A stretch of 64,000 nucleotides of DNA from Leisingera sp. NJS204 (GTDB lineage Bacteria > Pseudomonadota > Alphaproteobacteria > Rhodobacterales > Rhodobacteraceae). Of this stretch, positions 1-64,000 are shown piece by piece. The first letter of the stretch is position 1; the number at the start of each line of letters is the position of its first letter. A model generated the notes under the pieces. That model saw only the letters and a list, made by a program, of their open reading frames with translations. It was not told where the DNA came from and did not search any database. The stretch is taken from assembly GCF_004123675.1 (NCBI RefSeq), contig NZ_CP035417.1, positions 3,215,501 through 3,279,500 on the forward strand, written 5' to 3'. The position numbers were made by a program, and so were the translations under genes.

Positions 1-729
1 CGGCGCTCCGGCCTCAGGCCGTTTGATCGCACGGCTGTCGCCCGTGGCCTCAAAGGCCGCGTTGATCTGGCCCACGTCCAGCGTCACCCGCCGGACCGAG
101 CCGTCGCCTGCCAGCGCGGTCCAATCCGCGACTTCCTCGCGGGCCATATCGACCTCGCGCTTCGGCCCGTCCGCCTGCACCGGCGACAGCCCGCCCAGCC
201 CCAGCGCCCGCGCCACCTTGATCCCGGCGCGCACCAGGCTGTCGTCGATCACCATAATGGTCACCGTCGCACCCGAGATGATGTCGAGATCATGGGCATC
301 GCCGCCCGCCGCTGCCTCGGCCTTCAGGTCCAGCCCGGCGTAGCTTTCGGTCAGCTTGACCATCTTGGCGTTCGGGATGCCGATCAGCACGATCGGTTCC
401 GAGTGTTTGACCAGCTTCACGCCGGTCAGCACCGCATCGGTGTCAATCGCGGCCACCACATGGATCGGCTTGCCGCTGTACCCGGTGGTTCCGACGAAAT
501 CGGAGGTCAGAAAGGCATAGGCGATTGTTTCGCCCGCCTTCAGAACCGGCGCAACCGGCACATCGCTGCGCACCGGGCCAAACGCCTCAGCACCAGGCAC
601 CAGGTCTGCAGGTGTCAATTCTGTCAGGAAAGAGTCGAGGCTGTCTGCCTCAGCCGCTGCAGCAAAAAGCGCGGCTATTGTCATCACAAGGGCTGTCATC
701 CAGCCCCGGAAGGCGCGTGTCAGGACCAT
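1..729 (-). CDS. nosR: NosR, nitrous oxide reductase regulator/electron donor (partial, C-terminus outside window)
   Basis: NosR is a membrane flavo-iron-sulfur protein needed for nos transcription and for electron supply to N2O reductase. The visible 243 residues are its N-terminal periplasmic part: a signal or anchor sequence (residues 1-29, ending AAAAEA) and an FMN-binding domain (about 60-185) with the SGATVT motif at 152-157, whose threonine carries covalent FMN in this family. The polytopic membrane and 4Fe-4S segments would lie beyond base 1. The start at 729 is set by an AGGAGAGG ribosome-binding site 6 bases upstream. The stop of the preceding small gene overlaps this start by 10 bases, so the two are probably translationally coupled. 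Confidence 0.88.
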   Translation of the reverse strand, partial: MVLTRAFRGWMTALVMTIAALFAAAAEADSLDSFLTELTPADLVPGAEAFGPVRSDVPVAPVLKAGETIAYAFLTSDFVGTTGYSGKPIHVVAAIDTDAVLTGVKLVKHSEPIVLIGIPNAKMVKLTESYAGLDLKAEAAAGGDAHDLDIISGATVTIMVIDDSLVRAGIKVARALGLGGLSPVQADGPKREVDMAREEVADWTALAGDGSVRRVTLDVGQINAAFEATGDSRAIKRPEAGAP

Positions 730-1184
730 GGCGCCTCTCCTTTCGTTAGAGTGGCTGCCACGGACGCGCGCAGGGCGCGTTCGGATTCTGTTTCTGCGAC
801 CAACGGAGGCCCGCGGCCCTCATGCCAGTATTGCGCCGGGTTCGGCTGCACCGTGGTTTCCGCAGGCAGCAGCACGGCGCAGTCGGCAGCCCGGCTGATG
901 CCAGAGCGCAGGACGCTTACAGGCCCGGCCCCGTTTTCAGCAGCGCACAGCGGACAGGTGCTGCATTTGGGACAATCCTGCGGTTCGCTGCTGTCCTCGG
1001 AACCGATCTGAATTTCCACCACGCCGAATTCGCCGCAGATCTCGATCCAATCACCGCCCGCCGCAACCTGTGCCGCACTGGGGAACGCTGTTTGCAGCAC
1101 CAGCATGAAAATGGCGCACAGCCCCGTCAGCCGCCGGAGAAACCCGGCGCGGCAAGCGGTAGATATGAAAGAGGTGCGCGGCAT
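720..1184 (-). CDS. small exported cysteine-rich protein upstream of nosR
   Basis: This 154-residue protein has a long N-terminal signal sequence (hydrophobic about residues 20-38, AQVA cleavage region), a WIEICGEFG segment and a paired cysteine cluster CPKCSTCPLC near residue 71. It resembles the short exported DUF2946-type proteins that occur beside copper-related genes, but the family is not certain. Overlap with nosR and the nos context suggest a role in copper handling or N2O reductase maturation; that is inference. No strong ribosome-binding site precedes the chosen ATG, so the start may be wrong. Confidence 0.6.
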   Translation of the reverse strand: MPRTSFISTACRAGFLRRLTGLCAIFMLVLQTAFPSAAQVAAGGDWIEICGEFGVVEIQIGSEDSSEPQDCPKCSTCPLCAAENGAGPVSVLRSGISRAADCAVLLPAETTVQPNPAQYWHEGRGPPLVAETESERALRASVAATLTKGEAPWS

Positions 1185-1246
1185 CTGTTACAAGATTCTC
1201 TTGCTGCATTCGCCGCTGACACTAGAGGGAACTGCAGTGCCGTTAT

Positions 1247-1260
1247 TTGATGTATGTCAG
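1247..1260 (-). promoter_or_regulatory. FNR/NnrR-type binding site candidate
   Basis: TTGAT-N4-GTCAG matches the dyad used by FNR/CRP-family regulators (TTGAT-N4-ATCAA for FNR, TTGAC-N4-GTCAA for NnrR/DNR) with two deviations. It lies 63-76 bases upstream of the small gene that leads into nosR, as expected for a denitrification promoter activated by low oxygen or nitric oxide. Confidence 0.5.
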
Positions 1261-1272
1261 ATAAATCAGAGA

Positions 1273-1300
1273 TTCCGGGCCGTTTGGCCACGGTCCGGAA
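1273..1300 (-). terminator. hairpin at the end of the ABC importer operon
   Basis: Arms TTCCGGGCCGT and ACGGTCCGGAA (one G-T wobble) enclose a 6-base loop between the end of the permease operon and the nos promoter. No U-run follows immediately on the minus strand, so termination is possible but unproven. Confidence 0.35.
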
Positions 1301-1322
1301 GACAGGCTAACCACCCGGCAGA

Positions 1323-2084
1323 TCAGCCTTTCTCGAACCGCCGGAAGGCCAGGGTTATCACGCCCGCAATCGCCATATAGACCACGGCAAGAAGCAACAG
1401 CGGCTCATAGACAATGAATGTATCTGACCGCACGCGGGAGGATACCGAATAGATCTCTACCACCGTGATTGTCGCCACCAGCGGCGTCGCCTTCAGCTGC
1501 AGGATGGTTTCACCACCCAGGGTCGGCAGCACATTGCGGATTGCCTGCGGCAGCCAGATCCGGCGGAACATGGTGAAGCGCGGCATGCCAAAGGATTTTG
1601 CCGCCTCCAGCTGCCCCTTGGCAACACTGGAAAACGCCCCCCGCATGACCTCACCCTCATAGCCCGCATAAGACAGCGACAGTGCAAGCACCGCATAGGG
1701 CCAGGCCTGCCGCAGGTACGGCCACAGCTCGGATGAGCGGATCCAGGGAAACTGCGGAAACAGCGAGCCCAGCCCGTAATAAAGCAGCCAGATCTGCAGC
1801 AGCAAAGGCGTGCCGCGAATGATGGTGCAGAAGGTGCGCGCAGGAACGGACAGATACCAGGGGCCAACGGCCTGTGCCAGCCCCAGCGGCACCGCCAGCA
1901 GGAAACCTATGACTAGGGATGCCGCCAGGATCCAGATTGTGGTCCACAGCCCTTCCAGCGCCAGCGGCGCATATTTCGGCAGCCAATCCCAGCGCAGCGA
2001 AACCGCGCACCAGATCACCAGCGCCGCAAAGATCAGCATCATCACAATACGGTGCGGCTGCATCAGATCCCTGAGGCCGGTCAT
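1323..2084 (-). CDS. polar amino-acid ABC transporter permease (HisM/ArtM type)
   Basis: Inner-membrane permease of a HisJQMP-type importer, 253 residues from the chosen start. It has several hydrophobic helices and the ATPase-docking EAA loop (EAAKSFGMPRFTMFRRIWLP). The start MTGLRDL at 2084 is preferred over an in-frame ATG at 2126 because it overlaps the stop of the upstream permease by ATGA, the usual coupling in this operon. It pairs with the permease at 2081-2827 as the hetero-dimeric channel. The divergent catabolic genes suggest an arginine-like substrate; that is inference. Confidence 0.9.
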   Translation of the reverse strand: MTGLRDLMQPHRIVMMLIFAALVIWCAVSLRWDWLPKYAPLALEGLWTTIWILAASLVIGFLLAVPLGLAQAVGPWYLSVPARTFCTIIRGTPLLLQIWLLYYGLGSLFPQFPWIRSSELWPYLRQAWPYAVLALSLSYAGYEGEVMRGAFSSVAKGQLEAAKSFGMPRFTMFRRIWLPQAIRNVLPTLGGETILQLKATPLVATITVVEIYSVSSRVRSDTFIVYEPLLLLAVVYMAIAGVITLAFRRFEKG

Positions 2085-2827
2085 GACGTACCCCCCCTCA
2101 GCGAGGGCTGGCCGCGCCGCGCCCATTTTTCAATCCGGGCAAAGACCGCGCCGGAACACAGCGTCACCATCAGATAAAGGAACCCGGCCGCCAGGAAAAA
2201 GGTGAAATAGGCCCGCGTGCTGCTGGCCGCCTGGCGGGTCTCCAGCGTCAGCTCATTAAAGCCGACAACCGCCAGCAGCGCGGTGTCCTTGGTGGCGATC
2301 AGCCACAGGTTTGCCAGCCCCGGCACCGCAAAGCTCATCATCGCCGGGATCGTCACCCGCCGCATGATCATGAAGCCCGGCATGCCATAGGATTTCGCTG
2401 CCTCGATCTGGCCCACAGGGACCGCCTGGATGGCGCCGCGCAGCACTTCGGTGGCATAGGCCCCCTGCACCACACCCAAAACCCAGATGCCGGCTGCAAC
2501 GCCGTTAATCTCAACCCGGCCGCCGCCCAAGCCTTCGGAGATCTTGTTGATGATATCGCTGCCCACGTAATAAAGGATCAGGATCAGCACCAGTTCCGGC
2601 ACCGCCCGGATCACCGTGGTGTAAATGGCGAGAAGATCGCGCGTGACCTTCCCGCCATAAAGTTTGCCATAAGCTCCGAACAGCCCGATCACCAGCCCCA
2701 GCCCATAGGCGCCAATGGCGATTTGCAAGGAATTGGCAAGCCCGCGCAGCAGGTTGCCTCCCCAGCCCGACAGCGACAGCAGCTCTGCGCTGGCGCCAAG
2801 GCCCAGTAATTCGAACAGTCCGGTCAT
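2081..2827 (-). CDS. polar amino-acid ABC transporter permease (HisQ/ArtQ type)
   Basis: Second permease subunit, 248 residues. The N-terminus is followed by LLRGLANSLQIAIGAYGLGLVIG, typical of HisQ/ArtQ, and the EAA loop EAAKSYGMPGFMIMRRVTIP is present. It begins 9 bases after the binding-protein gene and ends in an ATGA overlap with the next permease, so the importer is made as one transcript in the order ATPase, binding protein, permease, permease. Confidence 0.9.
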   Translation of the reverse strand: MTGLFELLGLGASAELLSLSGWGGNLLRGLANSLQIAIGAYGLGLVIGLFGAYGKLYGGKVTRDLLAIYTTVIRAVPELVLILILYYVGSDIINKISEGLGGGRVEINGVAAGIWVLGVVQGAYATEVLRGAIQAVPVGQIEAAKSYGMPGFMIMRRVTIPAMMSFAVPGLANLWLIATKDTALLAVVGFNELTLETRQAASSTRAYFTFFLAAGFLYLMVTLCSGAVFARIEKWARRGQPSLRGGTS

Positions 2828-2836
2828 GGCAGCAGC

Positions 2837-3601
2837 TTAGTAGATGCTGGTGGTGAAGTATTTGGCAGTGATCTTCTCATGGGTGCCATCGGCCAGGACT
2901 GCGGCGATACCCTTGTTCAGCGCCTCGCGCAGTGCGTCATCGCCCTGCCGCACACCAGCGCCGACACCGCGGCCCAGGATCGCCGGATCATCAGCAACCG
3001 CGCCTTTGATCTCGCAGCAGCTGCCGGTATCGGAACCCACGAAGTCCGCCATTGCGATGCTGTCCGCCTGGGTTGCGTCGATACGGCCCGCAAACAGATC
3101 CTGATTGGCCTCATCCTGGGTCTGATAGACCTTCAGCTCGGCATCCTTAAAGTACTCCTGCGCATAGGCCTGGTGGATGGTCGAGGCCTGAATGCCCACG
3201 ATCTTACCCGCCAGCGAGTCCGGGGTCGGCGCGATATCCATCGACTTGTCCGCCACGATCACCGCCGGTGTGTTGTAATAGGGATCGCTGAAATCAATGG
3301 TCTTCAGCCGCTCCTCGGTGATCGACATAGAGGCCATGATGGCGTCGATCTGCTGGCCGGTCAGCGACGGGATGATGCCGTCCCAGGCCACCGGCGTTAT
3401 CACGCAGTCCAGTTCAGCCGCGGCGCAAACTGCGCCGATCATCTCGACCTCCCAGCCGACCCAGTTGCCGGAGCTGTCGAGCGATGCAAACGGCGGATAG
3501 GGCTCGGCGGCGATGCCGATCTTTACCTGTTCCGCAGCAGCGGCGCCAGCAGTCAGGGCGGCGGCTGCGGTGGCCGCGGCAAGCAATGCTTTCAGTTTCA
3601 T
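2837..3601 (-). CDS. periplasmic amino-acid binding protein (SBP_bac_3)
   Basis: This 254-residue solute receptor has an Ala-rich signal peptide (about residues 1-23, AAAA before EQVKIG). The two-lobed SBP_bac_3 fold is visible in IGIAAEPYPPFA, WVGWEVEM, VAWDGIIPSLTGQQIDAIMA and FSDPYYNTPAVIV. These resemble lysine/arginine/ornithine and histidine receptors. Ligand specificity cannot be read from sequence alone. The neighbouring guanidino-compound enzymes suggest arginine or methylarginine. Confidence 0.9.
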   Translation of the reverse strand: MKLKALLAAATAAAALTAGAAAAEQVKIGIAAEPYPPFASLDSSGNWVGWEVEMIGAVCAAAELDCVITPVAWDGIIPSLTGQQIDAIMASMSITEERLKTIDFSDPYYNTPAVIVADKSMDIAPTPDSLAGKIVGIQASTIHQAYAQEYFKDAELKVYQTQDEANQDLFAGRIDATQADSIAMADFVGSDTGSCCEIKGAVADDPAILGRGVGAGVRQGDDALREALNKGIAAVLADGTHEKITAKYFTTSIY

Positions 3602-3640
3602 TCTTCTCTCCCAGTTGATTATTATTGTGGTGGTAGTGGA

Positions 3641-4438
3641 TCAGGCGACCGAGCTTAAGAATTGCTTCAGCCGCTCTGATTGCGGATTGCCAAAGACCTC
3701 GGCAGGCGGTCCCTGCTCTTCGATGCGGCCCTGGTACAGATAGACAACGTGGTTCGCGACTTCGCGCGCGAATTTCATCTCGTGGGTGACCAGCAGCATG
3801 GTGCGCCCCTCGGCGGCCAGATCGCGGATCACCGTCAGCACCTCGCCCACCAGTTCCGGGTCCAGGGCTGAGGTCGGCTCGTCAAACAGCATCGCCGACG
3901 GGTCCACTGCCAGCGCCCGGGCGATCGCCGCCCGCTGCTGCTGGCCGCCGGACAGATAGGCGGGGTAAGTGTCCTCTTTGCCGCCCAAACCAACCCGGTT
4001 CAGCAGCTCATGCGCACGGGCAATGGCCTCGGCCTTGGGCACTTTCAGCACATGCACCGGCACCTCGATCACATTTTCCAGCAAGGTCCGGTGGGTCCAC
4101 AGGTTGAACTGCTGGAACACCATCGCCAGCTTGGTGCGGATGCGCTCGATCTGCTTCTGATTGGCCGGGGTGCCGTCGCCCCGCATCGCCACGTCCTCGC
4201 CGCCGATCACGATCTTGCCCGAACTCGGCGTCTCCAGAAAGTTTATGCAGCGCAGCATGGTCGACTTGCCCGACCCTGAGCCGCCGATGATCGCCACCAC
4301 ATCGCCCTGACGGGCGGTCAGCGACACGCCTTTCAACACCTCCAGATTGCCGAACGACTTGTGCAGATCCTCAACCCGGATCGCCTCACGGCGCGCGTCA
4401 GTTTCCAAAGCTGATGAGGCGGCAGCGGCTGTGTCCAT
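3641..4438 (-). CDS. amino-acid ABC transporter ATPase (HisP type)
   Basis: Cytoplasmic ATPase of the importer, 265 residues. Walker A GGSGSGKST lies at residues 52-60, the signature LSGGQQQR about residue 164 and Walker B AMLFDEPTSALDPE about 184. The HisP-type insert with FLETPSSGKIVIGGEDV and NLWTHRTLLENVIEVP is present. The first about 20 residues are Ala/Glu-rich and not part of the fold. It is the first gene of the minus-strand operon, divergent from tetR across a short control region that holds a palindrome. Confidence 0.92.
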   Translation of the reverse strand: MDTAAAASSALETDARREAIRVEDLHKSFGNLEVLKGVSLTARQGDVVAIIGGSGSGKSTMLRCINFLETPSSGKIVIGGEDVAMRGDGTPANQKQIERIRTKLAMVFQQFNLWTHRTLLENVIEVPVHVLKVPKAEAIARAHELLNRVGLGGKEDTYPAYLSGGQQQRAAIARALAVDPSAMLFDEPTSALDPELVGEVLTVIRDLAAEGRTMLLVTHEMKFAREVANHVVYLYQGRIEEQGPPAEVFGNPQSERLKQFLSSVA

Positions 4439-4486
4439 AGTTGCGTCTTCCCGAATTTTCCGATTGCAGTAAGCCGCGACTCGCGT

Positions 4487-4506
4487 AATTATGCAAGCGT
4501 ATAATT
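4487..4506. promoter_or_regulatory. palindromic operator candidate between the importer operon and tetR
   Basis: A perfect AATTAT-N8-ATAATT inverted repeat lies in the 97-base divergent promoter region. Its position fits autoregulation by the adjacent TetR protein and co-control of both operons. It also covers an in-frame ATG at 4491, which argues against that codon as the tetR start. Confidence 0.55.
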
Positions 4507-4535
4507 TCTATGCCAGGCAATTAACAGGAGCTGAG

Positions 4536-5183
4536 GTGACCGACGAGCGCCGCAAATTCAAACGCGAATCCGCCGAATCCCGGAAGGAAGCGCTGATTCT
4601 GGCCACACTGGAGCTGGTGGCGGAAAACGGCGTGCGCGGGGCCACGGTGCGGGGCATTGCCGAGCGCGCCGACGTAACCCAGGGGCTGATCCGGCATTAT
4701 TTCAGCTCCAAGGAAGAGCTGATCACCGCCGCCTACGAACACCACATGACGGCCATGACCGACCAGACCTTTGCCCCGGCTGCCGGCACCGAAGGCACGG
4801 CACTGGCCCGGCTCACTGCCTTGGTGAATGCCTCGCTGACGCCGCCGGTGGTGGACCCGCGCGCCATCGCGCTTTGGGCCAGCTTCCTCAACAAGGTACA
4901 GCAGGATCCGCAGATGAAGGCGACGCACGAACGCACCTATGCCTATTTCCGCGACCAGCTGGAGGCGCTGATCACCGCAGCACTCGAGGAAGCCGGCCGC
5001 CCGGCCCCGCCCGCACGGCTGCGCCAGCTGGCGATTGCCTGCAACGCGCTGATCGACGGGCTGTGGCTGGAGGGCGGTGCCTTGCCCGATGCTTTTGCAC
5101 CGGGGGAACTGGCAGAAATCGGGCGGCAATCCATTGCCGCAATGACAGGACTTGATTTGGAACAAGGGGCGGGAACGTCATGA
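4536..5183 (+). CDS. TetR-family transcriptional regulator (BetI-like)
   Basis: DNA-binding repressor of 215 residues. The N-terminal helix-turn-helix is ATVRGIAERADVTQGLIRHYFSSKEELI, and the C-terminal ligand domain keeps the BetI-like DPRAIALWASFLNKVQQDPQM segment. The GTG at 4536 is chosen because AGGAG (4526-4530) sits 5 bases upstream; the in-frame ATG at 4491 has no ribosome-binding site and lies inside a palindrome. It overlaps the aminotransferase start by ATGA, so it heads the catabolic operon. It probably senses the amino acid or a pathway intermediate. Confidence 0.88.
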   Translation: MTDERRKFKRESAESRKEALILATLELVAENGVRGATVRGIAERADVTQGLIRHYFSSKEELITAAYEHHMTAMTDQTFAPAAGTEGTALARLTALVNASLTPPVVDPRAIALWASFLNKVQQDPQMKATHERTYAYFRDQLEALITAALEEAGRPAPPARLRQLAIACNALIDGLWLEGGALPDAFAPGELAEIGRQSIAAMTGLDLEQGAGTS

Positions 5184-6364
5184 AGCTGACAGCAATCACC
5201 GAGCGGCTCGCCGGATTGGGCGGTGGCAAATGGGAGGTGCACCTGAAGGCGCGCCAACTGGCCGAAGCCGGTGCCGATCTGGTTGAGATGACCATCGGCG
5301 AGCCTGACGTGCCCACCCCGCCGGACCTGATCCAGACCGCCGCGCAGGCAATGCAGGCCGGCCGCACCGGCTATTCCGACGGGCGCGGCGAAGCCCGCCT
5401 GCGCACCGCGCTGGCCGATGCCTATACTGCCAGCCGCGGGCGTCATTTCGGGCCGGAGAACATCCTCTGCTTCCCCGGCACCCAGACTGCGCTTTATGCG
5501 GTGCTGCAGGGCGTTGCGGAACCCGGCACCGAGGTGCTGGTGGGCGACCCGATGTATGCGACATACGAGGGTGTGATCCGCGCCTCCGGTGCGGACATGG
5601 TACCTGTGCCGCTGCGGCCTGAAGCCGGGTTCCGGATGCAGGCCAGCGACATTGCCGCGCGCATCACACCCCGCAGCCGCGCGATCCTGCTGACCACCCC
5701 GCACAACCCGACCGGCGCCATCCTGACCGCGGAAGACCTGCGCGAAATCGGCGCGCTGGCGATCAAGCATGACCTCTGGATCATCTCTGACGAGGTCTAC
5801 GAGCATCTGATTTTCGAGGGCGCAGAGTTCATCTCGCCGCTCTCTGATCCTGCCCTGGCGGAGCGGGTGATCGCGGTCTCATCGATCTCCAAATCCCACG
5901 CCGCACCGGGCTTCCGCAGCGGCTGGTGCGCCGGGCCTGCGGCCTTCTGCACCGCGCTGCTGCCAGTGTCGGAAACCATGCTGTTCGGCAATCAGCCCTT
6001 TATCGCTGACATGACTGAAAAAGCCGTGCGCGATGGCTCCGCGGTTGCCCCCGGCATGGCCGCCCGTTTTGCTGCCCGCGCCGACCTGCTGGTCCAGCGC
6101 TTGCACAGCGAGACAGAATTGCGCGTCCACCGTCCCGAAGCCGGCATGTTTGCCCTTATCGACGTCTCGGCCACTGGCCTGGACGGTGATGCCTACGCTT
6201 GGGACCTTTTGGACAGCGGCGTCGCCTTGATGCCCGGCTCCGCCTTTGGCGGCAGCCTTAAAAACTGGGTGCGCGTCGCGCTTACAATTGACGACAGCAG
6301 CTTTGCCACCGCCCTGGACCGGATCACCGCCCACGCAAACCGCAAGGCAAGGAGCGTCGCATGA
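5180..6364 (+). CDS. PLP-dependent class I/II aminotransferase (candidate arginine:pyruvate transaminase, AruH-like)
   Basis: Fold-type I aminotransferase of 394 residues. Visible motifs are the GEPD substrate loop (40-43), HNPTG (175-179), DEVYEHL (204-210) and the Schiff-base lysine K238 in SSISKSHAAPGFRSGW. The next gene encodes an AruI-like decarboxylase, so the likely reaction is L-arginine plus a keto acid giving 5-guanidino-2-oxopentanoate, the first step of the arginine transaminase pathway known from Pseudomonas aeruginosa. That substrate is inferred from context; the sequence alone supports only a broad aspartate/arginine-type aminotransferase. Confidence 0.85.
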   Translation: MKLTAITERLAGLGGGKWEVHLKARQLAEAGADLVEMTIGEPDVPTPPDLIQTAAQAMQAGRTGYSDGRGEARLRTALADAYTASRGRHFGPENILCFPGTQTALYAVLQGVAEPGTEVLVGDPMYATYEGVIRASGADMVPVPLRPEAGFRMQASDIAARITPRSRAILLTTPHNPTGAILTAEDLREIGALAIKHDLWIISDEVYEHLIFEGAEFISPLSDPALAERVIAVSSISKSHAAPGFRSGWCAGPAAFCTALLPVSETMLFGNQPFIADMTEKAVRDGSAVAPGMAARFAARADLLVQRLHSETELRVHRPEAGMFALIDVSATGLDGDAYAWDLLDSGVALMPGSAFGGSLKNWVRVALTIDDSSFATALDRITAHANRKARSVA

Positions 6365-7965
6365 CCGCAAAAACAGTTGGTGAGGCTCTGGTCGCAGGGT
6401 TGCAGAAACGCGGGGTTTCCTGCGTGTTCGGGATCCCTGGCGTCCACACGGTTGAGCTTTACCGCGGGCTGGCAGATTCCGGCATCCGCCACATCACCCC
6501 CCGCCACGAACAGGGCGCAGGCTTCATGGCCGACGGTTACGCCCGCGTCTGCGGCCAGCCGGGCGTCGCCTTTGTGATCACCGGCCCCGGTCTCACCAAC
6601 ACGCTGACCCCGATGGCCCAGGCGCGGGCGGATTCGGTGCCGATGCTGGTGGTCTCGGGCGTCAACGCCAACGGCACCCTCGGCATGGGCCTCGGCCACC
6701 TGCACGAGCTGCCGGACCAGCACGCCCTTGCCAAGACCGTGGCTTTGGCGTCGGAACACGTGGCGCACCCTGCCGGATTGGAGGCAGCGCTGGATCACAC
6801 TTTTGCCCCCTTCTCCGCCGGCCGCCCCGGCCCCACGCACATACAAGTCCCGCTGGACGTCGCAGGCGCCGCATCCGACGGCGGCGCAAATGCACTGCCC
6901 CCGCCCCCGCCGCAGCTGGACCCGGACCTGATCACCAAGGCCGCAAACCGGCTATCCGCGGCAGCAAATGTCGTGATCCTGGCCGGCGGCGGCATGAAGA
7001 CGGCGGGTGCAGGCCTCCAAGCCCTGGCCGAACGCCTGGACGCCCCCGTCGTGCAAACCGTAAACGCCCGCGGCCTGATGCACGGCCACCCGCTGACCGT
7101 TCCAGCCAGCCCCAGCCTGCAAGCCACCCGCGCCCTGATCGGCGACGCCGATTGCGTGCTGGCCCTGGGAACCGAATTGGGACCAACCGACTATGACATG
7201 TACGCCACCGGCAGCATGCCCCGGATGGCAGGGCTGATCCGGGTAGATATCTGCCCCGCGCAGCTGGCCCGGCATGAAACCGCGCTGGCCGTCACGGGCC
7301 GCGCAGAAGACGCCGCCGCGGCACTTCTCTCCGCCCTGCCCGGACCAGCGAAACAAGGCCAGGGCGCTGAACGTGCGCAACACGCCCGCGCCGCTGCTTA
7401 TGAGGAAATCGGACCGGACTACCGCCGCCAGGTCGAGGTGCTGAACGCCATGCGCGCCGCAGTTCCCGGCTCATTGATGGTCGGCGATTCCACCCAGCCG
7501 ATCTATGCCGGCAACCTCTACTACGACCACGACCGCCCCGGCGGCTGGTTCAATGCCGCCACCGGATACGGCGCGCTTGGCTTTGGCATCCCCGCTGCGA
7601 TCGGCGCCGCCATCGCCGCACCGGACACACCAGTGATCTGCATTGCCGGCGACGGCGGCGCGCAGTTCTCGCTGCCAGAGATCATGGCAGCAGTGGACGA
7701 AGACCTGCCCATCACCTTTGTCCTCTGGAACAATCGCGGTTACGGCGAAATCGCCGCCTCAATGAAGGCCGTGGACGTCCCCGTGGTTGGCTGCGACCCG
7801 ACCCCGCCGGATTTTGAGGCCGCGGCCAAATCTTTTGGCATCCCCTTCACCCGCGTGCCCATGGACCCGCAAACCATAGCCGCCGCACTCCGCGAGGCCA
7901 GCACCCGCGGCGCCCCCTCCCTACTTGAAATCGACATTGCCGGACTCGTTCCGGAACAGGAGTAA
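6361..7965 (+). CDS. ThDP-dependent decarboxylase, probable 5-guanidino-2-oxopentanoate decarboxylase (AruI-like)
   Basis: Acetolactate-synthase-type enzyme of 534 residues with three domains: an N-terminal pyrimidine domain with catalytic Glu50 in PRHEQGAGFMADGYAR, a central Rossmann-like domain (about 190-340), and a C-terminal ThDP domain with GDG near residue 430 and the paired Asn near 457 that complete the Mg-diphosphate site. No ACT/regulatory subunit gene accompanies it, so a biosynthetic acetolactate role is unlikely. AruI decarboxylates 5-guanidino-2-oxopentanoate to 4-guanidinobutyraldehyde; the preceding aminotransferase and following guanidino hydrolase support that assignment. 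It overlaps the aminotransferase by ATGA. Confidence 0.8.
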   Translation: MTAKTVGEALVAGLQKRGVSCVFGIPGVHTVELYRGLADSGIRHITPRHEQGAGFMADGYARVCGQPGVAFVITGPGLTNTLTPMAQARADSVPMLVVSGVNANGTLGMGLGHLHELPDQHALAKTVALASEHVAHPAGLEAALDHTFAPFSAGRPGPTHIQVPLDVAGAASDGGANALPPPPPQLDPDLITKAANRLSAAANVVILAGGGMKTAGAGLQALAERLDAPVVQTVNARGLMHGHPLTVPASPSLQATRALIGDADCVLALGTELGPTDYDMYATGSMPRMAGLIRVDICPAQLARHETALAVTGRAEDAAAALLSALPGPAKQGQGAERAQHARAAAYEEIGPDYRRQVEVLNAMRAAVPGSLMVGDSTQPIYAGNLYYDHDRPGGWFNAATGYGALGFGIPAAIGAAIAAPDTPVICIAGDGGAQFSLPEIMAAVDEDLPITFVLWNNRGYGEIAASMKAVDVPVVGCDPTPPDFEAAAKSFGIPFTRVPMDPQTIAAALREASTRGAPSLLEIDIAGLVPEQE

Positions 7966-7970
7966 CCCCC

Positions 7971-8753
7971 ATGCGAAACCCCACATTTGAGTTCACCCGC
8001 GCCATCACCCGCCGCCCCGCCGCCTCCATTGCAAATGGACTGCGCGCCGAGGACATCGGCAACCCGGATCTGGACAGCATGCTGGCTGCCCATTCGGCCT
8101 ATGTCGCGGCCCTGCGCAGCACAGGCGCCGAGGTGATCGAACTGGATCCGCTGGACGCCTTCCCCGACGCGCAGTTTGTCGAGGATACGGCGCTGTGCCT
8201 GCCTCAGGGTGCCATCCTGATGCGCCCCGGCGCACCGTCGCGGCTGGGCGAAGTGGCTGAAATGGCCCCGGCCCTGCGCGGCTGCTACGGCGACATCCGC
8301 GAAATCAAAGGCCCCGGCCATATCGAAGGCGGCGACATCCTGGTTACCGGCACCGAAATCCTGGTTGGCCGCTCCGACCGCACCGACGCCGCAGGTGTAG
8401 CCGAGCTTGCTGAAATCGCCGCCGGTTGGGGCCACAGCTTGCGCGAAGTCTTCACTCCGGAAGGCGTCTTGCACTTCAAGACCGATTGTTCGCTGATGGA
8501 TGCCGAGACAATCCTGTCGACCAAGCGCCTCGACGCCTCCGGCTGCTTCAAAGGCTACCGTGTGCTGCATGTGGCCGAGGGTGAGGAAGCGGCGGCAAAT
8601 GCCATCAGGTTCAACAATCTGGTGCTGATGGCAGCAGGTTTCCCGCGCACTGCAGACATGCTCGACAAGGCGGGCTACCAGATTGTTGAAATCGACAACA
8701 CCGACTGCGCCAAACTGGACGGCGGCATGTCCTGCCTGTCCCTGCGGTTCTGA
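7971..8753 (+). CDS. dimethylarginine dimethylaminohydrolase (DDAH)
   Basis: Guanidino-modifying hydrolase of 260 residues that should convert N-omega-methylated arginines to citrulline and methylamines. The family pattern is complete: FVEDTAL (69-75), Glu119 in GHIEGGDI, His168 in VLHFKTD and nucleophile Cys255 in the C-terminal DGGMSCLSLRF. It closely follows the arrangement of the P. aeruginosa enzyme. It starts 5 bases after the decarboxylase gene and is last in the operon. An arginine deiminase or amidinotransferase would be longer, so DDAH is preferred. Confidence 0.88.
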   Translation: MRNPTFEFTRAITRRPAASIANGLRAEDIGNPDLDSMLAAHSAYVAALRSTGAEVIELDPLDAFPDAQFVEDTALCLPQGAILMRPGAPSRLGEVAEMAPALRGCYGDIREIKGPGHIEGGDILVTGTEILVGRSDRTDAAGVAELAEIAAGWGHSLREVFTPEGVLHFKTDCSLMDAETILSTKRLDASGCFKGYRVLHVAEGEEAAANAIRFNNLVLMAAGFPRTADMLDKAGYQIVEIDNTDCAKLDGGMSCLSLRF

Positions 8754-8916
8754 CCCCTGCAGCAAAGGCCCTGGGCCCTTCCGTGCAGCGGCGGCAACCA
8801 ACGCTGCGCGGATCGTGGTCGTTGCGACCAGGCTTGGCTGGCATGGTAATAGCTTTGCATTGCAGCAAAAAAATCTGCGGCCGGATCAGTCAAAGACCGA
8901 CCTCATGATCGACATG

Positions 8917-9414
8917 AGCGTGCGGCAGCACTTCTTGGCACAGTCGGGAAAATTAGAGGAATGGCGCGAACTCGCCTGTTACGCCGAAAGTAACAGCCGT
9001 GCATGTTTTGCTATCAGTGCAGCGCTTGCGGCCCCCTTGCTGCGGCTTCTGGATCGCCAAGGTGGCGGATTTCACCTCTTTGGGCAAAGCTCGCGCGGCA
9101 AGACTACATTTCTGATGCTGGCCGGGTCTGTGTGGGGCGACGGCGGAACCGAAGGGTTTGTTCGCAATTGGCGCATGACGGAAAACGGAGCCGAGGCGAC
9201 ATTGGCCGATCACAGCGATCTGCTCTTGCCACTTGATGAGATGACGGCGGCAACGCCAGATCTGATCAGCTCGGTGAACTACTTGTTTGCTAATGGCTAT
9301 GGGAAAAGCCGCGCACGTCGCGACGGATCTGCGCGCGCAGCACTGCAAACGCGGATCATCGTTCTATCATCAGGAGAGCAGGCAACCACCCATCAACTTG
9401 GCACCGGCCGCAGT
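8917..9414 (+). pseudogene. DUF927 P-loop domain fragment (plasmid/phage helicase-primase remnant)
   Basis: The frame reads a DUF927-type domain: FAISAALAAPLLRLL, then a P-loop GQSSRGKTT, SVWG, NWRMTENGAEATL, LLLPLDEMTAA and ANGYGKSRARRDG. These proteins are C-terminal parts of primase-helicase proteins of plasmids and prophages. Neither the upstream primase part nor the C-terminal end is present, and the open frame upstream of this stretch (to 8683) overlaps DDAH and shows no homology, so this is a gene fragment. It marks the left edge of decayed mobile DNA behind the arginine operon. Confidence 0.7.
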
Positions 9415-9424
9415 GGGACTCGCA

Positions 9425-9667
9425 TGACAGGCGGTCATGCCGTGCGATCTCAAGATCGGACTCTGGTTTCTGGTTCGCCAACGCATAGTACTCACGCAGG
9501 GTAGTGTGCTTGGCCTGGCTCCGTTCCCTGCCGCGCTCCAGCCCGAACCGCTCCGAGACCAACTCGGCAAAGTCAGTTTGGATCTGCCGCAAAGTTTCTT
9601 TGCCGCCGATGAAGCTCTGCTGCATAAATCCGGTGACGGATTCATCTTCTGAAACCAGCGTGTTAGC
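9425..9667 (-). pseudogene. Mob/Pre-type plasmid mobilisation protein fragment
   Basis: The minus-strand frame contains FAELVSERFGLERGRERSQAKHTTLREYYALA, the kind of segment found in the middle of Mob/Pre relaxases (GLERG...AKH...YY). Only about 80 residues remain, with no start or catalytic N-terminus. Together with the DUF927 fragment it suggests an integrated and eroded plasmid. Confidence 0.55.
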
Positions 9668-10035
9668 TAGGATGTAAGAGCAGACCCACACCCTCGACCT
9701 ACAGGACCAGGAACTGGCCAGCCTACAATGAAGCACTCAAGCGCCGTGGCGCGCTGACGATCTGATTCGACCCCGGGATGAGCTGGGATGCCGTGCCGGC
9801 AGGCAGGCGCGGCCGCCAGCAGACCTACAGCGATGCTGCCATCCAGACCCGCCTGACGATGAAGCTGCTGTTCGGCATGGCGCTCCGGCAGGCGACCGGG
9901 TTCGTCGAGAGCCTGTTGCGGCTGGCCGGTCTCTACTGGACGGTGCCAGACTTCAGCACCCTGTCCCGCCGCCGGAAGAGCCTGGCCGTGAACATCCCCT
10001 ATCGCGGCTCCAAGGGGCCGCTGCACCTGCTGATC

Positions 10036-10076
10036 CCCTCTCGTGACATCACTGCGTGATGCACTGCCGGGCAGCG
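10036..10076 (+). repeat. 41-bp double-hairpin element, copy A
   Basis: The element runs from CCCTCTCG to TGCCGGGCAGCG with a central stem CATCAC / GTGATG around a TGC loop. It lies between the Ile and Asp codons of LLI-DSTGVKV in the IS5-family transposase. Deleting the 41 bases rejoins the frame exactly, with no target duplication. Confidence 0.85.
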
Positions 10077-10129
10077 GACAGCACCGGGGTCAAAGTTGAA
10101 GGTGAAGGCGAATGGCACGCCCGCAAACC

Positions 10130-10167
10130 CCCTCTCGCACATGCCATGCATGTGCTGCCGGGCAGCG
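10130..10167 (+). repeat. double-hairpin element, copy B (38-bp variant)
   Basis: Same ends (CCCTCTCG and TGCCGGGCAGCG) as copy A, but the middle is 18 instead of 21 bases, with a stem CACATG / CATGTG around a 5-base loop. It lies between Arg-Lys and Gly-Gly-Pro-Lys of the same transposase, 53 bases from copy A. The junction is one base off the expected frame. Confidence 0.8.
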
Positions 10168-10466
10168 GGCGGCCCCAAGCGCCGATCCTGCCTGACCTTC
10201 CCGACCAAATCCCCGACGAACAGGAGATCGGTAGCGTCACGGCAGATGGCGCCTGCGGTACGCGCAAGTGCCATGATGTGATCGCCGAGCGCGGCGCTGC
10301 TGCGGTCATTCCGCCCCGCAAGAACGCGAAGCCGTGGAAGACTATCACTGCCGGAGCCGGAGCTCGCAACGAAGCCCTGCGCGCATCCAAATACCTCGGC
10401 CGAGCCCTTTGGCGGCGATGGAGCGGATACCACCGCCGAAGCCGCGTCGAGATATGAGCCGGGCCA

Positions 10467-10491
10467 GAAAACGATCCGGGGAATCGTTTTC
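10467..10491 (+). repeat. second-family hairpin, copy F (GAAAACGA arms)
   Basis: A hairpin with 9-bp arms GAAAACGAT / ATCGTTTTC, followed by CCCGGCGA, interrupts the C-terminal part of the IS5-family transposase between RSRVE and MHCMKLL. The same kind of hairpin occurs at 22466 and 38035 in integrase genes. Confidence 0.75.
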
Positions 10492-10695
10492 CCGGCGATT
10501 GGATGCACTGCATGAAATTGTTGGGCCAGCGGCTCGTGGCACGGGACTTCGACCGTCAGGCCGCCGAGGTCCAGATCCGCATCGCCGTCCTGAACGGCTA
10601 CACCGCGCTCGGCATACCGGTCACGGAAGCTGCAGGATAAGTCCGTTCGGGGAAGGGGTAACCACGCACATCACACAATTTGTGCAACAGAGCCC

Positions 10696-10810
10696 CTGAT
10701 GGATCAACTACGAGATAAAGCCCATTGCCATCACCGTGACGCCCTGGACCAAGTGTTCGGACCAAGTTCTTGGTGAGCTTTCCAGAGGTACAAGCCATCG
10801 AAAGCACCAC
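10696..10810 (-). pseudogene. N-terminal fragment of a second P4-type integrase
   Basis: The minus strand reads SGKLTKNLVRTLGPGRHGDGNGLYLVVDPSGA, the N-terminal arm-binding (DUF4102) segment of P4-type integrases and similar to the intact integrase at 11115. It breaks off exactly at the terminal repeat of the IS5-family element, so that IS inserted into it and the rest has been lost. Confidence 0.65.
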
Positions 10811-10944
10811 ATTTTATACCACGATGTGAACAGAAGCCGATCAAATCGAAGAAAAACGAAAAAAGCAACGACCGCAAATCACTACGCTCGTCCAGGGACT
10901 TACAGTCGTAAATCGCCGCCCATTGCATATCAATGAAATTGGTA

Positions 10945-10960
10945 GGTGGCGGAGACGAAG
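10945..10960. repeat. attL: left attachment-site repeat of the tRNA-Ser island
   Basis: GGTGGCGGAGACGAAG is identical to 21339-21354, which covers the 3' end of the tRNA-Ser gene (CCA, discriminator and acceptor strand). This is the expected duplicated core after integration of an island into a tRNA gene. The bases beyond the repeat differ on both sides. Confidence 0.82.
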
Positions 10961-11087
10961 TCCGTATGATTGCGGTTTGCCTCGGTTCGCCGGTGTCTCC
11001 ACGCATTCTCTAAACGTAAACAAAAACAATAAGATAAATTCACACGCCGCTCTTGCAGTTCGTAGGTGTTCACCCTAAATCGGTTTC

Positions 11088-11113
11088 AAGTGTGGGAACA
11101 TATGTGGGAACGA
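11088..11113 (+). repeat. paired TGTGGGAAC motifs, left end of island
   Basis: AAGTGTGGGAACA followed by TATGTGGGAACGA gives two TGTGGGAAC copies 13 bases apart. The same pair recurs at 21261-21287 near the right end in the same orientation. Candidate integrase arm-type sites; function inferred. Confidence 0.5.
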
Positions 11114-11114
11114 T

Positions 11115-12290
11115 ATGGCATTGAGCGCGCGCAAAGTGGAAACGGCTGGCCCCGGACGGCATGGTGATGGGCGCGGCCTGTTTCTCTATGTCAAAGACTC
11201 TGGCGCGCGGTCTTGGGTGCTGCGGTATCAAGTGATGGGCAAGCGGCACGATCTGGGGCTTGGGGCCTATCCCGAGGTATCGCTGGCCATGGCGCGCGAC
11301 GGGGCGTTGCAAGCAAGGCGCATGATCCAAGAGGGCGAAGACCCGATTGCCAAGAAACGGCAAGCCCAACCCAAGACCTTCAAGGATGCCGCACTCGAAC
11401 TGATCGAAAGCAAACGCCCCGGCTGGAAGAACGCCAAACACGCGGCGCAATGGACCTCGACACTTGAGGCCTACGTGTTCCCCGGCCTTGGTCGGATGCA
11501 GGTGGCGCGTATCGAAACGGCGGACGTGATGGGCGTTCTCAAACCTATCTGGACCGCCAAGCCAGAAACCGCCAACCGGGTGCGTCAGCGGATTGAGGCC
11601 GTATTGGACTACGCCTCTGCGCTGGGCATTCGCACCGGCGACAACCCCGCGCGTTGGCGTGGGCATCTTGACCACCTGCTGCCCAAGCCGACCAAGGTGA
11701 AGGCGGTAAAACACCACCCCGCCTTGCCCCATGCCAAGATTGCCGAGTTCATGGAAGACCTGTCTGGGCGCGCGGGCGTTGCGGCGCGGGCGCTGGGCTT
11801 CACGATCCTGACGGCGGCACGTTCCGGCGAGACACGCGGCGCGACTTGGGCCGAGATTGATCTGAACGCGAAACTCTGGACGGTCCCGGCGGAAAGGATG
11901 AAGGCGGGCAAGGAACACCGCGTTCCCCTGACGCCGGAGGCAATCGCCTGCCTTGGTCCCAAGCGGGACGACGCGGCGCTGATCTTTGGAAGCGAAAGCA
12001 AACCGGGCAAGCCGATCTCTGATATGAGCATGACCGCCGTGCTGCGCCGAATGGGGCGCGACGCGATCACCGTGCATGGCTTCCGCTCGACCTTCCGCGA
12101 TTGGGCTGGCGAGACAACGGGCTTCCCGCGTGAGGTGATCGAGGCGGCGCTGGCGCATGGAATAAAGGACAAGGCCGAAGCGGCCTATGCCCGGTCTGAC
12201 CTCTTCGACAAACGCCGCGATCTTATGACGGCATGGTCTTCAACTGCCACCCGCCGCGATCTGGGAGCGAACGTGGTTGCACTTCCCTGA
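11115..12290 (+). CDS. P4-type tyrosine integrase
   Basis: Site-specific recombinase of 391 residues. The N-terminal DUF4102-type arm-binding domain (KVETAGPGRHGDGRGLFLYVKDSGARSW) is followed by a SAM-like core domain and a catalytic domain with Arg236 (AARSGE), His321 and Arg324 (HGFR) and nucleophile Tyr358 (AAYARSD). All key residues are present, so it is probably active. It lies just inside the left attachment repeat, reading inward. The start overlaps the second TGTGGGAAC motif region; no clear ribosome-binding site is visible. Confidence 0.92.
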   Translation: MALSARKVETAGPGRHGDGRGLFLYVKDSGARSWVLRYQVMGKRHDLGLGAYPEVSLAMARDGALQARRMIQEGEDPIAKKRQAQPKTFKDAALELIESKRPGWKNAKHAAQWTSTLEAYVFPGLGRMQVARIETADVMGVLKPIWTAKPETANRVRQRIEAVLDYASALGIRTGDNPARWRGHLDHLLPKPTKVKAVKHHPALPHAKIAEFMEDLSGRAGVAARALGFTILTAARSGETRGATWAEIDLNAKLWTVPAERMKAGKEHRVPLTPEAIACLGPKRDDAALIFGSESKPGKPISDMSMTAVLRRMGRDAITVHGFRSTFRDWAGETTGFPREVIEAALAHGIKDKAEAAYARSDLFDKRRDLMTAWSSTATRRDLGANVVALP

Positions 12291-12343
12291 CCGTTTCTAT
12301 TCTATCGCGGTAAAGTTGAATTTTTAGGTACGAGCATCACGAG

Positions 12344-15300
12344 ATGAAGATTGGTGAGATTCTAGACGGCTTCCGGGCCGCGTCGAGAAGTGAACGAGAA
12401 AAAGGTGATTACTTTGAGGACCTTGTTCGGCTCTTTTTAAAAAACGACAACACTCAAAAGCAATACTATTCAGAGGTTTGGCGGTTTTCCGACTGGGCCA
12501 GCCAAAACGGATGGAAGGGCAACGACACGGGGATCGACCTCGTTGCAGAACTATCAGACGGTTCTGGCTTTGCAGCTATTCAATGTAAGTTCTATGCACC
12601 AAATCACACAATCCAAAAACCCGATATTGATAGCTTCATCTCGGCGGCATCCAATGACACTTTTGCCCGCCTTGTAATCGTTGACACAACACTCAAGGAT
12701 TTTGGCAAGAACGCAAACGATACGCTCAAAAATCTATCAAAGGATTGGAACCGCATCGGGATAAGCGATTTGGAAGCAAGCCCGATTGATTGGGCGCAAT
12801 TCTTTAGAACTGGCAACATCTCGACCGGCCCCAAGAAAGAACTGCGAGAGCACCAACAAGAAGCGCTGGAAGCCGTCCAGAGCGGTCTTGAGGTGGCGGA
12901 CCGTGGCAAGCTGATTATGGCGTGCGGCACGGGCAAAACTTTCACGGGACTAAGAATTGCAGAGACGCTTGCAGGTCGTGGCAAGCTGGTCTTGTTCATG
13001 GTTCCGTCGCTTGCCCTCATGGCTCAGACCGTGACCGAATGGAAGAATGATTGCCAAACAGACTTCACCGCTTTCTCTGCATGTTCTGATGCGAAGGTCG
13101 GGCAACGTAAAGACGCTGATAGTCTGGACCTGAACATTCACGACCTAGCGTTTCCCGCGACGACAGATGCAGCGAAACTTGCCAGCCAAGTGGCGAGCGC
13201 ACCGAGTGAGCGCATGACTGTGGTATTCTCTACCTACCATTCAATTGACGTTCTGACCCGCGCCCAGCGCGACCACGGCCTTCCAGAATTTGATCTGGTG
13301 ATCTGCGATGAAGCCCACCGGACTACGGGTGTTACGCTCAAGGATGAAGATGAAAGCACATTTGTGCGTATTCACGACAACGAGTTTGTGAAGGCAAACA
13401 AGCGCCTCTACATGACTGCGACGCCTCGCGTATTTGGTGATGGGGCGAAGCGCAAAGCGGATGATCATGATGCTGAATTGGCATCTATGGACGACCCCAA
13501 GAAGTTCGGCGAAGACCTGTTTCACCGTGGCTTTGGCTGGGCGGTTCAGAGCAATCTTTTGACCGACTACAAAGTTGTGGTTTTGGCGGTGGATGAGGGA
13601 CTTATCTCAGACACAATCCAAAACCGCCTCAAGGAAGGCTCCGAACTCAAACTCGACGACGCCACCAAGATTATCGGGTGCTACAAGGCGCTCACCAAGG
13701 AGAACTTGGCGGCAGACTTGGAGTTTGACCCGAAGCCGATGAAACGCGCTTTGGTGTTTTGCCAGACAATCGCTAAGTCCAAAACCATTGAAAGCGAGTT
13801 CTCCAAGGTTATCGATGAATACACTGGCAGCGACCTGATCGAAGATCCGCACCATCTTGCCACCAGCGTCCGCCACATTGACGGCAGCGACAACGCCAGC
13901 AAACGCAAAGAAATGCTGGACTGGCTCAAGGCCGATACCCCCGAAGGCACAAGCCGCTTGCTCACCAATGCAAAGGTATTGTCCGAGGGTGTAGATGTGC
14001 CTGCCCTTGATGCGATCATGTTCATGCACCCGCGCAAAAGCCAGATCGACGTGGTGCAATCCGTTGGGCGTGTAATGCGACGCGCGGAAGGTAAAAAGAT
14101 GGGGTATGTGATCCTGCCCATCGCTATACCGGCCAACACAACGCCCGAGCAGGCACTAAACGACAACGAGCGCTACAAGGTTGTTTGGCAAATCCTGAAC
14201 GCCCTCAGGGCGCATGATGAGCGTCTGGACGCGCGCATCAATCAAGCCAAGCTGGGCGAGGATATTAGCGACAAGGTGGACTTTGTACGTATCTCCTCAG
14301 AGACCGAGTTGAAAGAACTCACCGCCGTTGTTGATGACATTAAAACCACCAAAACCAAGGCGGCAAGTGCTAAGGCCAATATCGGTGATGACGTCGCCAC
14401 ACGCTCAACACTCCCCCCTGAAGTTCAGGGCGAATTTGCCTTCGACGAATTCACCCGCGCCATCATGGCCAAGATCGTCGAGAAATGCGGCACCCGCGAA
14501 TATTGGGATACCTGGGCCAAGGACATCGCCAAGATCGCCCAGACCCACATCACCCGCATCACCACCATCGTCGCCAAGGACGGGCCGGAACGCACCGCCT
14601 TCATGGCCTTCCTTGAGGAACTGCAAGACGACCTGAACCCCGAGATTTCCGAGGCAGAGGCCATCGAGATGCTGGCCCAGCACCTCATCACCAAGCCAGT
14701 CTTTGACGCACTATTCAAAGGCCACCGCTTCACCAAGGAAAACCCCGTCTCCCGCGCGATGGAGATCGTGCTGAGCCAGTTGCACGAACACAATCTGGAG
14801 AAAGAATCCGACAGCCTCGCCAAGTTCTACGCCAGCGTGGAACGCCGCGCGGCGGACGTGAAGACCGCGCAGGGCCGCCAGACTCTGATCACCGAGCTTT
14901 ACGACAAATTCTTCCGCACCGCCTTCCCCGTGCTCACTGCGCGGCTTGGCATCGTCTATACGCCGGTCGAGGTGGTGGATTTCATCATCCACTCGGTCAA
15001 TGACGTACTGAAATCGCAGTTCGGCCAAACTCTAGGCTCCAAGGGCGTGCATATCCTTGACCCCTTCACCGGCACGGGCACCTTCATCACCCGCCTGCTG
15101 CAATCCGGCCTGATCGCGCAGGACGAGTTGGAGCACAAATACAAGCAGGAGATTCACGCCAACGAGATCGTGCTTCTGGCCTACTATATTGCCGCCGTGA
15201 ACATCGAGACGGTCTATCACGAACTGGCCTATGGCTCTCTGTCTAGCAACGCACCCTATGACCCGTTCGAGGGCATCCTGTTAACCGACACCTTCCAGAT

Positions 15301-17224
15301 GTACGAGCAGGAACGCGACATGGTGGCGAACCTTCTGCCCGACAACTCGGAGCGCCGAACCAAGCAAAAGGCCTTGGATATCCGCGTGATCATCGGCAAC
15401 CCGCCTTATTCGGCGGGGCAGAAAAGCGAAAACGACAACGCCAAGAATATTGAATATCCACAACTAGATGGTCGTATCCGCGACACCTATGCCGCTGCAT
15501 CGAATGCGACGCTACAGAAAGCACTTTATGACAGCTATATCCGCGCTTTCCGTTGGGCGAGCGAGCGCATTGGAGATGCGGGCGTCATGGCATATGTGAC
15601 TAATGCGGGCTGGATTGACGGAAACGCTGCTGATGGGATGCGCAAATGCCTCGCCGAAGAGTTCAGCGACCTCTACATCTTCCATTTGCGTGGCAATCAA
15701 CGCACTTCTGGTGAGCTGTCACGAAAGGAAGGCGGAAAGATTTTCGGTTCGGGCAGTCGTGCGCCGATTGCAATTTCGGTGCTCGTAAAGAACCCCGATG
15801 CCACCACACACGGGCGCATCCATTTCCACGACATTGGCGACTATCTCGATCAGAAGCAGAAGCTTTCTATCATTCGGAACTTCGGCTCGGTTGATGGTGT
15901 TTCGAAAGCCAACGGCTGGAAAAACATCACGCCGGATGAAAACAATGACTGGCTGGATCAGGTGGATCGCAGCTTTGACAAGTTTCCGGTCCTCGGCGCA
16001 AAGCGTGGTGATGAACAAGGCCTTTTCGAGAACTATTCACAAGGCATCCTGAGTGCGCGAGACGCGTGGGCATATAACTACAGTCGCTCCAAGCTTTCTG
16101 AAAACATGCGACGCATGGTGGACTTCTACAATTCTGAGATCGCACGATATGAAGCTGCCGGACAGCCTGTCGATGTAAACAAATTTGTCAGCGATGATGG
16201 TCGCAAGATCAGCTGGACGGGAAATCTCAAGGCAGACTTAAGACGATCTAAAGCTCTTGAATTTGAAGCAGATGGCATTCGACCAGCAATCTATCGTCCG
16301 TTCCAGAGTCAGTGGCAATATTTTGATCGTCGCCTGAACGAACGTGTCTACCAAATGCCGCGAATCTTCCCAGATGTTGAGTCCCAGAACCTTGTTATCC
16401 ACCTAACCGGCATCGGTGTGAAAACCGGTTTCTCGGCGCTGTTGGTGAATAAGCTGCCAAATTTTCACCATCATGACACTGGCCAGTGTTTCCCTCTCTA
16501 CCTTTTTGAGGAAACCCAACCCGATGACGGTCTCTTCGCTGCAGCGGGAAATCAGGCCAGCGGCCTCACCCGCCGCGACGCAATCACTGACGAAGGCCTC
16601 GCGCAATTCCAAGCCGCCTATCCGGGGGAAGAGATCAGCAAGGAAGACCTGTTCTTTTACATCTACGGCCTGCTGCATTCGCCGGACTACCGCGAGCGAT
16701 TCAAAAACAACCTCGCCAAACAGCTCCCCCGCATCCCGGCGGTCAAAAGCTTTGCCGATTTCGCCGCCTTCCGCGACGCAGGCCGCGCGCTGGGTGATCT
16801 GCATGTGAACTTTGAAAGCGTCGATCCTTATATGGTCACGTTCAAGGAAGGCGACCACGCCCTGATCAACGAAGCACAAGCCGACCCGGTGGCCTTCTAT
16901 CGCGTGACCAAAATGAAGCACGGCGGCACCGCAAAAGCCCGCGACAAGTGCACCGTGATCTACAATGGCAACATCACCATGCAGAATATTCCCTTGGAGG
17001 CCTATGATTACGTGGTGAACGGGAAACCCGCCCTCGACTGGGTCATGGACCGCCAAGTGGTCAAACAGGACAAGGCTAGCGGAATCATCAACGATGCCAA
17101 TGACTACGCCAATGAAACAGTCGGCGATCCGCGCTATCCGTTGGAATTGTTCCAACGGGTAATCACGGTGAGTTTGGAGACGATGAAGATCGTAGACGCC
17201 TTACCCGCGCTGGATATCGACTAA
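12344..17224 (+). CDS. single-chain Type ISP restriction-modification enzyme (nuclease-translocase-methyltransferase)
   Basis: A 1626-residue enzyme with the layout of LlaGI/LlaBIII. It has an N-terminal Mrr-like nuclease (Asp65 in GIDLVAEL, Gln80-x-Lys82 in AIQCK); an SF2 translocase with Walker A GTGKT 195-199, DEAH 322-325, TATP 358-361 and motif VI QSVGRVMRR 572-580; a coupling region; and an N6-adenine methyltransferase with DPFTGTG 906-912 and NPPY 1019-1022. The remaining about 350 residues should include the target-recognition domain. Such enzymes methylate one strand of an asymmetric site and cut between convergent translocating copies. All motifs are intact. No separate specificity or methylase gene is nearby, as expected. 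It is the main island cargo and probably a phage defence. Confidence 0.93.
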   Translation: MKIGEILDGFRAASRSEREKGDYFEDLVRLFLKNDNTQKQYYSEVWRFSDWASQNGWKGNDTGIDLVAELSDGSGFAAIQCKFYAPNHTIQKPDIDSFISAASNDTFARLVIVDTTLKDFGKNANDTLKNLSKDWNRIGISDLEASPIDWAQFFRTGNISTGPKKELREHQQEALEAVQSGLEVADRGKLIMACGTGKTFTGLRIAETLAGRGKLVLFMVPSLALMAQTVTEWKNDCQTDFTAFSACSDAKVGQRKDADSLDLNIHDLAFPATTDAAKLASQVASAPSERMTVVFSTYHSIDVLTRAQRDHGLPEFDLVICDEAHRTTGVTLKDEDESTFVRIHDNEFVKANKRLYMTATPRVFGDGAKRKADDHDAELASMDDPKKFGEDLFHRGFGWAVQSNLLTDYKVVVLAVDEGLISDTIQNRLKEGSELKLDDATKIIGCYKALTKENLAADLEFDPKPMKRALVFCQTIAKSKTIESEFSKVIDEYTGSDLIEDPHHLATSVRHIDGSDNASKRKEMLDWLKADTPEGTSRLLTNAKVLSEGVDVPALDAIMFMHPRKSQIDVVQSVGRVMRRAEGKKMGYVILPIAIPANTTPEQALNDNERYKVVWQILNALRAHDERLDARINQAKLGEDISDKVDFVRISSETELKELTAVVDDIKTTKTKAASAKANIGDDVATRSTLPPEVQGEFAFDEFTRAIMAKIVEKCGTREYWDTWAKDIAKIAQTHITRITTIVAKDGPERTAFMAFLEELQDDLNPEISEAEAIEMLAQHLITKPVFDALFKGHRFTKENPVSRAMEIVLSQLHEHNLEKESDSLAKFYASVERRAADVKTAQGRQTLITELYDKFFRTAFPVLTARLGIVYTPVEVVDFIIHSVNDVLKSQFGQTLGSKGVHILDPFTGTGTFITRLLQSGLIAQDELEHKYKQEIHANEIVLLAYYIAAVNIETVYHELAYGSLSSNAPYDPFEGILLTDTFQMYEQERDMVANLLPDNSERRTKQKALDIRVIIGNPPYSAGQKSENDNAKNIEYPQLDGRIRDTYAAASNATLQKALYDSYIRAFRWASERIGDAGVMAYVTNAGWIDGNAADGMRKCLAEEFSDLYIFHLRGNQRTSGELSRKEGGKIFGSGSRAPIAISVLVKNPDATTHGRIHFHDIGDYLDQKQKLSIIRNFGSVDGVSKANGWKNITPDENNDWLDQVDRSFDKFPVLGAKRGDEQGLFENYSQGILSARDAWAYNYSRSKLSENMRRMVDFYNSEIARYEAAGQPVDVNKFVSDDGRKISWTGNLKADLRRSKALEFEADGIRPAIYRPFQSQWQYFDRRLNERVYQMPRIFPDVESQNLVIHLTGIGVKTGFSALLVNKLPNFHHHDTGQCFPLYLFEETQPDDGLFAAAGNQASGLTRRDAITDEGLAQFQAAYPGEEISKEDLFFYIYGLLHSPDYRERFKNNLAKQLPRIPAVKSFADFAAFRDAGRALGDLHVNFESVDPYMVTFKEGDHALINEAQADPVAFYRVTKMKHGGTAKARDKCTVIYNGNITMQNIPLEAYDYVVNGKPALDWVMDRQVVKQDKASGIINDANDYANETVGDPRYPLELFQRVITVSLETMKIVDALPALDID

Positions 17225-17315
17225 GTTGCCAGCGGAAATCTGAACGCCAACGCCTTGTCAGGAACCCCCGTGAACACCATATTGTGTATGACTTTTATTT
17301 TTAGGCACAGAATAT

Positions 17316-18536
17316 ATGGCATCATACAGTGGTTTTCTACGCAAAGCGCCCAGCGCGCGGTTAAAGACTTTTCTTGAGGTAACGGGCGTCGAAATGCCCG
17401 TGGATTTCGACTGGAACAGCGCTGGGCGAGGCAAGGCCTTTGTCGCTGATCTTAACGCGGTGATTGATGAGTTGCCCGACCGGCTGCAAGACCGCCTCAA
17501 GGCCGAACTGGATCATCTGGCCAGCCTGTCCAATGACGCGGTGATGATCAGCGCCGAACAGGTTTGCCCGGTGATGGGAATTGACCTCGAAGGCTCTGAG
17601 GGCGTGCAAGACGTGCTCTTGATGCTGGCGCTGGATCATCCCCAAGCCTTTGAGCGGGTTGCGGTGCAGGCCTCATTAAACCGGCGCACAGGCGGCAGGA
17701 ACTGGTCGGCTTTCCAGTTTGACGACGATGGAACGGCTTGGGCCTTGGAGGATGACGCGGCGCGCGCGGCTTTTGTGGGCGAGGCGATAGAGATTTTAAA
17801 CCTGCCAGCACACCGCAAACGCGAGGCGGATTGGTAGCAGGCGGTTCGTATTCACCCCATCACGGGTGAAGAAACCGAGATTGTTCAGGCCACAATCTAT
17901 GTGGAAGACCGCGCCGCAAGTGAACTGACCTTTGGCGCTTCCGAAGGCTTGGAGCGGCAAGTGTTTCAGCGGGTCTTAGAGGTGGGTATTGCCTGCAACC
18001 CTGCCGAACGCATTGTCGAGATTTGCGCCGCAGGTGGAAAAAAGGTCCGTGATGAATATGCACAGGCCTTTTCAAAGCACTTCGCGCCGGGGTCTGACCC
18101 GCCGGTCGAAGCCCCGCGCCGAGATGTGTTGCTTCACACGTTGCGATCCCAACCTGCGTTTCCGGTTGAACCGGCGGATGGTTTCGAACGCGTCGAGGTG
18201 TCGTCACTTGACTTTTTCTCAACCGGCGGCGGCTTTACCCGCTTTGAGAAACGCGGTGATGGCGAAACGATCTATCAATTCCTCGACCGACGCTTTGGGC
18301 AGGTTTCTCCGCTCAAGGCCGGTGGATGGCAGATCGTCTCTGCCACGCTGCGGATTGTCATAGCGGCGCAAGATGGCAAGCGCCGCCGCACGCTGACCGT
18401 GACCTTGCGCAGTCCGAATACCACGACGATCCCCAACAAGACGGAAGCAGACCGCCAATTGGTGCTCAAGCTGTTGGAGCGGTGGAACCTGATTGCGCCC
18501 CCGTCGCCTGAAATTGATGTGATCGAGGACGACTGA
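17316..18536 (+). pseudogene. unrecognised 406-codon gene interrupted by an in-frame amber codon
   Basis: Two open stretches in the same frame (17316-17834 and from 17838 onward) are separated only by TAG at 17835-17837. Codons directly after TAG continue with coding-like sequence (QAVRIHPITGEETEIVQATIYVEDRAASELTF), so the original product was about 406 residues. The N-terminal half is charged and helical (FLEVTGVEMPVDFDWNSAGRG, then DALNAVIDELPDRLQDRL-like segments). The C-terminal half has LDFFSTGGGFTRFEKRGDGETIYQFLDRRFG and a lysine/arginine-rich strand. I recognise no family. It follows the Type ISP gene by 91 bases and abuts the next gene, suggesting one cargo operon. A sequencing error at the TAG is possible. 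Confidence 0.65.
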
Positions 18537-19352
18537 TTGAACGCGGTTTCCTTGCTCTGCGACATCATAGGGCAGGCCGGGAAGGTCGCTGCGCGGGCCT
18601 ATCGCGATGATGCAAGATTTGGCGCATTGCTTGATGCAGGTTTGCTCGAAGACGATGGCTTGGTGCAGTCGGTGCTTTGTGAGAACTGCGATTTGCCGCA
18701 CGACGCCGAGATCAAATTCGAGTTCGGGTCATATGGCCATTTTTGCCCCGACCTAGGCCTTGTTCCCGTTGAGCGTGCGGACCTTGTTGCCGTCCGTCCC
18801 AACCTTGCCGCGCTGGTGGAACACCTACACGCCGCCTTCGAGTGTCCGCCGGGCGGCATATCGCAACTCGGACCGCAGACATGGCGCGTCGGGCTGGTGG
18901 ATACACCCGGCGGACGTGCGGTGGTTTACTTCCATACCCGCCTTCGAACTGACGATGATCTGGTCAGCCTTGGCAACGCCCTGCGCGCTGAAATCCGGCG
19001 CGACTACGCCCTTGTCGTCACCGCCGCTGGCCATTTGCCGTTTCGTGACGCCGCAACCTACACCCTCGCTACGATGGTGCAGATGGCCTTAGGGGCTGCG
19101 TGCCTAAGGAAGATTGTGAGCGTGGCCGAAGCCGTCGGCGCGCCGCCAAGGCCGACCGGCGGGCGACCCAGCGTCTACCGCGAGCGCTTTCACGAATTGC
19201 TTGCAGAACGCGCTGCGCAGGTTGTGGCAGAGAAGGGGCGAAACGAAGAGGCCAAGGCCGTTTTGTTGGAATATCGGAGGCTTTACCCAAATGAGGCCGC
19301 CCCCAGTCTGTCTACGGTAAAGGCCTATGTTTCGGAATTTCGGGGTGGATGA
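18537..19352 (+). CDS. unrecognised island protein with a cysteine pair and C-terminal basic helical tail
   Basis: A 271-residue protein starting with TTG directly after the stop of the amber-interrupted gene (TGATTG). It has a CENCDLPHDAEIKFEFGSYGHFCPDLGL segment (three Cys and two His, possibly a small metal site), a middle region with VDTPGGRAVVYFHTRL, and a C-terminal part with RPTGGRPSVYRERFHELLAERAAQVVAEKGRNEEAKAVLLEYRRLYPNEAAPSLSTVKAYVSEF that looks like a DNA-binding helical tail. I do not recognise the family. The tight junction says it works with the broken upstream gene. Similar tails occur in small mobile-element regulators, but this is speculation. Confidence 0.7.
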   Translation: MNAVSLLCDIIGQAGKVAARAYRDDARFGALLDAGLLEDDGLVQSVLCENCDLPHDAEIKFEFGSYGHFCPDLGLVPVERADLVAVRPNLAALVEHLHAAFECPPGGISQLGPQTWRVGLVDTPGGRAVVYFHTRLRTDDDLVSLGNALRAEIRRDYALVVTAAGHLPFRDAATYTLATMVQMALGAACLRKIVSVAEAVGAPPRPTGGRPSVYRERFHELLAERAAQVVAEKGRNEEAKAVLLEYRRLYPNEAAPSLSTVKAYVSEFRGG

Positions 19353-19436
19353 AAACTGGATGGAAACCCAAGCCCTGTTTTGATCCACCCAACGTCCGCG
19401 ACGGTTCACCCATCTTCAAATGATGGAGTTTGAACC

Positions 19437-19637
19437 ATGACAGACCTGAACGAACCAACCCCGAAACATGCCCCTATCGCTGTATCCCCGGACGAAGCGG
19501 CGCGCCTTGCGGGCATCGGGCGCACGACGCTTTACGCGGCATTGGCCAAAGGCGATCTGCCCAGCATCAAGATCGGCACGCGGCGGCTGGTCCGGGTGGA
19601 CGCTATCCGCGAATGGCTGGCTCGGCATGAGGCGTAA
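19437..19637 (+). CDS. excisionase/AlpA-type helix-turn-helix protein
   Basis: A 66-residue MerR/Xis-like winged helix (HTH_17): VSPDEAARLAGIGRTTLYAALAKGDLPSIKIGTRRLVRVDAIREWLARHE. Such proteins bend DNA at att sites to direct excision or activate island promoters. It stands upstream of the HTH-zinc protein and the second integrase, making a compact recombination module at the right end of the island. Confidence 0.85.
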   Translation: MTDLNEPTPKHAPIAVSPDEAARLAGIGRTTLYAALAKGDLPSIKIGTRRLVRVDAIREWLARHEA

Positions 19638-19643
19638 GACCAG

Positions 19644-20108
19644 ATGCCCAAGTCAGCCAAACTCAGCGGTATCAAATCGCTGCGCTGCTACACGATCCCA
19701 GAGGCGGCGGGTGTCACCGGCGTCTCTGACCGCACCATCCGGGCGTGGATCAAGCAAGGCCTGACGGCCATGACGGATGAGCGACCAACACTGGTGCGTG
19801 GTGACGCGCTTATCAGCTACATCCAACGCCAGAGACAGGGGCGAAAATCGCGCCTGTCGCCTGACGAGTTCTATTGCCTGAAATGCCGCGCAGCGCGGAA
19901 ACCGGCGGGCGGGCTGGTCGATTGCGAGACGGATGGCACCCGCGCAAAACTCTCCGCGATCTGCGAGACCTGCGAAACGATCATGCACAAGCCAATTCCG
20001 CCTGGCAGCGTGCCGACCCTCGCCAAAACCTTCGATGTGACGTTGCGCGGGGAACCTTCCCAAAAGGCCAACGACGCTTCCGAAACAACCGCCCGGAATC
20101 GACATTAA
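19644..20108 (+). CDS. helix-turn-helix plus zinc-ribbon protein of the integrase module
   Basis: A 154-residue protein. Residues about 15-55 form a MerR/Xis-like helix-turn-helix (YTIPEAAGVTGVSDRTIRAWIKQGL). About 75-120 holds two cysteine pairs (CLKC and CETC) with an extra Cys between, suggesting a zinc ribbon. The tail is Ser/Thr-rich. It begins 6 bases after the excisionase and precedes the integrase. A DNA-binding accessory in island excision or control is likely. Confidence 0.75.
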   Translation: MPKSAKLSGIKSLRCYTIPEAAGVTGVSDRTIRAWIKQGLTAMTDERPTLVRGDALISYIQRQRQGRKSRLSPDEFYCLKCRAARKPAGGLVDCETDGTRAKLSAICETCETIMHKPIPPGSVPTLAKTFDVTLRGEPSQKANDASETTARNRH

Positions 20109-20203
20109 AGAGGCGGACAGATGCCCCCCTGATCTTCCACTTCCAGCCTGCCGCGATTGGCAGGGGTTTTGACAGGCAAAACTAAAGCAAATCGGAGGCT
20201 CTT

Positions 20204-21226
20204 ATGACCACCCAACTCAACGAGAAAAACGAGCGAACCAAGCGAGAGTTCCTGACTTTTCGCAAGCACGCCAAGCAGGTTTCGGAGAAGACCCTGGATC
20301 GTGAGATTGCCCATCTTGAACGCTTCGACGTTTGGAACAGACGCAAAGATTTCGCCAAGTTCCACATTGACTGGGCCGTGGGCTTTCGCGAGCACCTCGA
20401 TCACGCAAAGGGCGCGAACGGCAAACCCCTCGCCAAATCTACGACCCGCGCGATCATGGCCACGATGCGTGAGTTCACCCTTTGGCTGTCTCAGCAAGAC
20501 GGGTTCCGACGCAGGATCAAGGCCGCCGACGCCAGCTATTTCCAGCTTTCTCGACGCGATGAAGCCGAAGCCCGCGCCGCCCCTGAGCGGCCCGCGCCCA
20601 GCATTCGCCAAGCCAAGCGAGCCTTGGCGATGATGCCCAGCGAGACCCCGCGCCAGATGCGCGACAAGGCGATCTTCGCGCTGCTGTGCCTGACCGGCAT
20701 CCGCGTCGAGGCGCTGACCTCGCTCAAGATCAAGCATCTGGACTTGGACGAAAAATCCGTCACCCAAAACCCACGTGAGGTGGCCACCAAGTTCGGCAAG
20801 CGAATCGACACGTTCTTCGCCAAGGACTTCGCTGAGGCCGAAGCCCCGCTGCGGGACTGGACGACCTATCTCGACGAGGTGGCGCTCTACAGCCCGGATG
20901 ATCCGTTGTTTCCGGCCACGGCCCTGACGGCGCAGTCCAACAAGGGGTTCACAGCCTGCGGGTTCACCCGCGCGCATTGGAAGACTACCGAACCTGTCCG
21001 CAAGATCGTCAACACCGCTTTCGAGGCGGCTGGCCTGCCTGCCTTTGGTCCACACGCCTTTCGGCACATGCTGGCCCGACACGCGGCGAAAAACAGCAAA
21101 ACCGTGGCCGAGTTCATCGCCAACGCGCAAAACCTTGGCCACTCGGACCCTTTGACCACCTTACGCAGCTATGGTCAAATCAGTCGCGACGATCAACGAC
21201 GCCTGATCACCGGTGAAAGCGAGTGA
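20204..21226 (+). CDS. tyrosine-type site-specific integrase adjacent to tRNA-Ser
   Basis: Recombinase of 340 residues with an N-terminal SAM-like core-binding domain and a catalytic domain: Arg167 (TGIRVEAL), His284 and Arg287 (HAFRHMLARH), the LGHSDPLTTL segment and Tyr323 (RSYGQISRDDQRR). All catalytic residues are present. The ribosome-binding site (GGAGG, about 10 bases upstream) supports the start. It ends 113 bases from the tRNA-Ser attachment repeat, the classic place for the island integrase, so it rather than the P4-type enzyme may be the one using this tRNA. Confidence 0.9.
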   Translation: MTTQLNEKNERTKREFLTFRKHAKQVSEKTLDREIAHLERFDVWNRRKDFAKFHIDWAVGFREHLDHAKGANGKPLAKSTTRAIMATMREFTLWLSQQDGFRRRIKAADASYFQLSRRDEAEARAAPERPAPSIRQAKRALAMMPSETPRQMRDKAIFALLCLTGIRVEALTSLKIKHLDLDEKSVTQNPREVATKFGKRIDTFFAKDFAEAEAPLRDWTTYLDEVALYSPDDPLFPATALTAQSNKGFTACGFTRAHWKTTEPVRKIVNTAFEAAGLPAFGPHAFRHMLARHAAKNSKTVAEFIANAQNLGHSDPLTTLRSYGQISRDDQRRLITGESE

Positions 21227-21260
21227 CAGGCGGTGTGCTTCGGCTAGAGCAAGTAAATGC

Positions 21261-21287
21261 CAAGTGTGGGAACAAGTGTGGGAACGA
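21261..21287 (+). repeat. paired TGTGGGAAC motifs, right end of island
   Basis: Two TGTGGGAAC copies spaced 11 bases apart lie between the integrase and the tRNA, matching the pair at 11088-11113. Candidate arm-type sites for an island integrase. Confidence 0.5.
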
Positions 21288-21338
21288 AAACCTGAAAGCC
21301 AAGAATAATGATTGCAAATCAGGGACTTGCGAAGGTTG

Positions 21339-21354
21339 GGTGGCGGAGACGAAG
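21339..21354. repeat. attR: right attachment-site repeat (in tRNA-Ser 3' end)
   Basis: GGTGGCGGAGACGAAG, identical to 10945-10960. It includes the terminal CCA-encoding bases and part of the acceptor stem of tRNA-Ser, so the tRNA remains whole at this end of the island. Confidence 0.82.
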
Positions 21355-21430
21355 GGATTCGAACCCTCGAGACCCTTCCGGGCCTACTCCCTTAGCAGGG
21401 GAGCGCCTTCGACCACTCGGCCACGTCTCC
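21341..21430 (-). tRNA. tRNA-Ser(GCU)
   Basis: Minus-strand class II tRNA of 90 bases including encoded CCA. The acceptor begins GGAGACG, the anticodon loop is CUGCUAA (GCU, reading AGC/AGU), a long variable arm follows, and the T-arm holds GGTTCGAATCC. It is the integration target of the island to its left. Confidence 0.95.
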
Positions 21431-22188
21431 GCTGACCCGTATATTTGCCAGAGCTTAGAGAAACAAGGCGTTTTTTCAAATTTTTACTGTGTCAGAAGAA
21501 CAGGGAGATTCCCCCTGTTTTCCGGGAACTTTTACGGAACTGCACGTGATTCACGTGCAAAATCCGCGCAGGAATGTTCACATAATGTTCACGGCAACCG
21601 GCCTGGAATTGATTCCCCCGCTCCAGCCGTAATGAGGCCGCAAAGGCGAGTGCTGCCATGCAGTCATGGATGAAGGGCTCGCGATCCTAGACGCCGCGTT
21701 GATGGGCATCGGCGAGCGCGGTGATCTCATCACGCTTCACCTCGGCTGTTTTACCACATGCAAGAACGGATGCTGTTTTCGCTTTGAGGCGGCGTGAAAT
21801 CTTACGCCGCTGCAGCAAATTCGGTCTGGGCTTACTGCCGCCATGCGGCGGCACAGCACCGAGAAACCAGTGCCAACCTTCCCCAGGCCAACTGTGATCT
21901 GCTCAATCCAGCCCGAGGCGGCCATAGACCGAAGACCCTGGGCCAACGATGCTGCGCGTGCGAAACTTCCGGGTCACTTCCCCGCAAGCGCCCCCTCGGC
22001 AGGGCTAAACTGCCTCATATGATGCTGCGGGACGCACCGGGGGCAGCGGAGCGCAGGAGGACTAAGCCGCTCCTCGGCATTGGCGCTCATGGCCACGGGC
22101 GTGCGCCGCCCAAAACGAGGCACATTTGGCTGGCTTAGCAAACTGCCTGACGAATGGGGCCTTCTCAATCATCAGACAGGAGGCTCCC
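21431..22188. other. 758-bp region without a recognisable gene
   Basis: Only short open frames without coding character are present. A minus-strand stretch (21737-21946) hints at a degraded transposase C-terminus, but I cannot identify it. The last about 50 bases (from 22148) resemble the sequence at 37704-37752 upstream of the other IS91-type integrase, so that part belongs to the IS91 element. Confidence 0.5.
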
Positions 22189-22465
22189 ATGACAAAGGAG
22201 AGAGTGACCCGGCTGCGCCAGCGGATGATCAAAGACATGAACATCCGCTGGCGGAGAAGACCCAAAGGGCCCATATCCGTAACGTGAAGCACTTCGCGGC
22301 CTTTCTTGGCCGATCACCCGATACGGGGACACCCGAGGAGCTGCGGTCGTATCAGTTGAAGATGACTGAAGACGGGGTATCAGCCAGCACCTTCTATGTT
22401 CGGATCATTTCCTTGCGGTTCTTCTTCGGTGTGACCTGCGGGCGCGAGGAGAGTGACGGAAGTAT

Positions 22466-22490
22466 AGAAAATGATCCGGGGGATCATTTT
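22466..22490 (+). repeat. second-family hairpin, copy G
   Basis: A perfect 11-bp stem with left arm GAAAATGATCC and a GGG loop, followed by CCCGCCGAACGCG. It sits after CGREE in the IS91-type integrase, just before an internal ATG codon, at the same protein position as copy H at 38035. Confidence 0.78.
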
Positions 22491-22960
22491 CCCGCCGAAC
22501 GCGCTTCATGCAGTTCCACCGCAAGCCCCGCAAACTGCACGTGGTGCTCTGCGTCGAGGAGGTGGCCGACCTGTTGGCCGCGGTTCCCGGCCCCGGGCTC
22601 AAGTATCGTGCCGCCCTTGGCATCAGCTACGGAGCCGGTCTGCGCGCCTCCGAGGTATGCAACCTCAAGCTCACGGACATCGCCAGCGACCGTATGCTGA
22701 TCCATGTCGATGATGGAAAGGGCCGGCAGGATCGTGGGGCGATGCTGTCGCCCAACCTGCTTGCGTTGCTGCGCGACTACTGGCGCGAGTCCCGTCAGGA
22801 GGGATGGCTCTTTCCGGGAAAGCCGAAGATCAATCCACTGTCACCACGACAGTTGAACCGGGCGTTCACTTCGGCCAAGCACATGGCGGGCATCAATAAG
22901 GCGGCAACGCTTCACACGCTCCGCCACAGCTTTGCGACGCATCTGCTGGAGGCCAACACC

Positions 22961-23001
22961 CCCTCTCGGCAGCATCCTGAGGATGCGCCTGCCGGGCAGC
23001 G
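22961..23001 (+). repeat. 41-bp double-hairpin element, copy C
   Basis: Ends CCCTCTCG and TGCCGGGCAGCG with a central stem GCATCC / GGATGC around TGA. It lies between the Thr and Asp codons of EANT-DVRVIQVLLGHAK in the integrase. Removing exactly 41 bases restores the frame across the catalytic region. Confidence 0.87.
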
Positions 23002-23094
23002 GATGTCCGGGTCATCCAGGTGTTGCTCGGCCATGCCAAGCTGAGCACCACGGCACGCTACACGCAGTTAGCCACAAAGACGATCTGCAGCACA

Positions 23095-23200
23095 GTCAGG
23101 CGAAGACGGTTGCTGAAGGCTTCGATACAGGCATTGTCCGCAGGTCTTCCTGGGCGAGAGAAATCCCAGCTCGGCCTTGTTCAGGTATCCGCTCATCTCT
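23095..23200 (-). pseudogene. IS3-family transposase C-terminal fragment
   Basis: The minus strand reads DFSRPGRPADNACIEAFSNRLRLTV, the conserved end of the IS3-type DDE domain that includes the catalytic glutamate (IEAF). Nothing else of the element is recognisable. Confidence 0.7.
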
Positions 23201-23298
23201 AAATCGTTTCTTCGGCATCGGTACATTCCCTCTCCTGCCAGAAATGTACCCAAAAGTCCGCTCACACTCCGGACCGGTTTCACGGGTCCGGTCCCGGC

Positions 23299-24219
23299 CT
23301 AGGGCAACAGCGCCAGGCGCCGCAGAAACAGTGATTTCACCGCATCCGCCTCCACCGTCATGCAGACCTTGACTGGCGCCCGTCCGCTGTCCGGTGCTGC
23401 CAGGGTCGCGCCGGAGGTTTCGCCCTCGCAGGACACCTCAAGCGGCACGTCGCGCATTGCGAACAGGTCCGGATGGGTGCAGGCAATCACCGCCGCCGGG
23501 TCGTGCAGCGAACAGCCGTTGAGGCCCGCAACCTCCCTGTAGAACTTGATATAGAAATGCGACATCTGCTGCAGCATACCGCCCAGGTCCGGAGATTTGG
23601 CGGCGATGGCGGCAAAATCCTCCGGCCGGCACAGGATCCGGTGGGTAACATCCAGACCCACAAAGACCACCTTGGCGCCGCCCTGGCAGACCACGTCCGC
23701 CGCATGCGGGTCGTGATAGATATTGGCCTCGGCGTGGGGCGTGATATTGCCGCCCTCTTCCAGCGAACCGCCCATCACCACGATGGATTTGACGTTCCCG
23801 ATGAACTCCGGATCGCGCTGCATTGCCAGCGCAATGTTCGTCAGCGGTCCGATCGGGCAGACCACCAGTTCGCCCTTGTGCTCACGCGCCATGCGGCACA
23901 GGAAATCCGCAGCCTCCTCGTTCAGCGCCCGGCCCTTTGGCTCGGCGGCGGGGATATCGCCAAAGCCCTCCTCGCCATGCACATAGGCCGAGGGTTTGAA
24001 CGGCGGCAGCACCAGCGGCGTGGCGGCGCCGCCGGCCACCGGCACATCCAGCCCGGCGGCCTCCAGCAGGCGCAGTGCATTGCGGGTGGCAGTGGCCGTC
24101 GTGACATTGCCAAAGATCGTGGTCAGCCCCAGCAGATCAATATCCGGCGCCGCGGCAGCATAAAAGATCGCCATCGCATCGTCGATGCCCGGATCGGTGT
24201 CGATAATCAGTTTCACCAT
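23299..24219 (-). CDS. inosine-uridine preferring nucleoside hydrolase
   Basis: Ribohydrolase of 306 residues that splits nucleosides into base and ribose. The calcium-binding aspartate cluster DTDPGIDDA is at residues 7-15, followed by TTIFGNV, the HGEEGFGD loop, ASP/ASN segment IGPLTNIALA, VVMGGSL and the catalytic His in SLHDPAAV. It is a complete IunH/RihB-type protein of normal length. It lies 16 bases downstream of pth on the same strand, probably co-transcribed. Confidence 0.9.
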   Translation of the reverse strand: MVKLIIDTDPGIDDAMAIFYAAAAPDIDLLGLTTIFGNVTTATATRNALRLLEAAGLDVPVAGGAATPLVLPPFKPSAYVHGEEGFGDIPAAEPKGRALNEEAADFLCRMAREHKGELVVCPIGPLTNIALAMQRDPEFIGNVKSIVVMGGSLEEGGNITPHAEANIYHDPHAADVVCQGGAKVVFVGLDVTHRILCRPEDFAAIAAKSPDLGGMLQQMSHFYIKFYREVAGLNGCSLHDPAAVIACTHPDLFAMRDVPLEVSCEGETSGATLAAPDSGRAPVKVCMTVEADAVKSLFLRRLALLP

Positions 24220-24235
24220 CTGTTTGCCTCCCGGC

Positions 24236-24913
24236 TTACTTGAACTTGTCCATCAGCTTTTCCATCGCTGAGCGGGTGTCGGGCGCAGGCTCCTCCCGGG
24301 AGGGCTTTTCCGCCTCCGCCTTGGGCTTGGTGGTTGAGCTGCGCGGCGGCGCCACGCGCAGCGCAACTGTTTTCATGAACTTGCCACCGTCGCCCCTGGC
24401 CAGGTCCGCCGCGCCGTCCGAGATGCCGCGCATCACGTCGTCCAGCCAGCCCTCATCCGCTTTGGGGAAGTCACGCAGCACATAGCCCGCCACCGCGTCC
24501 TTGTGGCCCGGATGGCCAATCCCCAGCCGCACCCGCGCATATTCCGCGCCGATATGGGAATGGATCGAGCGCAGACCGTTGTGGCCGGCATGACCGCCGC
24601 CCTGTTTCATGCGCGCCTTGCCCGGCGCCAGGTCCAGCTCGTCATGCAGCACAACCACATCGGCAGGCGTCAGCTTGTAAAACCGCATCGCCTCGCCCAC
24701 CGACTGGCCAGAGAGGTTCATGAAGGTTTGCGGCTTCAAGAGCAGCACTTTTTCGCCACCCAGATTGCCCTCGCAGATCAGCGCCTGGAACTTGGACTTC
24801 CAGGGGGTGAACCGGTGATCGCCGGCAATATTGTCCAGCGCCATAAACCCGATGTTGTGGCGGTTGCGCTCGTATTTCGGGCCGGGATTGCCAAGGCCGA
24901 CAAAGAGTTTCAT
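24236..24913 (-). CDS. pth: peptidyl-tRNA hydrolase
   Basis: Essential recycling enzyme that releases tRNA from stalled peptidyl-tRNA. The 225 residues show GLGNPGPKYERNRHNIGFMALD with catalytic His, QTFMNLSGQSVG with Asn, LHDELDLAPG with Asp and GGGHAGHNGLRS. A C-terminal extension of about 35 charged residues (KPKAEAEKPSREEP) is typical of alphaproteobacterial versions. In many alphaproteobacteria it follows rplY directly; here an amino-acid oxidase gene stands between them. Confidence 0.95.
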   Translation of the reverse strand: MKLFVGLGNPGPKYERNRHNIGFMALDNIAGDHRFTPWKSKFQALICEGNLGGEKVLLLKPQTFMNLSGQSVGEAMRFYKLTPADVVVLHDELDLAPGKARMKQGGGHAGHNGLRSIHSHIGAEYARVRLGIGHPGHKDAVAGYVLRDFPKADEGWLDDVMRGISDGAADLARGDGGKFMKTVALRVAPPRSSTTKPKAEAEKPSREEPAPDTRSAMEKLMDKFK

Positions 24914-24988
24914 AGGCGGAGCTCAATCTGCGTTTCAAGGAAGCCGATTGATGCCCTATTTGGGCTGCGGAATCCAGTGCCGCCGGCT

Positions 24989-26230
24989 TCAGGCATAGGA
25001 CCGGTCTGCCGCAAAGGGCGCCAGATCCACATTGGGCTGCCGCCCCTCCGCCAGATCGGCAATCAGCCGCCCGGTGATACCGCCCAGGGTCAGGCCGATG
25101 TGCTGATGGCCAAAGGCATACAGCACCCGCTCCGACTGCGGGCTGCGGCCAATCACCGGCAGCGAGTCGGGCATCGTCGGGCGGTAGCCCAGCCACTCGC
25201 TGTCCGGTTCCGGCAATGCGCCCAGCATCTCTGCGCCCTTGCGGGCGATATAGGCCAGGCGGCGCTTGTTCGCAGGGGCGTCCAGCGCGGCGATCTCCAC
25301 CGTTCCTGTCAGCCGCAAACCGTTCGCGTGCGGCACCGCGTAAAACCCGGCCTCGTCCCAGCCGACGGGCCGGGTCACCCGGTGCGCCTCGTCCCTGAAC
25401 ATCACATGATAGCCGCGCTCGGTGCCAAGCGGCAGTTTCTGCGTGCCCGTGCCCTCGATCCGGCGGGAGAAGGCGCCGCAGGCAATCACCGCATGTCCAG
25501 CGGTGAGGCTCTGCCCCTCTGCCTGCAACTCCACCCCGCAGGCTGAGGGCCTCACGGCCTCAACCGCCGCCGTCAATGTTGAACCGCCCAGCTCAGTGAA
25601 GGCCCGGTGCATCCGGGTGATGAATTCCTGCGGATCACGCAAGTGCCGTGCGGCGTGAAAATGCACCGCGCGTTTGACTGGCAGATGCAGGCCCGGCTCC
25701 ATCTCAAGCGCTTCATCCGGTCCGACCTCGCGCCAGGGCACGCCCAGCGCCCGGCGGCGCTCCAGCCCTGCTGTGGCGGCCTTCCCGGCCTTCCCGGTGG
25801 ACCAGACCGACAGCTGGCCGCGCGCCACCACCAGATCGCCGGCGCCTGCGGCCTCGATCAGCGGGTTTATTCCGGCATCGGCATGAGACAGCAGATCCGC
25901 CAGATGGCCCGCTATCCGGTGCGAAGGTGCGGCGCGGCAATTGGCCAGAAACGACAGCATCCAGCGCGGATTGCGCAGCGCATGGGCATAAGACAGCGAC
26001 AGCGGGCTGTCCCTGGAGAACATCAGGCCGGGCAGCGAGGTCAGCACCGACGGGTCATTCACCGGCAGGCAGGCATAGGTCGCCAGGGTGCAGGCATTGC
26101 CGTAACTGGTGCCGGATCCGGGCGGCTCCGGGTCCATCAGCAGCACCCTGTGCCCGCGCATCTGCGCCCACAGCGCGCAGCTCATCCCCACCGCGCCTGC
26201 GCCCGCTATGGCAATGTCAAAATCCGCCAT
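24989..26230 (-). CDS. FAD-dependent D-amino-acid dehydrogenase (DadA-like)
   Basis: DAO-family flavoenzyme of 413 residues. The N-terminal Rossmann FAD motif is IAGAGAVGMSCALWAQMRGHRVLLMDPE. The substrate domain and C-terminal FAD motif (FGHQHIGLTLGGITGRLIADL) are intact. It probably oxidises a D-amino acid or related N-substituted amine at the membrane or quinone pool; the exact substrate is unknown. The start at 26230 is preferred over an upstream ATG at 26287 because a GGGAGGGACGGG ribosome-binding site precedes it and the FAD motif then begins at residue 6. Confidence 0.82.
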   Translation of the reverse strand: MADFDIAIAGAGAVGMSCALWAQMRGHRVLLMDPEPPGSGTSYGNACTLATYACLPVNDPSVLTSLPGLMFSRDSPLSLSYAHALRNPRWMLSFLANCRAAPSHRIAGHLADLLSHADAGINPLIEAAGAGDLVVARGQLSVWSTGKAGKAATAGLERRRALGVPWREVGPDEALEMEPGLHLPVKRAVHFHAARHLRDPQEFITRMHRAFTELGGSTLTAAVEAVRPSACGVELQAEGQSLTAGHAVIACGAFSRRIEGTGTQKLPLGTERGYHVMFRDEAHRVTRPVGWDEAGFYAVPHANGLRLTGTVEIAALDAPANKRRLAYIARKGAEMLGALPEPDSEWLGYRPTMPDSLPVIGRSPQSERVLYAFGHQHIGLTLGGITGRLIADLAEGRQPNVDLAPFAADRSYA

Positions 26231-26311
26231 GCCCGTCCCTCCCCTGTCCTCAGGCGGAAATGGGGCAGCGGCGCAGGGAAAAGTCAATCACTCGCCTGCA
26301 GGACCGGCAAA

Positions 26312-26340
26312 CAAAAACGGGCCCCCGCAAAGGGAGCCCG
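26312..26340 (-). terminator. rho-independent terminator of rplY
   Basis: On the minus strand a CGGGCTCCC / GGGGGCCCG stem with a TTTGC loop is followed by TTTTTG. It lies 28 bases after the rplY stop. Confidence 0.8.
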
Positions 26341-26367
26341 CCAACCTAACCCCAATGGGCGCGGATC

Positions 26368-27003
26368 TTATTCTTCGGCAGCCACTGCTTCGGCTTCGCC
26401 TTCTTCGCCTTCTTCGTCATCCGATGCGGTCAGGCCGCCCGGGGATGCGATGTTGGCGATCACGAAGTCGCGGTCGATGGTCGGCTTGGCGCCGGCCGGC
26501 AGTTCGATCGACGAGATGGTGACAACGTCGCCGATGTTCAGGCCTGCCAGATCGACAACCAGCTTCTCGGGGATGTCTCCGGCGGTCACGACCAGCTCAA
26601 CCTCGGGGCGGGTCACGTTCAGCATGCCGCCTTTTTTGACGCCGGGTGCTTCGTCCTCGTTGATGAACTCAACCGGGATGTACAGGTTGACTTTCGAGGT
26701 GCGGCGCAGACGCATCAGGTCGAGGTGGGTCGGCAGGTCCTTCACCACATCACGCTGAACGTCGCGGCAGATCACGCGCACGTCGTCCTGGCCTTCCACT
26801 TTCAGGTTCCACAGAGTGGACTTGAACTGGCCGGCTTTCAGCTTTTTCAGCAGAACGTTGAACGGGATCTGGATCGCAACGGGATCCACGTCACCACCGT
26901 AAACAACGCCCGGTACCATGCCTGCGCGGCGCGCAGCGCGAGCGGCGCCCTTGCCCGTCCCCGCACGTACTTCGGCGACGAGATCAGGAATCTCTTTTGC
27001 CAT
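26368..27003 (-). CDS. rplY: 50S ribosomal protein L25/general stress protein Ctc
   Basis: A 5S rRNA-binding ribosomal protein of the long CTC form, 211 residues. The L25 domain covers about 1-95 ([26 protein letters not shown]) and the TL5/Ctc C-terminal domain about 100-185. An acidic tail rich in Glu ([17 protein letters not shown]) ends the protein. It has its own terminator. Confidence 0.95.
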
Positions 27004-27129
27004 GTCAATTCTCCAATGTATCTAGGGCGGAGTGCCTCCAAGGCTGTCACCCCGCGTGAAGCCGTGCCTATAGACCGCTTGCGGCAATTTGGGAAGGGGC
27101 AAAGCCCCCCGCCCGGTTCCGGGGCCGCG

Positions 27130-28296
27130 TTATTCCTGCCAGCGCCCGCCGAAATCCTGCGGCACCAGCAGATTATGGCGCCCCAAGCCGTCAACCGAAC
27201 GTTCGCCGCACAGTGCCATGGTGGTGTCCAGCTCCTTGCGAATCACCTCCAGCGCCTCGGCAACACCCTTTTGGCCCCTTGCCCCCAGGCCGTAAACAAA
27301 GGCGCGCCCGATCATGGTGCCGGTGGCGCCCAGCGCCAGTGCCTTCAGCACGTCCTGGCCAGAGCGGATGCCGCTGTCCAGATGCACCTCGACGTCACTG
27401 CCCACAGCATCCATGATTTCCGGCAGCATCCTGATCGAACTCAGCGCGCCGTCCAGCTGCCGCCCGCCGTGGTTCGAAACGACGATGGCATCGGCGCCCA
27501 GTTTGGCGGCCATCCTCGCGTCCTCAGCGTCAAGGACCCCCTTCAGGATCACCTTGCCGCCCCACATTTCCATCAGCAGTTCGACCTTGCCCCAGTCCAG
27601 CGCCGGGTCGAACTGCTCGGCCGTCCAGGCGCCCAGCTGCGAGGTGTCCGAAACGCTGTGCACATGGCCGACGATATTGCCGAAGTTGCGCCGCTTGGCA
27701 CCCAGCATCTGCAACCCCCAGGTCCATTTCGTCATCAGGTTGGCGATGGTCGCGGGGGTCAGCTTGGGCGGCGCCGACAGCCCGTTCTTCAGATCCTTAT
27801 GGCGCTGGCCCAGGATCTGCAGATCCAGCGTGATCACCAGCGCCGAGCATTTGGCATCCTTGGCCCGCTGGATCAGGCGGCGGATATAGTCCTCGTCCTT
27901 CATCGTGTAGAGCTGGAACCAGAATGGCTTGGAGGTCGCTTCCGCCACTTCCTCGATCGAATTGATCGACATGGTGGACAGGGTGAACGGCACCCCGAAC
28001 GCCTCGGCGGCCCGCGCCGCCTTGATCTCGCCATCGGCGTGCTGCATCCCCATCAGCCCCACCGGTGCCAGCGCCACCGGCATCGCCACATCCTGACCGA
28101 TCATTTGGGCCGCGGTTGTCCGCCCCGTCATATCCACCGCCACCCGCTGGCGCAGGCGGATCTGCTCGAAGTCCGTGGTATTCTCGCGGAAGGTCTGTTC
28201 GGTCCAGCTGCCGCTTTCGGCATAGTCGAAAAACATCCGCGGCACACGGCGTTCATAGATGCGCTTCAGGTCGTTGATATTTGTGATCACCGGCAC
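27130..28296 (-). CDS. lldD: FMN-dependent alpha-hydroxy-acid (L-lactate) dehydrogenase
   Basis: Membrane-associated flavoenzyme oxidising L-lactate, or a related 2-hydroxy acid, to the keto acid. The 388 residues form an FMN TIM barrel with VITNINDLKRIYERRVPRMFFDYAESGSWTEQT, the LAPVGLMGM strand, SNHGGRQLDG with catalytic His and the phosphate-binding RSGQDVLKALALGA. The GTG at 28296 is preferred because GGGAGAGAG precedes it and relatives begin MPVITNI; upstream ATGs at 28317 and 28374 lie on or beyond an operator-like palindrome. It stands alone between two terminators. Confidence 0.87.
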   Translation of the reverse strand: MPVITNINDLKRIYERRVPRMFFDYAESGSWTEQTFRENTTDFEQIRLRQRVAVDMTGRTTAAQMIGQDVAMPVALAPVGLMGMQHADGEIKAARAAEAFGVPFTLSTMSINSIEEVAEATSKPFWFQLYTMKDEDYIRRLIQRAKDAKCSALVITLDLQILGQRHKDLKNGLSAPPKLTPATIANLMTKWTWGLQMLGAKRRNFGNIVGHVHSVSDTSQLGAWTAEQFDPALDWGKVELLMEMWGGKVILKGVLDAEDARMAAKLGADAIVVSNHGGRQLDGALSSIRMLPEIMDAVGSDVEVHLDSGIRSGQDVLKALALGATGTMIGRAFVYGLGARGQKGVAEALEVIRKELDTTMALCGERSVDGLGRHNLLVPQDFGGRWQE

Positions 28297-28317
28297 CGGA
28301 CTCTCTCCCGCTTTCAT

Positions 28318-28338
28318 TTGGTAAGGTTTTCTTACCAA
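28318..28338. promoter_or_regulatory. GntR/FadR-type operator candidate before lldD
   Basis: TTGGTAAG-N5-CTTACCAA is a perfect 8-bp inverted repeat 22 bases upstream of the lldD GTG start. The TTGGT...ACCAA ends match the half-sites of the LldR/PdhR/FadR group of GntR regulators. No such regulator lies beside it, so control would be in trans. Confidence 0.55.
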
Positions 28339-28385
28339 TTCATCAAAGCAAAGGCAACGCCGCGATTGCCGCACCCCGGAAACGC

Positions 28386-28413
28386 AAAAACCGCACCCGA
28401 GGGTGCGGTTTTT
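28386..28413 (-). terminator. bidirectional terminator after trpA
   Basis: AAAAACCGCACCC and its complement around a GA loop give a strong GC stem with A-runs on the left and T-runs on the right. It ends trpA on the minus strand and could act in either direction. Confidence 0.85.
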
Positions 28414-28436
28414 ACAGTCAATTTGCGCTTTGAAAC

Positions 28437-29228
28437 TCAGCCCTTATGGGCGCCATCCGCCAGCGATTTCACAAATGCCAGCACCTCATCCGGCGACTTG
28501 CCTGCGCCGATCTGGCTGACAATGGCGCTGCCCACCACGGCGCCGTCCGAGATTGAGGCGATGTTCTGCGCCTTCAAGGGCGTGTTGATGCCAAAGCCCA
28601 CGATAATCGGCAGATCGGTGGCCGCCTTGATGCGGGCAACCTCGGGGCCGACGTCGGTGGCCTCGGCCTCTGCCGCGCCGGTGATGCCGGTGATCGAGAC
28701 GTAATAGACAAAGCCCGAAGTGTTCTGCAGCACCTTGGGCAGGCGCGCATCATCGGTGGTCGGGGTGGCCAGGCGGATAAAGTTCAGCCCCGCTTTTTGC
28801 GCCGGGATGCAAAGCTCGTCATCTTCTTCCGGCGGCAGGTCCACCACGATCAGACCGTCAATGCCGGCCGCCTTGGCGTCCTCCAGGAAGGTATCGACGC
28901 CACGGTTATAAATCGGGTTGTAATAGCCCATCAGCACGATCGGGGTGGTGTCGTCGGTTTTGCGGAAATCTGCCGCCAGCTGCAGCGTCTTCTCCAGCGT
29001 CATACCGCCGTCCAGCGCGCGTTGGCCTGCCAGCTGGATGGTCTGCCCGTCAGCCATCGGATCGGTGAACGGCAGGCCCAGCTCAATAATGTCCACACCG
29101 GCGCCCGGCAGCCCTTTGACCACTTCCAGCGAGGTGTCATAGTCGGGGTCGCCCGCCATCACATAGGTGACAAAGGCTTTCTTTCCGGCGGCTTTCAGGT
29201 CGGCGAATTTGGCATCAATGCGGGTCAT
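28437..29228 (-). CDS. trpA: tryptophan synthase alpha subunit
   Basis: TIM-barrel subunit that splits indole-3-glycerol phosphate into indole and glyceraldehyde 3-phosphate, passing indole to TrpB. The 263 residues carry the catalytic Glu in [14 protein letters not shown], the following Asp, and phosphate-binding VGFGINTP. It is monocistronic here, about 3 kb from trpB and trpF, a split common in the Rhodobacterales. Confidence 0.96.
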
Positions 29229-29321
29229 GGGCGGGCCTTTTATTCAGGTTTCCGCCATGGTGTGCCGAATGTTGCGCGGGAAATCAATCCCGGGCCGCGC
29301 GCAGGCCCGGGAATGCACTTG

Positions 29322-29819
29322 TTAGCGGTTCAGCGGAATATGCCAGCGCAGCGTCAGCGAATTCACGCCCGGGTTCTGATCCGCGGTCGAGGCGTTGGAT
29401 TTGTGGCTAAGCGCCAGCGACACCGCCTTGCCATTGTGAAACCGCTTGCCAACCGCCAGCAGGCTGCGGATTTCAAAGGTGGAGCCCAGATCATTGCCCA
29501 GTGAGCTTTCGTGATAAGCGCCCGGCATCACGCTGGTCTCAATGAACCAGTTGTTGTTCAGGTCAACCACGCCGCTGATGCCGACGCCGGCAAATACATC
29601 GCCGGTCTCCTGTACCTCCAGCGCGGCGCCGAACCGCGCCGACAGCAGCCGCCCCTCGTGGAACGGCGCGTGCAGATACTCCACCGCAAACAGCGCGCTG
29701 TCTTCGGAACCCGCACGGGAGTAATTGGAATAGCCCAGCCCCAGCGTCATTTCCTGGGCGGCAGCAGGCATGGCTGCAGCAGCACAAAACGCGGCCGCCA
29801 GCAAAGCTGTCTGTTTCAT
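29322..29819 (-). CDS. PagL-like lipid A 3-O-deacylase
   Basis: Outer-membrane beta-barrel hydrolase of 165 residues with a clear signal peptide (residues 1-21, ending AAAQ). The strongest sign is the C-terminal HKSNASTADQNPGVNSLTLRW, matching the PagL HxSN...NPG active-site pattern with catalytic His and Ser. Alternating polar and hydrophobic residues fit an 8-stranded barrel. It would remove the 3-linked acyl chain from lipid A and lower its endotoxicity. A GC-rich hairpin (29288-29311) lies just downstream. Confidence 0.78.
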   Translation of the reverse strand: MKQTALLAAAFCAAAAMPAAAQEMTLGLGYSNYSRAGSEDSALFAVEYLHAPFHEGRLLSARFGAALEVQETGDVFAGVGISGVVDLNNNWFIETSVMPGAYHESSLGNDLGSTFEIRSLLAVGKRFHNGKAVSLALSHKSNASTADQNPGVNSLTLRWHIPLNR

Positions 29820-30025
29820 TTCTAGCCCCTCGCAGAATTATTTTCTTTGCACCAAGATATTTTAATTTGCTGCTTTTCCTAGCCACCTCACGAAAAAGCA
29901 ATATGAGGGTTCACTGTGTGGCCCCGCACAGAGAGCGATTGTGGCACATATGCCAGCCATCCTTGCCTTGCGTGCAGGCCCAAAGCTACCTAGAAGCAGC
30001 TCCCAAGTGGTATCAGGAGGCCGGT

Positions 30026-31123
30026 ATGGGCTTTAAGATGGGAATCGTCGGCCTGCCCAACGTGGGTAAATCGACGCTGTTCAATGCGCTCACCAAAACC
30101 GCCTCGGCGCAGGCGGCCAATTTTCCGTTCTGCACGATTGAACCCAATGTGGGTGAGGTCGGCGTGCCGGACGCGCGTCTGGACAAGCTGGCGGCAATCG
30201 CCGGCTCCAAGCAGATCATCCCGACCCGGATGACATTTGTCGACATCGCCGGCCTGGTCAAAGGCGCGTCGCAGGGCGAAGGCCTGGGCAACCAGTTCCT
30301 GGCCAACATCCGTGAAACCGACGCAATTGCCCATGTGCTGCGCTGTTTTGAAGACGGCGACGTGACCCATGTGGAGGGCCGCGTCGACCCCGTCGCGGAC
30401 GCCGAGGTGATCGAGACAGAGCTGATGCTGTCGGACCTTGAAAGCATCGAAAAGCGCCGCGCCAATCTGGTTCGCAAGCTGAAGGGCAACGACAAGGAGG
30501 CTTTGCAGCAGGACCGGCTGCTGGCCGCCGCGCAAGCGATGCTGGAAGACGGCAAGCCCGCCCGCCTGGTCGAGGTTGACGCCGATGACGCCAAGGCCTG
30601 GAAGATGCTGCAGCTTTTGACCACCAAGCCGGTGCTCTATGTCTGCAACGTGGGCGAGTCGGAATCGGTCGAAGGCAACGCGCATTCCGCCAAAGTGGCC
30701 GAAATGGCCGCGGCGCAGGGCAATTCCCATGTGATCATCTCGGCCCAGATCGAGGAAGAAATCAGCCAGCTGGACGCCGACGAAGCCCAGATGTTCCTGG
30801 AGGAAATGGGCCTGGCCGAGGCCGGTCTCGACCGATTGATCCGCGCAGGTTATGAGCTGCTGCACCTGGAGACGTATTTCACTGTCGGCCCCAAGGAAGC
30901 CCGCGCCTGGACCATCCGCACCGGCACCGCAGCGCCGCAAGCGGCCGGCGTGATCCATGGCGATTTCGAGAAGGGTTTCATCCGCGCCGAGACCATCGCC
31001 TATGACGAATTCATCGCCTGCAATGGCGAGCAAGGCGCCAAGGAAGCCGGCAAGATGCGGGCGGAAGGCAAAAGCTATGTCGTCAAAGACGGCGATGTTC
31101 TGCACTTCCTGTTCAGTAAGTAA
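30026..31123 (+). CDS. ychF: redox-regulated ATPase/GTPase YchF (OLA1 family)
   Basis: Obg-family nucleotide-binding protein of 365 residues, ribosome-associated and preferring ATP. Walker A is GLPNVGKST (residues 9-17), then DIAGLVKGASQGEGLGNQFL, a coiled-coil segment, the atypical G4 motif NVGE that explains ATP preference, and a C-terminal TGS-like domain (FTVGPKEARAWTIRTG). An AGGAGG site at 30015-30020 fixes the start; an in-frame ATG at 29867 has no support. Confidence 0.94.
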   Translation: MGFKMGIVGLPNVGKSTLFNALTKTASAQAANFPFCTIEPNVGEVGVPDARLDKLAAIAGSKQIIPTRMTFVDIAGLVKGASQGEGLGNQFLANIRETDAIAHVLRCFEDGDVTHVEGRVDPVADAEVIETELMLSDLESIEKRRANLVRKLKGNDKEALQQDRLLAAAQAMLEDGKPARLVEVDADDAKAWKMLQLLTTKPVLYVCNVGESESVEGNAHSAKVAEMAAAQGNSHVIISAQIEEEISQLDADEAQMFLEEMGLAEAGLDRLIRAGYELLHLETYFTVGPKEARAWTIRTGTAAPQAAGVIHGDFEKGFIRAETIAYDEFIACNGEQGAKEAGKMRAEGKSYVVKDGDVLHFLFSK

Positions 31124-31149
31124 CCCGGGGATTGCAGCCTGATTTTCAA

Positions 31150-31188
31150 CCGCCCGCCAGGCAGCCCCTGGCGGGCGGTTTGCGTTTT
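31150..31188 (+). terminator. rho-independent terminator of ychF
   Basis: A 12-bp perfect stem (CCGCCCGCCAGG and complement) with a 5-base loop is followed by TTTGCGTTTT, 26 bases after the ychF stop. Confidence 0.88.
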
Positions 31189-31298
31189 GCAGCCAGTTGC
31201 GGCAATCCTGTGTAAACCTGGCATTTCAAGCCGGAACCTACGGGACCGGCGGCGCAAACGCGCTATCCTTAACCCTGAACGCGCCAAGGACGGGCCTC

Positions 31299-31676
31299 AT
31301 GAAAAAAGACGACAGCATCAATGTTCTGGGCGGCCCGCTGGCGCCTTGCTCCACTGCGCCGGTGACCGGATTTTTCCGCGATGGGCATTGCAACACCTGC
31401 GCCGAGGATCAGGGCAGCCATACAGTTTGCGTGGTGATGACCGCGGAATTCCTGGCGTTCAGCAAATACGTCGGCAATGACCTGTCGACCCCGCGGGCCG
31501 AGTTCGGCTTTGCCGGCCTGCAGCCCGGCGACCGCTGGTGCCTGTGCGCGGCCCGGTTCCTGCAGGCAGCGGATGAGGGCTGCGCCCCCAAGGTGCATCT
31601 TGAGGCCACCCATCAGCGAGCACTCGAGATTGTGCCGCTCAGCATTCTGCAAAGCTATGCCGCCGATCCGGCCTGA
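31299..31676 (+). CDS. DUF2237 family protein
   Basis: A 125-residue cytoplasmic protein with the family pattern NVLGGPLAPCSTAPVTGFFRDGHCNTC, HTVCVVMTAEFLAFSKYVGNDLSTP, GLQPGDRWCLCAARF and VHLEATHQRALEIV. Function is unknown. Its several conserved Cys and His suggest metal or redox chemistry. AAGGA 8 bases upstream supports the start at 31299; a longer frame to 31197 overlaps the terminator region and lacks a ribosome-binding site. Confidence 0.85.
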   Translation: MKKDDSINVLGGPLAPCSTAPVTGFFRDGHCNTCAEDQGSHTVCVVMTAEFLAFSKYVGNDLSTPRAEFGFAGLQPGDRWCLCAARFLQAADEGCAPKVHLEATHQRALEIVPLSILQSYAADPA

Positions 31677-31828
31677 ACCGGCCCGGCTTGCTGGATTGAC
31701 CTGCCCGATTGCCCTCCCGGATTGACCGGCAGCGGGAAATACCGTTATTGCATCGTCAAGCCAGCCCGCCGGACCCTCGCCTGCGCCAGCCTCCCTGCAT
31801 TTCACCACACCGACAAGGAGGCTCCTGC

Positions 31829-32149
31829 ATGAGCTACATCGCCATGAACCGCTTCAAGATCCGCCCGGGCCGCGAAGCCGATTTTGAGACCATCTGGAAA
31901 CAGCGGGAAAGCCGCTTGAAAGAGCTGAAGGGGTTCCGCGAATTCCGTCTGCTGAAAGGCCCGGAAGGCAAGGATCACCTTCTCTATTCCAGCCATGTGA
32001 TCTGGGACAGCCGCGAAGATTTTGAGGCCTGGACCAAATCCGAACAGTTCCGCGCTGCGCACCGCGATGCAGGCAAGCGCGAAGGCGAAAGCCCGATCCT
32101 GGGGCATCCGCAGTTCGAAGGCTTCGAAACCGTCCTGCATGAGGCCTGA
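31829..32149 (+). CDS. antibiotic-biosynthesis-monooxygenase-domain protein (IsdG/HmoA-like)
   Basis: Small ABM ferredoxin-like protein of 106 residues: MSYIAMNRFKIRPGREADFETIWKQRESRLKELKGFREFRLLKG, then SSHVIWDSREDFEAWTKSEQFRAAH. Proteins of this shape include heme-degrading monooxygenases; the candidate heme ligand would be a C-terminal His such as in FRAAHRD. Substrate is not proven. AAGGAGG precedes the start at 31829. It is followed by a bidirectional terminator shared with trpB. Confidence 0.8.
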   Translation: MSYIAMNRFKIRPGREADFETIWKQRESRLKELKGFREFRLLKGPEGKDHLLYSSHVIWDSREDFEAWTKSEQFRAAHRDAGKREGESPILGHPQFEGFETVLHEA

Positions 32150-32158
32150 GCTAAACTG

Positions 32159-32183
32159 AAAAAGGCGCCCTGCGGGGCGCCTT
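32159..32183. terminator. bidirectional terminator between the ABM gene and trpB
   Basis: A GGCGCCC stem with a short loop has an A-run on the left and TTCTGTGTT on the right. It serves trpB best, whose minus-strand transcript ends in a U-run here. Confidence 0.8.
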
Positions 32184-32205
32184 CTGTGTTACCGGGATGT
32201 TGCCG

Positions 32206-33465
32206 TTACTCCTCGAAGCTGCGGCCTTCTTCGGTGTCGGACATATCGAAGCCCAGATGCTTGGCAACGGTGAACACGTCCTTGTCGCCGCGGCCGCACA
32301 TGTTCATCACAATGATGTGGTCCGACGGCAGCTTGGGCGCGATCTTCATCACATGGGCCAGCGCGTGGCTGGGCTCCAGCGCCGGTATGATGCCTTCGGT
32401 GCGGCAGCTGACCAGGAAGGCTTCCAGCGCTTCCTTGTCGGTGATCGAGACATATTCAGCGCGCCCCGATTCATGCAGCCAGGAATGTTCGGGGCCGATG
32501 CCCGGATAATCCAGACCGGCGGAAATCGAATAACCTTCCTGAATTTGCCCGTCTTCATCCTGCAGCAGATAGGTGCGGTTGCCATGCAGCACGCCGGGGC
32601 GTCCGCCAGTCAGCGATGCGCAATGCTGGATCCGGTCATCCACACCTTTGCCGCCGGCCTCAACCCCGATGATTTTCACCGAGGGGTCATCAAGGAACGG
32701 GTGGAACAGGCCGATGGCGTTAGAGCCGCCGCCGATCGCGGCGATCACAGTGTCCGGCAGGCGGCCTTCGCCTTCCTGCTCGGCCAGCTGCCAGCGGACC
32801 TCTTTGCCGATGATCGACTGGAAATCGCGCACCATCGCCGGATACGGGTGCGGACCTGCGGCGGTGCCGATGCAATAGAAGGTATCGCGCACATTGGTCA
32901 CCCAGTCGCGCAGCGCGTCATTCATCGCGTCCTTCAGGGTGCCGCGGCCCGAGGTGACCGGGATCACTTCAGCACCCAAAAGGCGCATGCGGAACACGTT
33001 CGGTGCCTGGCGCTTCACATCATGGGCGCCCATGTAGACGATGCACTTAAGGCCGAACTTGGCGCAGACAGTGGCGGTGGCCACCCCGTGCTGGCCTGCA
33101 CCTGTCTCGGCGATGATCCGGGTCTTGCCCATACGGCGTGCCAGCAGGATCTGGCCCAGCACGTTGTTCACCTTATGCGCACCGGTGTGGTTCAGCTCGT
33201 CACGCTTCATATAGATCTTGGCGCCGCCCAATTCGGCGCTCAGACGCTCGGCGTGGTAGAGCGGGCTGGGACGGCCGACGTAATGCGTCCACAGATCCCT
33301 CATCTCCGCCCAAAAGGCAGGGTCGTCCTTGGCCCGGTTGTATTCTGCCTCAAGGCTCAGGATCAGCGGCATCAGGGTTTCCGAGACAAACCGCCCGCCA
33401 AAGATGCCAAAACGCCCCTGTTCATCCGGACCGTTCATGAAGCTGTTGAAAAGATCGTCGGCCAT
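32206..33465 (-). CDS. trpB: tryptophan synthase beta subunit
   Basis: PLP enzyme joining indole and serine to tryptophan, 419 residues. The Schiff-base lysine lies in [11 protein letters not shown], the phosphate-binding loop is AAIGGGSNA, and [13 protein letters not shown] and [13 protein letters not shown] are intact. The start MADDLFNSF at 33465 has a GAGGGAAGAA site; the frame open to 33546 adds unrelated residues. It lies 457 bases downstream of trpF on the same strand. Confidence 0.96.
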
Positions 33466-33922
33466 GGTTCTTCCCTCTCTCGCAGCGCCCGCAATGACTA
33501 TAGCGCGCCGCTGCCATGGTAAAGAGGGGTTGAAGCAAGCAGGCACATCCGGCGAAGGCCGATGCCCTGCCGGAATGGCTGTCTGCTGCTGCTAGCTGCC
33601 GGCCCTGAAAATCCAGAGGATACGCCCGCGTTCTAAACGCTGTCTCGCACGACCCAAATGAATGAGGCCCTGTTCCTAGGTGCCGGAAGTGTCAGGACCA
33701 GCGTGACCGCAATCAGGGGAGAGCATGGCAGAACGGGTTTAAGTCGGCGTGAGGGCCGCGTACGCCGGCTGCGCAACACCTGGATGGCATACCAGGCAGG
33801 CACGGTCGCGAAGTGAGTATTTTTGGAAAGATGAAGACATGGGACGATGCAGCTTCATCTTTCTCCAAATACTCAAATCCCGCGGGCTGCCGCATTTGCA
33901 TAGGCTGCTGCTGTGCGGGGCT
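33466..33922. other. 457-bp trpF-trpB intergenic region with an inverted repeat
   Basis: No coding sequence is recognisable. Its notable content is a long imperfect palindrome at 33815-33874. The rest probably carries the trpB promoter near 33480-33530. Confidence 0.6.
33815..33874. repeat. long imperfect extragenic palindrome
   Basis: A 22-base left arm (33815-33836, beginning GAGTATTT and ending GATGAAG) is answered by a near-complementary right arm at 33853-33874 (CTTCATC to ATACTC) across a 16-base spacer. From memory, this GAGTATTTTTGG-type motif recurs between genes in Roseobacter-group genomes, so it is likely a REP-like repeat rather than a gene-specific signal. Confidence 0.7.
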
Positions 33923-34576
33923 TCAGCCGCGGGCAGCGTGCGCCGCCCGGGTGAAAACTTCGATTAGCGCGGCGTCTTTCTGTCCCGGCGCGTTTTCAAC
34001 ACCGGAGGAGACATCGACCTGACGCGCACCGGTCATACGGATCGCCTCGGCGACGTTGTCCGGGGTCAGGCCGCCGGCCAGCATCCAGGGTTTCTGCCAG
34101 TACTTGCGGCCCGCCAGCAGCCGCCAGTCAAAGGCCAGACCATTGCCACCGGGCAGCGTGGCTTCCTTGGGTGGTTTGGCGTCGATCAAGAGCTGATCGG
34201 CCACCTGTTCATAAAGCGCAATCTGCGGCAGGTCGGCGGCATCGGCGATGCCCACTGCCTTCATCACCGGCAGGCCGTAGCGGGCGCGCACCTCGGCCAC
34301 CCTCTGCGGGCTTTCTTTGCCATGGAGCTGCAACATATCCAGCGGCACCGCGGCTGTGATCGCATCAAGCTCTGCATCTGCGGCGTTAACTGTCAGCGCC
34401 ACCTTGCACAGACCGGCGGGGGCCTCGACAGCCAAAGCTGCGGCCTGTTCGATGCTGACGTGGCGCGGGGATTTGGGAAAAAACACAAAACCGGCATAAG
34501 CCGCCCCTGCCCCGGCAACGGCCGCAACATCCTGCAGCGCGCTGAGGCCGCAGATCTTGACCCGGATCTCTGTCAT
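33923..34576 (-). CDS. trpF: phosphoribosylanthranilate isomerase
   Basis: TIM-barrel isomerase of 217 residues, third step of tryptophan synthesis from chorismate. The general base Cys is in KICGL (residue 9) and the general acid Asp in LLIDAK. The substrate loop GGNGLAFDW and phosphate-binding [10 protein letters not shown] and [11 protein letters not shown] are complete. It starts 7 bases after the lapA stop, continuing the ihfB-lapA transcript. Confidence 0.95.
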
Positions 34577-34583
34577 GGCGGTG

Positions 34584-34934
34584 TCAGCCTGCGTCTTCCA
34601 AAAGCGCCAGAACTTCGTCTTTGCCTTCGTTCTTCTGCTTTTTCAGCTTGCTCACTTCGCGGTTCAGCCTGCGCGCCTCGCGCGTCTTCTGCGCGGCTTC
34701 GCTGCGGTGCTTATGCTCGCGCAGCCATTCCCACAGGAAGCCGATCACCAGCCCGGCGCCAACCCCGCCCAGCACCACCGCAAACAGCGGCAGCGCAATG
34801 GTGAAGTTGAAACCAAAAAGCTCGCCCAGTGCCGAGGGCATCAGTTTCAGCTCAACAAAAGACCGGTTGGCAAGGGCAACCGACACCAGCACAATGGCCA
34901 GAGACCCCAGAACCGCGTAGCGAATGTAACGCAT
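34584..34934 (-). CDS. LapA-domain (DUF1049) membrane protein
   Basis: A 116-residue inner-membrane protein with two hydrophobic segments (about 5-22 and 44-67) and a charged coiled-coil tail ([30 protein letters not shown]). This matches the LapA/LapB-type lipopolysaccharide assembly protein family, although the E. coli role need not carry over. It is coupled to ihfB by an ATGA overlap. Confidence 0.85.
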
Positions 34935-35218
34935 CAGGCTTTCCCGTTCAGGCGGTCCCTCAAGAGCTTACCAGTCTTGAAGAACGGCACATGTTTTTCA
35001 TCGACATGGACCGTTTCACCGGTGCGGGGATTGCGGCCGGTCCGCGAGTCCCGCTTTTTGACCGAAAAGGCGCCAAAGCCGCGCAGCTCAACCCGGTCGC
35101 CGCGGGACATCGCATCGGTCACTTCCTCGAACACCGTGTTCACGATCCTCTCCACATCCCGCTGATACAGGTGCGGGTTTTCGTCTGCAATCATCTGAAT
35201 CAACTCAGAGCGGATCAT
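34934..35218 (-). CDS. ihfB: integration host factor subunit beta
   Basis: A 94-residue DNA-bending protein of the HU/IHF family, partner of IHF alpha. The sequence has [33 protein letters not shown], the flexible-arm motif GRNPRTGE with the intercalating Pro, and [12 protein letters not shown]. The start at 35218 has an AGGAAA site; an open frame to 35575 is spurious. Upstream, where rpsA often stands, there is instead about 13 kb of accessory DNA. Confidence 0.95.
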
Positions 35219-35838
35219 GTTCAATTTCCTCCCAGGCTGCCGGTATGTTCTGGCTATTATTTTGAGAGTATAGGAAAAATTCTTGCGTGGGGGAACAAAA
35301 TGCCGCCGGTCCGGCAGCTTAATCGGCGGGAGTTCACCGGGTTTTCCGCCTCCAGGCTGCCATTTCGGGGCTGCAAGCTGCCGCCGCAGTGCAGCAATCC
35401 CCGTTGCCAGGCGCGCTGCGGCGACTTGATTCGGAGCGGCAAACAGCCCCCGGATCACACAGGCCCCCCGCCCCCCACTGCGGTGCGCCGGCCACAGCGG
35501 CGTGATTTTTCCCTGCCGCCAAATCTGCTGAGACCGATTGATTCCGCCGCCAAGGACGGCCCAAGCCGAAACCATTCACTGAACCGGCAGCGCAGGATGC
35601 GGCATGCAGCCGCCGCATACGCCGCAAATGAAACTTTATTTCCACAAGGTAAAATAATTTGTTGTAAAGCGCCCTGGATCCGCCATCCTTTCCGTGAACC
35701 AGGCGTGTCAGAGGACCTGACCCGCCCGGTGCGTTTCGAACCGGCATGCTCGGCCCATTGGCGGCAGCATAGGCCGGCCTGTCAAAGCTGGTGGCAAACA
35801 ACCGGCGGGAAGACAAACCAACTTGGAGAAAACTGGAA
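35219..35838. other. 620-bp intergenic region, no gene seen
   Basis: No coding sequence is convincing. An AT-richer stretch (35625-35665) may hold a promoter for the Amt-like gene, and the minus-strand side near 35220-35280 should carry the ihfB promoter. Confidence 0.5.
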
Positions 35839-37212
35839 ATGCCATTGGACGTGAGCACGATACACGCTCAGCAAGTTACGCTGAATTCACTGGTGCAGAA
35901 TATTCTGTACGCTTCTGGGATCGTCGGGGCCATTCTGGTCGTCGTCGGCCTGCTGCTGATCGACGCAGGCACTGCCCGGCGCAGGAATCTGTTCAACTCG
36001 ACGATTGAAAAGACACTGGGATTCTTCCTGGGGTTTGCGACCTACTATATCATCGGTTTTGGCCTGTGGGCCGGGCAGTATTACATCATGGAAGGCGCGA
36101 CCATGATGGACTCCATCAAGGATTGGTGGCTGGGCGGCGCCCTGACCAATGCGATGGCGCATCATACGGATCCCGGGACCTTTCCGGGGCTGAACACCTT
36201 CCAGATCTTCATCTTTTTCCTGGCGGTGTTTGCCGGCATCATCAACATTCTGCTTCATTTCGCGGTGTCGGAACGGATGAAGGCCTCGGCCTATTTCATC
36301 ACCTGCATTGTGGCCACGGTGGTGTCCTCAGCCCTCAGCTGGGCGACCTGGGGGTCGGTCGGGCCGCTGACCAATGCGGGCTTCCACGACTTCTTTGGTG
36401 TGGGTTTCGTGTATCTGTTCCCGGCCGGAATGGCGCTGGTATTCACCCCCAAGCTGGGCGCGCGCCCCGGCATGATGGCGCCGCACCCGCGGATCTCGGC
36501 CTATCTGGCACCGAGCATCGGGTTGTGCGCTCCGGGCCTTCTGCTGATCTTTGCCGGCCTGCCGATGGTGATCCTGTCCTGCCTGTTCTTCTTTGATCCG
36601 GAAGCGCTGGCAGTCAGCATCACCATGGCCGACACCAGCGTCGGCATCGCAATCAACAATTACGCGTTGGTCTGGGCCGGCGGCGCAGTGACCGGCTTGC
36701 TGATCGCCTATGCTACCGGCAAATACGCCTATACCCTGCTGGGTCCGCTGGCGGGCTATGTCGCCGGCGCGTCCGGGTTCGACGTCTACCTGCCCTGGCA
36801 GGCGTTCATTGTCGGGCTTGTGGCGCCCTTTGCGGCCTATGCGGTTTATGAGTTCACGCTGAAGCGCGGCATCGACGAGCACAAGCTGTTCCCGCTGTTC
36901 CTGGGCTGCGGCACCCTGGGCATGGTGATGCTGGGCCTGTTCAAGGCCGGCACCCCGCGCGGCGGTTACTTCGGGGTAGAGGAAGGCGCCTATGCGTTCC
37001 AGCACGGGGAAATCTCGCTGGTGATGCAGCTGGCGGGCACGGCTGTCTGCATCGGCACCGGTGTTGTCACTGCGCTGGTTCTGTCTTTCATCCTGGAGCG
37101 GACCGTGGGAATGCGGGTGCCGGAGGACGACCAGATCGACGGGCTGGACGGCAAGAACTGGGACCTGGAGCCGGATGTGGTCACCCACGCGGACAGCCTG
37201 CAGCGCGCCTGA
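35839..37212 (+). CDS. divergent ammonium-transporter (Amt)-family membrane protein
   Basis: Polytopic inner-membrane protein of 457 residues with about 11 hydrophobic helices. Amt-like landmarks are IDAGTARRRN after the first helix, the NAGFHDFFGVGFVYLFPAGMALVF segment where AmtB has DFAGGxxVH, and GPLAGYVAGASGFDVYLPWQAFIVGLVA. The pore His of the first motif is replaced by Tyr (FVY), and the second pore-His region is not obvious, so substrate or mechanism may differ from AmtB. No glnK lies beside it. The start MPLDVST has TTGGAG about 12 bases upstream; an in-frame ATG at 35791 is less likely. Confidence 0.72.
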   Translation: MPLDVSTIHAQQVTLNSLVQNILYASGIVGAILVVVGLLLIDAGTARRRNLFNSTIEKTLGFFLGFATYYIIGFGLWAGQYYIMEGATMMDSIKDWWLGGALTNAMAHHTDPGTFPGLNTFQIFIFFLAVFAGIINILLHFAVSERMKASAYFITCIVATVVSSALSWATWGSVGPLTNAGFHDFFGVGFVYLFPAGMALVFTPKLGARPGMMAPHPRISAYLAPSIGLCAPGLLLIFAGLPMVILSCLFFFDPEALAVSITMADTSVGIAINNYALVWAGGAVTGLLIAYATGKYAYTLLGPLAGYVAGASGFDVYLPWQAFIVGLVAPFAAYAVYEFTLKRGIDEHKLFPLFLGCGTLGMVMLGLFKAGTPRGGYFGVEEGAYAFQHGEISLVMQLAGTAVCIGTGVVTALVLSFILERTVGMRVPEDDQIDGLDGKNWDLEPDVVTHADSLQRA

Positions 37213-37233
37213 TCGCGCCGGGAGCGAGAGAGT

Positions 37234-37259
37234 GGCCCTGGCGGGAGCCGGGGCCTTTT
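37234..37259 (+). terminator. terminator of the Amt-like gene
   Basis: GGCCCTGGC and GCCGGGGCC form a 9-bp stem (one wobble) with a GGGA loop, followed by TTTT, 21 bases after the stop. Confidence 0.75.
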
Positions 37260-37325
37260 ACGTTCGCGCCCCTGATACGGCGGGAATCGGCTATAGTCAC
37301 TCTCATCAACAAAGAGGAGACCGCC

Positions 37326-37523
37326 ATGCTGTACCCGCTTGCCTCGCTTGAGGCCGACAAGCTGGACGCGATCAAGAGCCTGGAAAAGGACATCGGCAGC
37401 CCTGTGGTGGCGCTGGCCGGTGTCGAGGCAAACACCGCCTCCCTGCCCGAAGACCAGCTGAAGAAACTGCAGGAGCTGGAAGCGGAACTGGGCGTCGTGC
37501 TGGTGGCCGTTAGACCGAACTAA
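37326..37523 (+). CDS. small conserved-looking hypothetical protein
   Basis: A 65-residue acidic protein (MLYPLASLEADKLDAIKSLEKDIGSPVVALAGVEANTASLPEDQLKKLQELEAELGVVLVAV). AGAGGAGA lies 6 bases upstream of ATG. It has one predicted amphipathic helix pair and no membrane segment. Codon use fits the host. Function unknown. Confidence 0.6.
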   Translation: MLYPLASLEADKLDAIKSLEKDIGSPVVALAGVEANTASLPEDQLKKLQELEAELGVVLVAVRPN

Positions 37524-37752
37524 CGGGCGCAGCGGACAGGCACGGCACTGGCCCGGCACTGGCTCGGACGCGGCTGAAACGCCGGCCGCTGCGGTAGCTG
37601 CGGTGGCTGCGGTGCGGCACAATGAGGAAACCACTCTCGCGGTATTGGCGCTTGGGGCAGGCGTTTTGCATTGATCTGACCGCTGTGCATTTGCGAATGG
37701 GCGCGTCTGTCTGACGATTGGGACCTACTCAAATTGATGACAGGAAGTTCTC

Positions 37753-38390
37753 GTGACCGGTCAATATTTTCCCAAACTGCGCCAGCGTTTTGCCGAAGAC
37801 ATGCAAATCAAGGGGCTGCAGCCGAAGACGCAAACGATGCATTTGCGGGCGATGCGCGGCCTCGCCCGGTTTCCGGGGCATGCGCCGAATAGCGCGACGC
37901 CGGAGGAGTTGCGGGCATTTCAGCTTGATATGAAGGAACGGGGCGTTGGTGCGCCAACCTTCAATAACCGGTTGACGGTGCTGAGCTTCTTCTATGCAAC
38001 CAGGTGTCTGCGCCCGGAGAGTGAAGGCGGAAAGGAAAACGATCCTGTCACTCGTTTTCCCGCTGAACGCGGCGCATGCGTTATCAGCGGGCAGCCAAGA
38101 AGATCCCCGTGGCGCTGAGCGCCGAGGACGTGTCACGCCTTCTGGAAACCGCGCCCGGACCTGGATTGCGATGCCGCGCTGCCTTTAGCGTGGCTTTCGG
38201 CGTGGCGCACGGCTTCGCCGGGGTCAGGAAGAAGGTGCCACCCCACAGGCTGAGGCACAGCTTTGCAACCCATCTGCCGGGGGCCGGGACTGATATCCGG
38301 GTCATTCAGGTTTTGCCCGGGCACGCCAAGCCGGAGACCACCACCAAAGGTGGCGGCCAACACCTTTCAGGATGTAGCCAGCCCCCTTGA
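37753..38390 (+). pseudogene. IS91-associated tyrosine recombinase, degraded
   Basis: Reads LRQRFAEDMQIKGLQPKTQTMHLRAMRGLARFPGHAPNSATPEELRAFQLDMKERGV to FFYATRCLRPE. A hairpin insert near 38035 follows, then [43 protein letters not shown] deletion removes the catalytic Arg region. The text resumes at [37 protein letters not shown]. The nucleophilic Tyr block is lost: the downstream frame reads [16 protein letters not shown]. Catalytically dead. Confidence 0.78.
38035..38059 (+). repeat. second-family hairpin, copy H
   Basis: Arms GAAAACGA / TCGTTTTC around a 9-base loop, followed by CCCGCTGAACGCGGCGC and an ATG codon. It occupies the same place in the integrase as copy G at 22466, with similar flanking bases (GAGAGTGA about 20 bases upstream in both). 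Confidence 0.75.
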
Positions 38391-38399
38391 TCTGCTCAT

Positions 38400-39395
38400 G
38401 AGACGGGAGGCCAATCCCGGTCAGGCAGGGCTCAGATGCCCCGTCCCGGACTGGAGGTCGCGGATATCTTCCGCGCCCGCGGTGCTGCCTGCCGTCATGA
38501 CCATGCCGGACACCTGAACCTGCCACAGTTGAAGGTAATGTCCGCGATTGAGAGCTGCCGGACCGCAGCGCTCGGCGGGCATGCTGCCCGTCGAATACTT
38601 CCACGCGGTCTTTACGCTGCCAGCCCGGATCGCGGGTATTGCGTTTCAGAACAAGGCGGCGGCCTATGGCTTGCTGGTCAAGGTGTCGTCCCAAACGCTC
38701 CTGACCATCGCAGCCGGTCCAAAACACCCGGGTGTGAAGACCGGCATGACATCGGTTCTGCAGACGTGGGGTTCGGCAATGACCCATCACCCGCACGTGC
38801 ATGTTTTCGTGCCGGGAGGCGGGCTGCCGCCAGATGGCACCCGCTGGAGCGCCTGCCGCCCAGGCGGTTTTCCTGCCGGTGAAGGTCCTGTCGAGGCTGT
38901 TTCGGCGCTCTGGCGGGATGAGCAAACCCGGATACCTTCGCTGCCCATCCCGCGCCGCTGCGCAAAACCAACCGGGCCGTTTATGCCAAACCGCCCTTCG
39001 GCGGGCCGGATGCCGTGCTTGCCTATGTGAGCCGGTATACCCACCGGGGGGCTATCTCAAACCATGAATGGGGGACGAAGGTCATGCGCCTGCCGGCAGA
39101 TGAGTTCATCCGCCGCTTGCTCAACCCTGTCCTGCCCACCGGCTTCTACTGCATCAGACACGCTGGCTTCCTCGCCAATGGTATCCGGCGCGACAGGACG
39201 GGACGGATCAGGAGCTTGCTCGGCAAAGGGCAAAACCCGGATCAGGCAGCCGAAAACGATCAGCGCACCGGCACGGATGAAGAGGACCAGCTTCGAGCTG
39301 GCCCGGAATGCGGCAGCGCGATGCGTGTCATCGAGACCTTCCTGCGCGGCCAAACTCCAAAATACCGCGCACGCCCAAGGGAGGATGCAGCATGA
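38400..39395 (+). pseudogene. IS91-family HUH (Y2) transposase, degraded
   Basis: Recognisable blocks in changing frames are LPVEYFHAVFTLPARIAGIAFQNKAAAYGLLVKVSSQTLLTIA, TSVLQTWGSAMTHHPHVHVFVPGGG (the HPHVH metal-binding HUH motif), PDGTRWSACRPGGF, LPVKVLSRLFRR, YAKPPFGGPDAVLAYVSRYTHRGAISNHEWG, VMRLPADEFIRRLLNPVLPTGFYCIRHAGFLANG and a C-terminal MRVIETF. The N-terminal zinc-binding domain is missing. Several frameshifts make it non-functional. Confidence 0.8.
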
Positions 39396-39782
39396 TCAAA
39401 CCGTCACACCCGGCCCCGCCATCCGGCGGCACTGGACCAGTCAGTGCGGACAGCTTCCAGGCAACCGTGCCAAAACTGGACTGCGGAAACCGCACGCCCA
39501 GCACTACCCGTCCCCAAACGAGCTACCGTTCCGCGCAGAGATTGCAGCAGCGGTACCGACCCCCCCCCCATAACACCGAAATCCAACCACGCTTTCCTCC
39601 TTGTCAGACTTGCCGCCGCTGCAGCTCACGCTGACAGCAGCCACAAACCCTAGGGTCAGGATTCATAACCAATAGATGACGGTCGCGGCCAGAGCGATGG
39701 CTGAGAGGAAGACCTTGGGACAGCGATCATAGCGTGTCGCCACACGCCGCCAGTCTTTTAGCCTGCCGAACATGATCTCAAT

Positions 39783-39823
39783 CACTGCCCGGCAGTGCAT
39801 TGCGCAGCAATGTCACGAGAGGG
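39783..39823 (-). repeat. 41-bp double-hairpin element, copy D
   Basis: On the minus strand it runs from CCCTCTCG to TGCCGGGCAGTG with stem CATTGC / GCAATG around TGC. It lies between RRNR and IEIMFGRLKDWRR of the IS5-family transposase. Excision of 41 bases restores the frame. Confidence 0.86.
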
Positions 39824-40185
39824 GCGGTTGCGTCGTTTGTATCGGCGCTTGTCGTATTTGACCGGGGTCTTGCGTTGCTTTCTGCCGGGGATGCAGGCGC
39901 GTATCCCTTTGTCTTTCAACGCGTCCCTGAACCAGTCGGCGTCATAGCCACGATCCCCGTGCAACCAGTCGACCTTTGGCAGGCTACTGAGCAGTGCCCG
40001 CGCGCCGATGTAGCCGCTGACTTGGCCGGCGGTGACGAACAGGTTGAGCGGCCGCCCTTGGCTATCGCAGATGGCGTGCAGTTTGGTGTTCATGCCGCCC
40101 TTGGTCCGACCGATCAGGCGTCCACGCCCCCCTTTTTCGCGGCCATGCTGGTCGCAGTGCGGTGTGCCTTCAAATAGGTCGCGTC

Positions 40186-40226
40186 CGCTGCCCGGCAGGG
40201 CATTGCGCAGCAATGTCCCGAAAGGG
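40186..40226 (-). repeat. 41-bp double-hairpin element, copy E
   Basis: On the minus strand it runs from CCCTTTCG to TGCCGGGCAGCG with stem CATTGC / GCAATG around TGC. It lies between the Ile and Asp codons of KTVMI-DATYLKAHRT. Excision of 41 bases restores the frame. The junction ATC/GAC equals that of copy A in a different transposase. Confidence 0.86.
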
Positions 40227-40615
40227 GATCATCACGGTCTTTTCCTCGCCGTGTTCGACAGCCAGGCCGACCATCATCTGCGCGAAGATGCCTTTCTCGC
40301 TCCAACGCTTCCATCGGCTGTACAGCGTCTTGTGCGGAGCATATTCCCGCGGCGCATCCCGCCAGCGCAACCCATTGCGATTGATGAAGATAATCCCACT
40401 CAACACCCGCCTGTCATCGACCCGTGGCTTGCCGTGAGACTTCGGGAAGAAAGGGGCAAGTTTGGCCATCTGCTCGTCGGTCAGCCAGTAAAGGTCGCTC
40501 ATGTCACCGCTCCGTTTTCTGAGCCGTGAATCACGCAGCGCGTTGAAAATCAATGCATCCTGACCCTAGACAGAGCGGGCTTTGCAGAGGTTTTGATGCC
40601 AAAAGAGTCAAAGGT

Positions 40616-40860
40616 TTGTGACGTTCCACAATACAAGCGATCGAGCTGTATCCGGGCACAGTGATGGCCGGCGGCATCTTCTTGCCATTGAACACCGCCT
40701 ATACCGGGCCTGAAGCGGTCTATTTCGTGGGCGACGCGTCTCCGCGCGTGGTGGGTTGCGATCCGGCGCGAATGGGGGAGATCAGCGCAATTGCAGATGA
40801 GGCGCGTGTGCTGACCGCGGCGGAGGACGGCCAGTTCCGCCTTGGCGGTGCGGGTGGTTT
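40616..40860 (+). pseudogene. acyl-CoA (malonyl-CoA) synthetase fragment
   Basis: The frame reads AIELYPGTVMAGGIFLPLNTAYTGPEAVYFVGDASPRVVGCDPARMGEI, the N-terminal third of an AMP-forming acyl-CoA synthetase like MatB. No start, no AMP-binding P-loop and no C-terminal domain are left. It begins about 50 bases from the right end of the IS5-type element, so the IS may have contributed to the loss. Confidence 0.65.
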
Positions 40861-41063
40861 TCCTTCTCTGCCCTCTCCGCATTGAATTCGGGCTTCAGAA
40901 CAGGCCGTACCGCAGACAGCGTCACCCGGTCCAGCGGTGTGCGTCCTGCGGTGGCTAGGCGCTGTGTGACCCTCGCGCCACTCAGCAATCCAGGCCTCCG
41001 CCTGCGATTTGCGTCAGGCATCCGCCTGCGCAATCACCCGCTACAGGAACAGCGCAGCCTCCG

Positions 41064-42065
41064 TCAGTGGCCCGGGTTTTCCGGGTCGGTTTGCTCTGCG
41101 CCGCGGTCAAAGCGTTCGGCATAGGATTCGCTCAGGCGGCTGGGGCCGTGCAGCAACCGCCATTGACGGATGCCATTGCGCCAGCCTGCCCGGCCTTCGC
41201 GGGTGCAGGGCTCTTCGGCATCCTCAGCAGGTGTTTCTGTGTTCAGCAGCCCCCACACCGCCTGTTTACCCTGGCAATATGCTTCGGCGCCCCAAGCACC
41301 CAGCAGCTCCTGAAAGGCATCAAAGGCGGCACGGTTGAACACCTTGTCCTCGCCCAGCCGGTTGACCACCGGGTTCTCCGGATGCACGCCGCAACAGGGC
41401 ACCCAGCCCTCGGGGATCGGGGTGTTGGCGGAATGGGTACGCTCGGCACGCAGCAGCTTGGGCAGCACATGGGTGTGCGGGCCTTCGGGGGATTTGCCAC
41501 CGGTGTCGGGACCGCCGATCATTTGATAAACTTCGACCCGGCCAAGGCGGGTCAGCAGCACCCGGTGGGGATGGTGCTTCAGGATTGCCCCCATTGCCGG
41601 GTTGCCATGTTCAAACAGCGAGCGGCCGGCGTTTTTGTTCAGTAGGTCTAGCAATTCCGGATTGGCGGTGCGGATGCAGAAATCCGCCTGGTACTGGCCC
41701 AACCCCATGTCGAACAACTGGGCGCCGCGGTCTTCCTCGCGCAGGGCGCCTTTGTCGGGGCCAAGCGCGGTCAGCACATCGCGCTGGTTCATCGCGGCGG
41801 CGTCATGCGGCAGGCACAGGGATACCGCCTGGGTCCAGCGGTGCGGTTTGGGGCTGAGGATCTCATAGGCCACCGGGCGCACGCCCTCCAGCGTATCAAT
41901 ACGCACCCCGCCGCGGTCCGTGACCTGCATACGCCCGGCATGTTCTTGCGGCGCCGGGTCGCCATAGACGTGGTGGAACTCACCTATGGCGCCAAAAGAC
42001 CCCATGTTCCAACCGCAGTCTTCCTGCATCAGCGCGTCTTTCAGCACTTGTTGAAGCTTAGGCAT
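41064..42065 (-). CDS. conserved histidine-rich hypothetical protein of the cobalamin operon
   Basis: A 333-residue soluble protein, last gene of the B12 operon and overlapping cbiZ by 8 bases (ATG at 42065). It has EDCGWNMGSFGAIGEFHHVYGD near the N-terminus, LKHHPHRVLLTRLGRVEVYQMIGGPDTGGKSPEGPHTHVLPKLL in the middle and several conserved-looking Cys (CCGVHPENP). No signal peptide or known fold is evident. The His-rich PEGPHTHVLP segment could bind a metal or corrinoid. I do not recognise a characterised family; its position suggests a role in corrinoid salvage. A longer frame to 42170 is not supported. Confidence 0.7.
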   Translation of the reverse strand: MPKLQQVLKDALMQEDCGWNMGSFGAIGEFHHVYGDPAPQEHAGRMQVTDRGGVRIDTLEGVRPVAYEILSPKPHRWTQAVSLCLPHDAAAMNQRDVLTALGPDKGALREEDRGAQLFDMGLGQYQADFCIRTANPELLDLLNKNAGRSLFEHGNPAMGAILKHHPHRVLLTRLGRVEVYQMIGGPDTGGKSPEGPHTHVLPKLLRAERTHSANTPIPEGWVPCCGVHPENPVVNRLGEDKVFNRAAFDAFQELLGAWGAEAYCQGKQAVWGLLNTETPAEDAEEPCTREGRAGWRNGIRQWRLLHGPSRLSESYAERFDRGAEQTDPENPGH

Positions 42066-42717
42066 CTGCTGCCCTCCTGTTGGTTGCTTTCCACTCCAGA
42101 GCGCCGGTGTGGACGGCCTGGTAAACGGCTTTGCCGATGACTTCGCCGGTGGCGGTGTGCAGCCCTGCATAGGGGTTTGCGCCGGCCAGGGCTGCCACCG
42201 CGATGCAGTCGGTTCCGGTGCCCGTCGCGGTTCCGCTTGGCAAAATGATGCCAGCGTCCATCACGGCCGCGGTGCGGGCCTGGACGGCAATGCTCATCGC
42301 TTCGATCAGCCCGGCGTGGGTCAGCCCTTCGGAGAGGCGCAGTGCGACATTGATGGTGCCCCAGTTGCGGCCGGCGTAGTCCATCCGGCTCCCAACCCGC
42401 TCGGCGTTGGACAGGCCGACGGTGGCTACCGCATGGGCCTGGATGCCCTCCACCTCAGCCATGGCTTCGCAGTAGCGGCGCACATCGCGCGAGGTGAGAA
42501 AGGCCACGGCATCCCCGCCACCCCGCTGTGCCAGTTCACCGGCAAACCATTCGGTGACATCCAGATCCCGCGGCAGGTCACTGTTGCGGACTTCGCGCCA
42601 CAGGATGCGGCGGGCGGTGACCAAGCCGGGGCGGTTCACTGCCCAGCTCAGCACCTGCATCTCCTCGCCCAGGTCAAACTCGATCCAGGGGCGCTCCAGA
42701 GTGACGGCACTCATCAC
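42058..42717 (-). CDS. cbiZ: adenosylcobinamide amidohydrolase
   Basis: CbiZ cleaves the aminopropanol side chain of adenosylcobinamide or pseudo-cobalamin to yield adenosylcobyric acid for rebuilding. The 219 residues show the family segments RPWIEFDLGEEMQVLSWAVNRPGL, VAFLTSRDVRRYCEAM, VGLSNAERVG and the Gly/Thr-rich SGTATGTGTDCIAVAA, with many conserved Gly and Asn. It lies between the btuD-like ATPase, overlapping it by four bases, and the unknown gene. Salvage of incomplete corrinoids imported by the same operon is the likely role. Confidence 0.88.
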   Translation of the reverse strand: MMSAVTLERPWIEFDLGEEMQVLSWAVNRPGLVTARRILWREVRNSDLPRDLDVTEWFAGELAQRGGGDAVAFLTSRDVRRYCEAMAEVEGIQAHAVATVGLSNAERVGSRMDYAGRNWGTINVALRLSEGLTHAGLIEAMSIAVQARTAAVMDAGIILPSGTATGTGTDCIAVAALAGANPYAGLHTATGEVIGKAVYQAVHTGALEWKATNRRAADA

Positions 42718-43469
42718 AGCACCTCCAGTGGCTGGAACACCGGCCCTTGCGCCGTGGTCTCATGCCAGATCGAGATGCCAAAGGCGCGGGCCATCAAGTC
42801 CGGTGTCAGCACTTCGGCGGGCGGCCCGTCGGCGAGGATGCTGCCTTCGGCCAGCAGGATCAGCCTTGTGCAATGGCGCGCCGCCAGCCCCAGATCATGC
42901 AGAGAGACCAGCGCGGCGCGGCCTTCGGCAGCGAGGCTGGCAAAGACCTCCATAGTGGAGATCTGATGCGCCGGGTCCAGCCCTGCGGCAGGCTCGTCAG
43001 CCATCAAAAGCGGCGTGTCCTGCGCCAGCGCGCGGGCAATCAGCGCGCGGGCCTGCTCGCCGCCGGACAGGCGGGAGGCGGCGCGCTGACGGAACGGTTC
43101 CAGTCCCATGCGTACAATCGACTGGTCGACCAGAGCCTGATCGCCAGGCGGCAGCCGCAGCCCCTGCGGCAGATGCGGCAGGCGGCCAAGCGCCACCAGC
43201 CGCTCCACCGGGATCGGCCAGGCGATCTCGCGCGATTGCGGCATCCAGGCCACCGCGCGGGCGCGCTCCGCCGCGCTCATCGCTGCCAGCGAGCTGTGCC
43301 CTTGCGCCTGGATCAGCCCCAGGGCGGCGCGCATCAGGCTGCTTTTGCCTGCGCCATTCGGCCCCAACAGGCCGACGAATTCACCTGCCTGGATTTCAAA
43401 CGACACATCGCGAAGCACCGGACGGTTCCGCAATGTGACAGCGAGGTTCCGGACTGAAAGCACGCTCAT
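42714..43469 (-). CDS. btuD: cobalamin ABC transporter ATPase (BtuD-type)
   Basis: FecE/BtuD-type ATPase of 251 residues with Walker A GPNGAGKSS (about 34-42), the signature SRLSGGEQARALIARALAQ, Walker B LLMADEPAAGLDP and switch His in LVSLHDLGLAARH. It energises BtuC. Starts and stops overlap on both sides by four bases. Confidence 0.88.
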   Translation of the reverse strand: MSVLSVRNLAVTLRNRPVLRDVSFEIQAGEFVGLLGPNGAGKSSLMRAALGLIQAQGHSSLAAMSAAERARAVAWMPQSREIAWPIPVERLVALGRLPHLPQGLRLPPGDQALVDQSIVRMGLEPFRQRAASRLSGGEQARALIARALAQDTPLLMADEPAAGLDPAHQISTMEVFASLAAEGRAALVSLHDLGLAARHCTRLILLAEGSILADGPPAEVLTPDLMARAFGISIWHETTAQGPVFQPLEVL

Positions 43470-44449
43470 GCCAGCCCCTTCCGCGTCTTGTAGATCAGGT
43501 GCAGGAACAGCGGCGCGCCAACCAGCGCAGTGACCACCCCCAGTTTGAGATCCCGCGACGGCAGGATGATCCGCACAGCGATATCAGACAGTTGCAGCAT
43601 GATGGCCCCGCCAAGCGCCGAGGCGCACAACAGCCGCGACGGCTGGCCGCCAACCAGCGGGCGCAGGATATGCGGCACCACCAGGCCAATGAAGCCGATA
43701 GCGCCCGCCACAGCAGTGGCGCCGCCGACAATGGCAGCAGTCCCGACCACCAACAGCAGCCGCAGGCGGTTCAGGTTCATCCCCATGGTCTGCGCCGCAT
43801 CTTCGCCCAGAGTAAGCGCATCCAGACCCCGCGACAGCGTCATCAGGATCGCGGCCCCGGTCAGCGCAAACGGCAGCACCAGCCAGACATGCAGCATCGA
43901 ACGGTCCGCCAGCGAGCCCATCATCCAGAACACGATCTCATTGGCGGCAAAGGGGTTGGGCGACAGGTTCAGCACCAGCGAGGTGAGCGCCGCCGCCATC
44001 GCCGAAATCGCGATCCCTGCCAGGATCAGCGTCAGCGAGCCGCCCTGCGGCCCGGCCAGCGCCATCACCAGAAACACACCCGCCAAAGCACCGGCCAGAG
44101 CGGCCAGCGGCAGGCCCAGGGTGAGGCTGGCCGCCAGTCCGGTGTTGATCGCCAAAACCGCCCCCAGCGCCGCCGAGGAGGACACGCCGATCAGTCCCGG
44201 CTCCGCCAGCGGATTGCGCAGATAGCCCTGCATCGCGGCCCCCGTCAGCCCCAGACCTCCGCCGATAATCACCGCCAGCAGCGCCCGCGGCAGCCGGATT
44301 TCGCGCATCACCAGCGTCAGCGGGCCATAGCTGTTGTCAAAAAGGGCCGCGAGGCTTTCGCCGATGCCCACATCCGCAGGCCCCACGGTCAGCGACAGAG
44401 GGAACAACGCCAGAACGGCCGTGGCAAGCATCAGCATCAGACGGGTCAT
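43466..44449 (-). CDS. btuC: cobalamin ABC transporter permease (FecCD/BtuC-type)
   Basis: Inner-membrane permease of 327 residues in the FecCD family with about 10 helices. Landmarks are IRLPRALLAVIIGGGLGLTGAAMQGYLRNPLAEPGLIGVSSSAALGAV and GAIGFIGLVVPHILRPLVG. The start MTRLMLM at 44449 has AGGAGGG upstream and overlaps the btuF stop by ATGA; an ATG at 44536 lies inside btuF. Forms the B12 channel with BtuD and the receptor BtuF. Confidence 0.9.
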   Translation of the reverse strand: MTRLMLMLATAVLALFPLSLTVGPADVGIGESLAALFDNSYGPLTLVMREIRLPRALLAVIIGGGLGLTGAAMQGYLRNPLAEPGLIGVSSSAALGAVLAINTGLAASLTLGLPLAALAGALAGVFLVMALAGPQGGSLTLILAGIAISAMAAALTSLVLNLSPNPFAANEIVFWMMGSLADRSMLHVWLVLPFALTGAAILMTLSRGLDALTLGEDAAQTMGMNLNRLRLLLVVGTAAIVGGATAVAGAIGFIGLVVPHILRPLVGGQPSRLLCASALGGAIMLQLSDIAVRIILPSRDLKLGVVTALVGAPLFLHLIYKTRKGLA

Positions 44450-45282
44450 TCCCGGCCCTCCTTTTCCAGAAAAATGCGGCGTTCCTCCGCCAGCGCCGCC
44501 ACCGCGCGCAGCACATGCGGGGTGCCGCAGACCCAATCCGCATCGCGGATCTGCCCGGCACCGCTGCGGGCGGCCAGCTGCCGCACCACCGGATGCGCCA
44601 GATTGTCCTCGCTGCGGGAGGCGCGCGGATAGGGCGACGTGCCGATCAGCAGATCCGGCGCGGCCAACGCCAGCAGTTCCAGCGGCATATGACCGGAGTG
44701 CGCATAGCCCAGCTCATCCGCGATATTGCGCAGTCCCGCCGCGCGCAGGATTTGGCCCGCGAGGGTCATGCTGCCGGAAGTGAACCCGTTGGCGGCATAA
44801 AGCACGGCGCGTGGTGCCTCCGGCCCGGCTTGCTCGAACTTTTCCAGCCGCTGGTCATAGTCTGCCAGCAATGCGCGGGCCGCCTCTTCGCGGCCCAGAA
44901 CCTGACCCATCTGCAGGATACGTGCGCGCACATCCTGCAGTGAGCTGGCAGGCTGGAACACCACCACCGGCACGCCAAGACGGCGCAGCATATCCGTGGT
45001 GGCAGGTGTTGAATAGGCGCCGGCAATCACCAGATCAGCCTGCAGCAGGTATATCTCCTCAGCCAGCCCGTGATTGACGGGATAAGCCATTGCCGCGTCA
45101 GCCATGGCCGAGGCGCGTGTGTCCCGCGCGATATAGGAGACCGAGGCCAGCTGGCCGGGGGCCGCCAGCAGCATCGCCAGCTGGTCGGCACAAAGATTCA
45201 TCGTGACCACGCGCGACGGCCCGGCAATAGCACCGGTGGCGGCCCACAAAAGAGCCAGGACTATGCCGGGCAGCATGCGCAT
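44446..45282 (-). CDS. btuF: periplasmic cobalamin-binding protein (BtuF-type)
   Basis: Class III substrate-binding protein of 278 residues with a signal peptide (1-20, ending GAIAG). It has the expected SRVVTMNLCADQLAMLLA start, the rigid-helix two-lobe layout (LLQADLVIAGAYSTPATTDMLRRLGVPVVVF) and a C-terminal TPHVLRAVAALAE. Iron-siderophore receptors share this fold; the B12 riboswitch, BtuB and CbiZ indicate cobalamin. It begins 3 bases after the receptor gene. Confidence 0.86.
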   Translation of the reverse strand: MRMLPGIVLALLWAATGAIAGPSRVVTMNLCADQLAMLLAAPGQLASVSYIARDTRASAMADAAMAYPVNHGLAEEIYLLQADLVIAGAYSTPATTDMLRRLGVPVVVFQPASSLQDVRARILQMGQVLGREEAARALLADYDQRLEKFEQAGPEAPRAVLYAANGFTSGSMTLAGQILRAAGLRNIADELGYAHSGHMPLELLALAAPDLLIGTSPYPRASRSEDNLAHPVVRQLAARSGAGQIRDADWVCGTPHVLRAVAALAEERRIFLEKEGRE

Positions 45283-45285
45283 GGG

Positions 45286-47169
45286 TCAGAACGCGGCCCT
45301 TACGCCGATATAGGCGGCACGGCCGCGCTTGGCGTAGCCCCAGACGTCGGCGTAGTCCTCGTCGAACAGGTTGGTGACGCGCCCGGTCAGCACCACTTTG
45401 TCGGTCAAGTCATACTGGGCCGAGACGTTGACGGTGGTGTATTCCGGCAGTTCAGCAGTAGCAAAAGAGCCGAAAAACTGAGTATCCCAGTTGCCTGCTA
45501 CATGGCGGACATCAGTCGTCACAGAGCCGCGGCCGTTGAAGGTTTTCAGAGTTGCGCTCAGCAGCAGTTCGTGCTCCGGACGGCGAACCTCAACCGAACC
45601 ATCCGGGTTGGTGGCGTCCAGATAGGTGTAGGACAAGTTCAGATAGAGGTTTTCTGTGGCATCCAGGCTTGCCGCCAGCTCAACGCCTTTGCGTTCGCTG
45701 TCGCCTGCCTGATTGCGGTAGGAGAACGTGATTGCGTTCACCATGTAGCTCTCGATCTCTCCTGTCAGCGTCTCGTCGAAATAGGTCACATCAACCAGAC
45801 CGCGCCCTTGCAGGAACGGCACCTCTACCCCGAAATCAAAGCTGCGGTTTTCCTCCGGCTGCAAGTTCGGATTGCCCAGGTAGGTGGTGGCGCCAAATGT
45901 ACTGTTGGCAAACAGCTCAAAGTAAGACGGGTTCACGATCCCTGTCCCGGCGGAGCTGTGCAGCCGCACACCGCTGCCTGCGAAAGTATAAGAGGCACTG
46001 GCCGTCCAGCTGGTGGCATCTTCGAATACGCTGTTGTTGTCGTGGCGCACGCCAAGCTGCAGATCCAGGCCGTTGGCAAAGCTGCCGCGGTATTCCAGGG
46101 CAATCGAACTGGTTTCGCGCGCAAAGGCCGGGTTGGAACTGCTGGAATCCTCTTCCCATTCCAGCATTGCGTTCAAAAGGTGGTCTGCCTGATCCGCCGG
46201 CTGCCCGCCCAGGCCAAAGCTCAGCAGGTATTTTGCTGCTTCGGTCTTGGTCTCTGTCGGGGTGCCGCCATTGAAAGAGCGGTCAAAGTCAGTGCGTTCC
46301 AGCGACAACCGATGCTTCAGGCGGCCGCCCAACGTGTCCAGTTCGCCGTAGATCTGGGCCAGTTGCTCATCGCGGTCACTGATTTGCGTGGGATCATCCA
46401 CGACATAGCTGGCCGCGTCCGTTGCGGTGAAAGAAGTGCTGTCGCTGTCATGGCGCTCATCCGAGGTGCGGACGTTGAAGCCAAGTTTCAGCCGGTCGGT
46501 GACGAGGTAATCGCCCTTCACCTGCAAGGTGCTGCGGCGGATGCCGTCCTCTTCACCACCATCGCCGGAGGTATCGTAGCCGTCGTCATTGTCATGGGCG
46601 AAGCTGAAGGAAATGCCGCCGCGCTCGGTCCGTGACGAGATCCGCGCCGACGCCCGGTAGCCGTCCGAACCCGCCTCGGCGCTGCCGCCATATTCGGTGC
46701 CGATGCCGCCGGTCCTGGTGATGATGCTGATCACACCGGCTGAGGCGTTGGAGCCGTAGAACACCGACTGCGGGCCGCGAATGACCTCGATCCGCTCGAT
46801 ATTGGCAGTGTCCAGGCCGGACAGAATGTACTCGCTGTCACCGCCAGAGGCTTCGACACCGTCGATCAGGATCAGCGTGTGATTTGCTTCGGCGCCGCGG
46901 ATGCGGACCTGAGTGAAACTGTCGCCGGAGCCGTTCACCATCAGGCCGGGGACCGAACGCAGCGCGTCCTGCACGGTGCTGATACCGCGATCTTCGATTT
47001 CTTCGCTGGTCAGGACTGAGACGGAGCGGCCGTATTTCTGGGCCTCAATCGGCGTCAGGCCGCCGGAGACGATGATCTCCGCCAGGTCAGTGACCTCTGA
47101 ATCCTGGGCGGTTGCTATTGCAGGGGTGACGGCCAGGGCCGCGGCCAGGGACAAGCTTGCCTTGCGCAT
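45286..47169 (-). CDS. btuB: TonB-dependent cobalamin outer-membrane receptor
   Basis: Outer-membrane transporter of 627 residues: a signal peptide (1-21, ATAQ), a TonB box-like DLAEIIVSGG, a plug domain (VLTSEEIEDRGISTVQDALRSVPGLMVNGSG, IRGAEANHTLILIDGVEA, IERIEVIRGPQSVFYGSNASAGVISIIT) and a 22-stranded barrel ending in the aromatic GVRAAF. BtuB identity rests on the upstream cobalamin riboswitch and operon partners. The start MRKASL at 47169 has GGGAGGAAT; the ATG at 47220 is disfavoured. Confidence 0.9.
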   Translation of the reverse strand: MRKASLSLAAALAVTPAIATAQDSEVTDLAEIIVSGGLTPIEAQKYGRSVSVLTSEEIEDRGISTVQDALRSVPGLMVNGSGDSFTQVRIRGAEANHTLILIDGVEASGGDSEYILSGLDTANIERIEVIRGPQSVFYGSNASAGVISIITRTGGIGTEYGGSAEAGSDGYRASARISSRTERGGISFSFAHDNDDGYDTSGDGGEEDGIRRSTLQVKGDYLVTDRLKLGFNVRTSDERHDSDSTSFTATDAASYVVDDPTQISDRDEQLAQIYGELDTLGGRLKHRLSLERTDFDRSFNGGTPTETKTEAAKYLLSFGLGGQPADQADHLLNAMLEWEEDSSSSNPAFARETSSIALEYRGSFANGLDLQLGVRHDNNSVFEDATSWTASASYTFAGSGVRLHSSAGTGIVNPSYFELFANSTFGATTYLGNPNLQPEENRSFDFGVEVPFLQGRGLVDVTYFDETLTGEIESYMVNAITFSYRNQAGDSERKGVELAASLDATENLYLNLSYTYLDATNPDGSVEVRRPEHELLLSATLKTFNGRGSVTTDVRHVAGNWDTQFFGSFATAELPEYTTVNVSAQYDLTDKVVLTGRVTNLFDEDYADVWGYAKRGRAAYIGVRAAF

Positions 47170-47333
47170 ATTCCATTCCTCCCGGCCCGCGCAACAAACG
47201 CAGGCCAAGTGACTGCCCAAGCGGGCAGTGTATTCGGGTCGGGTCTTTGGAAGGCACTGCCTCCGCAGACGGTGAAAACTGCCACCACTACGGAAATCCG
47301 TTATCTACGGCGCGCCCCGCACCGGGATAGGGT

Positions 47334-47520
47334 GATCATCCTGGCAGGTCTCCTGACTCGCGGGTCGAAGCTTTGCCGCGCCTTCCCGCCCCTTGGGGCA
47401 GTGGCATTTCGCAGCATTGCTCTCCGCTCACAGTTGCGGGGGCAGTCACGGATTCAGCGCCTGTTGGCTACACTTCACCGTGTTCCCTTTTACCCGGGTG
47501 GTTTCCCAGCCGGACCAGAA
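47334..47520 (-). promoter_or_regulatory. cobalamin riboswitch
   Basis: The minus-strand leader of btuB contains the B12 box (GTCAGGAGACCTGCC, around 47341-47359), the GCCACTG segment with a GGGAAGGC stretch, the CCCCGCAACTGTGA core and GGCTGGGAAACC near the 5' end, all in the order of the AdoCbl riboswitch. About 165 bases separate it from the start codon, room for an expression platform. It should shut off the btu operon when adenosylcobalamin is plentiful. Confidence 0.93.
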
Positions 47521-47528
47521 TAGGCGCG

Positions 47529-47557
47529 ACTTAGGCAAACCGGATTTGTTCTGTCAA
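47529..47557 (-). promoter_or_regulatory. sigma-70 promoter candidate for the btu operon
   Basis: A perfect -35 TTGACA (47552-47557) and a weak -10 CTAAGT (47529-47534) are spaced by 17 bases. This places the transcript start just upstream of the riboswitch. Confidence 0.45.
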
Positions 47558-48070
47558 GCGGAAGCAAACTCAATCGAGATTGCTATGGATTGACTGCAAG
47601 GTGAAATGAAAAAACAATTGTTTAAATTTATACACTTACGTCCGAGAACCTTCGTGAAGAAAATTCGGCTTTGAGCACCGGGGATGCGGCTTAAGTCCGA
47701 AAGGGAGTATGTCGAACCGCGGCCGATACTGCTGTTCAATCTCATGCGGGACCTATGAGGCGAGCTTTTGCAATGCAGGCAAGCCCGTCATTGCTCCTTT
47801 CCAGTGCCAGTTGAAAACTGGAAGGTTCACTTCCTGCGATTAGTGGCAAAAGTGTTTCCTCTTGCCCTGTCTGCTTGCAGCCGCGGTGAAGGAAAGGCGT
47901 CTGCGCGCCTTGGGCACTGCCCGCCAAAACGTCGCTGCACCATGCCTAACCCTCCGCACTTCCTTCTGCCATGCAGCGGGCGGTTTCCGGAAGTGCAGCG
48001 GGCCGTCGTGCTGCACGCGCGCCGCGAGAATCCGGCACTTCCGCAATGCGCTCGAACCAGCCCTCCCACC
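47558..48070. other. 513-bp region without recognisable genes
   Basis: Only shadow frames are open. A small hairpin CCAGTT / AACTGG lies at 47807-47821. Base composition is lower in GC over 47560-47760 than in the flanks, but I find nothing assignable. Confidence 0.5.
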
Positions 48071-48074
48071 CAAG

Positions 48075-48110
48075 AAAAAAGCCCCGCAGACACCTGCGGG
48101 GCTTTCGTTT
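48075..48110 (-). terminator. rho-independent terminator of rpsA
   Basis: On the minus strand GCCCCGCAG / CTGCGGGGC around GTGT is followed by TTTTTTC, 25 bases after the rpsA stop. An A-run on the other side makes it partly bidirectional. Confidence 0.88.
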
Positions 48111-48134
48111 TCAGCAGCCGTGAGGCCGGGAAGA

Positions 48135-49817
48135 TTACTCGTCGCCCGACTTCAGTGCGGCGCCCAGGATGTCGCCCAGCGATGCGCCGGAGTCCGAGGA
48201 GCCATACTGTTCCACTGCTTCTTTCTCTTCGGCAATCTCGCGTGCCTTGATCGACAGGCCCAGACGACGGGTCTTGGAGTCGACGTTGGTGACGCGGACG
48301 TCGACCTTGTCGCCAACCGAGAAGCGCTCGGGGCGCTGGTCGGCACGGTCGCGCGCCAGGTCGGAGCGGCGGATGAAGGACTTCATGCCCTCATATTCCA
48401 CTTCGATGCCGCCGTCTTCGATCGCTGTCACGTTCACGGTCACGATCGAGCCGCGCTTCACGCCGCCAACCGCTTCTGCAAACTTGTCGCCGCCCAGAGC
48501 TTTGATCGACAACGAGATACGCTCTTTGTCGACGTCCACTTCGGAAACAACGGCCGAAACCATGTCGCCCTTGCGGTAGTTCTGGATCGCATCTTCACCG
48601 CGCTCGTCCCAGCTGAGGTCGGAGAGGTGAACCATGCCGTCGATGTCGCCGTCGAGACCAATGAACAGACCGAATTCGGTGATGTTCTTGACTTCGCCTT
48701 CGACCTCAGTGCCTTCCGGGTTGGCTTCGGAGAAGACTTCCCACGGGTTGCGCATGGTCTGCTTGAGGCCCAGGGACACGCGGCGCTTGGCGCCGTCGAT
48801 TTCCAGAACCATGACGTCGACTTCCTGGGAAGTGGAGACGATTTTGCCCGGGTGGACGTTCTTCTTGGTCCAGGACATCTCGGAGACGTGGACCAGACCT
48901 TCGACGCCCGGCTCCAGCTCAACAAATGCACCGTAATCGGTGATGTTGGTGACGCGGCCCTTGTGGACCGAGGACAGCGGGTACTTGGCGCCAACCAGAT
49001 CCCACGGATCTTCCTGCAGCTGCTTCATGCCGAGGGAGATACGGTGGGTCTCTTTGTTGATCTTGATGACCTGAACCTTGACGGTTTCGCCGATCGACAG
49101 GATCTCGGAGGGGTGGTTCACACGGCGCCATGCCATGTCGGTGACGTGCAGCAGGCCGTCAACGCCGCCCAGGTCAACAAACGCACCGTATTCGGTGATG
49201 TTCTTGACCACACCGTCGACCGCTTGGCCTTCGGTCAGGTTGCCGATGACTTCGGCACGCTGTTCGGCACGCGATTCTTCCAGGATGGCGCGGCGCGAGA
49301 CAACGATGTTGCCGCGGCGGCGGTCCATTTTCAGGATCTGGAACGGCTGCTTCAGACCCATCAGGGGGCCCGCGTCGCGCACGGGGCGCACGTCAACCTG
49401 GCTACCGGGCAGGAACGCAACAGCGCCGCCCAGGTCGACAGTGAAGCCGCCCTTGACGCGGCCGAAGATCGCGCCTTCGACGCGCTGATCGTCTGCGTAT
49501 GCTTTTTCCAGGCGGTCCCAGGCTTCTTCACGGCGGGCCATCTCACGCGAGATGACGGCTTCGCCGCGGGCGTTTTCAGCCGAGCGCAGGAAGACTTCCA
49601 CTTCGTCGCCGACAGCGATTTCAGCAGCTTCGCCGGGATTTGCGAATTCTTTCAGATCAACGCGGCCTTCCATTTTGTAGCCGACGTCGATGATGGCCTG
49701 ACCGGCTTCGATTGCCAGTACTTTGCCTTTGACAACCGAACCCTCGTCCGGAGTGTCCATTTCGAAGCTTTCATTCAGGAGGGCTTCGAAATCCTCCATT
49801 GATACGTTTTGAGCCAT
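48135..49817 (-). CDS. rpsA: 30S ribosomal protein S1
   Basis: mRNA-binding ribosomal protein of 560 residues with six S1 OB-fold repeats (roughly 22-90, 107-172, 193-261, 278-348, 365-435, 452-521). Typical repeats are VVKNITEYGAFVDLGGVDGLLHVTDMAW, VTNITDYGAFVELEPGVEGLVHVSEMSW and VKNITEFGLFIGLDGDIDGMVHLSDLSW. The C-terminal tail ends SLGDILGAALKSGDE. The 276 bases upstream (to 50093) hold no gene and probably its promoter and leader. In many proteobacteria ihfB follows rpsA; here the downstream neighbour is the btu operon and ihfB is 13 kb away. Confidence 0.97.
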   Translation of the reverse strand: MAQNVSMEDFEALLNESFEMDTPDEGSVVKGKVLAIEAGQAIIDVGYKMEGRVDLKEFANPGEAAEIAVGDEVEVFLRSAENARGEAVISREMARREEAWDRLEKAYADDQRVEGAIFGRVKGGFTVDLGGAVAFLPGSQVDVRPVRDAGPLMGLKQPFQILKMDRRRGNIVVSRRAILEESRAEQRAEVIGNLTEGQAVDGVVKNITEYGAFVDLGGVDGLLHVTDMAWRRVNHPSEILSIGETVKVQVIKINKETHRISLGMKQLQEDPWDLVGAKYPLSSVHKGRVTNITDYGAFVELEPGVEGLVHVSEMSWTKKNVHPGKIVSTSQEVDVMVLEIDGAKRRVSLGLKQTMRNPWEVFSEANPEGTEVEGEVKNITEFGLFIGLDGDIDGMVHLSDLSWDERGEDAIQNYRKGDMVSAVVSEVDVDKERISLSIKALGGDKFAEAVGGVKRGSIVTVNVTAIEDGGIEVEYEGMKSFIRRSDLARDRADQRPERFSVGDKVDVRVTNVDSKTRRLGLSIKAREIAEEKEAVEQYGSSDSGASLGDILGAALKSGDE

Positions 49818-50093
49818 GAGGTCTCAGATTTCCTTTTCATACGGTTTTTCTGGCCATGCGGTTGTCTCCGCCGGTCTTGGTTCAGCCGCACAGGACGTGG
49901 CCCGGATCACATCTGATCAAACAAACACAAAGGGCCGAGGTGTGCCCCAGCCCTGCTCAGATGTGTCATCCGGACGTTGACCGCCCTTGTACCGACAGCG
50001 CGCGTATAGGCGGATTCCCGGGTGCGTGCAAGAGGAAGCTGATCAGAGCTGCGGCAGGCGGCCTGGATTGCCGCTTGCCGCATTGTTCACGCC

Positions 50094-50735
50094 TCAGGCG
50101 ATTTCGGTCACGATGGTGTCGCGGGATTTGCGGACCTTTTTCATCGGCAGGAGCCAGTCGCCTTCTTCGGCGCGGGTGCCAAGCGGCAAGAGCAGGACCG
50201 AGCGCAGGCCACGGTCCTTGAGCCCCAGGATTTCGTCGATTTTTTCCGGCGTGAAGCCTTCCATCGGCGTGCTGTCGACCTCCAGTTCGGCGGCGGCGGC
50301 AAGGGCGAAGCCCAGCGCGATATAGGCCTGGCGGGCAGCGTGGTCGTGGTTGGTGCGCTCTTCACGCGGCAGATAGGTCGCCTTGAGGTTATCATAGTAC
50401 TGGTTCAGCATCGGGATCTCGCCGCGCTCCTCGGTCATCTGGCGGGTGACGGCGTCGATACGGTCTTCCGAGTAGTTGTCCCAGGCGGCAAAGACCAGAA
50501 GGTGCGAACCGTCGGTGATCTGGGCCTGATCCCAGGCGTGCGGGCGGATCTGCGCGCGGATTTCGGGGTTGGTGATGACAAACACCTCAAACGGCTGGGT
50601 GCCCGAGGAAGTCGGCGCCATGCGGATCGCCTCGATGATCTGCTCGACCTTTTCCTGCGGCACAGGTTTTGCCGGGTCCATCTTCTTGGTTGCGTAGCGC
50701 CAGTTCAGTTTCTCGATCAGGGTGCTCTTGCTCAT
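50094..50735 (-). CDS. NAD(P)H-dependent nitroreductase family oxidoreductase
   Basis: FMN-binding nitroreductase of 213 residues, similar to NfsB/dihydropteridine reductase-type enzymes: LIEKLNWRYATKKMDPAKPVPQEKVEQIIEAIRMAPTSSGTQPFEVFVITNPEIR, AYIALGFALAAAAELEVDSTPMEGF and a C-terminal LPLGTR. It would reduce nitroaromatics or quinones. The start at 50735 has GAAAGGA; an upstream frame to 51068 overlaps the divergent regulator and is not real. It is divergent from an HxlR-type regulator, a common pair for electrophile-induced reductases. Confidence 0.88.
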   Translation of the reverse strand: MSKSTLIEKLNWRYATKKMDPAKPVPQEKVEQIIEAIRMAPTSSGTQPFEVFVITNPEIRAQIRPHAWDQAQITDGSHLLVFAAWDNYSEDRIDAVTRQMTEERGEIPMLNQYYDNLKATYLPREERTNHDHAARQAYIALGFALAAAAELEVDSTPMEGFTPEKIDEILGLKDRGLRSVLLLPLGTRAEEGDWLLPMKKVRKSRDTIVTEIA

Positions 50736-50859
50736 GTCTTGGGTCCTTTCTCGGCAGACTGCCAGGGGTGGTATACATTTGTGACTGGCTATATAAGGGG
50801 TACCGGAAGGGGCGCAAGAAGGCACAGGTTTGAGCCCCGGTAACACGGAAGGAACCGCC

Positions 50860-51240
50860 ATGGCAGACGCCGCCAAATGCCCGGACTGCAGCCGCATAAA
50901 CGAGGTGCTGTCACGGGTCGGGGACCGCTGGAGCGTGCTGGTGGTGATCTCGCTGGCGCAATACGGGGTGCTGCGGTTCAATGAACTGAAGCGGAACCTG
51001 GGGATTTCCCAGCGGATGCTGAGCCTGACCCTGCGCAGCCTGGAACGCGACGGGCTGGTCAGCCGCACCTATTATCCGACGATCCCGCCCAAGGTGGAAT
51101 ACGCGCTGACACCTCTGGGAGAGTCGTTCCGCGAGCCATTACGCGCGCTGGGGCTTTGGGCGCTGGAGCATTTGCCGGTGATCGATGCCGCACGGGCAGA
51201 GTTCGATGCGGCTGCGGAGGCGGAAAAGAAATCCGCCTGA
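50860..51240 (+). CDS. HxlR-family transcriptional regulator
   Basis: Winged-helix regulator of 126 residues: CPDCSRINEVLSRVGDRWSVLVVISLAQYGVLRFNELKRNLGISQRMLSLTLRSLERDGLVSRTYYPTIPPKVEYALTPLG. The N-terminal Cys pair could sense oxidants or electrophiles, as in YodB/HypR relatives; that is inference. The start has AAGGAA 6 bases upstream. The intergenic stretch 50736-50859 contains a TATAC...TATA region suitable for an operator shared with the nitroreductase. Confidence 0.88.
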   Translation: MADAAKCPDCSRINEVLSRVGDRWSVLVVISLAQYGVLRFNELKRNLGISQRMLSLTLRSLERDGLVSRTYYPTIPPKVEYALTPLGESFREPLRALGLWALEHLPVIDAARAEFDAAAEAEKKSA

Positions 51241-51289
51241 TGGCGCTGAATGGCAGGGGGCCCGGATCAGTGCCTACCGCGAGGGCTTG

Positions 51290-51559
51290 CTACTTGCGGA
51301 TGTTCCAGACCCCGGCATCGCGCCGCATTAGGGACTGTTCCGCGGCGTTCAGCCGGGTCGCGGCGGCACCGGGATCCTTGCTGCCGCCCGCATTATTCCA
51401 GATCTTCAGGGCCGATGCCGGACTCCAAGGCAGGCAGGCAGAGGCCAGCCAGCGCCGCAGCCCGGGCGGCAATGCGTCATAGGCCTGCATCGGGTCCCCT
51501 GCCCGGCGCCGGCGTTTCAGGCCGGAATTCAGGTTCCGGCCTGCCTTGCCGTCAGCCAT
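51290..51559 (-). CDS. small hypothetical protein (DUF6525-like)
   Basis: An 89-residue basic protein: [77 protein letters not shown]. It resembles small DUF6525-type proteins of Rhodobacteraceae. Function unknown. The ATG at 51559 overlaps the end of the COG0523 gene by 8 bases, implying cotranscription and perhaps a part in metal homeostasis. Confidence 0.65.
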
Positions 51560-52754
51560 TGCGGCGCCAGCCCGGGAAAGGATCGTCCAGCGCGGCCCAA
51601 GCGGGATCAAAGCCGCCTGCGGGTTCCGGCATCAGGCAAGCGTCCAGACAGGCGGTGATCGCGTTCTTGTCCAGGCCTGCCCCGATAAACACCAGTTCCT
51701 GGCGGCGGTCGCCCCAGGTTTCATCCCAGTTCTGCAGAAACTCGCGCCGGGCTTCGGGGTGGGTTGGCCAGCGGTCTGTTGGCACAGCGGCCCACCACAA
51801 CCCCAGCGGCCGGACCGAGGAAATTGCCCCGGCCAGCGTAAACTCAGCAGCCCATTCGGGACGGGTTGCCAGCCAGAAATGCCCTTTGGCCCGGATCACG
51901 CCGGGCAGATCGCCGTTCAGCACCGCGTGGATCCGGGCGGGATCAAAAGGCCGCCGGGCGCGGTAGACAAAGGAGGAAATGCCGTATTCCTCGGTCTCCG
52001 GCACGTGGTGATCAAGCCCGTAGAGTTCCTTGGCCCAGAGGGGGTGCTCATGCGCGCGGTCGAAATCGAACCGGCCGGTGTTAAAGATCCTATTACCGTC
52101 CACCTTGGAATGATCCGCGTGGATAACTTCGGCATCCGGGTTCAGCGCCTTGATGACGGCCATGGCTGCTGCGGTCTGATCCGGCCCTGCATCCGATACT
52201 TTGTTCAGGATAATGACATTGGCGAACTCGATCTGGTCGGTCAGCAGGTTGACCAATGTGCGGTCGTCTTCCTCGCCCAGGCTTTCGCCGCGGTCGCTGA
52301 GAAAATCGTGGCTGCTGAAATCCTGCAACAGGTTCACCGCATCGACCACCGTCACCATCGTATCCAGCCGGGCAACATCCGACAGGCTGGCGCCATCGGC
52401 ATCCCGGAAATCAAACGTTGCGGCCACCGGCAAGGGTTCGGCAATCCCGGTGCTTTCGATCAACAGATAGTCAAAGCGCCCCTCCCCCGCGAGGCGGCGC
52501 ACCTCCTGCAGCAGATCATCGCGCAGGGTGCAGCAGATGCAGCCGTTGGTCATCTCAACCAGTTTTTCGTCCTGCAGCGAAAGTTCGGAGCCGCCGCGCA
52601 CCAGGTCTGCGTCGATGTTCACTTCGCTCATGTCATTGACGATCACCGCAACCTTGCGGCCCGCGCGATTGTTCAGGACGTGGTTCAAGAGCGTGGTCTT
52701 GCCCGCCCCCAAAAAGCCGGACAGGACCGTAACCGGCAGCCTCTTATCTGTCAT
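51552..52754 (-). CDS. COG0523/CobW-family GTP-dependent metallochaperone (probable zinc)
   Basis: G3E GTPase of 400 residues: P-loop GFLGAGKTT (12-20), the metal-binding GCICC motif (71-75), ESTGIAEP (Walker B/G3 region), NKVSD as the base-specificity motif, and a CobW C-terminal domain ([34 protein letters not shown]). Such proteins deliver zinc to client enzymes under starvation (ZigA/ZNG1 type) or act in cobalt or nitrile hydratase assembly. A Zur-like palindrome 15-29 bases upstream points to zinc limitation. Confidence 0.9.
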
Positions 52755-52768
52755 GCGGGACCTCCATA

Positions 52769-52783
52769 TGTTATATCATAACA
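52769..52783. promoter_or_regulatory. Zur box candidate
   Basis: TGTTAT-ATC-ATAACA is a perfect 15-bp palindrome matching the core of the known Zur box (TGTTATA...TATAACA type). It lies 15 bases before the COG0523 start, where bound repressor would block transcription. Confidence 0.72.
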
Positions 52784-52944
52784 AATCACAGGCTGGATAG
52801 CAGCCTGTATCGCAACCCGCAACCCTGAAACCTGCAGACGGGCCATGGCTAATGGGTGTCTTCCGCTTTCCGGATAACGCAAAACGGCATTCAGCCGCTG
52901 TGTTTCGCTTGCAGTCTGGACCGGCAGTCAAAAGCGGGCACAAT

Positions 52945-53226
52945 ATGAGCCAGCAACTGAATTTCCTTGTCATCATCTCCGGCGAGCACCGCAAGGATGC
53001 GATGGGCTGCGCCGGCCATCCGATTGTGAAAACCCCGAACCCGGATGCGCTGGCCGCACGCGGCACGATGCTCACCTCGGCCTATACGCCCTCCCCATGT
53101 GCGTGCCGGCACGGGCGGCGGCTGCGGGCGACCTGCGATCCGGAAGAGGTCAATGCCCGCGCCTATGCCGGCCAGCGCCGCCGGATCGCCGCTGTAGTGC
53201 TTGCTGACGATCCGGCCTTTCCCTAG
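52945..53226 (+). pseudogene. collapsed type I sulfatase gene
   Basis: The N-terminus of a choline-sulfatase-like enzyme is present: QQLNFLVIISGEHRKDAMGCAGHPIVKTPNPDALAARGTMLTSAYTPSP. The shifted frame then reads PMCVPARAAAAGDL, the C-x-P-x-R formylglycine site. An internal deletion of several hundred codons leads straight to a C-terminal tail DPEEVNARAYAGQRRRIA, and the frame ends at TAG. Start and end of the ancestral gene are therefore kept while the middle is lost. Confidence 0.8.
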
Positions 53227-53249
53227 GCTCGTGAACGGGAGGGTCTGCA

Positions 53250-53642
53250 ATGACACTGAACGAAGCGATCGCAAGCCAGCCGCTCTGGGTGCAAATCTGG
53301 GTCAACATTCTGTTCCTGGGTGCTTTTGTCCTGCCGCTGGCTCTGCTGATCTGGAAGCCCAGCCGGGTGGCCGGGCTGGCCACCGTGGCGGCCAGTGTAT
53401 TGGCGGGGGCCGGAGTTTATTGGCTATACGGGCAGCTTGGATATGTACGCCTCTTGGGACTGCCGCATATAGTCCTGTGGACACCTCTGCTGCTCTGGCT
53501 GTGGCAGCAGCGGGCGCAGCCCGGTATGCCCGTTTGGCCACGGCGGATCATTCTGGCTGTCTGCACAGTGATCGCAATTTCGCTGGCCTTTGATTATGTG
53601 GATGCGGCGCGGTATCTGCTGGGAGAGCGGCAGCCGTATTAA
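53250..53642 (+). CDS. small inner-membrane protein
   Basis: A 130-residue protein with four hydrophobic segments (about 14-35, 41-62, 70-89, 99-117). Basic residues lie between helices (WKPSRVAG, WPRR). GGGAGGG about 10 bases upstream supports the start. No known transporter motif. It follows the sulfatase remnant by 23 bases and may have been co-transcribed with it. Function unknown. Confidence 0.7.
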   Translation: MTLNEAIASQPLWVQIWVNILFLGAFVLPLALLIWKPSRVAGLATVAASVLAGAGVYWLYGQLGYVRLLGLPHIVLWTPLLLWLWQQRAQPGMPVWPRRIILAVCTVIAISLAFDYVDAARYLLGERQPY

Positions 53643-53655
53643 CCGCTGCCGCGCA

Positions 53656-53704
53656 CAAAAGTTTTGCAAAAACTTTTGGCAATTTTCTTACTTAAGAAAA
53701 TTGC
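53656..53704. repeat. tandem perfect hairpins after the membrane-protein gene
   Basis: The first hairpin has 10-bp arms CAAAAGTTTT / AAAACTTTTG with a 3-base loop (53656-53678). Immediately after, a second has 12-bp arms GCAATTTTCTTA and its complement with a 2-base loop (53679-53704). Both are AT-rich and lack a T-run, unlike standard terminators. From memory, similar paired hairpins occur between genes in Roseobacter-group genomes. Confidence 0.7.
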
Positions 53705-53867
53705 GCCGCCCGCCTAGAGGTCGATTTCCTGCACACCGTCCGGTTCGCCGGCGCGGGAGCCTTGGTTCGAGAAATGCAGATGTATTTTTTAACCCAGGGC
53801 ACGGCCTACGGGTCCTCAACAAACTCTCGTTTGCCTTTCCGAACATGAGCAGCGGAATTCAAAGTCT

Positions 53868-54299
53868 CTACCCAAGGCCTGCAGGCGATGCGTCACGGCG
53901 TATCAAGTAGGAATTGGCGGCATCCTCGATCAGCGCGAAGTGGTTGATGGGCTTGGAGTTGAACACCATCCAGCCTTCCTCGAAGATCCGGTGCATGAGC
54001 TTGGAACCGCCGCGGCCAATGTCTATGTACAGCACTGCGATCTGGTACTTTGAGCGGGCCGCTGGTTTCACCAACAGGGGCGCGCTGCCCGGCAGGTTCC
54101 TCGCAGCCCAGCGGAACGGCAGCTCCGCAAACAGCTCTTCGAGGTTCCAGGGAGAGGTTTTCCTGCAACGGCTGCACATGGCGCCGGATTTCAGCCGGGG
54201 GCCGAGGACGGAGTACAGCATCACCTCGCCGATGCGGGAAACGTCACCGAGGCTGGACAACAGCAGCAAGGGCGGTTGCAGCACTCCGCCATCCATCAC
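53868..54299 (-). CDS. unrecognised protein or gene fragment
   Basis: A 143-residue open frame: VSRIGEVMLYSVLGPRLKSGAMCSRCRKTSPWNLEELFAELPFRWAARNLPGSAPLLVKPAARSKYQIAVLYIDIGRGGSKLMHRIFEEGWMVFNSKPINHFALIEDAANSYL. It looks coding (charged and hydrophobic alternation, a CSRC pair). I recognise no family. Upstream on the minus strand other frames continue with protein-like text (ERAGLFARSLFGYLGKGLQEAAKTVVTSA), suggesting that the original gene was longer and is frameshifted. Confidence 0.4.
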   Translation of the reverse strand: MMDGGVLQPPLLLLSSLGDVSRIGEVMLYSVLGPRLKSGAMCSRCRKTSPWNLEELFAELPFRWAARNLPGSAPLLVKPAARSKYQIAVLYIDIGRGGSKLMHRIFEEGWMVFNSKPINHFALIEDAANSYLIRRDASPAGLG

Positions 54300-54912
54300 C
54301 GAATGCTCCCGCGCGGGATAGCCGAGATTGCGGACGTAACTACCGTTTTGGCGGCCTCCTGCAGGCCCTTACCGAGATAGCCGAACAGGGAGCGAGCGAA
54401 CAGGCCGGCCCGTTCCGGCACCCGGGCGGCGTTCGCCTCATTGATATAGAGGTGGGATCCGCCACGTTTTTCAGGGTGTCGAACGGGTGCACAAGCCGGT
54501 TGCGGCAGGAAAACAGTTCACCCCCTGGTTTGCCCCTGATGTGTTACAGCTTGGCGACGATGCGCGGCCCAACCAGCAACAGTTTGGCGGCGGCCTGCCA
54601 CAGCACGCACCAAGTGACGCGGGTCAGCCTGCGTCCGGCATTCCGCTATACAAAACGGCGCTCGATCACCCGCGCCAGCAGGGTGATCCGGCAACCCAGG
54701 GAGTTGTGGACCTGGGAGCGCCAGACCGTCACGTTAATTGACATTGCCAACTATTTTGCCGGAAAAGGCCAGCCACACTTCTGCGCGCGTACTTGCAGGC
54801 CTTGTTCGGCCGGGCAACAGATCCGGCCGAACAAGGCTGTTCAGTCGTTCATCACGCTTTCCCGCCCGAACATTATGTGTATATATATAGTCATTAAAAT
54901 TCTTTAATCGAA
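54300..54912. other. 613-bp remnant region with a perfect inverted repeat
   Basis: Fragmented minus-strand frames may be the 5' part of the gene at 53868-54299. No intact gene is seen. A 15-bp perfect inverted repeat lies at 54799-54837, and an AT-rich stretch (54875-54905, TGTGTATATATATAG) probably carries the gntR promoter. Confidence 0.5.
54799..54837. repeat. perfect 15-bp inverted repeat
   Basis: Left arm GCCTTGTTCGGCCGG (54799-54813) and its exact complement (54823-54837) enclose a 9-base loop. No U-run follows on either strand, so it may be an operator or a mobile-element relic rather than a terminator. Confidence 0.65.
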
Positions 54913-54924
54913 TTGGGAATCCGA

Positions 54925-55629
54925 ATGCCAGCCCCCCGCGAGAACATGAGCTACAGGGATATCAAGCAGGTCGTTCTGGACCGGATCCAAAACAAAATCT
55001 GGGCGCCGGACAGTCTGCTGCCCAGCGAAACGGACCTGGCAGTTGAATTTTCAAGCACGCGCACCACTGTGAACCGGGCACTGCGGGAGCTGGCCGAAGA
55101 AGGCTATCTGGAACGCAAGCGGAAGGCCGGGACGCGGGTTTTGAATTCACCGGTCCGCAAAGCCCAGTTTTCCATCCCCCTGGTGCGGGATGAAATCGCT
55201 GAAACAGGCGCCGCCTACCGGTATTCCCTGGTGGAAAGCCGTATCATGCCCGCCCCGGCATGGCTGTCAGCCCGGCTTGATATCCCTCAAAAGCAGGAGG
55301 TTCTGCATATCAGATGCATGCATTATGCCGGCAATGCGCCGTTCCAGTATGAAGTGCGCTGGGTTGTGACAGACAGCATCCCCGAAGTACTGGAGGCGGA
55401 TTTCACCCAATCCGGTCCGAATGATTGGCTGGTGCAAAAAGTTCCCTTCACAAATCTTGAGCTGAGCTTCATGGCGACCAAGGCCGATCAGACAGTGTCC
55501 GAATTTCTGGACGCCCCTCTGGGGGACCCGTTGTTCACGGCGGAAAGGATTACTTGGCTGCGCACCAAGCCTGTAACGCTGGCAAAGCTGTTTTTTGCTC
55601 CCGGATATAAAATGACGACTCATCTTTAA
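54925..55629 (+). CDS. GntR-family regulator with UTRA domain (HutC type)
   Basis: A 234-residue regulator. The N-terminal winged helix reads MSYRDIKQVVLDRIQNKIWAPDSLLPSETDLAVEFSSTRTTVNRALRELAEEGYLERKRKAGTRV. The C-terminal UTRA ligand domain (about 80-230) has LHIRCMHYAGNAPFQYEVRWVV and ERITWLRTKPVTLAKLFFAPGY. HutC members sense urocanate or related small acids, but no hut genes are in view, so the target is unknown. The ATG at 54925 with GGGAA upstream is preferred to a TTG at 54913. Confidence 0.82.
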   Translation: MPAPRENMSYRDIKQVVLDRIQNKIWAPDSLLPSETDLAVEFSSTRTTVNRALRELAEEGYLERKRKAGTRVLNSPVRKAQFSIPLVRDEIAETGAAYRYSLVESRIMPAPAWLSARLDIPQKQEVLHIRCMHYAGNAPFQYEVRWVVTDSIPEVLEADFTQSGPNDWLVQKVPFTNLELSFMATKADQTVSEFLDAPLGDPLFTAERITWLRTKPVTLAKLFFAPGYKMTTHL

Positions 55630-55710
55630 GGTTTGCGCCCGCACGCCTAGCGGCCTGCGCACTGACGCCAGGTTCGGAATTGAAAATGCCCAGCGCCTGC
55701 AACCTGCATC

Positions 55711-56661
55711 TTAGGGCCGCCAGACAGCATCCTGGCCCACACGGGTGATACTGGCGGACAGGGTCTTGAACTCACTCCGGATATAGCCCGCGAACCGCTT
55801 TACAGAGGGCCGCATTGGCTGGGCTTCATAGCGCAAAATGCCCAAATGCCGGTCCGGATCACCAATGCGGACCGGCAGGGCGCTGATTGATTTCTGGCGC
55901 CGCATCATGAACACCACCGAAAACGGCAGCACTGTCAGCGCGTCGGACCCCGTAAGGATACTGACCACCGCGCTGAGGGAGCCGCCGGAGAAACTGACCT
56001 TGAAGTCCTTCACTCCGATCCCTTCAAGCACCGCGCGCAGGTCGTGGTAAAGCGGGCTGTCCGCCGGTGGCGCGATCCAGGAATACTGCGCAATTTCCGG
56101 CAGCTTCACTGCCCCGCGCCGGACCAGCGGATGCCCTGCCCGGCAGGCGATAACATTGCGGCCAGGCAGGATCTGATCAAAGGAGAACCCTTCGGGAATT
56201 GACGCCTGCCGCAACGGCAGAACGGCCAGATCAAGGGTTCCCTCCTTGAGCTTCGGCATCAGGTCGCCGGGATAGCCGTAGCTCTGGTCGATACGCACGT
56301 CCGGGTAGCCCATCTGAAACTCGGCGATCATGGGCGAGATCACCCCGTCGAGGAACACCGGCGTGCCGGCAACCCGCACTGCGCCGCTTTTGCCGCGCTG
56401 GAATTGTTCCAGAACCGCACCGCTGCCGCGCACTGCCAGAAAGACCTTCCTGCCTTCCTCGGCCAGGGCAAGGCCCAATTCGGTCGGCTGCAGCGGGCGC
56501 CTGCCCGGCTCAAACAAGGGGGCGCCGACGCGCTCCTCCAGCATCGCAAGCGATCGCGACAGGCTTGGTTGCGACTTGCCAAGCAGCTCTGCCCCCTCGG
56601 TCAACCCGCCGCGATCAACGATGGCAAACAGCAATTCAAGGTGACGGGGATCAAGCTTCAT
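55711..56661 (-). CDS. LysR-family transcriptional regulator
   Basis: Regulator of 316 residues with an N-terminal helix-turn-helix (HLELLFAIVDRGGLTEGAELLGKSQPSLSRSLAMLEERVGAPLFEPGRRPLQPTELG) and a C-terminal LysR-substrate domain (about 90-300). It is divergent from the maleylacetate reductase operon and is its likely activator, as for most aromatic degradation clusters. The inducer may be the aromatic substrate or a ring-cleavage intermediate. Confidence 0.9.
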   Translation of the reverse strand: MKLDPRHLELLFAIVDRGGLTEGAELLGKSQPSLSRSLAMLEERVGAPLFEPGRRPLQPTELGLALAEEGRKVFLAVRGSGAVLEQFQRGKSGAVRVAGTPVFLDGVISPMIAEFQMGYPDVRIDQSYGYPGDLMPKLKEGTLDLAVLPLRQASIPEGFSFDQILPGRNVIACRAGHPLVRRGAVKLPEIAQYSWIAPPADSPLYHDLRAVLEGIGVKDFKVSFSGGSLSAVVSILTGSDALTVLPFSVVFMMRRQKSISALPVRIGDPDRHLGILRYEAQPMRPSVKRFAGYIRSEFKTLSASITRVGQDAVWRP

Positions 56662-56684
56662 ACCGAAAGGTTATATTAACGCCC

Positions 56685-56705
56685 TCAAGTTCGATCAAGT
56701 TCGAA
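56685..56705. promoter_or_regulatory. LysR operator candidate: tandem TCAAGTTCGA repeats
   Basis: Two adjacent perfect copies of the 10-mer TCAAGTTCGA create an internal TTCGA-N6-TCGAA dyad in the 91-base divergent promoter between lysR and the reductase gene. Confidence 0.55.
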
Positions 56706-56752
56706 AAATTATCCATCATATTGGTGTCACACCCGGTTTGGAGGCACCCGGC

Positions 56753-57814
56753 ATGTTCGACACTGCAAAATACGGATCAGATCAGACCGTCATCTTTGAG
56801 GCGGGGCTGCACCGCGCCTTGGACCGTCATGTTTCTGCGCTGGATGCCAACCGCGTTCTGGTGCTGACCACACCGCATCAATCGGATCTCGGGCTGGAGC
56901 TGGCGGCGCAGCTGGGCGCCAAGGCGGCAGGTGTGTTCTGCCGCGCCGCCATGCATACGCCGGTCGAGGTGACCGAGGAAGCCCTGGCACATCTGCAGGA
57001 TGTCGGCGCGGACACTGTGCTGACGGCCGGCGGCGGTTCGACCATCGGGCTTGGCAAGGCGCTGGCTCTGCGCATCGGCGTCACCCAGATTGCCCTGCCC
57101 ACGACTTATGCCGGCAGCGAATGCACGCCGATCCTCGGCCAGACTGAGAACGGGGTGAAAACCACGGTGAATGACAGCAATCTGCGCCCGGCCGCCGTGC
57201 TTTATGACCCGGAACTGGTGGCAACCCTTCCGGTACCGATGACCGTGACAAGCACGCTCAATGCCATGGCCCATGCCGTCGAGGCGCTCTATGCGCAGGA
57301 CCGCAATCCACAGTCGACTGAACTGGCGCTGACCGGGCTGCGTATCTTTGCCGGCGCCCTGCCGCGGGTGATGGAGGATCCGGCCGGTCTGGAAGCGCGC
57401 CTTGCCACGCAGCAGGGTGCCTGGGCCTGCGGCACGGTACTGGGACAGGTGGGCATGGCGCTGCATCACAAGCTTTGCCACACACTTGGCGGCAGCTTCG
57501 GCCTGCCGCACGCAGAAACCCATGCCATCGTGCTGCCGCACTCCGCCGCCTATAACGCTGCTGCCGTGCCCGGCCTGCTGGCCCCCGTTGGCGAAATCTT
57601 TGGAAGTGCCGATCCGGCGGCCGCTCTTTGGCAATTCGCCAAGGATCACGGCGCCCCGATGGCGCTGCGCGATCTGGGGCTGGCAGAGGCGGATCTGGAC
57701 CGCGCTGCCGATCTGGCAGTGCAGAACCCCTATTGGAACCCAAAAGAAATCACCCGGCCGGGCATTCGGGACCTGCTGGCGCGCGCCTGGGGAGGAGACG
57801 CGCCGGGTAACTGA
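56753..57814 (+). CDS. maleylacetate reductase
   Basis: Iron-type alcohol dehydrogenase family enzyme of 353 residues reducing maleylacetate to 3-oxoadipate with NAD(P)H, the last specific step of hydroxyquinol and chlorocatechol pathways. Motifs are GGGSTIGLGKALAL (cofactor), LPTTYAGSE, STLNAMAHAVEALYA and LHHKLCHTLGGSFGLPHAETHAIVLPHS. The MacA/TfdF-type GLPHAETHAIVLP segment separates it from ordinary Fe-alcohol dehydrogenases. ATG at 56753 is supported by GGAGG 8 bases upstream. It is first in the plus-strand operon. Confidence 0.88.
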   Translation: MFDTAKYGSDQTVIFEAGLHRALDRHVSALDANRVLVLTTPHQSDLGLELAAQLGAKAAGVFCRAAMHTPVEVTEEALAHLQDVGADTVLTAGGGSTIGLGKALALRIGVTQIALPTTYAGSECTPILGQTENGVKTTVNDSNLRPAAVLYDPELVATLPVPMTVTSTLNAMAHAVEALYAQDRNPQSTELALTGLRIFAGALPRVMEDPAGLEARLATQQGAWACGTVLGQVGMALHHKLCHTLGGSFGLPHAETHAIVLPHSAAYNAAAVPGLLAPVGEIFGSADPAAALWQFAKDHGAPMALRDLGLAEADLDRAADLAVQNPYWNPKEITRPGIRDLLARAWGGDAPGN

Positions 57815-57844
57815 ACCATGAGCTGTCATCAGGGAGGAGACCCC

Positions 57845-59116
57845 ATGATCAACCGCCGAACATTGCTGAAAACAGGCACCGCTGCCGGGCTGCTGAGCAC
57901 AAGCAGACTTGCCGCGCCCGCCTTGGCCCGGGGCGTAAAAATCAAACTGGGCTACATCAGTCCGCAATCCGGCCCGCTCGCGGCCTTTTCCGAGGCGGAC
58001 CGGTTCATCCTGGACGGCTTTGCCGCAACCGACGCGGGCCGGAATTTTGAGGTCATCGTCAAAGACAGCCAATCGAACCCGAACCGCGCGGCGGATGTGG
58101 CGCGCGAGCTGATCGTGGATGACGGCATCGACCTGATGCTTGTCGCCTCTACGCCGGAAACAACCAACCCGGTTGCCACAACCTGCGAGGCTGAGGAAAT
58201 TCCCTGCATCTCCACCGTTGCCCCCTGGCAGCCGTGGTTCGCCGGTCAACAGGGCGACTCCGGCGATCCGGGGTCGTGGGAGCGGTTTCACTATGCCTAT
58301 CACTTCTTCTGGGGGCTGGAGGACATCATCGCGGTCTTCAATGCCATGTGGAGCCAGCTGGACACCAACAAATCCGTCGGTGCGCTTTACCCGAACGATG
58401 GCGACGGCAATGCCTGGGGCGACCCGGTGCTGGGCTTCCCGCCGGCACTGGAGCAGAGCGGCTACAGGCTGACCGACCCTGGGCGCTACCAGAACCTGAC
58501 GGATGACTTCTCCGCCCAGATCAACGCCTTCAAACAGGCCGAAGCGGAGATCGTGACAGGCGTGCCGGTCCCGCCTGATTTCACCACATTCTGGACCCAG
58601 GCCAAACAGCAGGGCTTTGCGCCCAAGGCTGCCACCATCGGCAAGGCGGTCCTGTTTCCGCAGGCAGTCGAGACCCTGGGGGATGCAGGCCACAACCTCA
58701 GCTCCGAAGTCTGGTGGTCCCCGAACCATCCGTTCAGCTCCTCACTGACGGGCCAGTCCGCAGCCGGTCTTGCCCACGGCTTCACCGCTGCAACCGGGCG
58801 GCAGTGGACCCAGCCGATCGGATTTGCCCATGCGCTGTTCGAGATGGCCGCTGATGTGATGGCCCGCGTGGATGATGCAGGGGATGCAGATTCCGTGTCC
58901 GAAGCAATCGCCGCCACCGAGCTTGCCTCCATCGTCGGACGCATCGCCTTTGACGGCACCGGCCTGCCGCCGTTTGCGCAGGCGAACGTGGCCAAGACAC
59001 CACTGGTGGGCGGTCAATGGCGGCTGACAGAAAGCGGCAGCTATGACCTTGTGATCGTTGACAGTTCCACCGCGCCCGAGGTGACGGCGGGCGGCGTGAT
59101 GGAACCCATTTCATGA
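57845..59116 (+). CDS. ABC transporter substrate-binding protein (LivK-like, Tat-exported)
   Basis: Type I periplasmic receptor of 423 residues. The N-terminus MINRRTLLKTGTAAGLL with twin Arg fits Tat export. The mature part has KIKLGYISPQSGPLAAFSEADRFILDGF, VIVKDSQSNPNRAADVARELIVDDGIDLM and VASTPETTNPVATTCEAEEIPCISTVAPWQPWF, as in receptors for aromatic or amide compounds. The operon suggests an aromatic acid or phenol ligand. The start at 57845 has AGGGAGGAGA. Confidence 0.88.
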   Translation: MINRRTLLKTGTAAGLLSTSRLAAPALARGVKIKLGYISPQSGPLAAFSEADRFILDGFAATDAGRNFEVIVKDSQSNPNRAADVARELIVDDGIDLMLVASTPETTNPVATTCEAEEIPCISTVAPWQPWFAGQQGDSGDPGSWERFHYAYHFFWGLEDIIAVFNAMWSQLDTNKSVGALYPNDGDGNAWGDPVLGFPPALEQSGYRLTDPGRYQNLTDDFSAQINAFKQAEAEIVTGVPVPPDFTTFWTQAKQQGFAPKAATIGKAVLFPQAVETLGDAGHNLSSEVWWSPNHPFSSSLTGQSAAGLAHGFTAATGRQWTQPIGFAHALFEMAADVMARVDDAGDADSVSEAIAATELASIVGRIAFDGTGLPPFAQANVAKTPLVGGQWRLTESGSYDLVIVDSSTAPEVTAGGVMEPIS

Positions 59117-59174
59117 TGCTGAAAGGAACCCTGTATTGCCGCATCGGCGCGATGGGGCGGGTGGAGCTGCTGAC

Positions 59175-59894
59175 ATGACCCTTCTCTCATTGCTCAACGT
59201 TTCGAAAAGCTTTGGCCAGCTGAAAGTGGCTGATGACGTCACCCTGGAGATTCCGGCGGGCCAGGCGCTTGGCATCATCGGGCCCAATGGCGCGGGCAAG
59301 TCGACGCTTTTCAACCTCATCACCGGCAATCTGCGCAGCGACGCCGGATCCATCCGCTTTGACGGGCGCGACGTGACGGCGGTACCCGCCATGCAGCGCT
59401 GTCTTGCCGGTGTCGGCCGCTCCTTCCAGGTGCCGCAGCCCTTCGGCAACATGACCGTGTTCGAGAACCTGCTGGTGGCCGCCACCCACGGGCGCAAGGC
59501 CTCCGAACGGGATGTGCAGGCTGATTGCGCCCGCATTCTAAGCCAATGCGGTCTGTTGCAGGCGGCCAACCAACCGGCTGGCGGCCTCGCACTGCTGCAG
59601 CGCAAGCGGCTGGAGATGGCGCGTGCGCTGGCAACGGATCCCAAGCTGCTGCTGCTTGACGAAATCGCCGGCGGTTTGACCGAGGGCGAATGCCTGTCCC
59701 TGGTGGACACCATCCGCAGAATCCATGCCCGCGGTGTTACCATTATCTGGATCGAACATGTTCTGCATGCGCTCACCTCGGTGGTGGAGCAGCTGCTGGT
59801 GCTGAATTTCGGCAAGGTGATCGGCCTTGGCGCGCCGGATGAAATCATGAACCGGGCCGAGGTCCGGGAGATCTATCTGGGGGCCGGTGTCTGA
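59175..59894 (+). CDS. branched-chain-type ABC transporter ATPase (LivG-like)
   Basis: ATPase of 239 residues with Walker A GPNGAGKST (about 35-43), the LivG-type FQVPQPFGNMTVFENLLVAATHG, the LLQRKRLEMARALAT signature region and Walker B LLLLDEIAGGLTEGE. The ABC signature LSGGQ is replaced by LALLQRKR, a mild oddity. The start MTLLSLL at 59175 has GGAGCTG upstream; an in-frame ATG at 59136 is less likely. Ends in an overlap with the LivF-like gene. Confidence 0.88.
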   Translation: MTLLSLLNVSKSFGQLKVADDVTLEIPAGQALGIIGPNGAGKSTLFNLITGNLRSDAGSIRFDGRDVTAVPAMQRCLAGVGRSFQVPQPFGNMTVFENLLVAATHGRKASERDVQADCARILSQCGLLQAANQPAGGLALLQRKRLEMARALATDPKLLLLDEIAGGLTEGECLSLVDTIRRIHARGVTIIWIEHVLHALTSVVEQLLVLNFGKVIGLGAPDEIMNRAEVREIYLGAGV

Positions 59895-60601
59895 TGCCCA
59901 TTCTGGAAACACGCGGCCTAACCGCCCGTTACGGTGACTTTCAGGCGCTGTTCGGCATCGACTTGCGGCTGGACGAAGGGGAAACCCTTGCCATCATCGG
60001 TGCCAACGGCGCGGGAAAAACAACCCTGATGCGGGCGCTGGCAGGTGTTCTGCCATCGGCCCCCGGCATGGTGCATCTGGCGGGCCGGCCCGTAGGGGGC
60101 CTGAGTGCGGATCAGATCATGCCGCTGGGTCTTGCGATGGTACCAGAGGGGCGCAAACTGTTCCCGTCTCTCTCGGTCGAGGAGAACCTTCTGATCGGCA
60201 CCTACGGGCGCAAGGTCCCAGGCTACTGGAGCCTGGAAGCGATCTACGACTTGTTCCCGATCCTTGCAAAGCGGCGGCACCATCCGGGCACTGCGCTTTC
60301 GGGCGGGCAGCAGCAGATGGTGGCCATCGGCCGCGCGCTGATGTCGAACCCCAAGGTTCTGTTGTGTGATGAAATCAGCCTCGGCCTGGCGCCGGTGGTG
60401 ATCCGGGACATCTATGCCGCCGTGCCGAAAATCCAGGCCAGCGGCGCCAGCCTGATCGTGGTGGAACAGGATATTGGCCAGGCAATGGCAGCTGCCGACC
60501 GGGTCTGCTGCATGATGGAGGGTCGCATCACCCTTGAAGGGCGGCCCGAAGATCTGCGCCGCGAGGATATCCACGCAGCCTATTTCGGAGCCGCCGCATG
60601 A
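59894..60601 (+). CDS. branched-chain-type ABC transporter ATPase (LivF-like)
   Basis: Second ATPase of the heterodimer, 235 residues: GANGAGKTT Walker A, MVPEGRKLFPSLSVEENLLIGTYGRK, signature LSGGQQQMVAIGRALM and Walker B VLLCDEISLGLAP. It starts within the stop of the LivG-like gene and overlaps the permease start by four bases. Confidence 0.9.
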   Translation: MPILETRGLTARYGDFQALFGIDLRLDEGETLAIIGANGAGKTTLMRALAGVLPSAPGMVHLAGRPVGGLSADQIMPLGLAMVPEGRKLFPSLSVEENLLIGTYGRKVPGYWSLEAIYDLFPILAKRRHHPGTALSGGQQQMVAIGRALMSNPKVLLCDEISLGLAPVVIRDIYAAVPKIQASGASLIVVEQDIGQAMAAADRVCCMMEGRITLEGRPEDLRREDIHAAYFGAAA

Positions 60602-61461
60602 TCTGGATCGACACAATTCTGCAGGGCATCCTGCTGGGTGGGCTTTATGCGCTGTTCGCGGCTGGTCTCAGCCTCGTTTTCGGGATTATGCGGCTGGTGA
60701 ATCTGGCCCATGGCGACCTGATTGTATGCGCGGCCTACTTGATCCTTGTTCTGGTAACGCTTCTGGGATTGCCGCCGTTTGCGGCGGCGCTGATGGCCGC
60801 GCCGGTGATGTTCGCTGCCGGGTGGCTGCTGCAATTGCACCTGCTGAACCGCACGCTGGGGACGGATATCCTGCCGCCGCTGCTGGTGACGTTCGGCCTG
60901 TCGATCGCCCTGCAGAACGCCCTGCTCGAAGGGTTCAGCGCCGACAGCCAGCGCCTGCCGGGCGGTGCGATCGCCACCGCCTCGGTGAAGCTGGGCGATC
61001 TCAGCATCGGGGTGCTGCCGCTTCTGACCTTTGCCTCCGCCGTTCTGGTGATCCTGGGGCTGAATCAGCTGTTTTACCGCACCGCGCTGGGCCGCGCTTT
61101 CCGTGCCACTTCGGATGATGCGGTCACGGCAAGCCTGATGGGCATCCGCCCCGGGCGCATTTTTGCCACGGCTACGGCAATTGCCATGCTGGTGGTGACG
61201 CTGGCGGCGCTCTACCTTGGGATGCGGGCGAATTTTGATCCGGCAATCGGCCCTGCCCGCCTGATCTATGCTTTTGAGGCTGTGATCATCGGCGGCCTCG
61301 GCAGCCTGTGGGGCACGCTTGCGGGCGGTATCATCATCGGCGTCGCACAGACGCTGGGCGCCGCTGTGAACCCCGAATGGCAAATCCTGGCCGGGCACCT
61401 GGCCTTCCTCCTCGTGCTGCTGGTGAAGCCGCGCGGACTGTTTCCAAGGGCGGTGGACTGA
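60598..61461 (+). CDS. branched-chain-type ABC transporter permease (LivH-like)
   Basis: Inner-membrane permease of 287 residues with about 8 helices. Landmarks are LLGGLYALFAAGLSLVFGIMRLVNLAHGDLIV, LGRAFRATSDDAVTASLMGIRPGRIFATATAIA and FEAVIIGGLGSLWGTLAGGIIIGVAQ. Coupled on both sides by ATGA overlaps. Confidence 0.92.
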   Translation: MIWIDTILQGILLGGLYALFAAGLSLVFGIMRLVNLAHGDLIVCAAYLILVLVTLLGLPPFAAALMAAPVMFAAGWLLQLHLLNRTLGTDILPPLLVTFGLSIALQNALLEGFSADSQRLPGGAIATASVKLGDLSIGVLPLLTFASAVLVILGLNQLFYRTALGRAFRATSDDAVTASLMGIRPGRIFATATAIAMLVVTLAALYLGMRANFDPAIGPARLIYAFEAVIIGGLGSLWGTLAGGIIIGVAQTLGAAVNPEWQILAGHLAFLLVLLVKPRGLFPRAVD

Positions 61462-62561
61462 TGGCTGATCTTACACACTCTCCGGCACAATCTGCGGCAC
61501 TTTCTGCGGCGGCACCGTTTCGCGTGACGACCCGCACAAAGGCGTCCAATATGTTCGGCCTGCTGGCCTGCGGCGTGATCCTTCTGCTGGCGGTTTTGCC
61601 GTTCTTTGCCGGGCGCGGGCTGATCCAGGATCTGTTTTTCATCCTGACCATGCTGGTGCTGGCGCAGCTTTGGAACCTGCTTGCAGGCTACGGCGGGTTG
61701 GTCAGCATCGGCCAGCAGGCCTTTGTCGGCATCGGCGCCTATGCGATGTTCGGCGGCGTCATCATCGCAAGCATCGATCCGATTGCTGCAATCCTGCTGG
61801 GCGGGCTGGCGGCAGCGGTCCTTGCAGTACCGATGGGTTTTTTCGCCTTCCGCCTTGCCGGCGCCTATTTCGCCATTGGCACCTGGGTCATGGCCGAAGT
61901 CGCGCGGCTGCTCCTTGCACAGGTTAAAACACTTGGCGGCGGCACCGGCACCTCCCTGCCCCGCACCGCCACCCGCGGGATGTGGGCGACCGACTGGATC
62001 AAATCCGCACTGGATGTAAAGACCGCCGCCGCGCGCGATATCCTGACCTACTGGCTGGCGCTGCTGCTGGCAGTGGTAGTGATCGCGGCGATCTACGCGC
62101 TTTTGCGCTCGCGCCGCGGACTGGCGCTGTCGGCCGTGCGCGACAACCCGGAAGCCGCGAAATCCGTCGGCGTCGATGCTGGCCGGATCAAATGGCTGGT
62201 GTTCCTGGCGGCCAGCTTTGGCACCGGGCTGGCCGGGGCGCTGATCTATGTGCAGAAAGCCCGCATCAGCCCCGATGCCGCCTTCAGCGTCACCGATTGG
62301 ACGGCTTACGTGATTTTCATTGTGGTGATCGGCGGCATCGGCACAATCGAGGGCCCGATCCTGGGCGTGCTCATCTTCTTCGCATTGCAATCGCTGCTGG
62401 CCGACTTTGGCAGCTGGTATCTGTTCACGCTTGGTCTTATCGGAATCGCGGTCATGCTCCTGGCGCCGCGCGGCCTATGGGGGTTTTTCTCCGACCGGAC
62501 CGGCATTCAGCTTTTTCCCGTTCAGCGGCGTCTGAACGGCGGCACACTCAAGGAGGAATAA
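61461..62561 (+). CDS. branched-chain-type ABC transporter permease (LivM-like)
   Basis: Permease partner of 366 residues. Hydrophilic N-terminus (about 1-32), then helices with LAQLWNLLAGYGGLVSIGQQAFVGIGAYAMF, RRGLALSAVRDNPEAAKSVGVDAGRIKWLVF and VVIGGIGTIEGPILGVLIFFALQ. The ATG at 61461 overlaps the previous stop. It ends 2 bases before the hydroxylase start codon region, so import and hydroxylation are co-expressed. Confidence 0.92.
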   Translation: MADLTHSPAQSAALSAAAPFRVTTRTKASNMFGLLACGVILLLAVLPFFAGRGLIQDLFFILTMLVLAQLWNLLAGYGGLVSIGQQAFVGIGAYAMFGGVIIASIDPIAAILLGGLAAAVLAVPMGFFAFRLAGAYFAIGTWVMAEVARLLLAQVKTLGGGTGTSLPRTATRGMWATDWIKSALDVKTAAARDILTYWLALLLAVVVIAAIYALLRSRRGLALSAVRDNPEAAKSVGVDAGRIKWLVFLAASFGTGLAGALIYVQKARISPDAAFSVTDWTAYVIFIVVIGGIGTIEGPILGVLIFFALQSLLADFGSWYLFTLGLIGIAVMLLAPRGLWGFFSDRTGIQLFPVQRRLNGGTLKEE

Positions 62562-62563
62562 CC

Positions 62564-64000
62564 ATGGCTGAGATCGAAACCGACGTGCTTATCATCGGCA
62601 CCGGGCCTGCGGGCTCTGCAACGGCGGCGCTTCTGTCAAGTTACGGCATCGCGAATATGGCGATCAACCGCTACGGCTGGCTGGCCAGCACCCCGCGCGC
62701 ACATATCACCAACCAGCGCACAATGGAGGTGCTGCGCGATCTGGGGCAGGATGTCGAAGCGGAGGCCTATATGCATGCGGCCCACCAGGACCTGATGGGC
62801 GAGAATGTCTTTTGCGAAAGCCTTGCCGGCGAAGAGATCGGCCGTATGAAAAGCTGGGGCAACCATCCCCTGTCCAAGGCCGAGCATCTGCTGTCCAGCC
62901 CGACGATGATGAACGACCTGCCGCAAACCTTCATGGAGCCGATCCTGTTTGCAACCGCCTGCAAACGCGGCACCCAGGCCCGGATGAGCACCGAATACCT
63001 GAGCCACACCCAGGACGCGGAGGGCGTGACCACCACCTGCCGCGACCGCCTGTCTGGCCGCGAATTCACGGTCCGGTCAAAGTACCTTGTCGGTGCTGAT
63101 GGCGGCAACTCGCTGGTGGCGCAGAACGAAAACCTTGCGATCGAAGGCAAGATGGGCGTGGGCGGGTCGATGAACATCCTGTTCCGCGCGGATCTGTCGA
63201 AATACGTCGCTCACCGGCCCAGCGTGCTGTACTGGGTGATGCGGCCCGGCGCCGACGTCGGCGGCATCGGCATGGGGCTGGTGCGCATGGTGCGGCCGTG
63301 GAACGAATGGCTGATCGTCTGGGGCTATGACATCAACGAACCCGCACCGGTTGTGGACGAAGCGATGGCAACACAGGTCGCGCGGCAGCTGGTCGGCGAC
63401 CCGGAGCTGGAAATCGAGCTGATCTCGGCCAATACATGGACCGTGAACAACGCCTATGCCCCCCGGATGCACAACGGCCGCGTCTTCATCATGGGCGATG
63501 CGGCACACCGGCACCCGCCCTCGAACGGGCTTGGCTCCAATACTTCGATCCAGGACAGTTTCAACCTCGCCTGGAAACTGGCCGCGGTGCTGAACGGCCA
63601 GGCCGCGCCTGCGCTGCTGGACAGTTACACCGCCGAGCGCGCACCGGTTGCCAAGCAGATCGTTACCCGCGCCAACCAGTCCATCAGCGAATTCGGCCCG
63701 ATCTTTGACTCCCTCGGCATGACCGGCGGCACCGGTCTTGAGGAGATCCGCTCGAGCGTGGCGGCCCGCTGTGAAACCACGCCGGAGGCGGAAAAGCAGC
63801 GCGCTGCAATCCGCGACGCAATCGCTTTCAAGAAATATGAGTTCGACGCCCATGGGGTGGAAATGAACCAGCGCTACAAATCCGATGCCGTGGTCACCGA
63901 CGGGCAGTTGGAACCGGCATTCGAGCTGGACGCGGAACTGCACTACCAGCCCACCACCTGGCCCGGCGCGCGGCTGCCGCATGTCTGGGTTTTCGACCCT
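62564..64000 (+). CDS. FAD-dependent phenol/resorcinol-type hydroxylase (TfdB-like; partial, C-terminus outside window)
   Basis: The 479 visible codons encode a class A flavin monooxygenase: GTGPAGSATAALL (residues 13-25), substrate loop with PRAHITNQRTMEVLRDLG, the mid-domain YLVGADGGNS (DG motif) and GRVFIMGDAAHRHPPSNGLGSNTSIQDSFNLAWKLA (FAD ribityl site). This matches 2,4-dichlorophenol 6-monooxygenase and resorcinol hydroxylase. The C-terminal thioredoxin-like domain is cut off by the window end. AAGGAGG 7 bases upstream fixes the start. With maleylacetate reductase in the operon, hydroxylation of a resorcinol-like phenol toward hydroxyquinol is plausible. Confidence 0.87.
   Translation, partial: MAEIETDVLIIGTGPAGSATAALLSSYGIANMAINRYGWLASTPRAHITNQRTMEVLRDLGQDVEAEAYMHAAHQDLMGENVFCESLAGEEIGRMKSWGNHPLSKAEHLLSSPTMMNDLPQTFMEPILFATACKRGTQARMSTEYLSHTQDAEGVTTTCRDRLSGREFTVRSKYLVGADGGNSLVAQNENLAIEGKMGVGGSMNILFRADLSKYVAHRPSVLYWVMRPGADVGGIGMGLVRMVRPWNEWLIVWGYDINEPAPVVDEAMATQVARQLVGDPELEIELISANTWTVNNAYAPRMHNGRVFIMGDAAHRHPPSNGLGSNTSIQDSFNLAWKLAAVLNGQAAPALLDSYTAERAPVAKQIVTRANQSISEFGPIFDSLGMTGGTGLEEIRSSVAARCETTPEAEKQRAAIRDAIAFKKYEFDAHGVEMNQRYKSDAVVTDGQLEPAFELDAELHYQPTTWPGARLPHVWVFDP

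Follow-up and report, generated by a model that had tools for sequence, protein, structure and literature searches.

A dispersed family of 34-46 bp hairpin elements inserted mainly in transposase and integrase genes in bacteria related to Rhodobacter and Roseobacter

Very small mobile hairpins are known in several lineages, and the way in which DNA of this size moves has long been a question. It arises again in a 64,000-nucleotide stretch of the genome of Leisingera sp. NJS204, referred to here as the window, in which five short sequences carry fixed ends around a variable middle. All five copies reported in the initial annotation were recovered with the same ends and at the same positions (5 matches vs 0 in 100 dinucleotide shuffles), and their middles form the 6-bp stems described there, namely CATCAC/GTGATG, CACATG/CATGTG, GCATCC/GGATGC and, twice, CATTGC/GCAATG. 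A sixth copy in the window was not found by a whole-genome scan with a covariance model, in which 150 of 8565 first-look candidates were scored and which a very degenerate copy could escape. In the window, Rfam gathering scores are attained by a cobalamin riboswitch and a tRNA alone, so the element matches no described RNA family.

All five copies are insertions within transposase or integrase frames, in the sense orientation of the host. Two occur in an IS5-type transposase gene on the forward strand, the part of which that aligns with relatives spans 9817..10380 (end approximate); a related copy of this gene (L009) contains the Pfam domain DDE_Tnp_1_5. The first element (41 bp, 10036..10076) occupies an ATC/GAC junction (LLI/DSTG), and its excision joins CTGATC to GACAGC, a site that is empty in homologues. 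The second (38 bp, 10130..10167) has one junction base fewer than the L009 copy, for which L127 is an empty relative. The third (41 bp, 22961..23001, forward strand) interrupts a tyrosine recombinase gene at an ACC/GAT junction (EANT/DVRVIQVLLGH); the excised frame matches Pfam Phage_integrase, and L184 is an empty relative. On the reverse strand, one IS5-family transposase gene (39663..40502, ATG to TGA as read by eye) holds the remaining two 41-bp copies, at a CGC/ATT junction (39783..39823) and at an ATC/GAC junction (40186..40226; VMI/DAT). Once both elements are excised, the gene gives an unbroken alignment of 771 of 771 bases with a sequence annotated as an IS5 family transposase (89.3%). 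In Paracoccus pantotrophus (NZ_CP058691.1) an intact homologue has both sites empty, and alignment to it reveals two 41-bp insertions and no target duplication.

These copies belong to a dispersed family found in relatives of Rhodobacter and Roseobacter. Most members are 34-46 bp long and consist of CCCTYTCG, a hairpin of almost any sequence and TGCCGGGCAGYG. The source genome contains 39 copies with exact ends and, by the covariance model at the scoring depth given above, about 73. The end pattern is present, patchily and partly by chance, in 113 of 394 genomes of the bacterial family, and the elements are almost absent from the rest of the class. Of 385 genomes of the class 34 match; by our own reading, stems outside the family occur only in three genomes (G586, G671 and G508), and several of the other matches share one CCCTGTCGCCGGTGCTGTGGCG-like string. 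Among 186 pattern matches, 159 can form a stem of at least 5 bp, vs about 32 with shuffled middles. Before clustering, 36 of the 186 were left out for a stem below 5 bp, other end letters or length, and then 5 of the remaining 150 for short flanks, giving 97 site clusters. These clusters lie in many contexts, so the repeats are not, as the initial annotation had allowed, simply conserved parts of one homologous gene or of long shared flanks.

The suggestion that both arms of the middle change together was strongly borne out in further copies. In all 56 distinct 41-mers taken from the end pattern, unselected for stem, 95.4% of cells are paired (shuffled mean 75.2), 72 are changed on both sides (14.4 shuffled) and the covariation score is 0.495 (0.136 shuffled); 0 of 500 shuffles were as high on any of the three. 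When the partners are slid by 1-3 columns, pairing is at most 50.2% and the score 0.121. Moreover, three more pairs extend beyond the 6-bp arms, columns 8-10 with 27-29, with one unpaired base between. In the family as a whole, stems vary in length. The right end TGCC-G-GGCA, which had been read as self-complementary, would require a one-base loop to form a hairpin of its own. For four of the five window copies, the RNA fold of lowest predicted energy has one hairpin only, closed by pairing of the 5' CCC to the GGG of TGCCGGGCAG across a 4x4 internal loop, and a different fold is predicted for the copy at 22961. The term 'double hairpin' is thus uncertain, and the invariant ends, with zero covariation, cannot decide for or against it.

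Covariation of this kind might also arise if one arm were copied from the other during replication, the fold itself not being needed. Such quasi-palindrome correction is an established mutational process that would also keep stems perfect, and the covariation observed here is no direct test of selection. However, it leaves the fixed ends and the spread of the elements unexplained, and different stem lengths serve equally in the family; it is considered an unlikely account.

The elements are discrete insertions that are missing from homologous sites, produce no target duplication and prefer targets resembling C^GATGG, as given by a logo over the 97 clusters. The best relatives lack any gap near the junction in 51 of 89 cases, and these provide empty sites with no duplicated bases. 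The other 38 have at least one gap there, which in 21 cases is the loss of a single base next to the element; the left boundary is thus inexact in some copies. These relatives differ by about 10-30%, and the comparison caught no insertion between near-identical host copies. Element lengths leave a remainder of 2, 1 or 0 on division by three in 56, 29 and 12 of the 97 clusters, respectively, which means that most elements break the reading frame.

Most hosts are genes for transposases and integrases, drawn from many families. Pfam searches on excised frames identified transposase or integrase domains at 49 of the 97 clusters and at 3 of 26 controls (Fisher p 0.0003), whereas domains of ordinary genes occurred at 5 of the 97 (four being apparent chance matches to the pattern) vs 14 of 26 controls; 40 clusters had no Pfam match. 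This association and the C^GATGG-like target form the main pattern, which the initial annotation had overlooked. Detection of the host frame by codon usage had proved too weak, with 14 of 93 sites confident (of 11 sites on one strand, excision put 6 in frame), and the Pfam approach took its place. Relative to the host gene, 24 insertions are sense and 23 antisense in the Pfam-only count, which supersedes a by-eye tally of 35:32.

It could be supposed that the interrupted transposases still work, the ribosome skipping the element or the RNA losing it, as in the mitochondria of Magnusiomyces. Precise removal does restore many frames, and in multi-copy IS3-type elements the transposase is always interrupted, with no empty copy among the 9 of 9 site-spanning genome matches. 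Low dN/dS (0.16) in pairs of interrupted IS5-type genes appears to point the same way, but empty pairs give 0.14 (10 of 50 rows, which bore stops, were dropped); the measure is uninformative as a test of function, and the low value is explained by young insertions. Moreover, the balanced orientation indicates that neither removal from the RNA nor bypass in translation is general, an IS3-type element whose transposase is interrupted in antisense is likewise multi-copy, and 21 of 89 junctions lack a base. Such skipping or removal is regarded as highly improbable. The proposed resemblance to GC clusters and bypass elements of fungi thus holds for anatomy, both being tiny and intragenic with a variable hairpin between fixed ends, and fails for bypass as a general mechanism, given the 24:23 orientation and the multiplication of frame-broken insertion sequence copies. 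The Byp elements of Magnusiomyces are also tiny frame-breaking inserts, but skipped in translation in the sense orientation and located in core genes, whereas the present elements are random in orientation and hosted by transposases.

One codon boundary of the IS5-type gene is interrupted across many scattered lineages. A single genome can contain both interrupted and empty copies, and the two states are interspersed in the tree, which needs at least 15 changes, five of them forced by well-supported branches, and this one site holds elements of 34, 37, 39, 40 and 41 bp. Gene conversion between insertion sequence copies might explain the repeated use of the site, and the bias towards insertion sequences might reflect survival, insertions elsewhere having been lost, rather than targeting. 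The coexistence of interrupted and empty copies would agree with this, as would the multi-copy state of several element-bearing families and the existence of intergenic copies (for example, 6 of 9 34-mers precede an RTATTT-like motif). On the other hand, the IS5-type copies with this site have a similarity to the query of only about 70-85% and carry elements of five lengths, and the scarcity of ordinary-gene domains relative to controls means that survival would have to account for dispensable genes too. Conversion with survival is possible, though we do not favour it. Equally tentative is a bolder view, in which the family would be a hyperparasite of insertion sequences, a 34-46 bp unit of two short end motifs and any hairpin that homes repeatedly to conserved transposase positions (such as the ATC/GAC of LLI/DSTG and VMI/DAT) by an undescribed structure-reading mechanism, disables its host element while spreading and holds insertion sequences in check across the lineage.

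None of the Y1, Y2 and reverse-transcriptase families clearly tracks the elements in 22 element-rich and 21 element-free genomes, and the comparison yielded no mobilising enzyme. A Y2 transposase is present in 11 and 5 of these, respectively (p 0.12), and a reverse transcriptase in 8 and 7, with none in the source genome. Mobilisation by a Y1 transposase, with the family being REP-like or derived from IS200/IS605, would fit the asymmetric ends, the hairpins and the absence of target duplication, as in IS200/IS605; in addition, Y1 matches are slightly commoner in element-rich genomes (6 of 22 vs 1 of 21, p 0.09), and the source genome has three copies of a Y1 gene. Against this, 16 of the 22 element-rich genomes have no Y1 match, the sequence flanking these three Y1 genes differs from the element ends, and alignment found no GTAG or CGTC tag on either strand of CCCTYTCG and TGCCGGGCAGYG; such an origin is quite improbable. 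One Y1 gene lies 141 bp from an element and was rejected as its partner because the other two copies have no element beside them. A search for a long autonomous version, covering 3 kb upstream of 20 lone 3' ends and leaving room for longer or changed versions, gave one exact CCCTYTCG (L218, 1016 bp away), with about 1.8 expected by chance; three of the 20 ends are degenerate short copies.

The elements also differ from the REP-type repeats compared, as the initial annotation had held. REP, REPIN, GTAG and CGTC repeats are likewise palindromic repeats of 20-40 bp, the CGTC repeats also lacking a dedicated transposase, but REP sequences lie mainly between genes, whereas the present elements lack a GTAG or CGTC tag and a RAYT tie and sit, dispersed, with fixed ends and a covarying core, inside transposase genes. 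Rickettsia palindromic elements also lie within reading frames, but in frame and in genes likely to work, whereas the present elements are mostly frame-breaking. Non-autonomous mobile DNA also includes MITEs and palindromic elements derived from IS200/IS605; here, unlike in MITEs, the two ends do not form an inverted repeat, and no target bases are duplicated at two window sites and in the 51 of 89 gap-free relatives. Small dispersed repeats (SDR) of cyanobacteria are reportedly very small hairpin-forming sequences with compensatory stem changes, regarded as mobile although no mobiliser has been named for them. The present elements share these features, in another lineage and with apparently different ends, and we know of no concentration of SDR in transposase genes. 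Among 5.39 million open-licence papers, both end strings appear together in one, an unrelated neuroscience paper, in line with the initial view that no bacterial family with these ends had been described.

We favour, with a probability of roughly 70%, a family of non-autonomous micro-elements whose movement takes place in DNA, probably in folded single-stranded form, and which land mainly in insertion sequences. Movement would proceed as folded single-stranded DNA (or via an RNA copy), with a stem of whatever sequence serving to bring the fixed ends into contact. A trans-acting enzyme would read the paired ends, cut them and join them into C^GATGG, and insertion sequences would then transport the copies. 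The single-strand step is suggested by the conservation of structure, and arm-from-arm copying in replication could yield the same covariation. For the study of such movement, the family offers precise boundaries, a target logo, more than 100 natural structural variants, a strong tie to transposase genes and precisely empty sites on plasmids from strains in culture; Dinoroseobacter shibae is one laboratory strain that bears the elements. If insertion sequences are indeed targeted, parasitism of, or defence against, bacterial transposable elements would be at hand. The family may also help to account for broken transposases skipped by gene lists.

Sixty plasmid places were listed, most of them without a listed gene under the match, in a collection that omits pseudogenes. 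Twelve viral contigs match the pattern, three of which were set aside for length or absence of a stem, and a search of a phage collection returned nothing that covered 80% of the query. Copies are also locally clustered, with 18 gaps below 2 kb on contig C1 vs 1.8 expected, partly because insertion sequences carrying two elements were duplicated.

The five element copies that the initial annotation had reported, at 10036-10076, 10130-10167 and 22961-23001 on the plus strand and at 39783-39823 and 40186-40226 on the minus strand, were recovered with a pattern that had no match in shuffled sequence. In the whole genome, 39 copies have exact ends, as against none for the reversed control pattern, and a covariance model trained on 56 different 41-mers hits at least 87 places when E is allowed to reach 10 and at least 73 with the limit at E 0.0504, both lower bounds because 150 of 8565 first candidates were scored. 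A lone TGCCGGGCAGCG (54083-54094, minus strand) has no 5' end and is absent from the model's element list. Elements are mostly 34-46 bp long, and in 159 of 186 pattern rows the middle can pair into a stem of 5 bp or longer, compared with about 32 when the middles are shuffled. The co-varying central stems proposed at the outset are borne out by all 56 distinct 41-mers, which were not chosen for a stem: eight of nine pairs have changes on both sides, 95.4% of cells are paired, and the signal is lost when partner columns are slid. Because pairs change on both sides and the sequence of the stem varies almost freely (102 different middles among the 150 retained copies, all of which had to have a stem of 5 bp or longer), the conserved feature is the hairpin and not its sequence. 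Folded as RNA, four of the five copies in the window adopt a minimum-energy structure that joins the 5' CCC to the 3'-end GGG across an internal loop, a purely energy-based prediction since both motifs are invariant.

All five copies in the window interrupt a reading frame, and in each case the halves on either side read as a single gene. The hosts are an IS5-type transposase for two copies (the second assigned by eye and from an empty relative of its twin in the pattern-bearing locus L009), a tyrosine recombinase for one, and an IS5-family transposase for two. When both elements are excised from the last host (39663-40502), 771 of 771 bases align unbroken to an annotated IS5 family transposase of a Paracoccus plasmid, and a three-way alignment places 41 bp at ATC/GAC and at CGC/ATT without any duplication of bases. 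In Dinoroseobacter shibae, the copy of this host lacks both elements but carries one antisense element mid-gene and another near its start. A homologous stretch across the insertion site exists for 89 of 145 elements with flanks; the best match is gap-free near the junction in 51, has one base, often C, missing in the interrupted copy in 21, and has other gaps in 17, with at least one 'empty' match (L017, used for L059) holding an element itself. From the 21 junctions that are one base short, the number of leading Cs seems to vary by one. The element is a DNA insertion without target duplication, with directional ends and a preferred target, C^GATGG, whose positions agree in 74, 77, 60, 54, 60 and 47% of 97 site clusters.

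Tabulation of host genes, suggested by the initial annotation, associates the elements with insertion sequences. In Pfam searches on frames across the excised junction, 49 of the 97 clusters had a transposase, IS or integrase domain, including L170, where a second IstB stretch was placed by hand, and L171, recognised via generic helix-turn-helix domains. Three clusters have no usable frame, and another 40 have no Pfam domain, several resembling transposases by eye (excluded from the count) and others being intergenic. The five with other domains are L126 and L112, outside alphaproteobacteria by title, L154 and L182, with a weak fold, and L188, a RelE. For comparison, 26 control sites were taken from the loci of the elements, at distances of over 1 kb from any element; three have an IS or transposition domain (IstB, weak IS110 and weak TnsD), while 14 have an ordinary domain, or 15 if a weak EF-hand is included. 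The difference is significant (p 0.0003) and persists among clusters scanned with flanks as wide as those of the controls (35 of 75 clusters, p 0.002). Six of nine 34-mers, from several species, are intergenic and directly precede an RTATTT-like motif (L008, L019, L074, L131, L145 and L178), where this form is perhaps part of a terminator-like repeat.

The loose pattern matched in 113 of 394 Rhodobacteraceae genomes and its reversed control in 8 of the 394 (table read by eye); many single matches are stemless and due to chance. Class-wide, it occurred in 34 of 385 genomes, with stem-bearing copies in only three outside the family (by eye). Across 84,980 species genomes, at least 119 stretches matched, and most of the 80 match titles listed were Rhodobacterales or named Rhodobacteraceae.

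The same site is used repeatedly. In a tree of 50 IS5-type sequences, 20 interrupted at LLI|DSTG (the ATC|GAC codon boundary) and 30 empty, at least 15 changes between the two states are needed, and branches with good support require five of these. The labels are no more clustered than shuffled ones (counts as low arose in 189 to 203 of the 500 shuffles); the bootstrap is unsettled, the branches of three interrupted rows are long or uncertain, and changes count gains and losses alike. The shared-site pattern could possibly also come from precise loss, or from conversion with other copies as donors. Elements of 34, 37, 39, 40 and 41 bp occupy this one site, and among the 27 clusters with more than one member, 8 have middles that clearly differ; separate insertion events are the simplest explanation. 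A phage DNA methyltransferase-like gene has elements with different stems at one and the same site in two viral contigs, L186 and L196.

Orientation within the host is evenly divided, 24 sense and 23 antisense among the 47 clear cases of the 49 IS-type clusters (L139 and L091 omitted), and therefore a general requirement for sense RNA is excluded. Six copies of a 1310-bp IS3-type element, aligned over about 1310 bp, and further partial ones all carry a 37-bp insertion, five of the six being 99.0-99.6% identical to the sixth; all nine site-spanning matches in the genome (L016 and eight others) contain this frame-breaking element, with no empty copy among them. In a second IS3-type element, found at eight genome places with the same model score, all four compared copies contain two elements, one in antisense and one in sense orientation. 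Both are multi-copy though interrupted. Interruption therefore does not keep copies from multiplying, presumably through transposase supplied in trans or through conversion, and there is no need to invoke bypass. The likeness to bypass elements first drawn holds for anatomy, and bypass as a general mechanism is not supported, given the 24:23 orientation and the multiplication of an antisense-interrupted element.

Since stem pairing rather than sequence is conserved and would bring the fixed end motifs together, the substrate of movement would be a folded single strand. Three candidate enzyme families were compared between genomes rich in the elements (22) and genomes free of them (21): Y1 (6 and 1 genomes, respectively), reverse transcriptase (8 and 7), which has no member in this genome, and Y2 (11 and 5), none differing significantly at 0.05 in this sample. 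Fragments of a disrupted Y2 (IS91-type) transposase with an internal stop lie near the fourth and fifth copies, at 38743-39185 on the plus strand (C1:3254243-3254685, C1 being the contig).

Mobile hairpins of small size have precedents in the cyanobacterial SDR, Rickettsia RPE and the CGTC repeats. The present family is a distinct variant because it combines a free stem between asymmetric fixed ends, the C^GATGG target and concentration in transposase genes; in agreement with the initial annotation, a search of open-licence papers found no description of it. The window also contains a cobalamin riboswitch (47326-47534, minus strand, 134.5 bits) and a tRNA-Ser with anticodon gct (21341-21430, minus strand).
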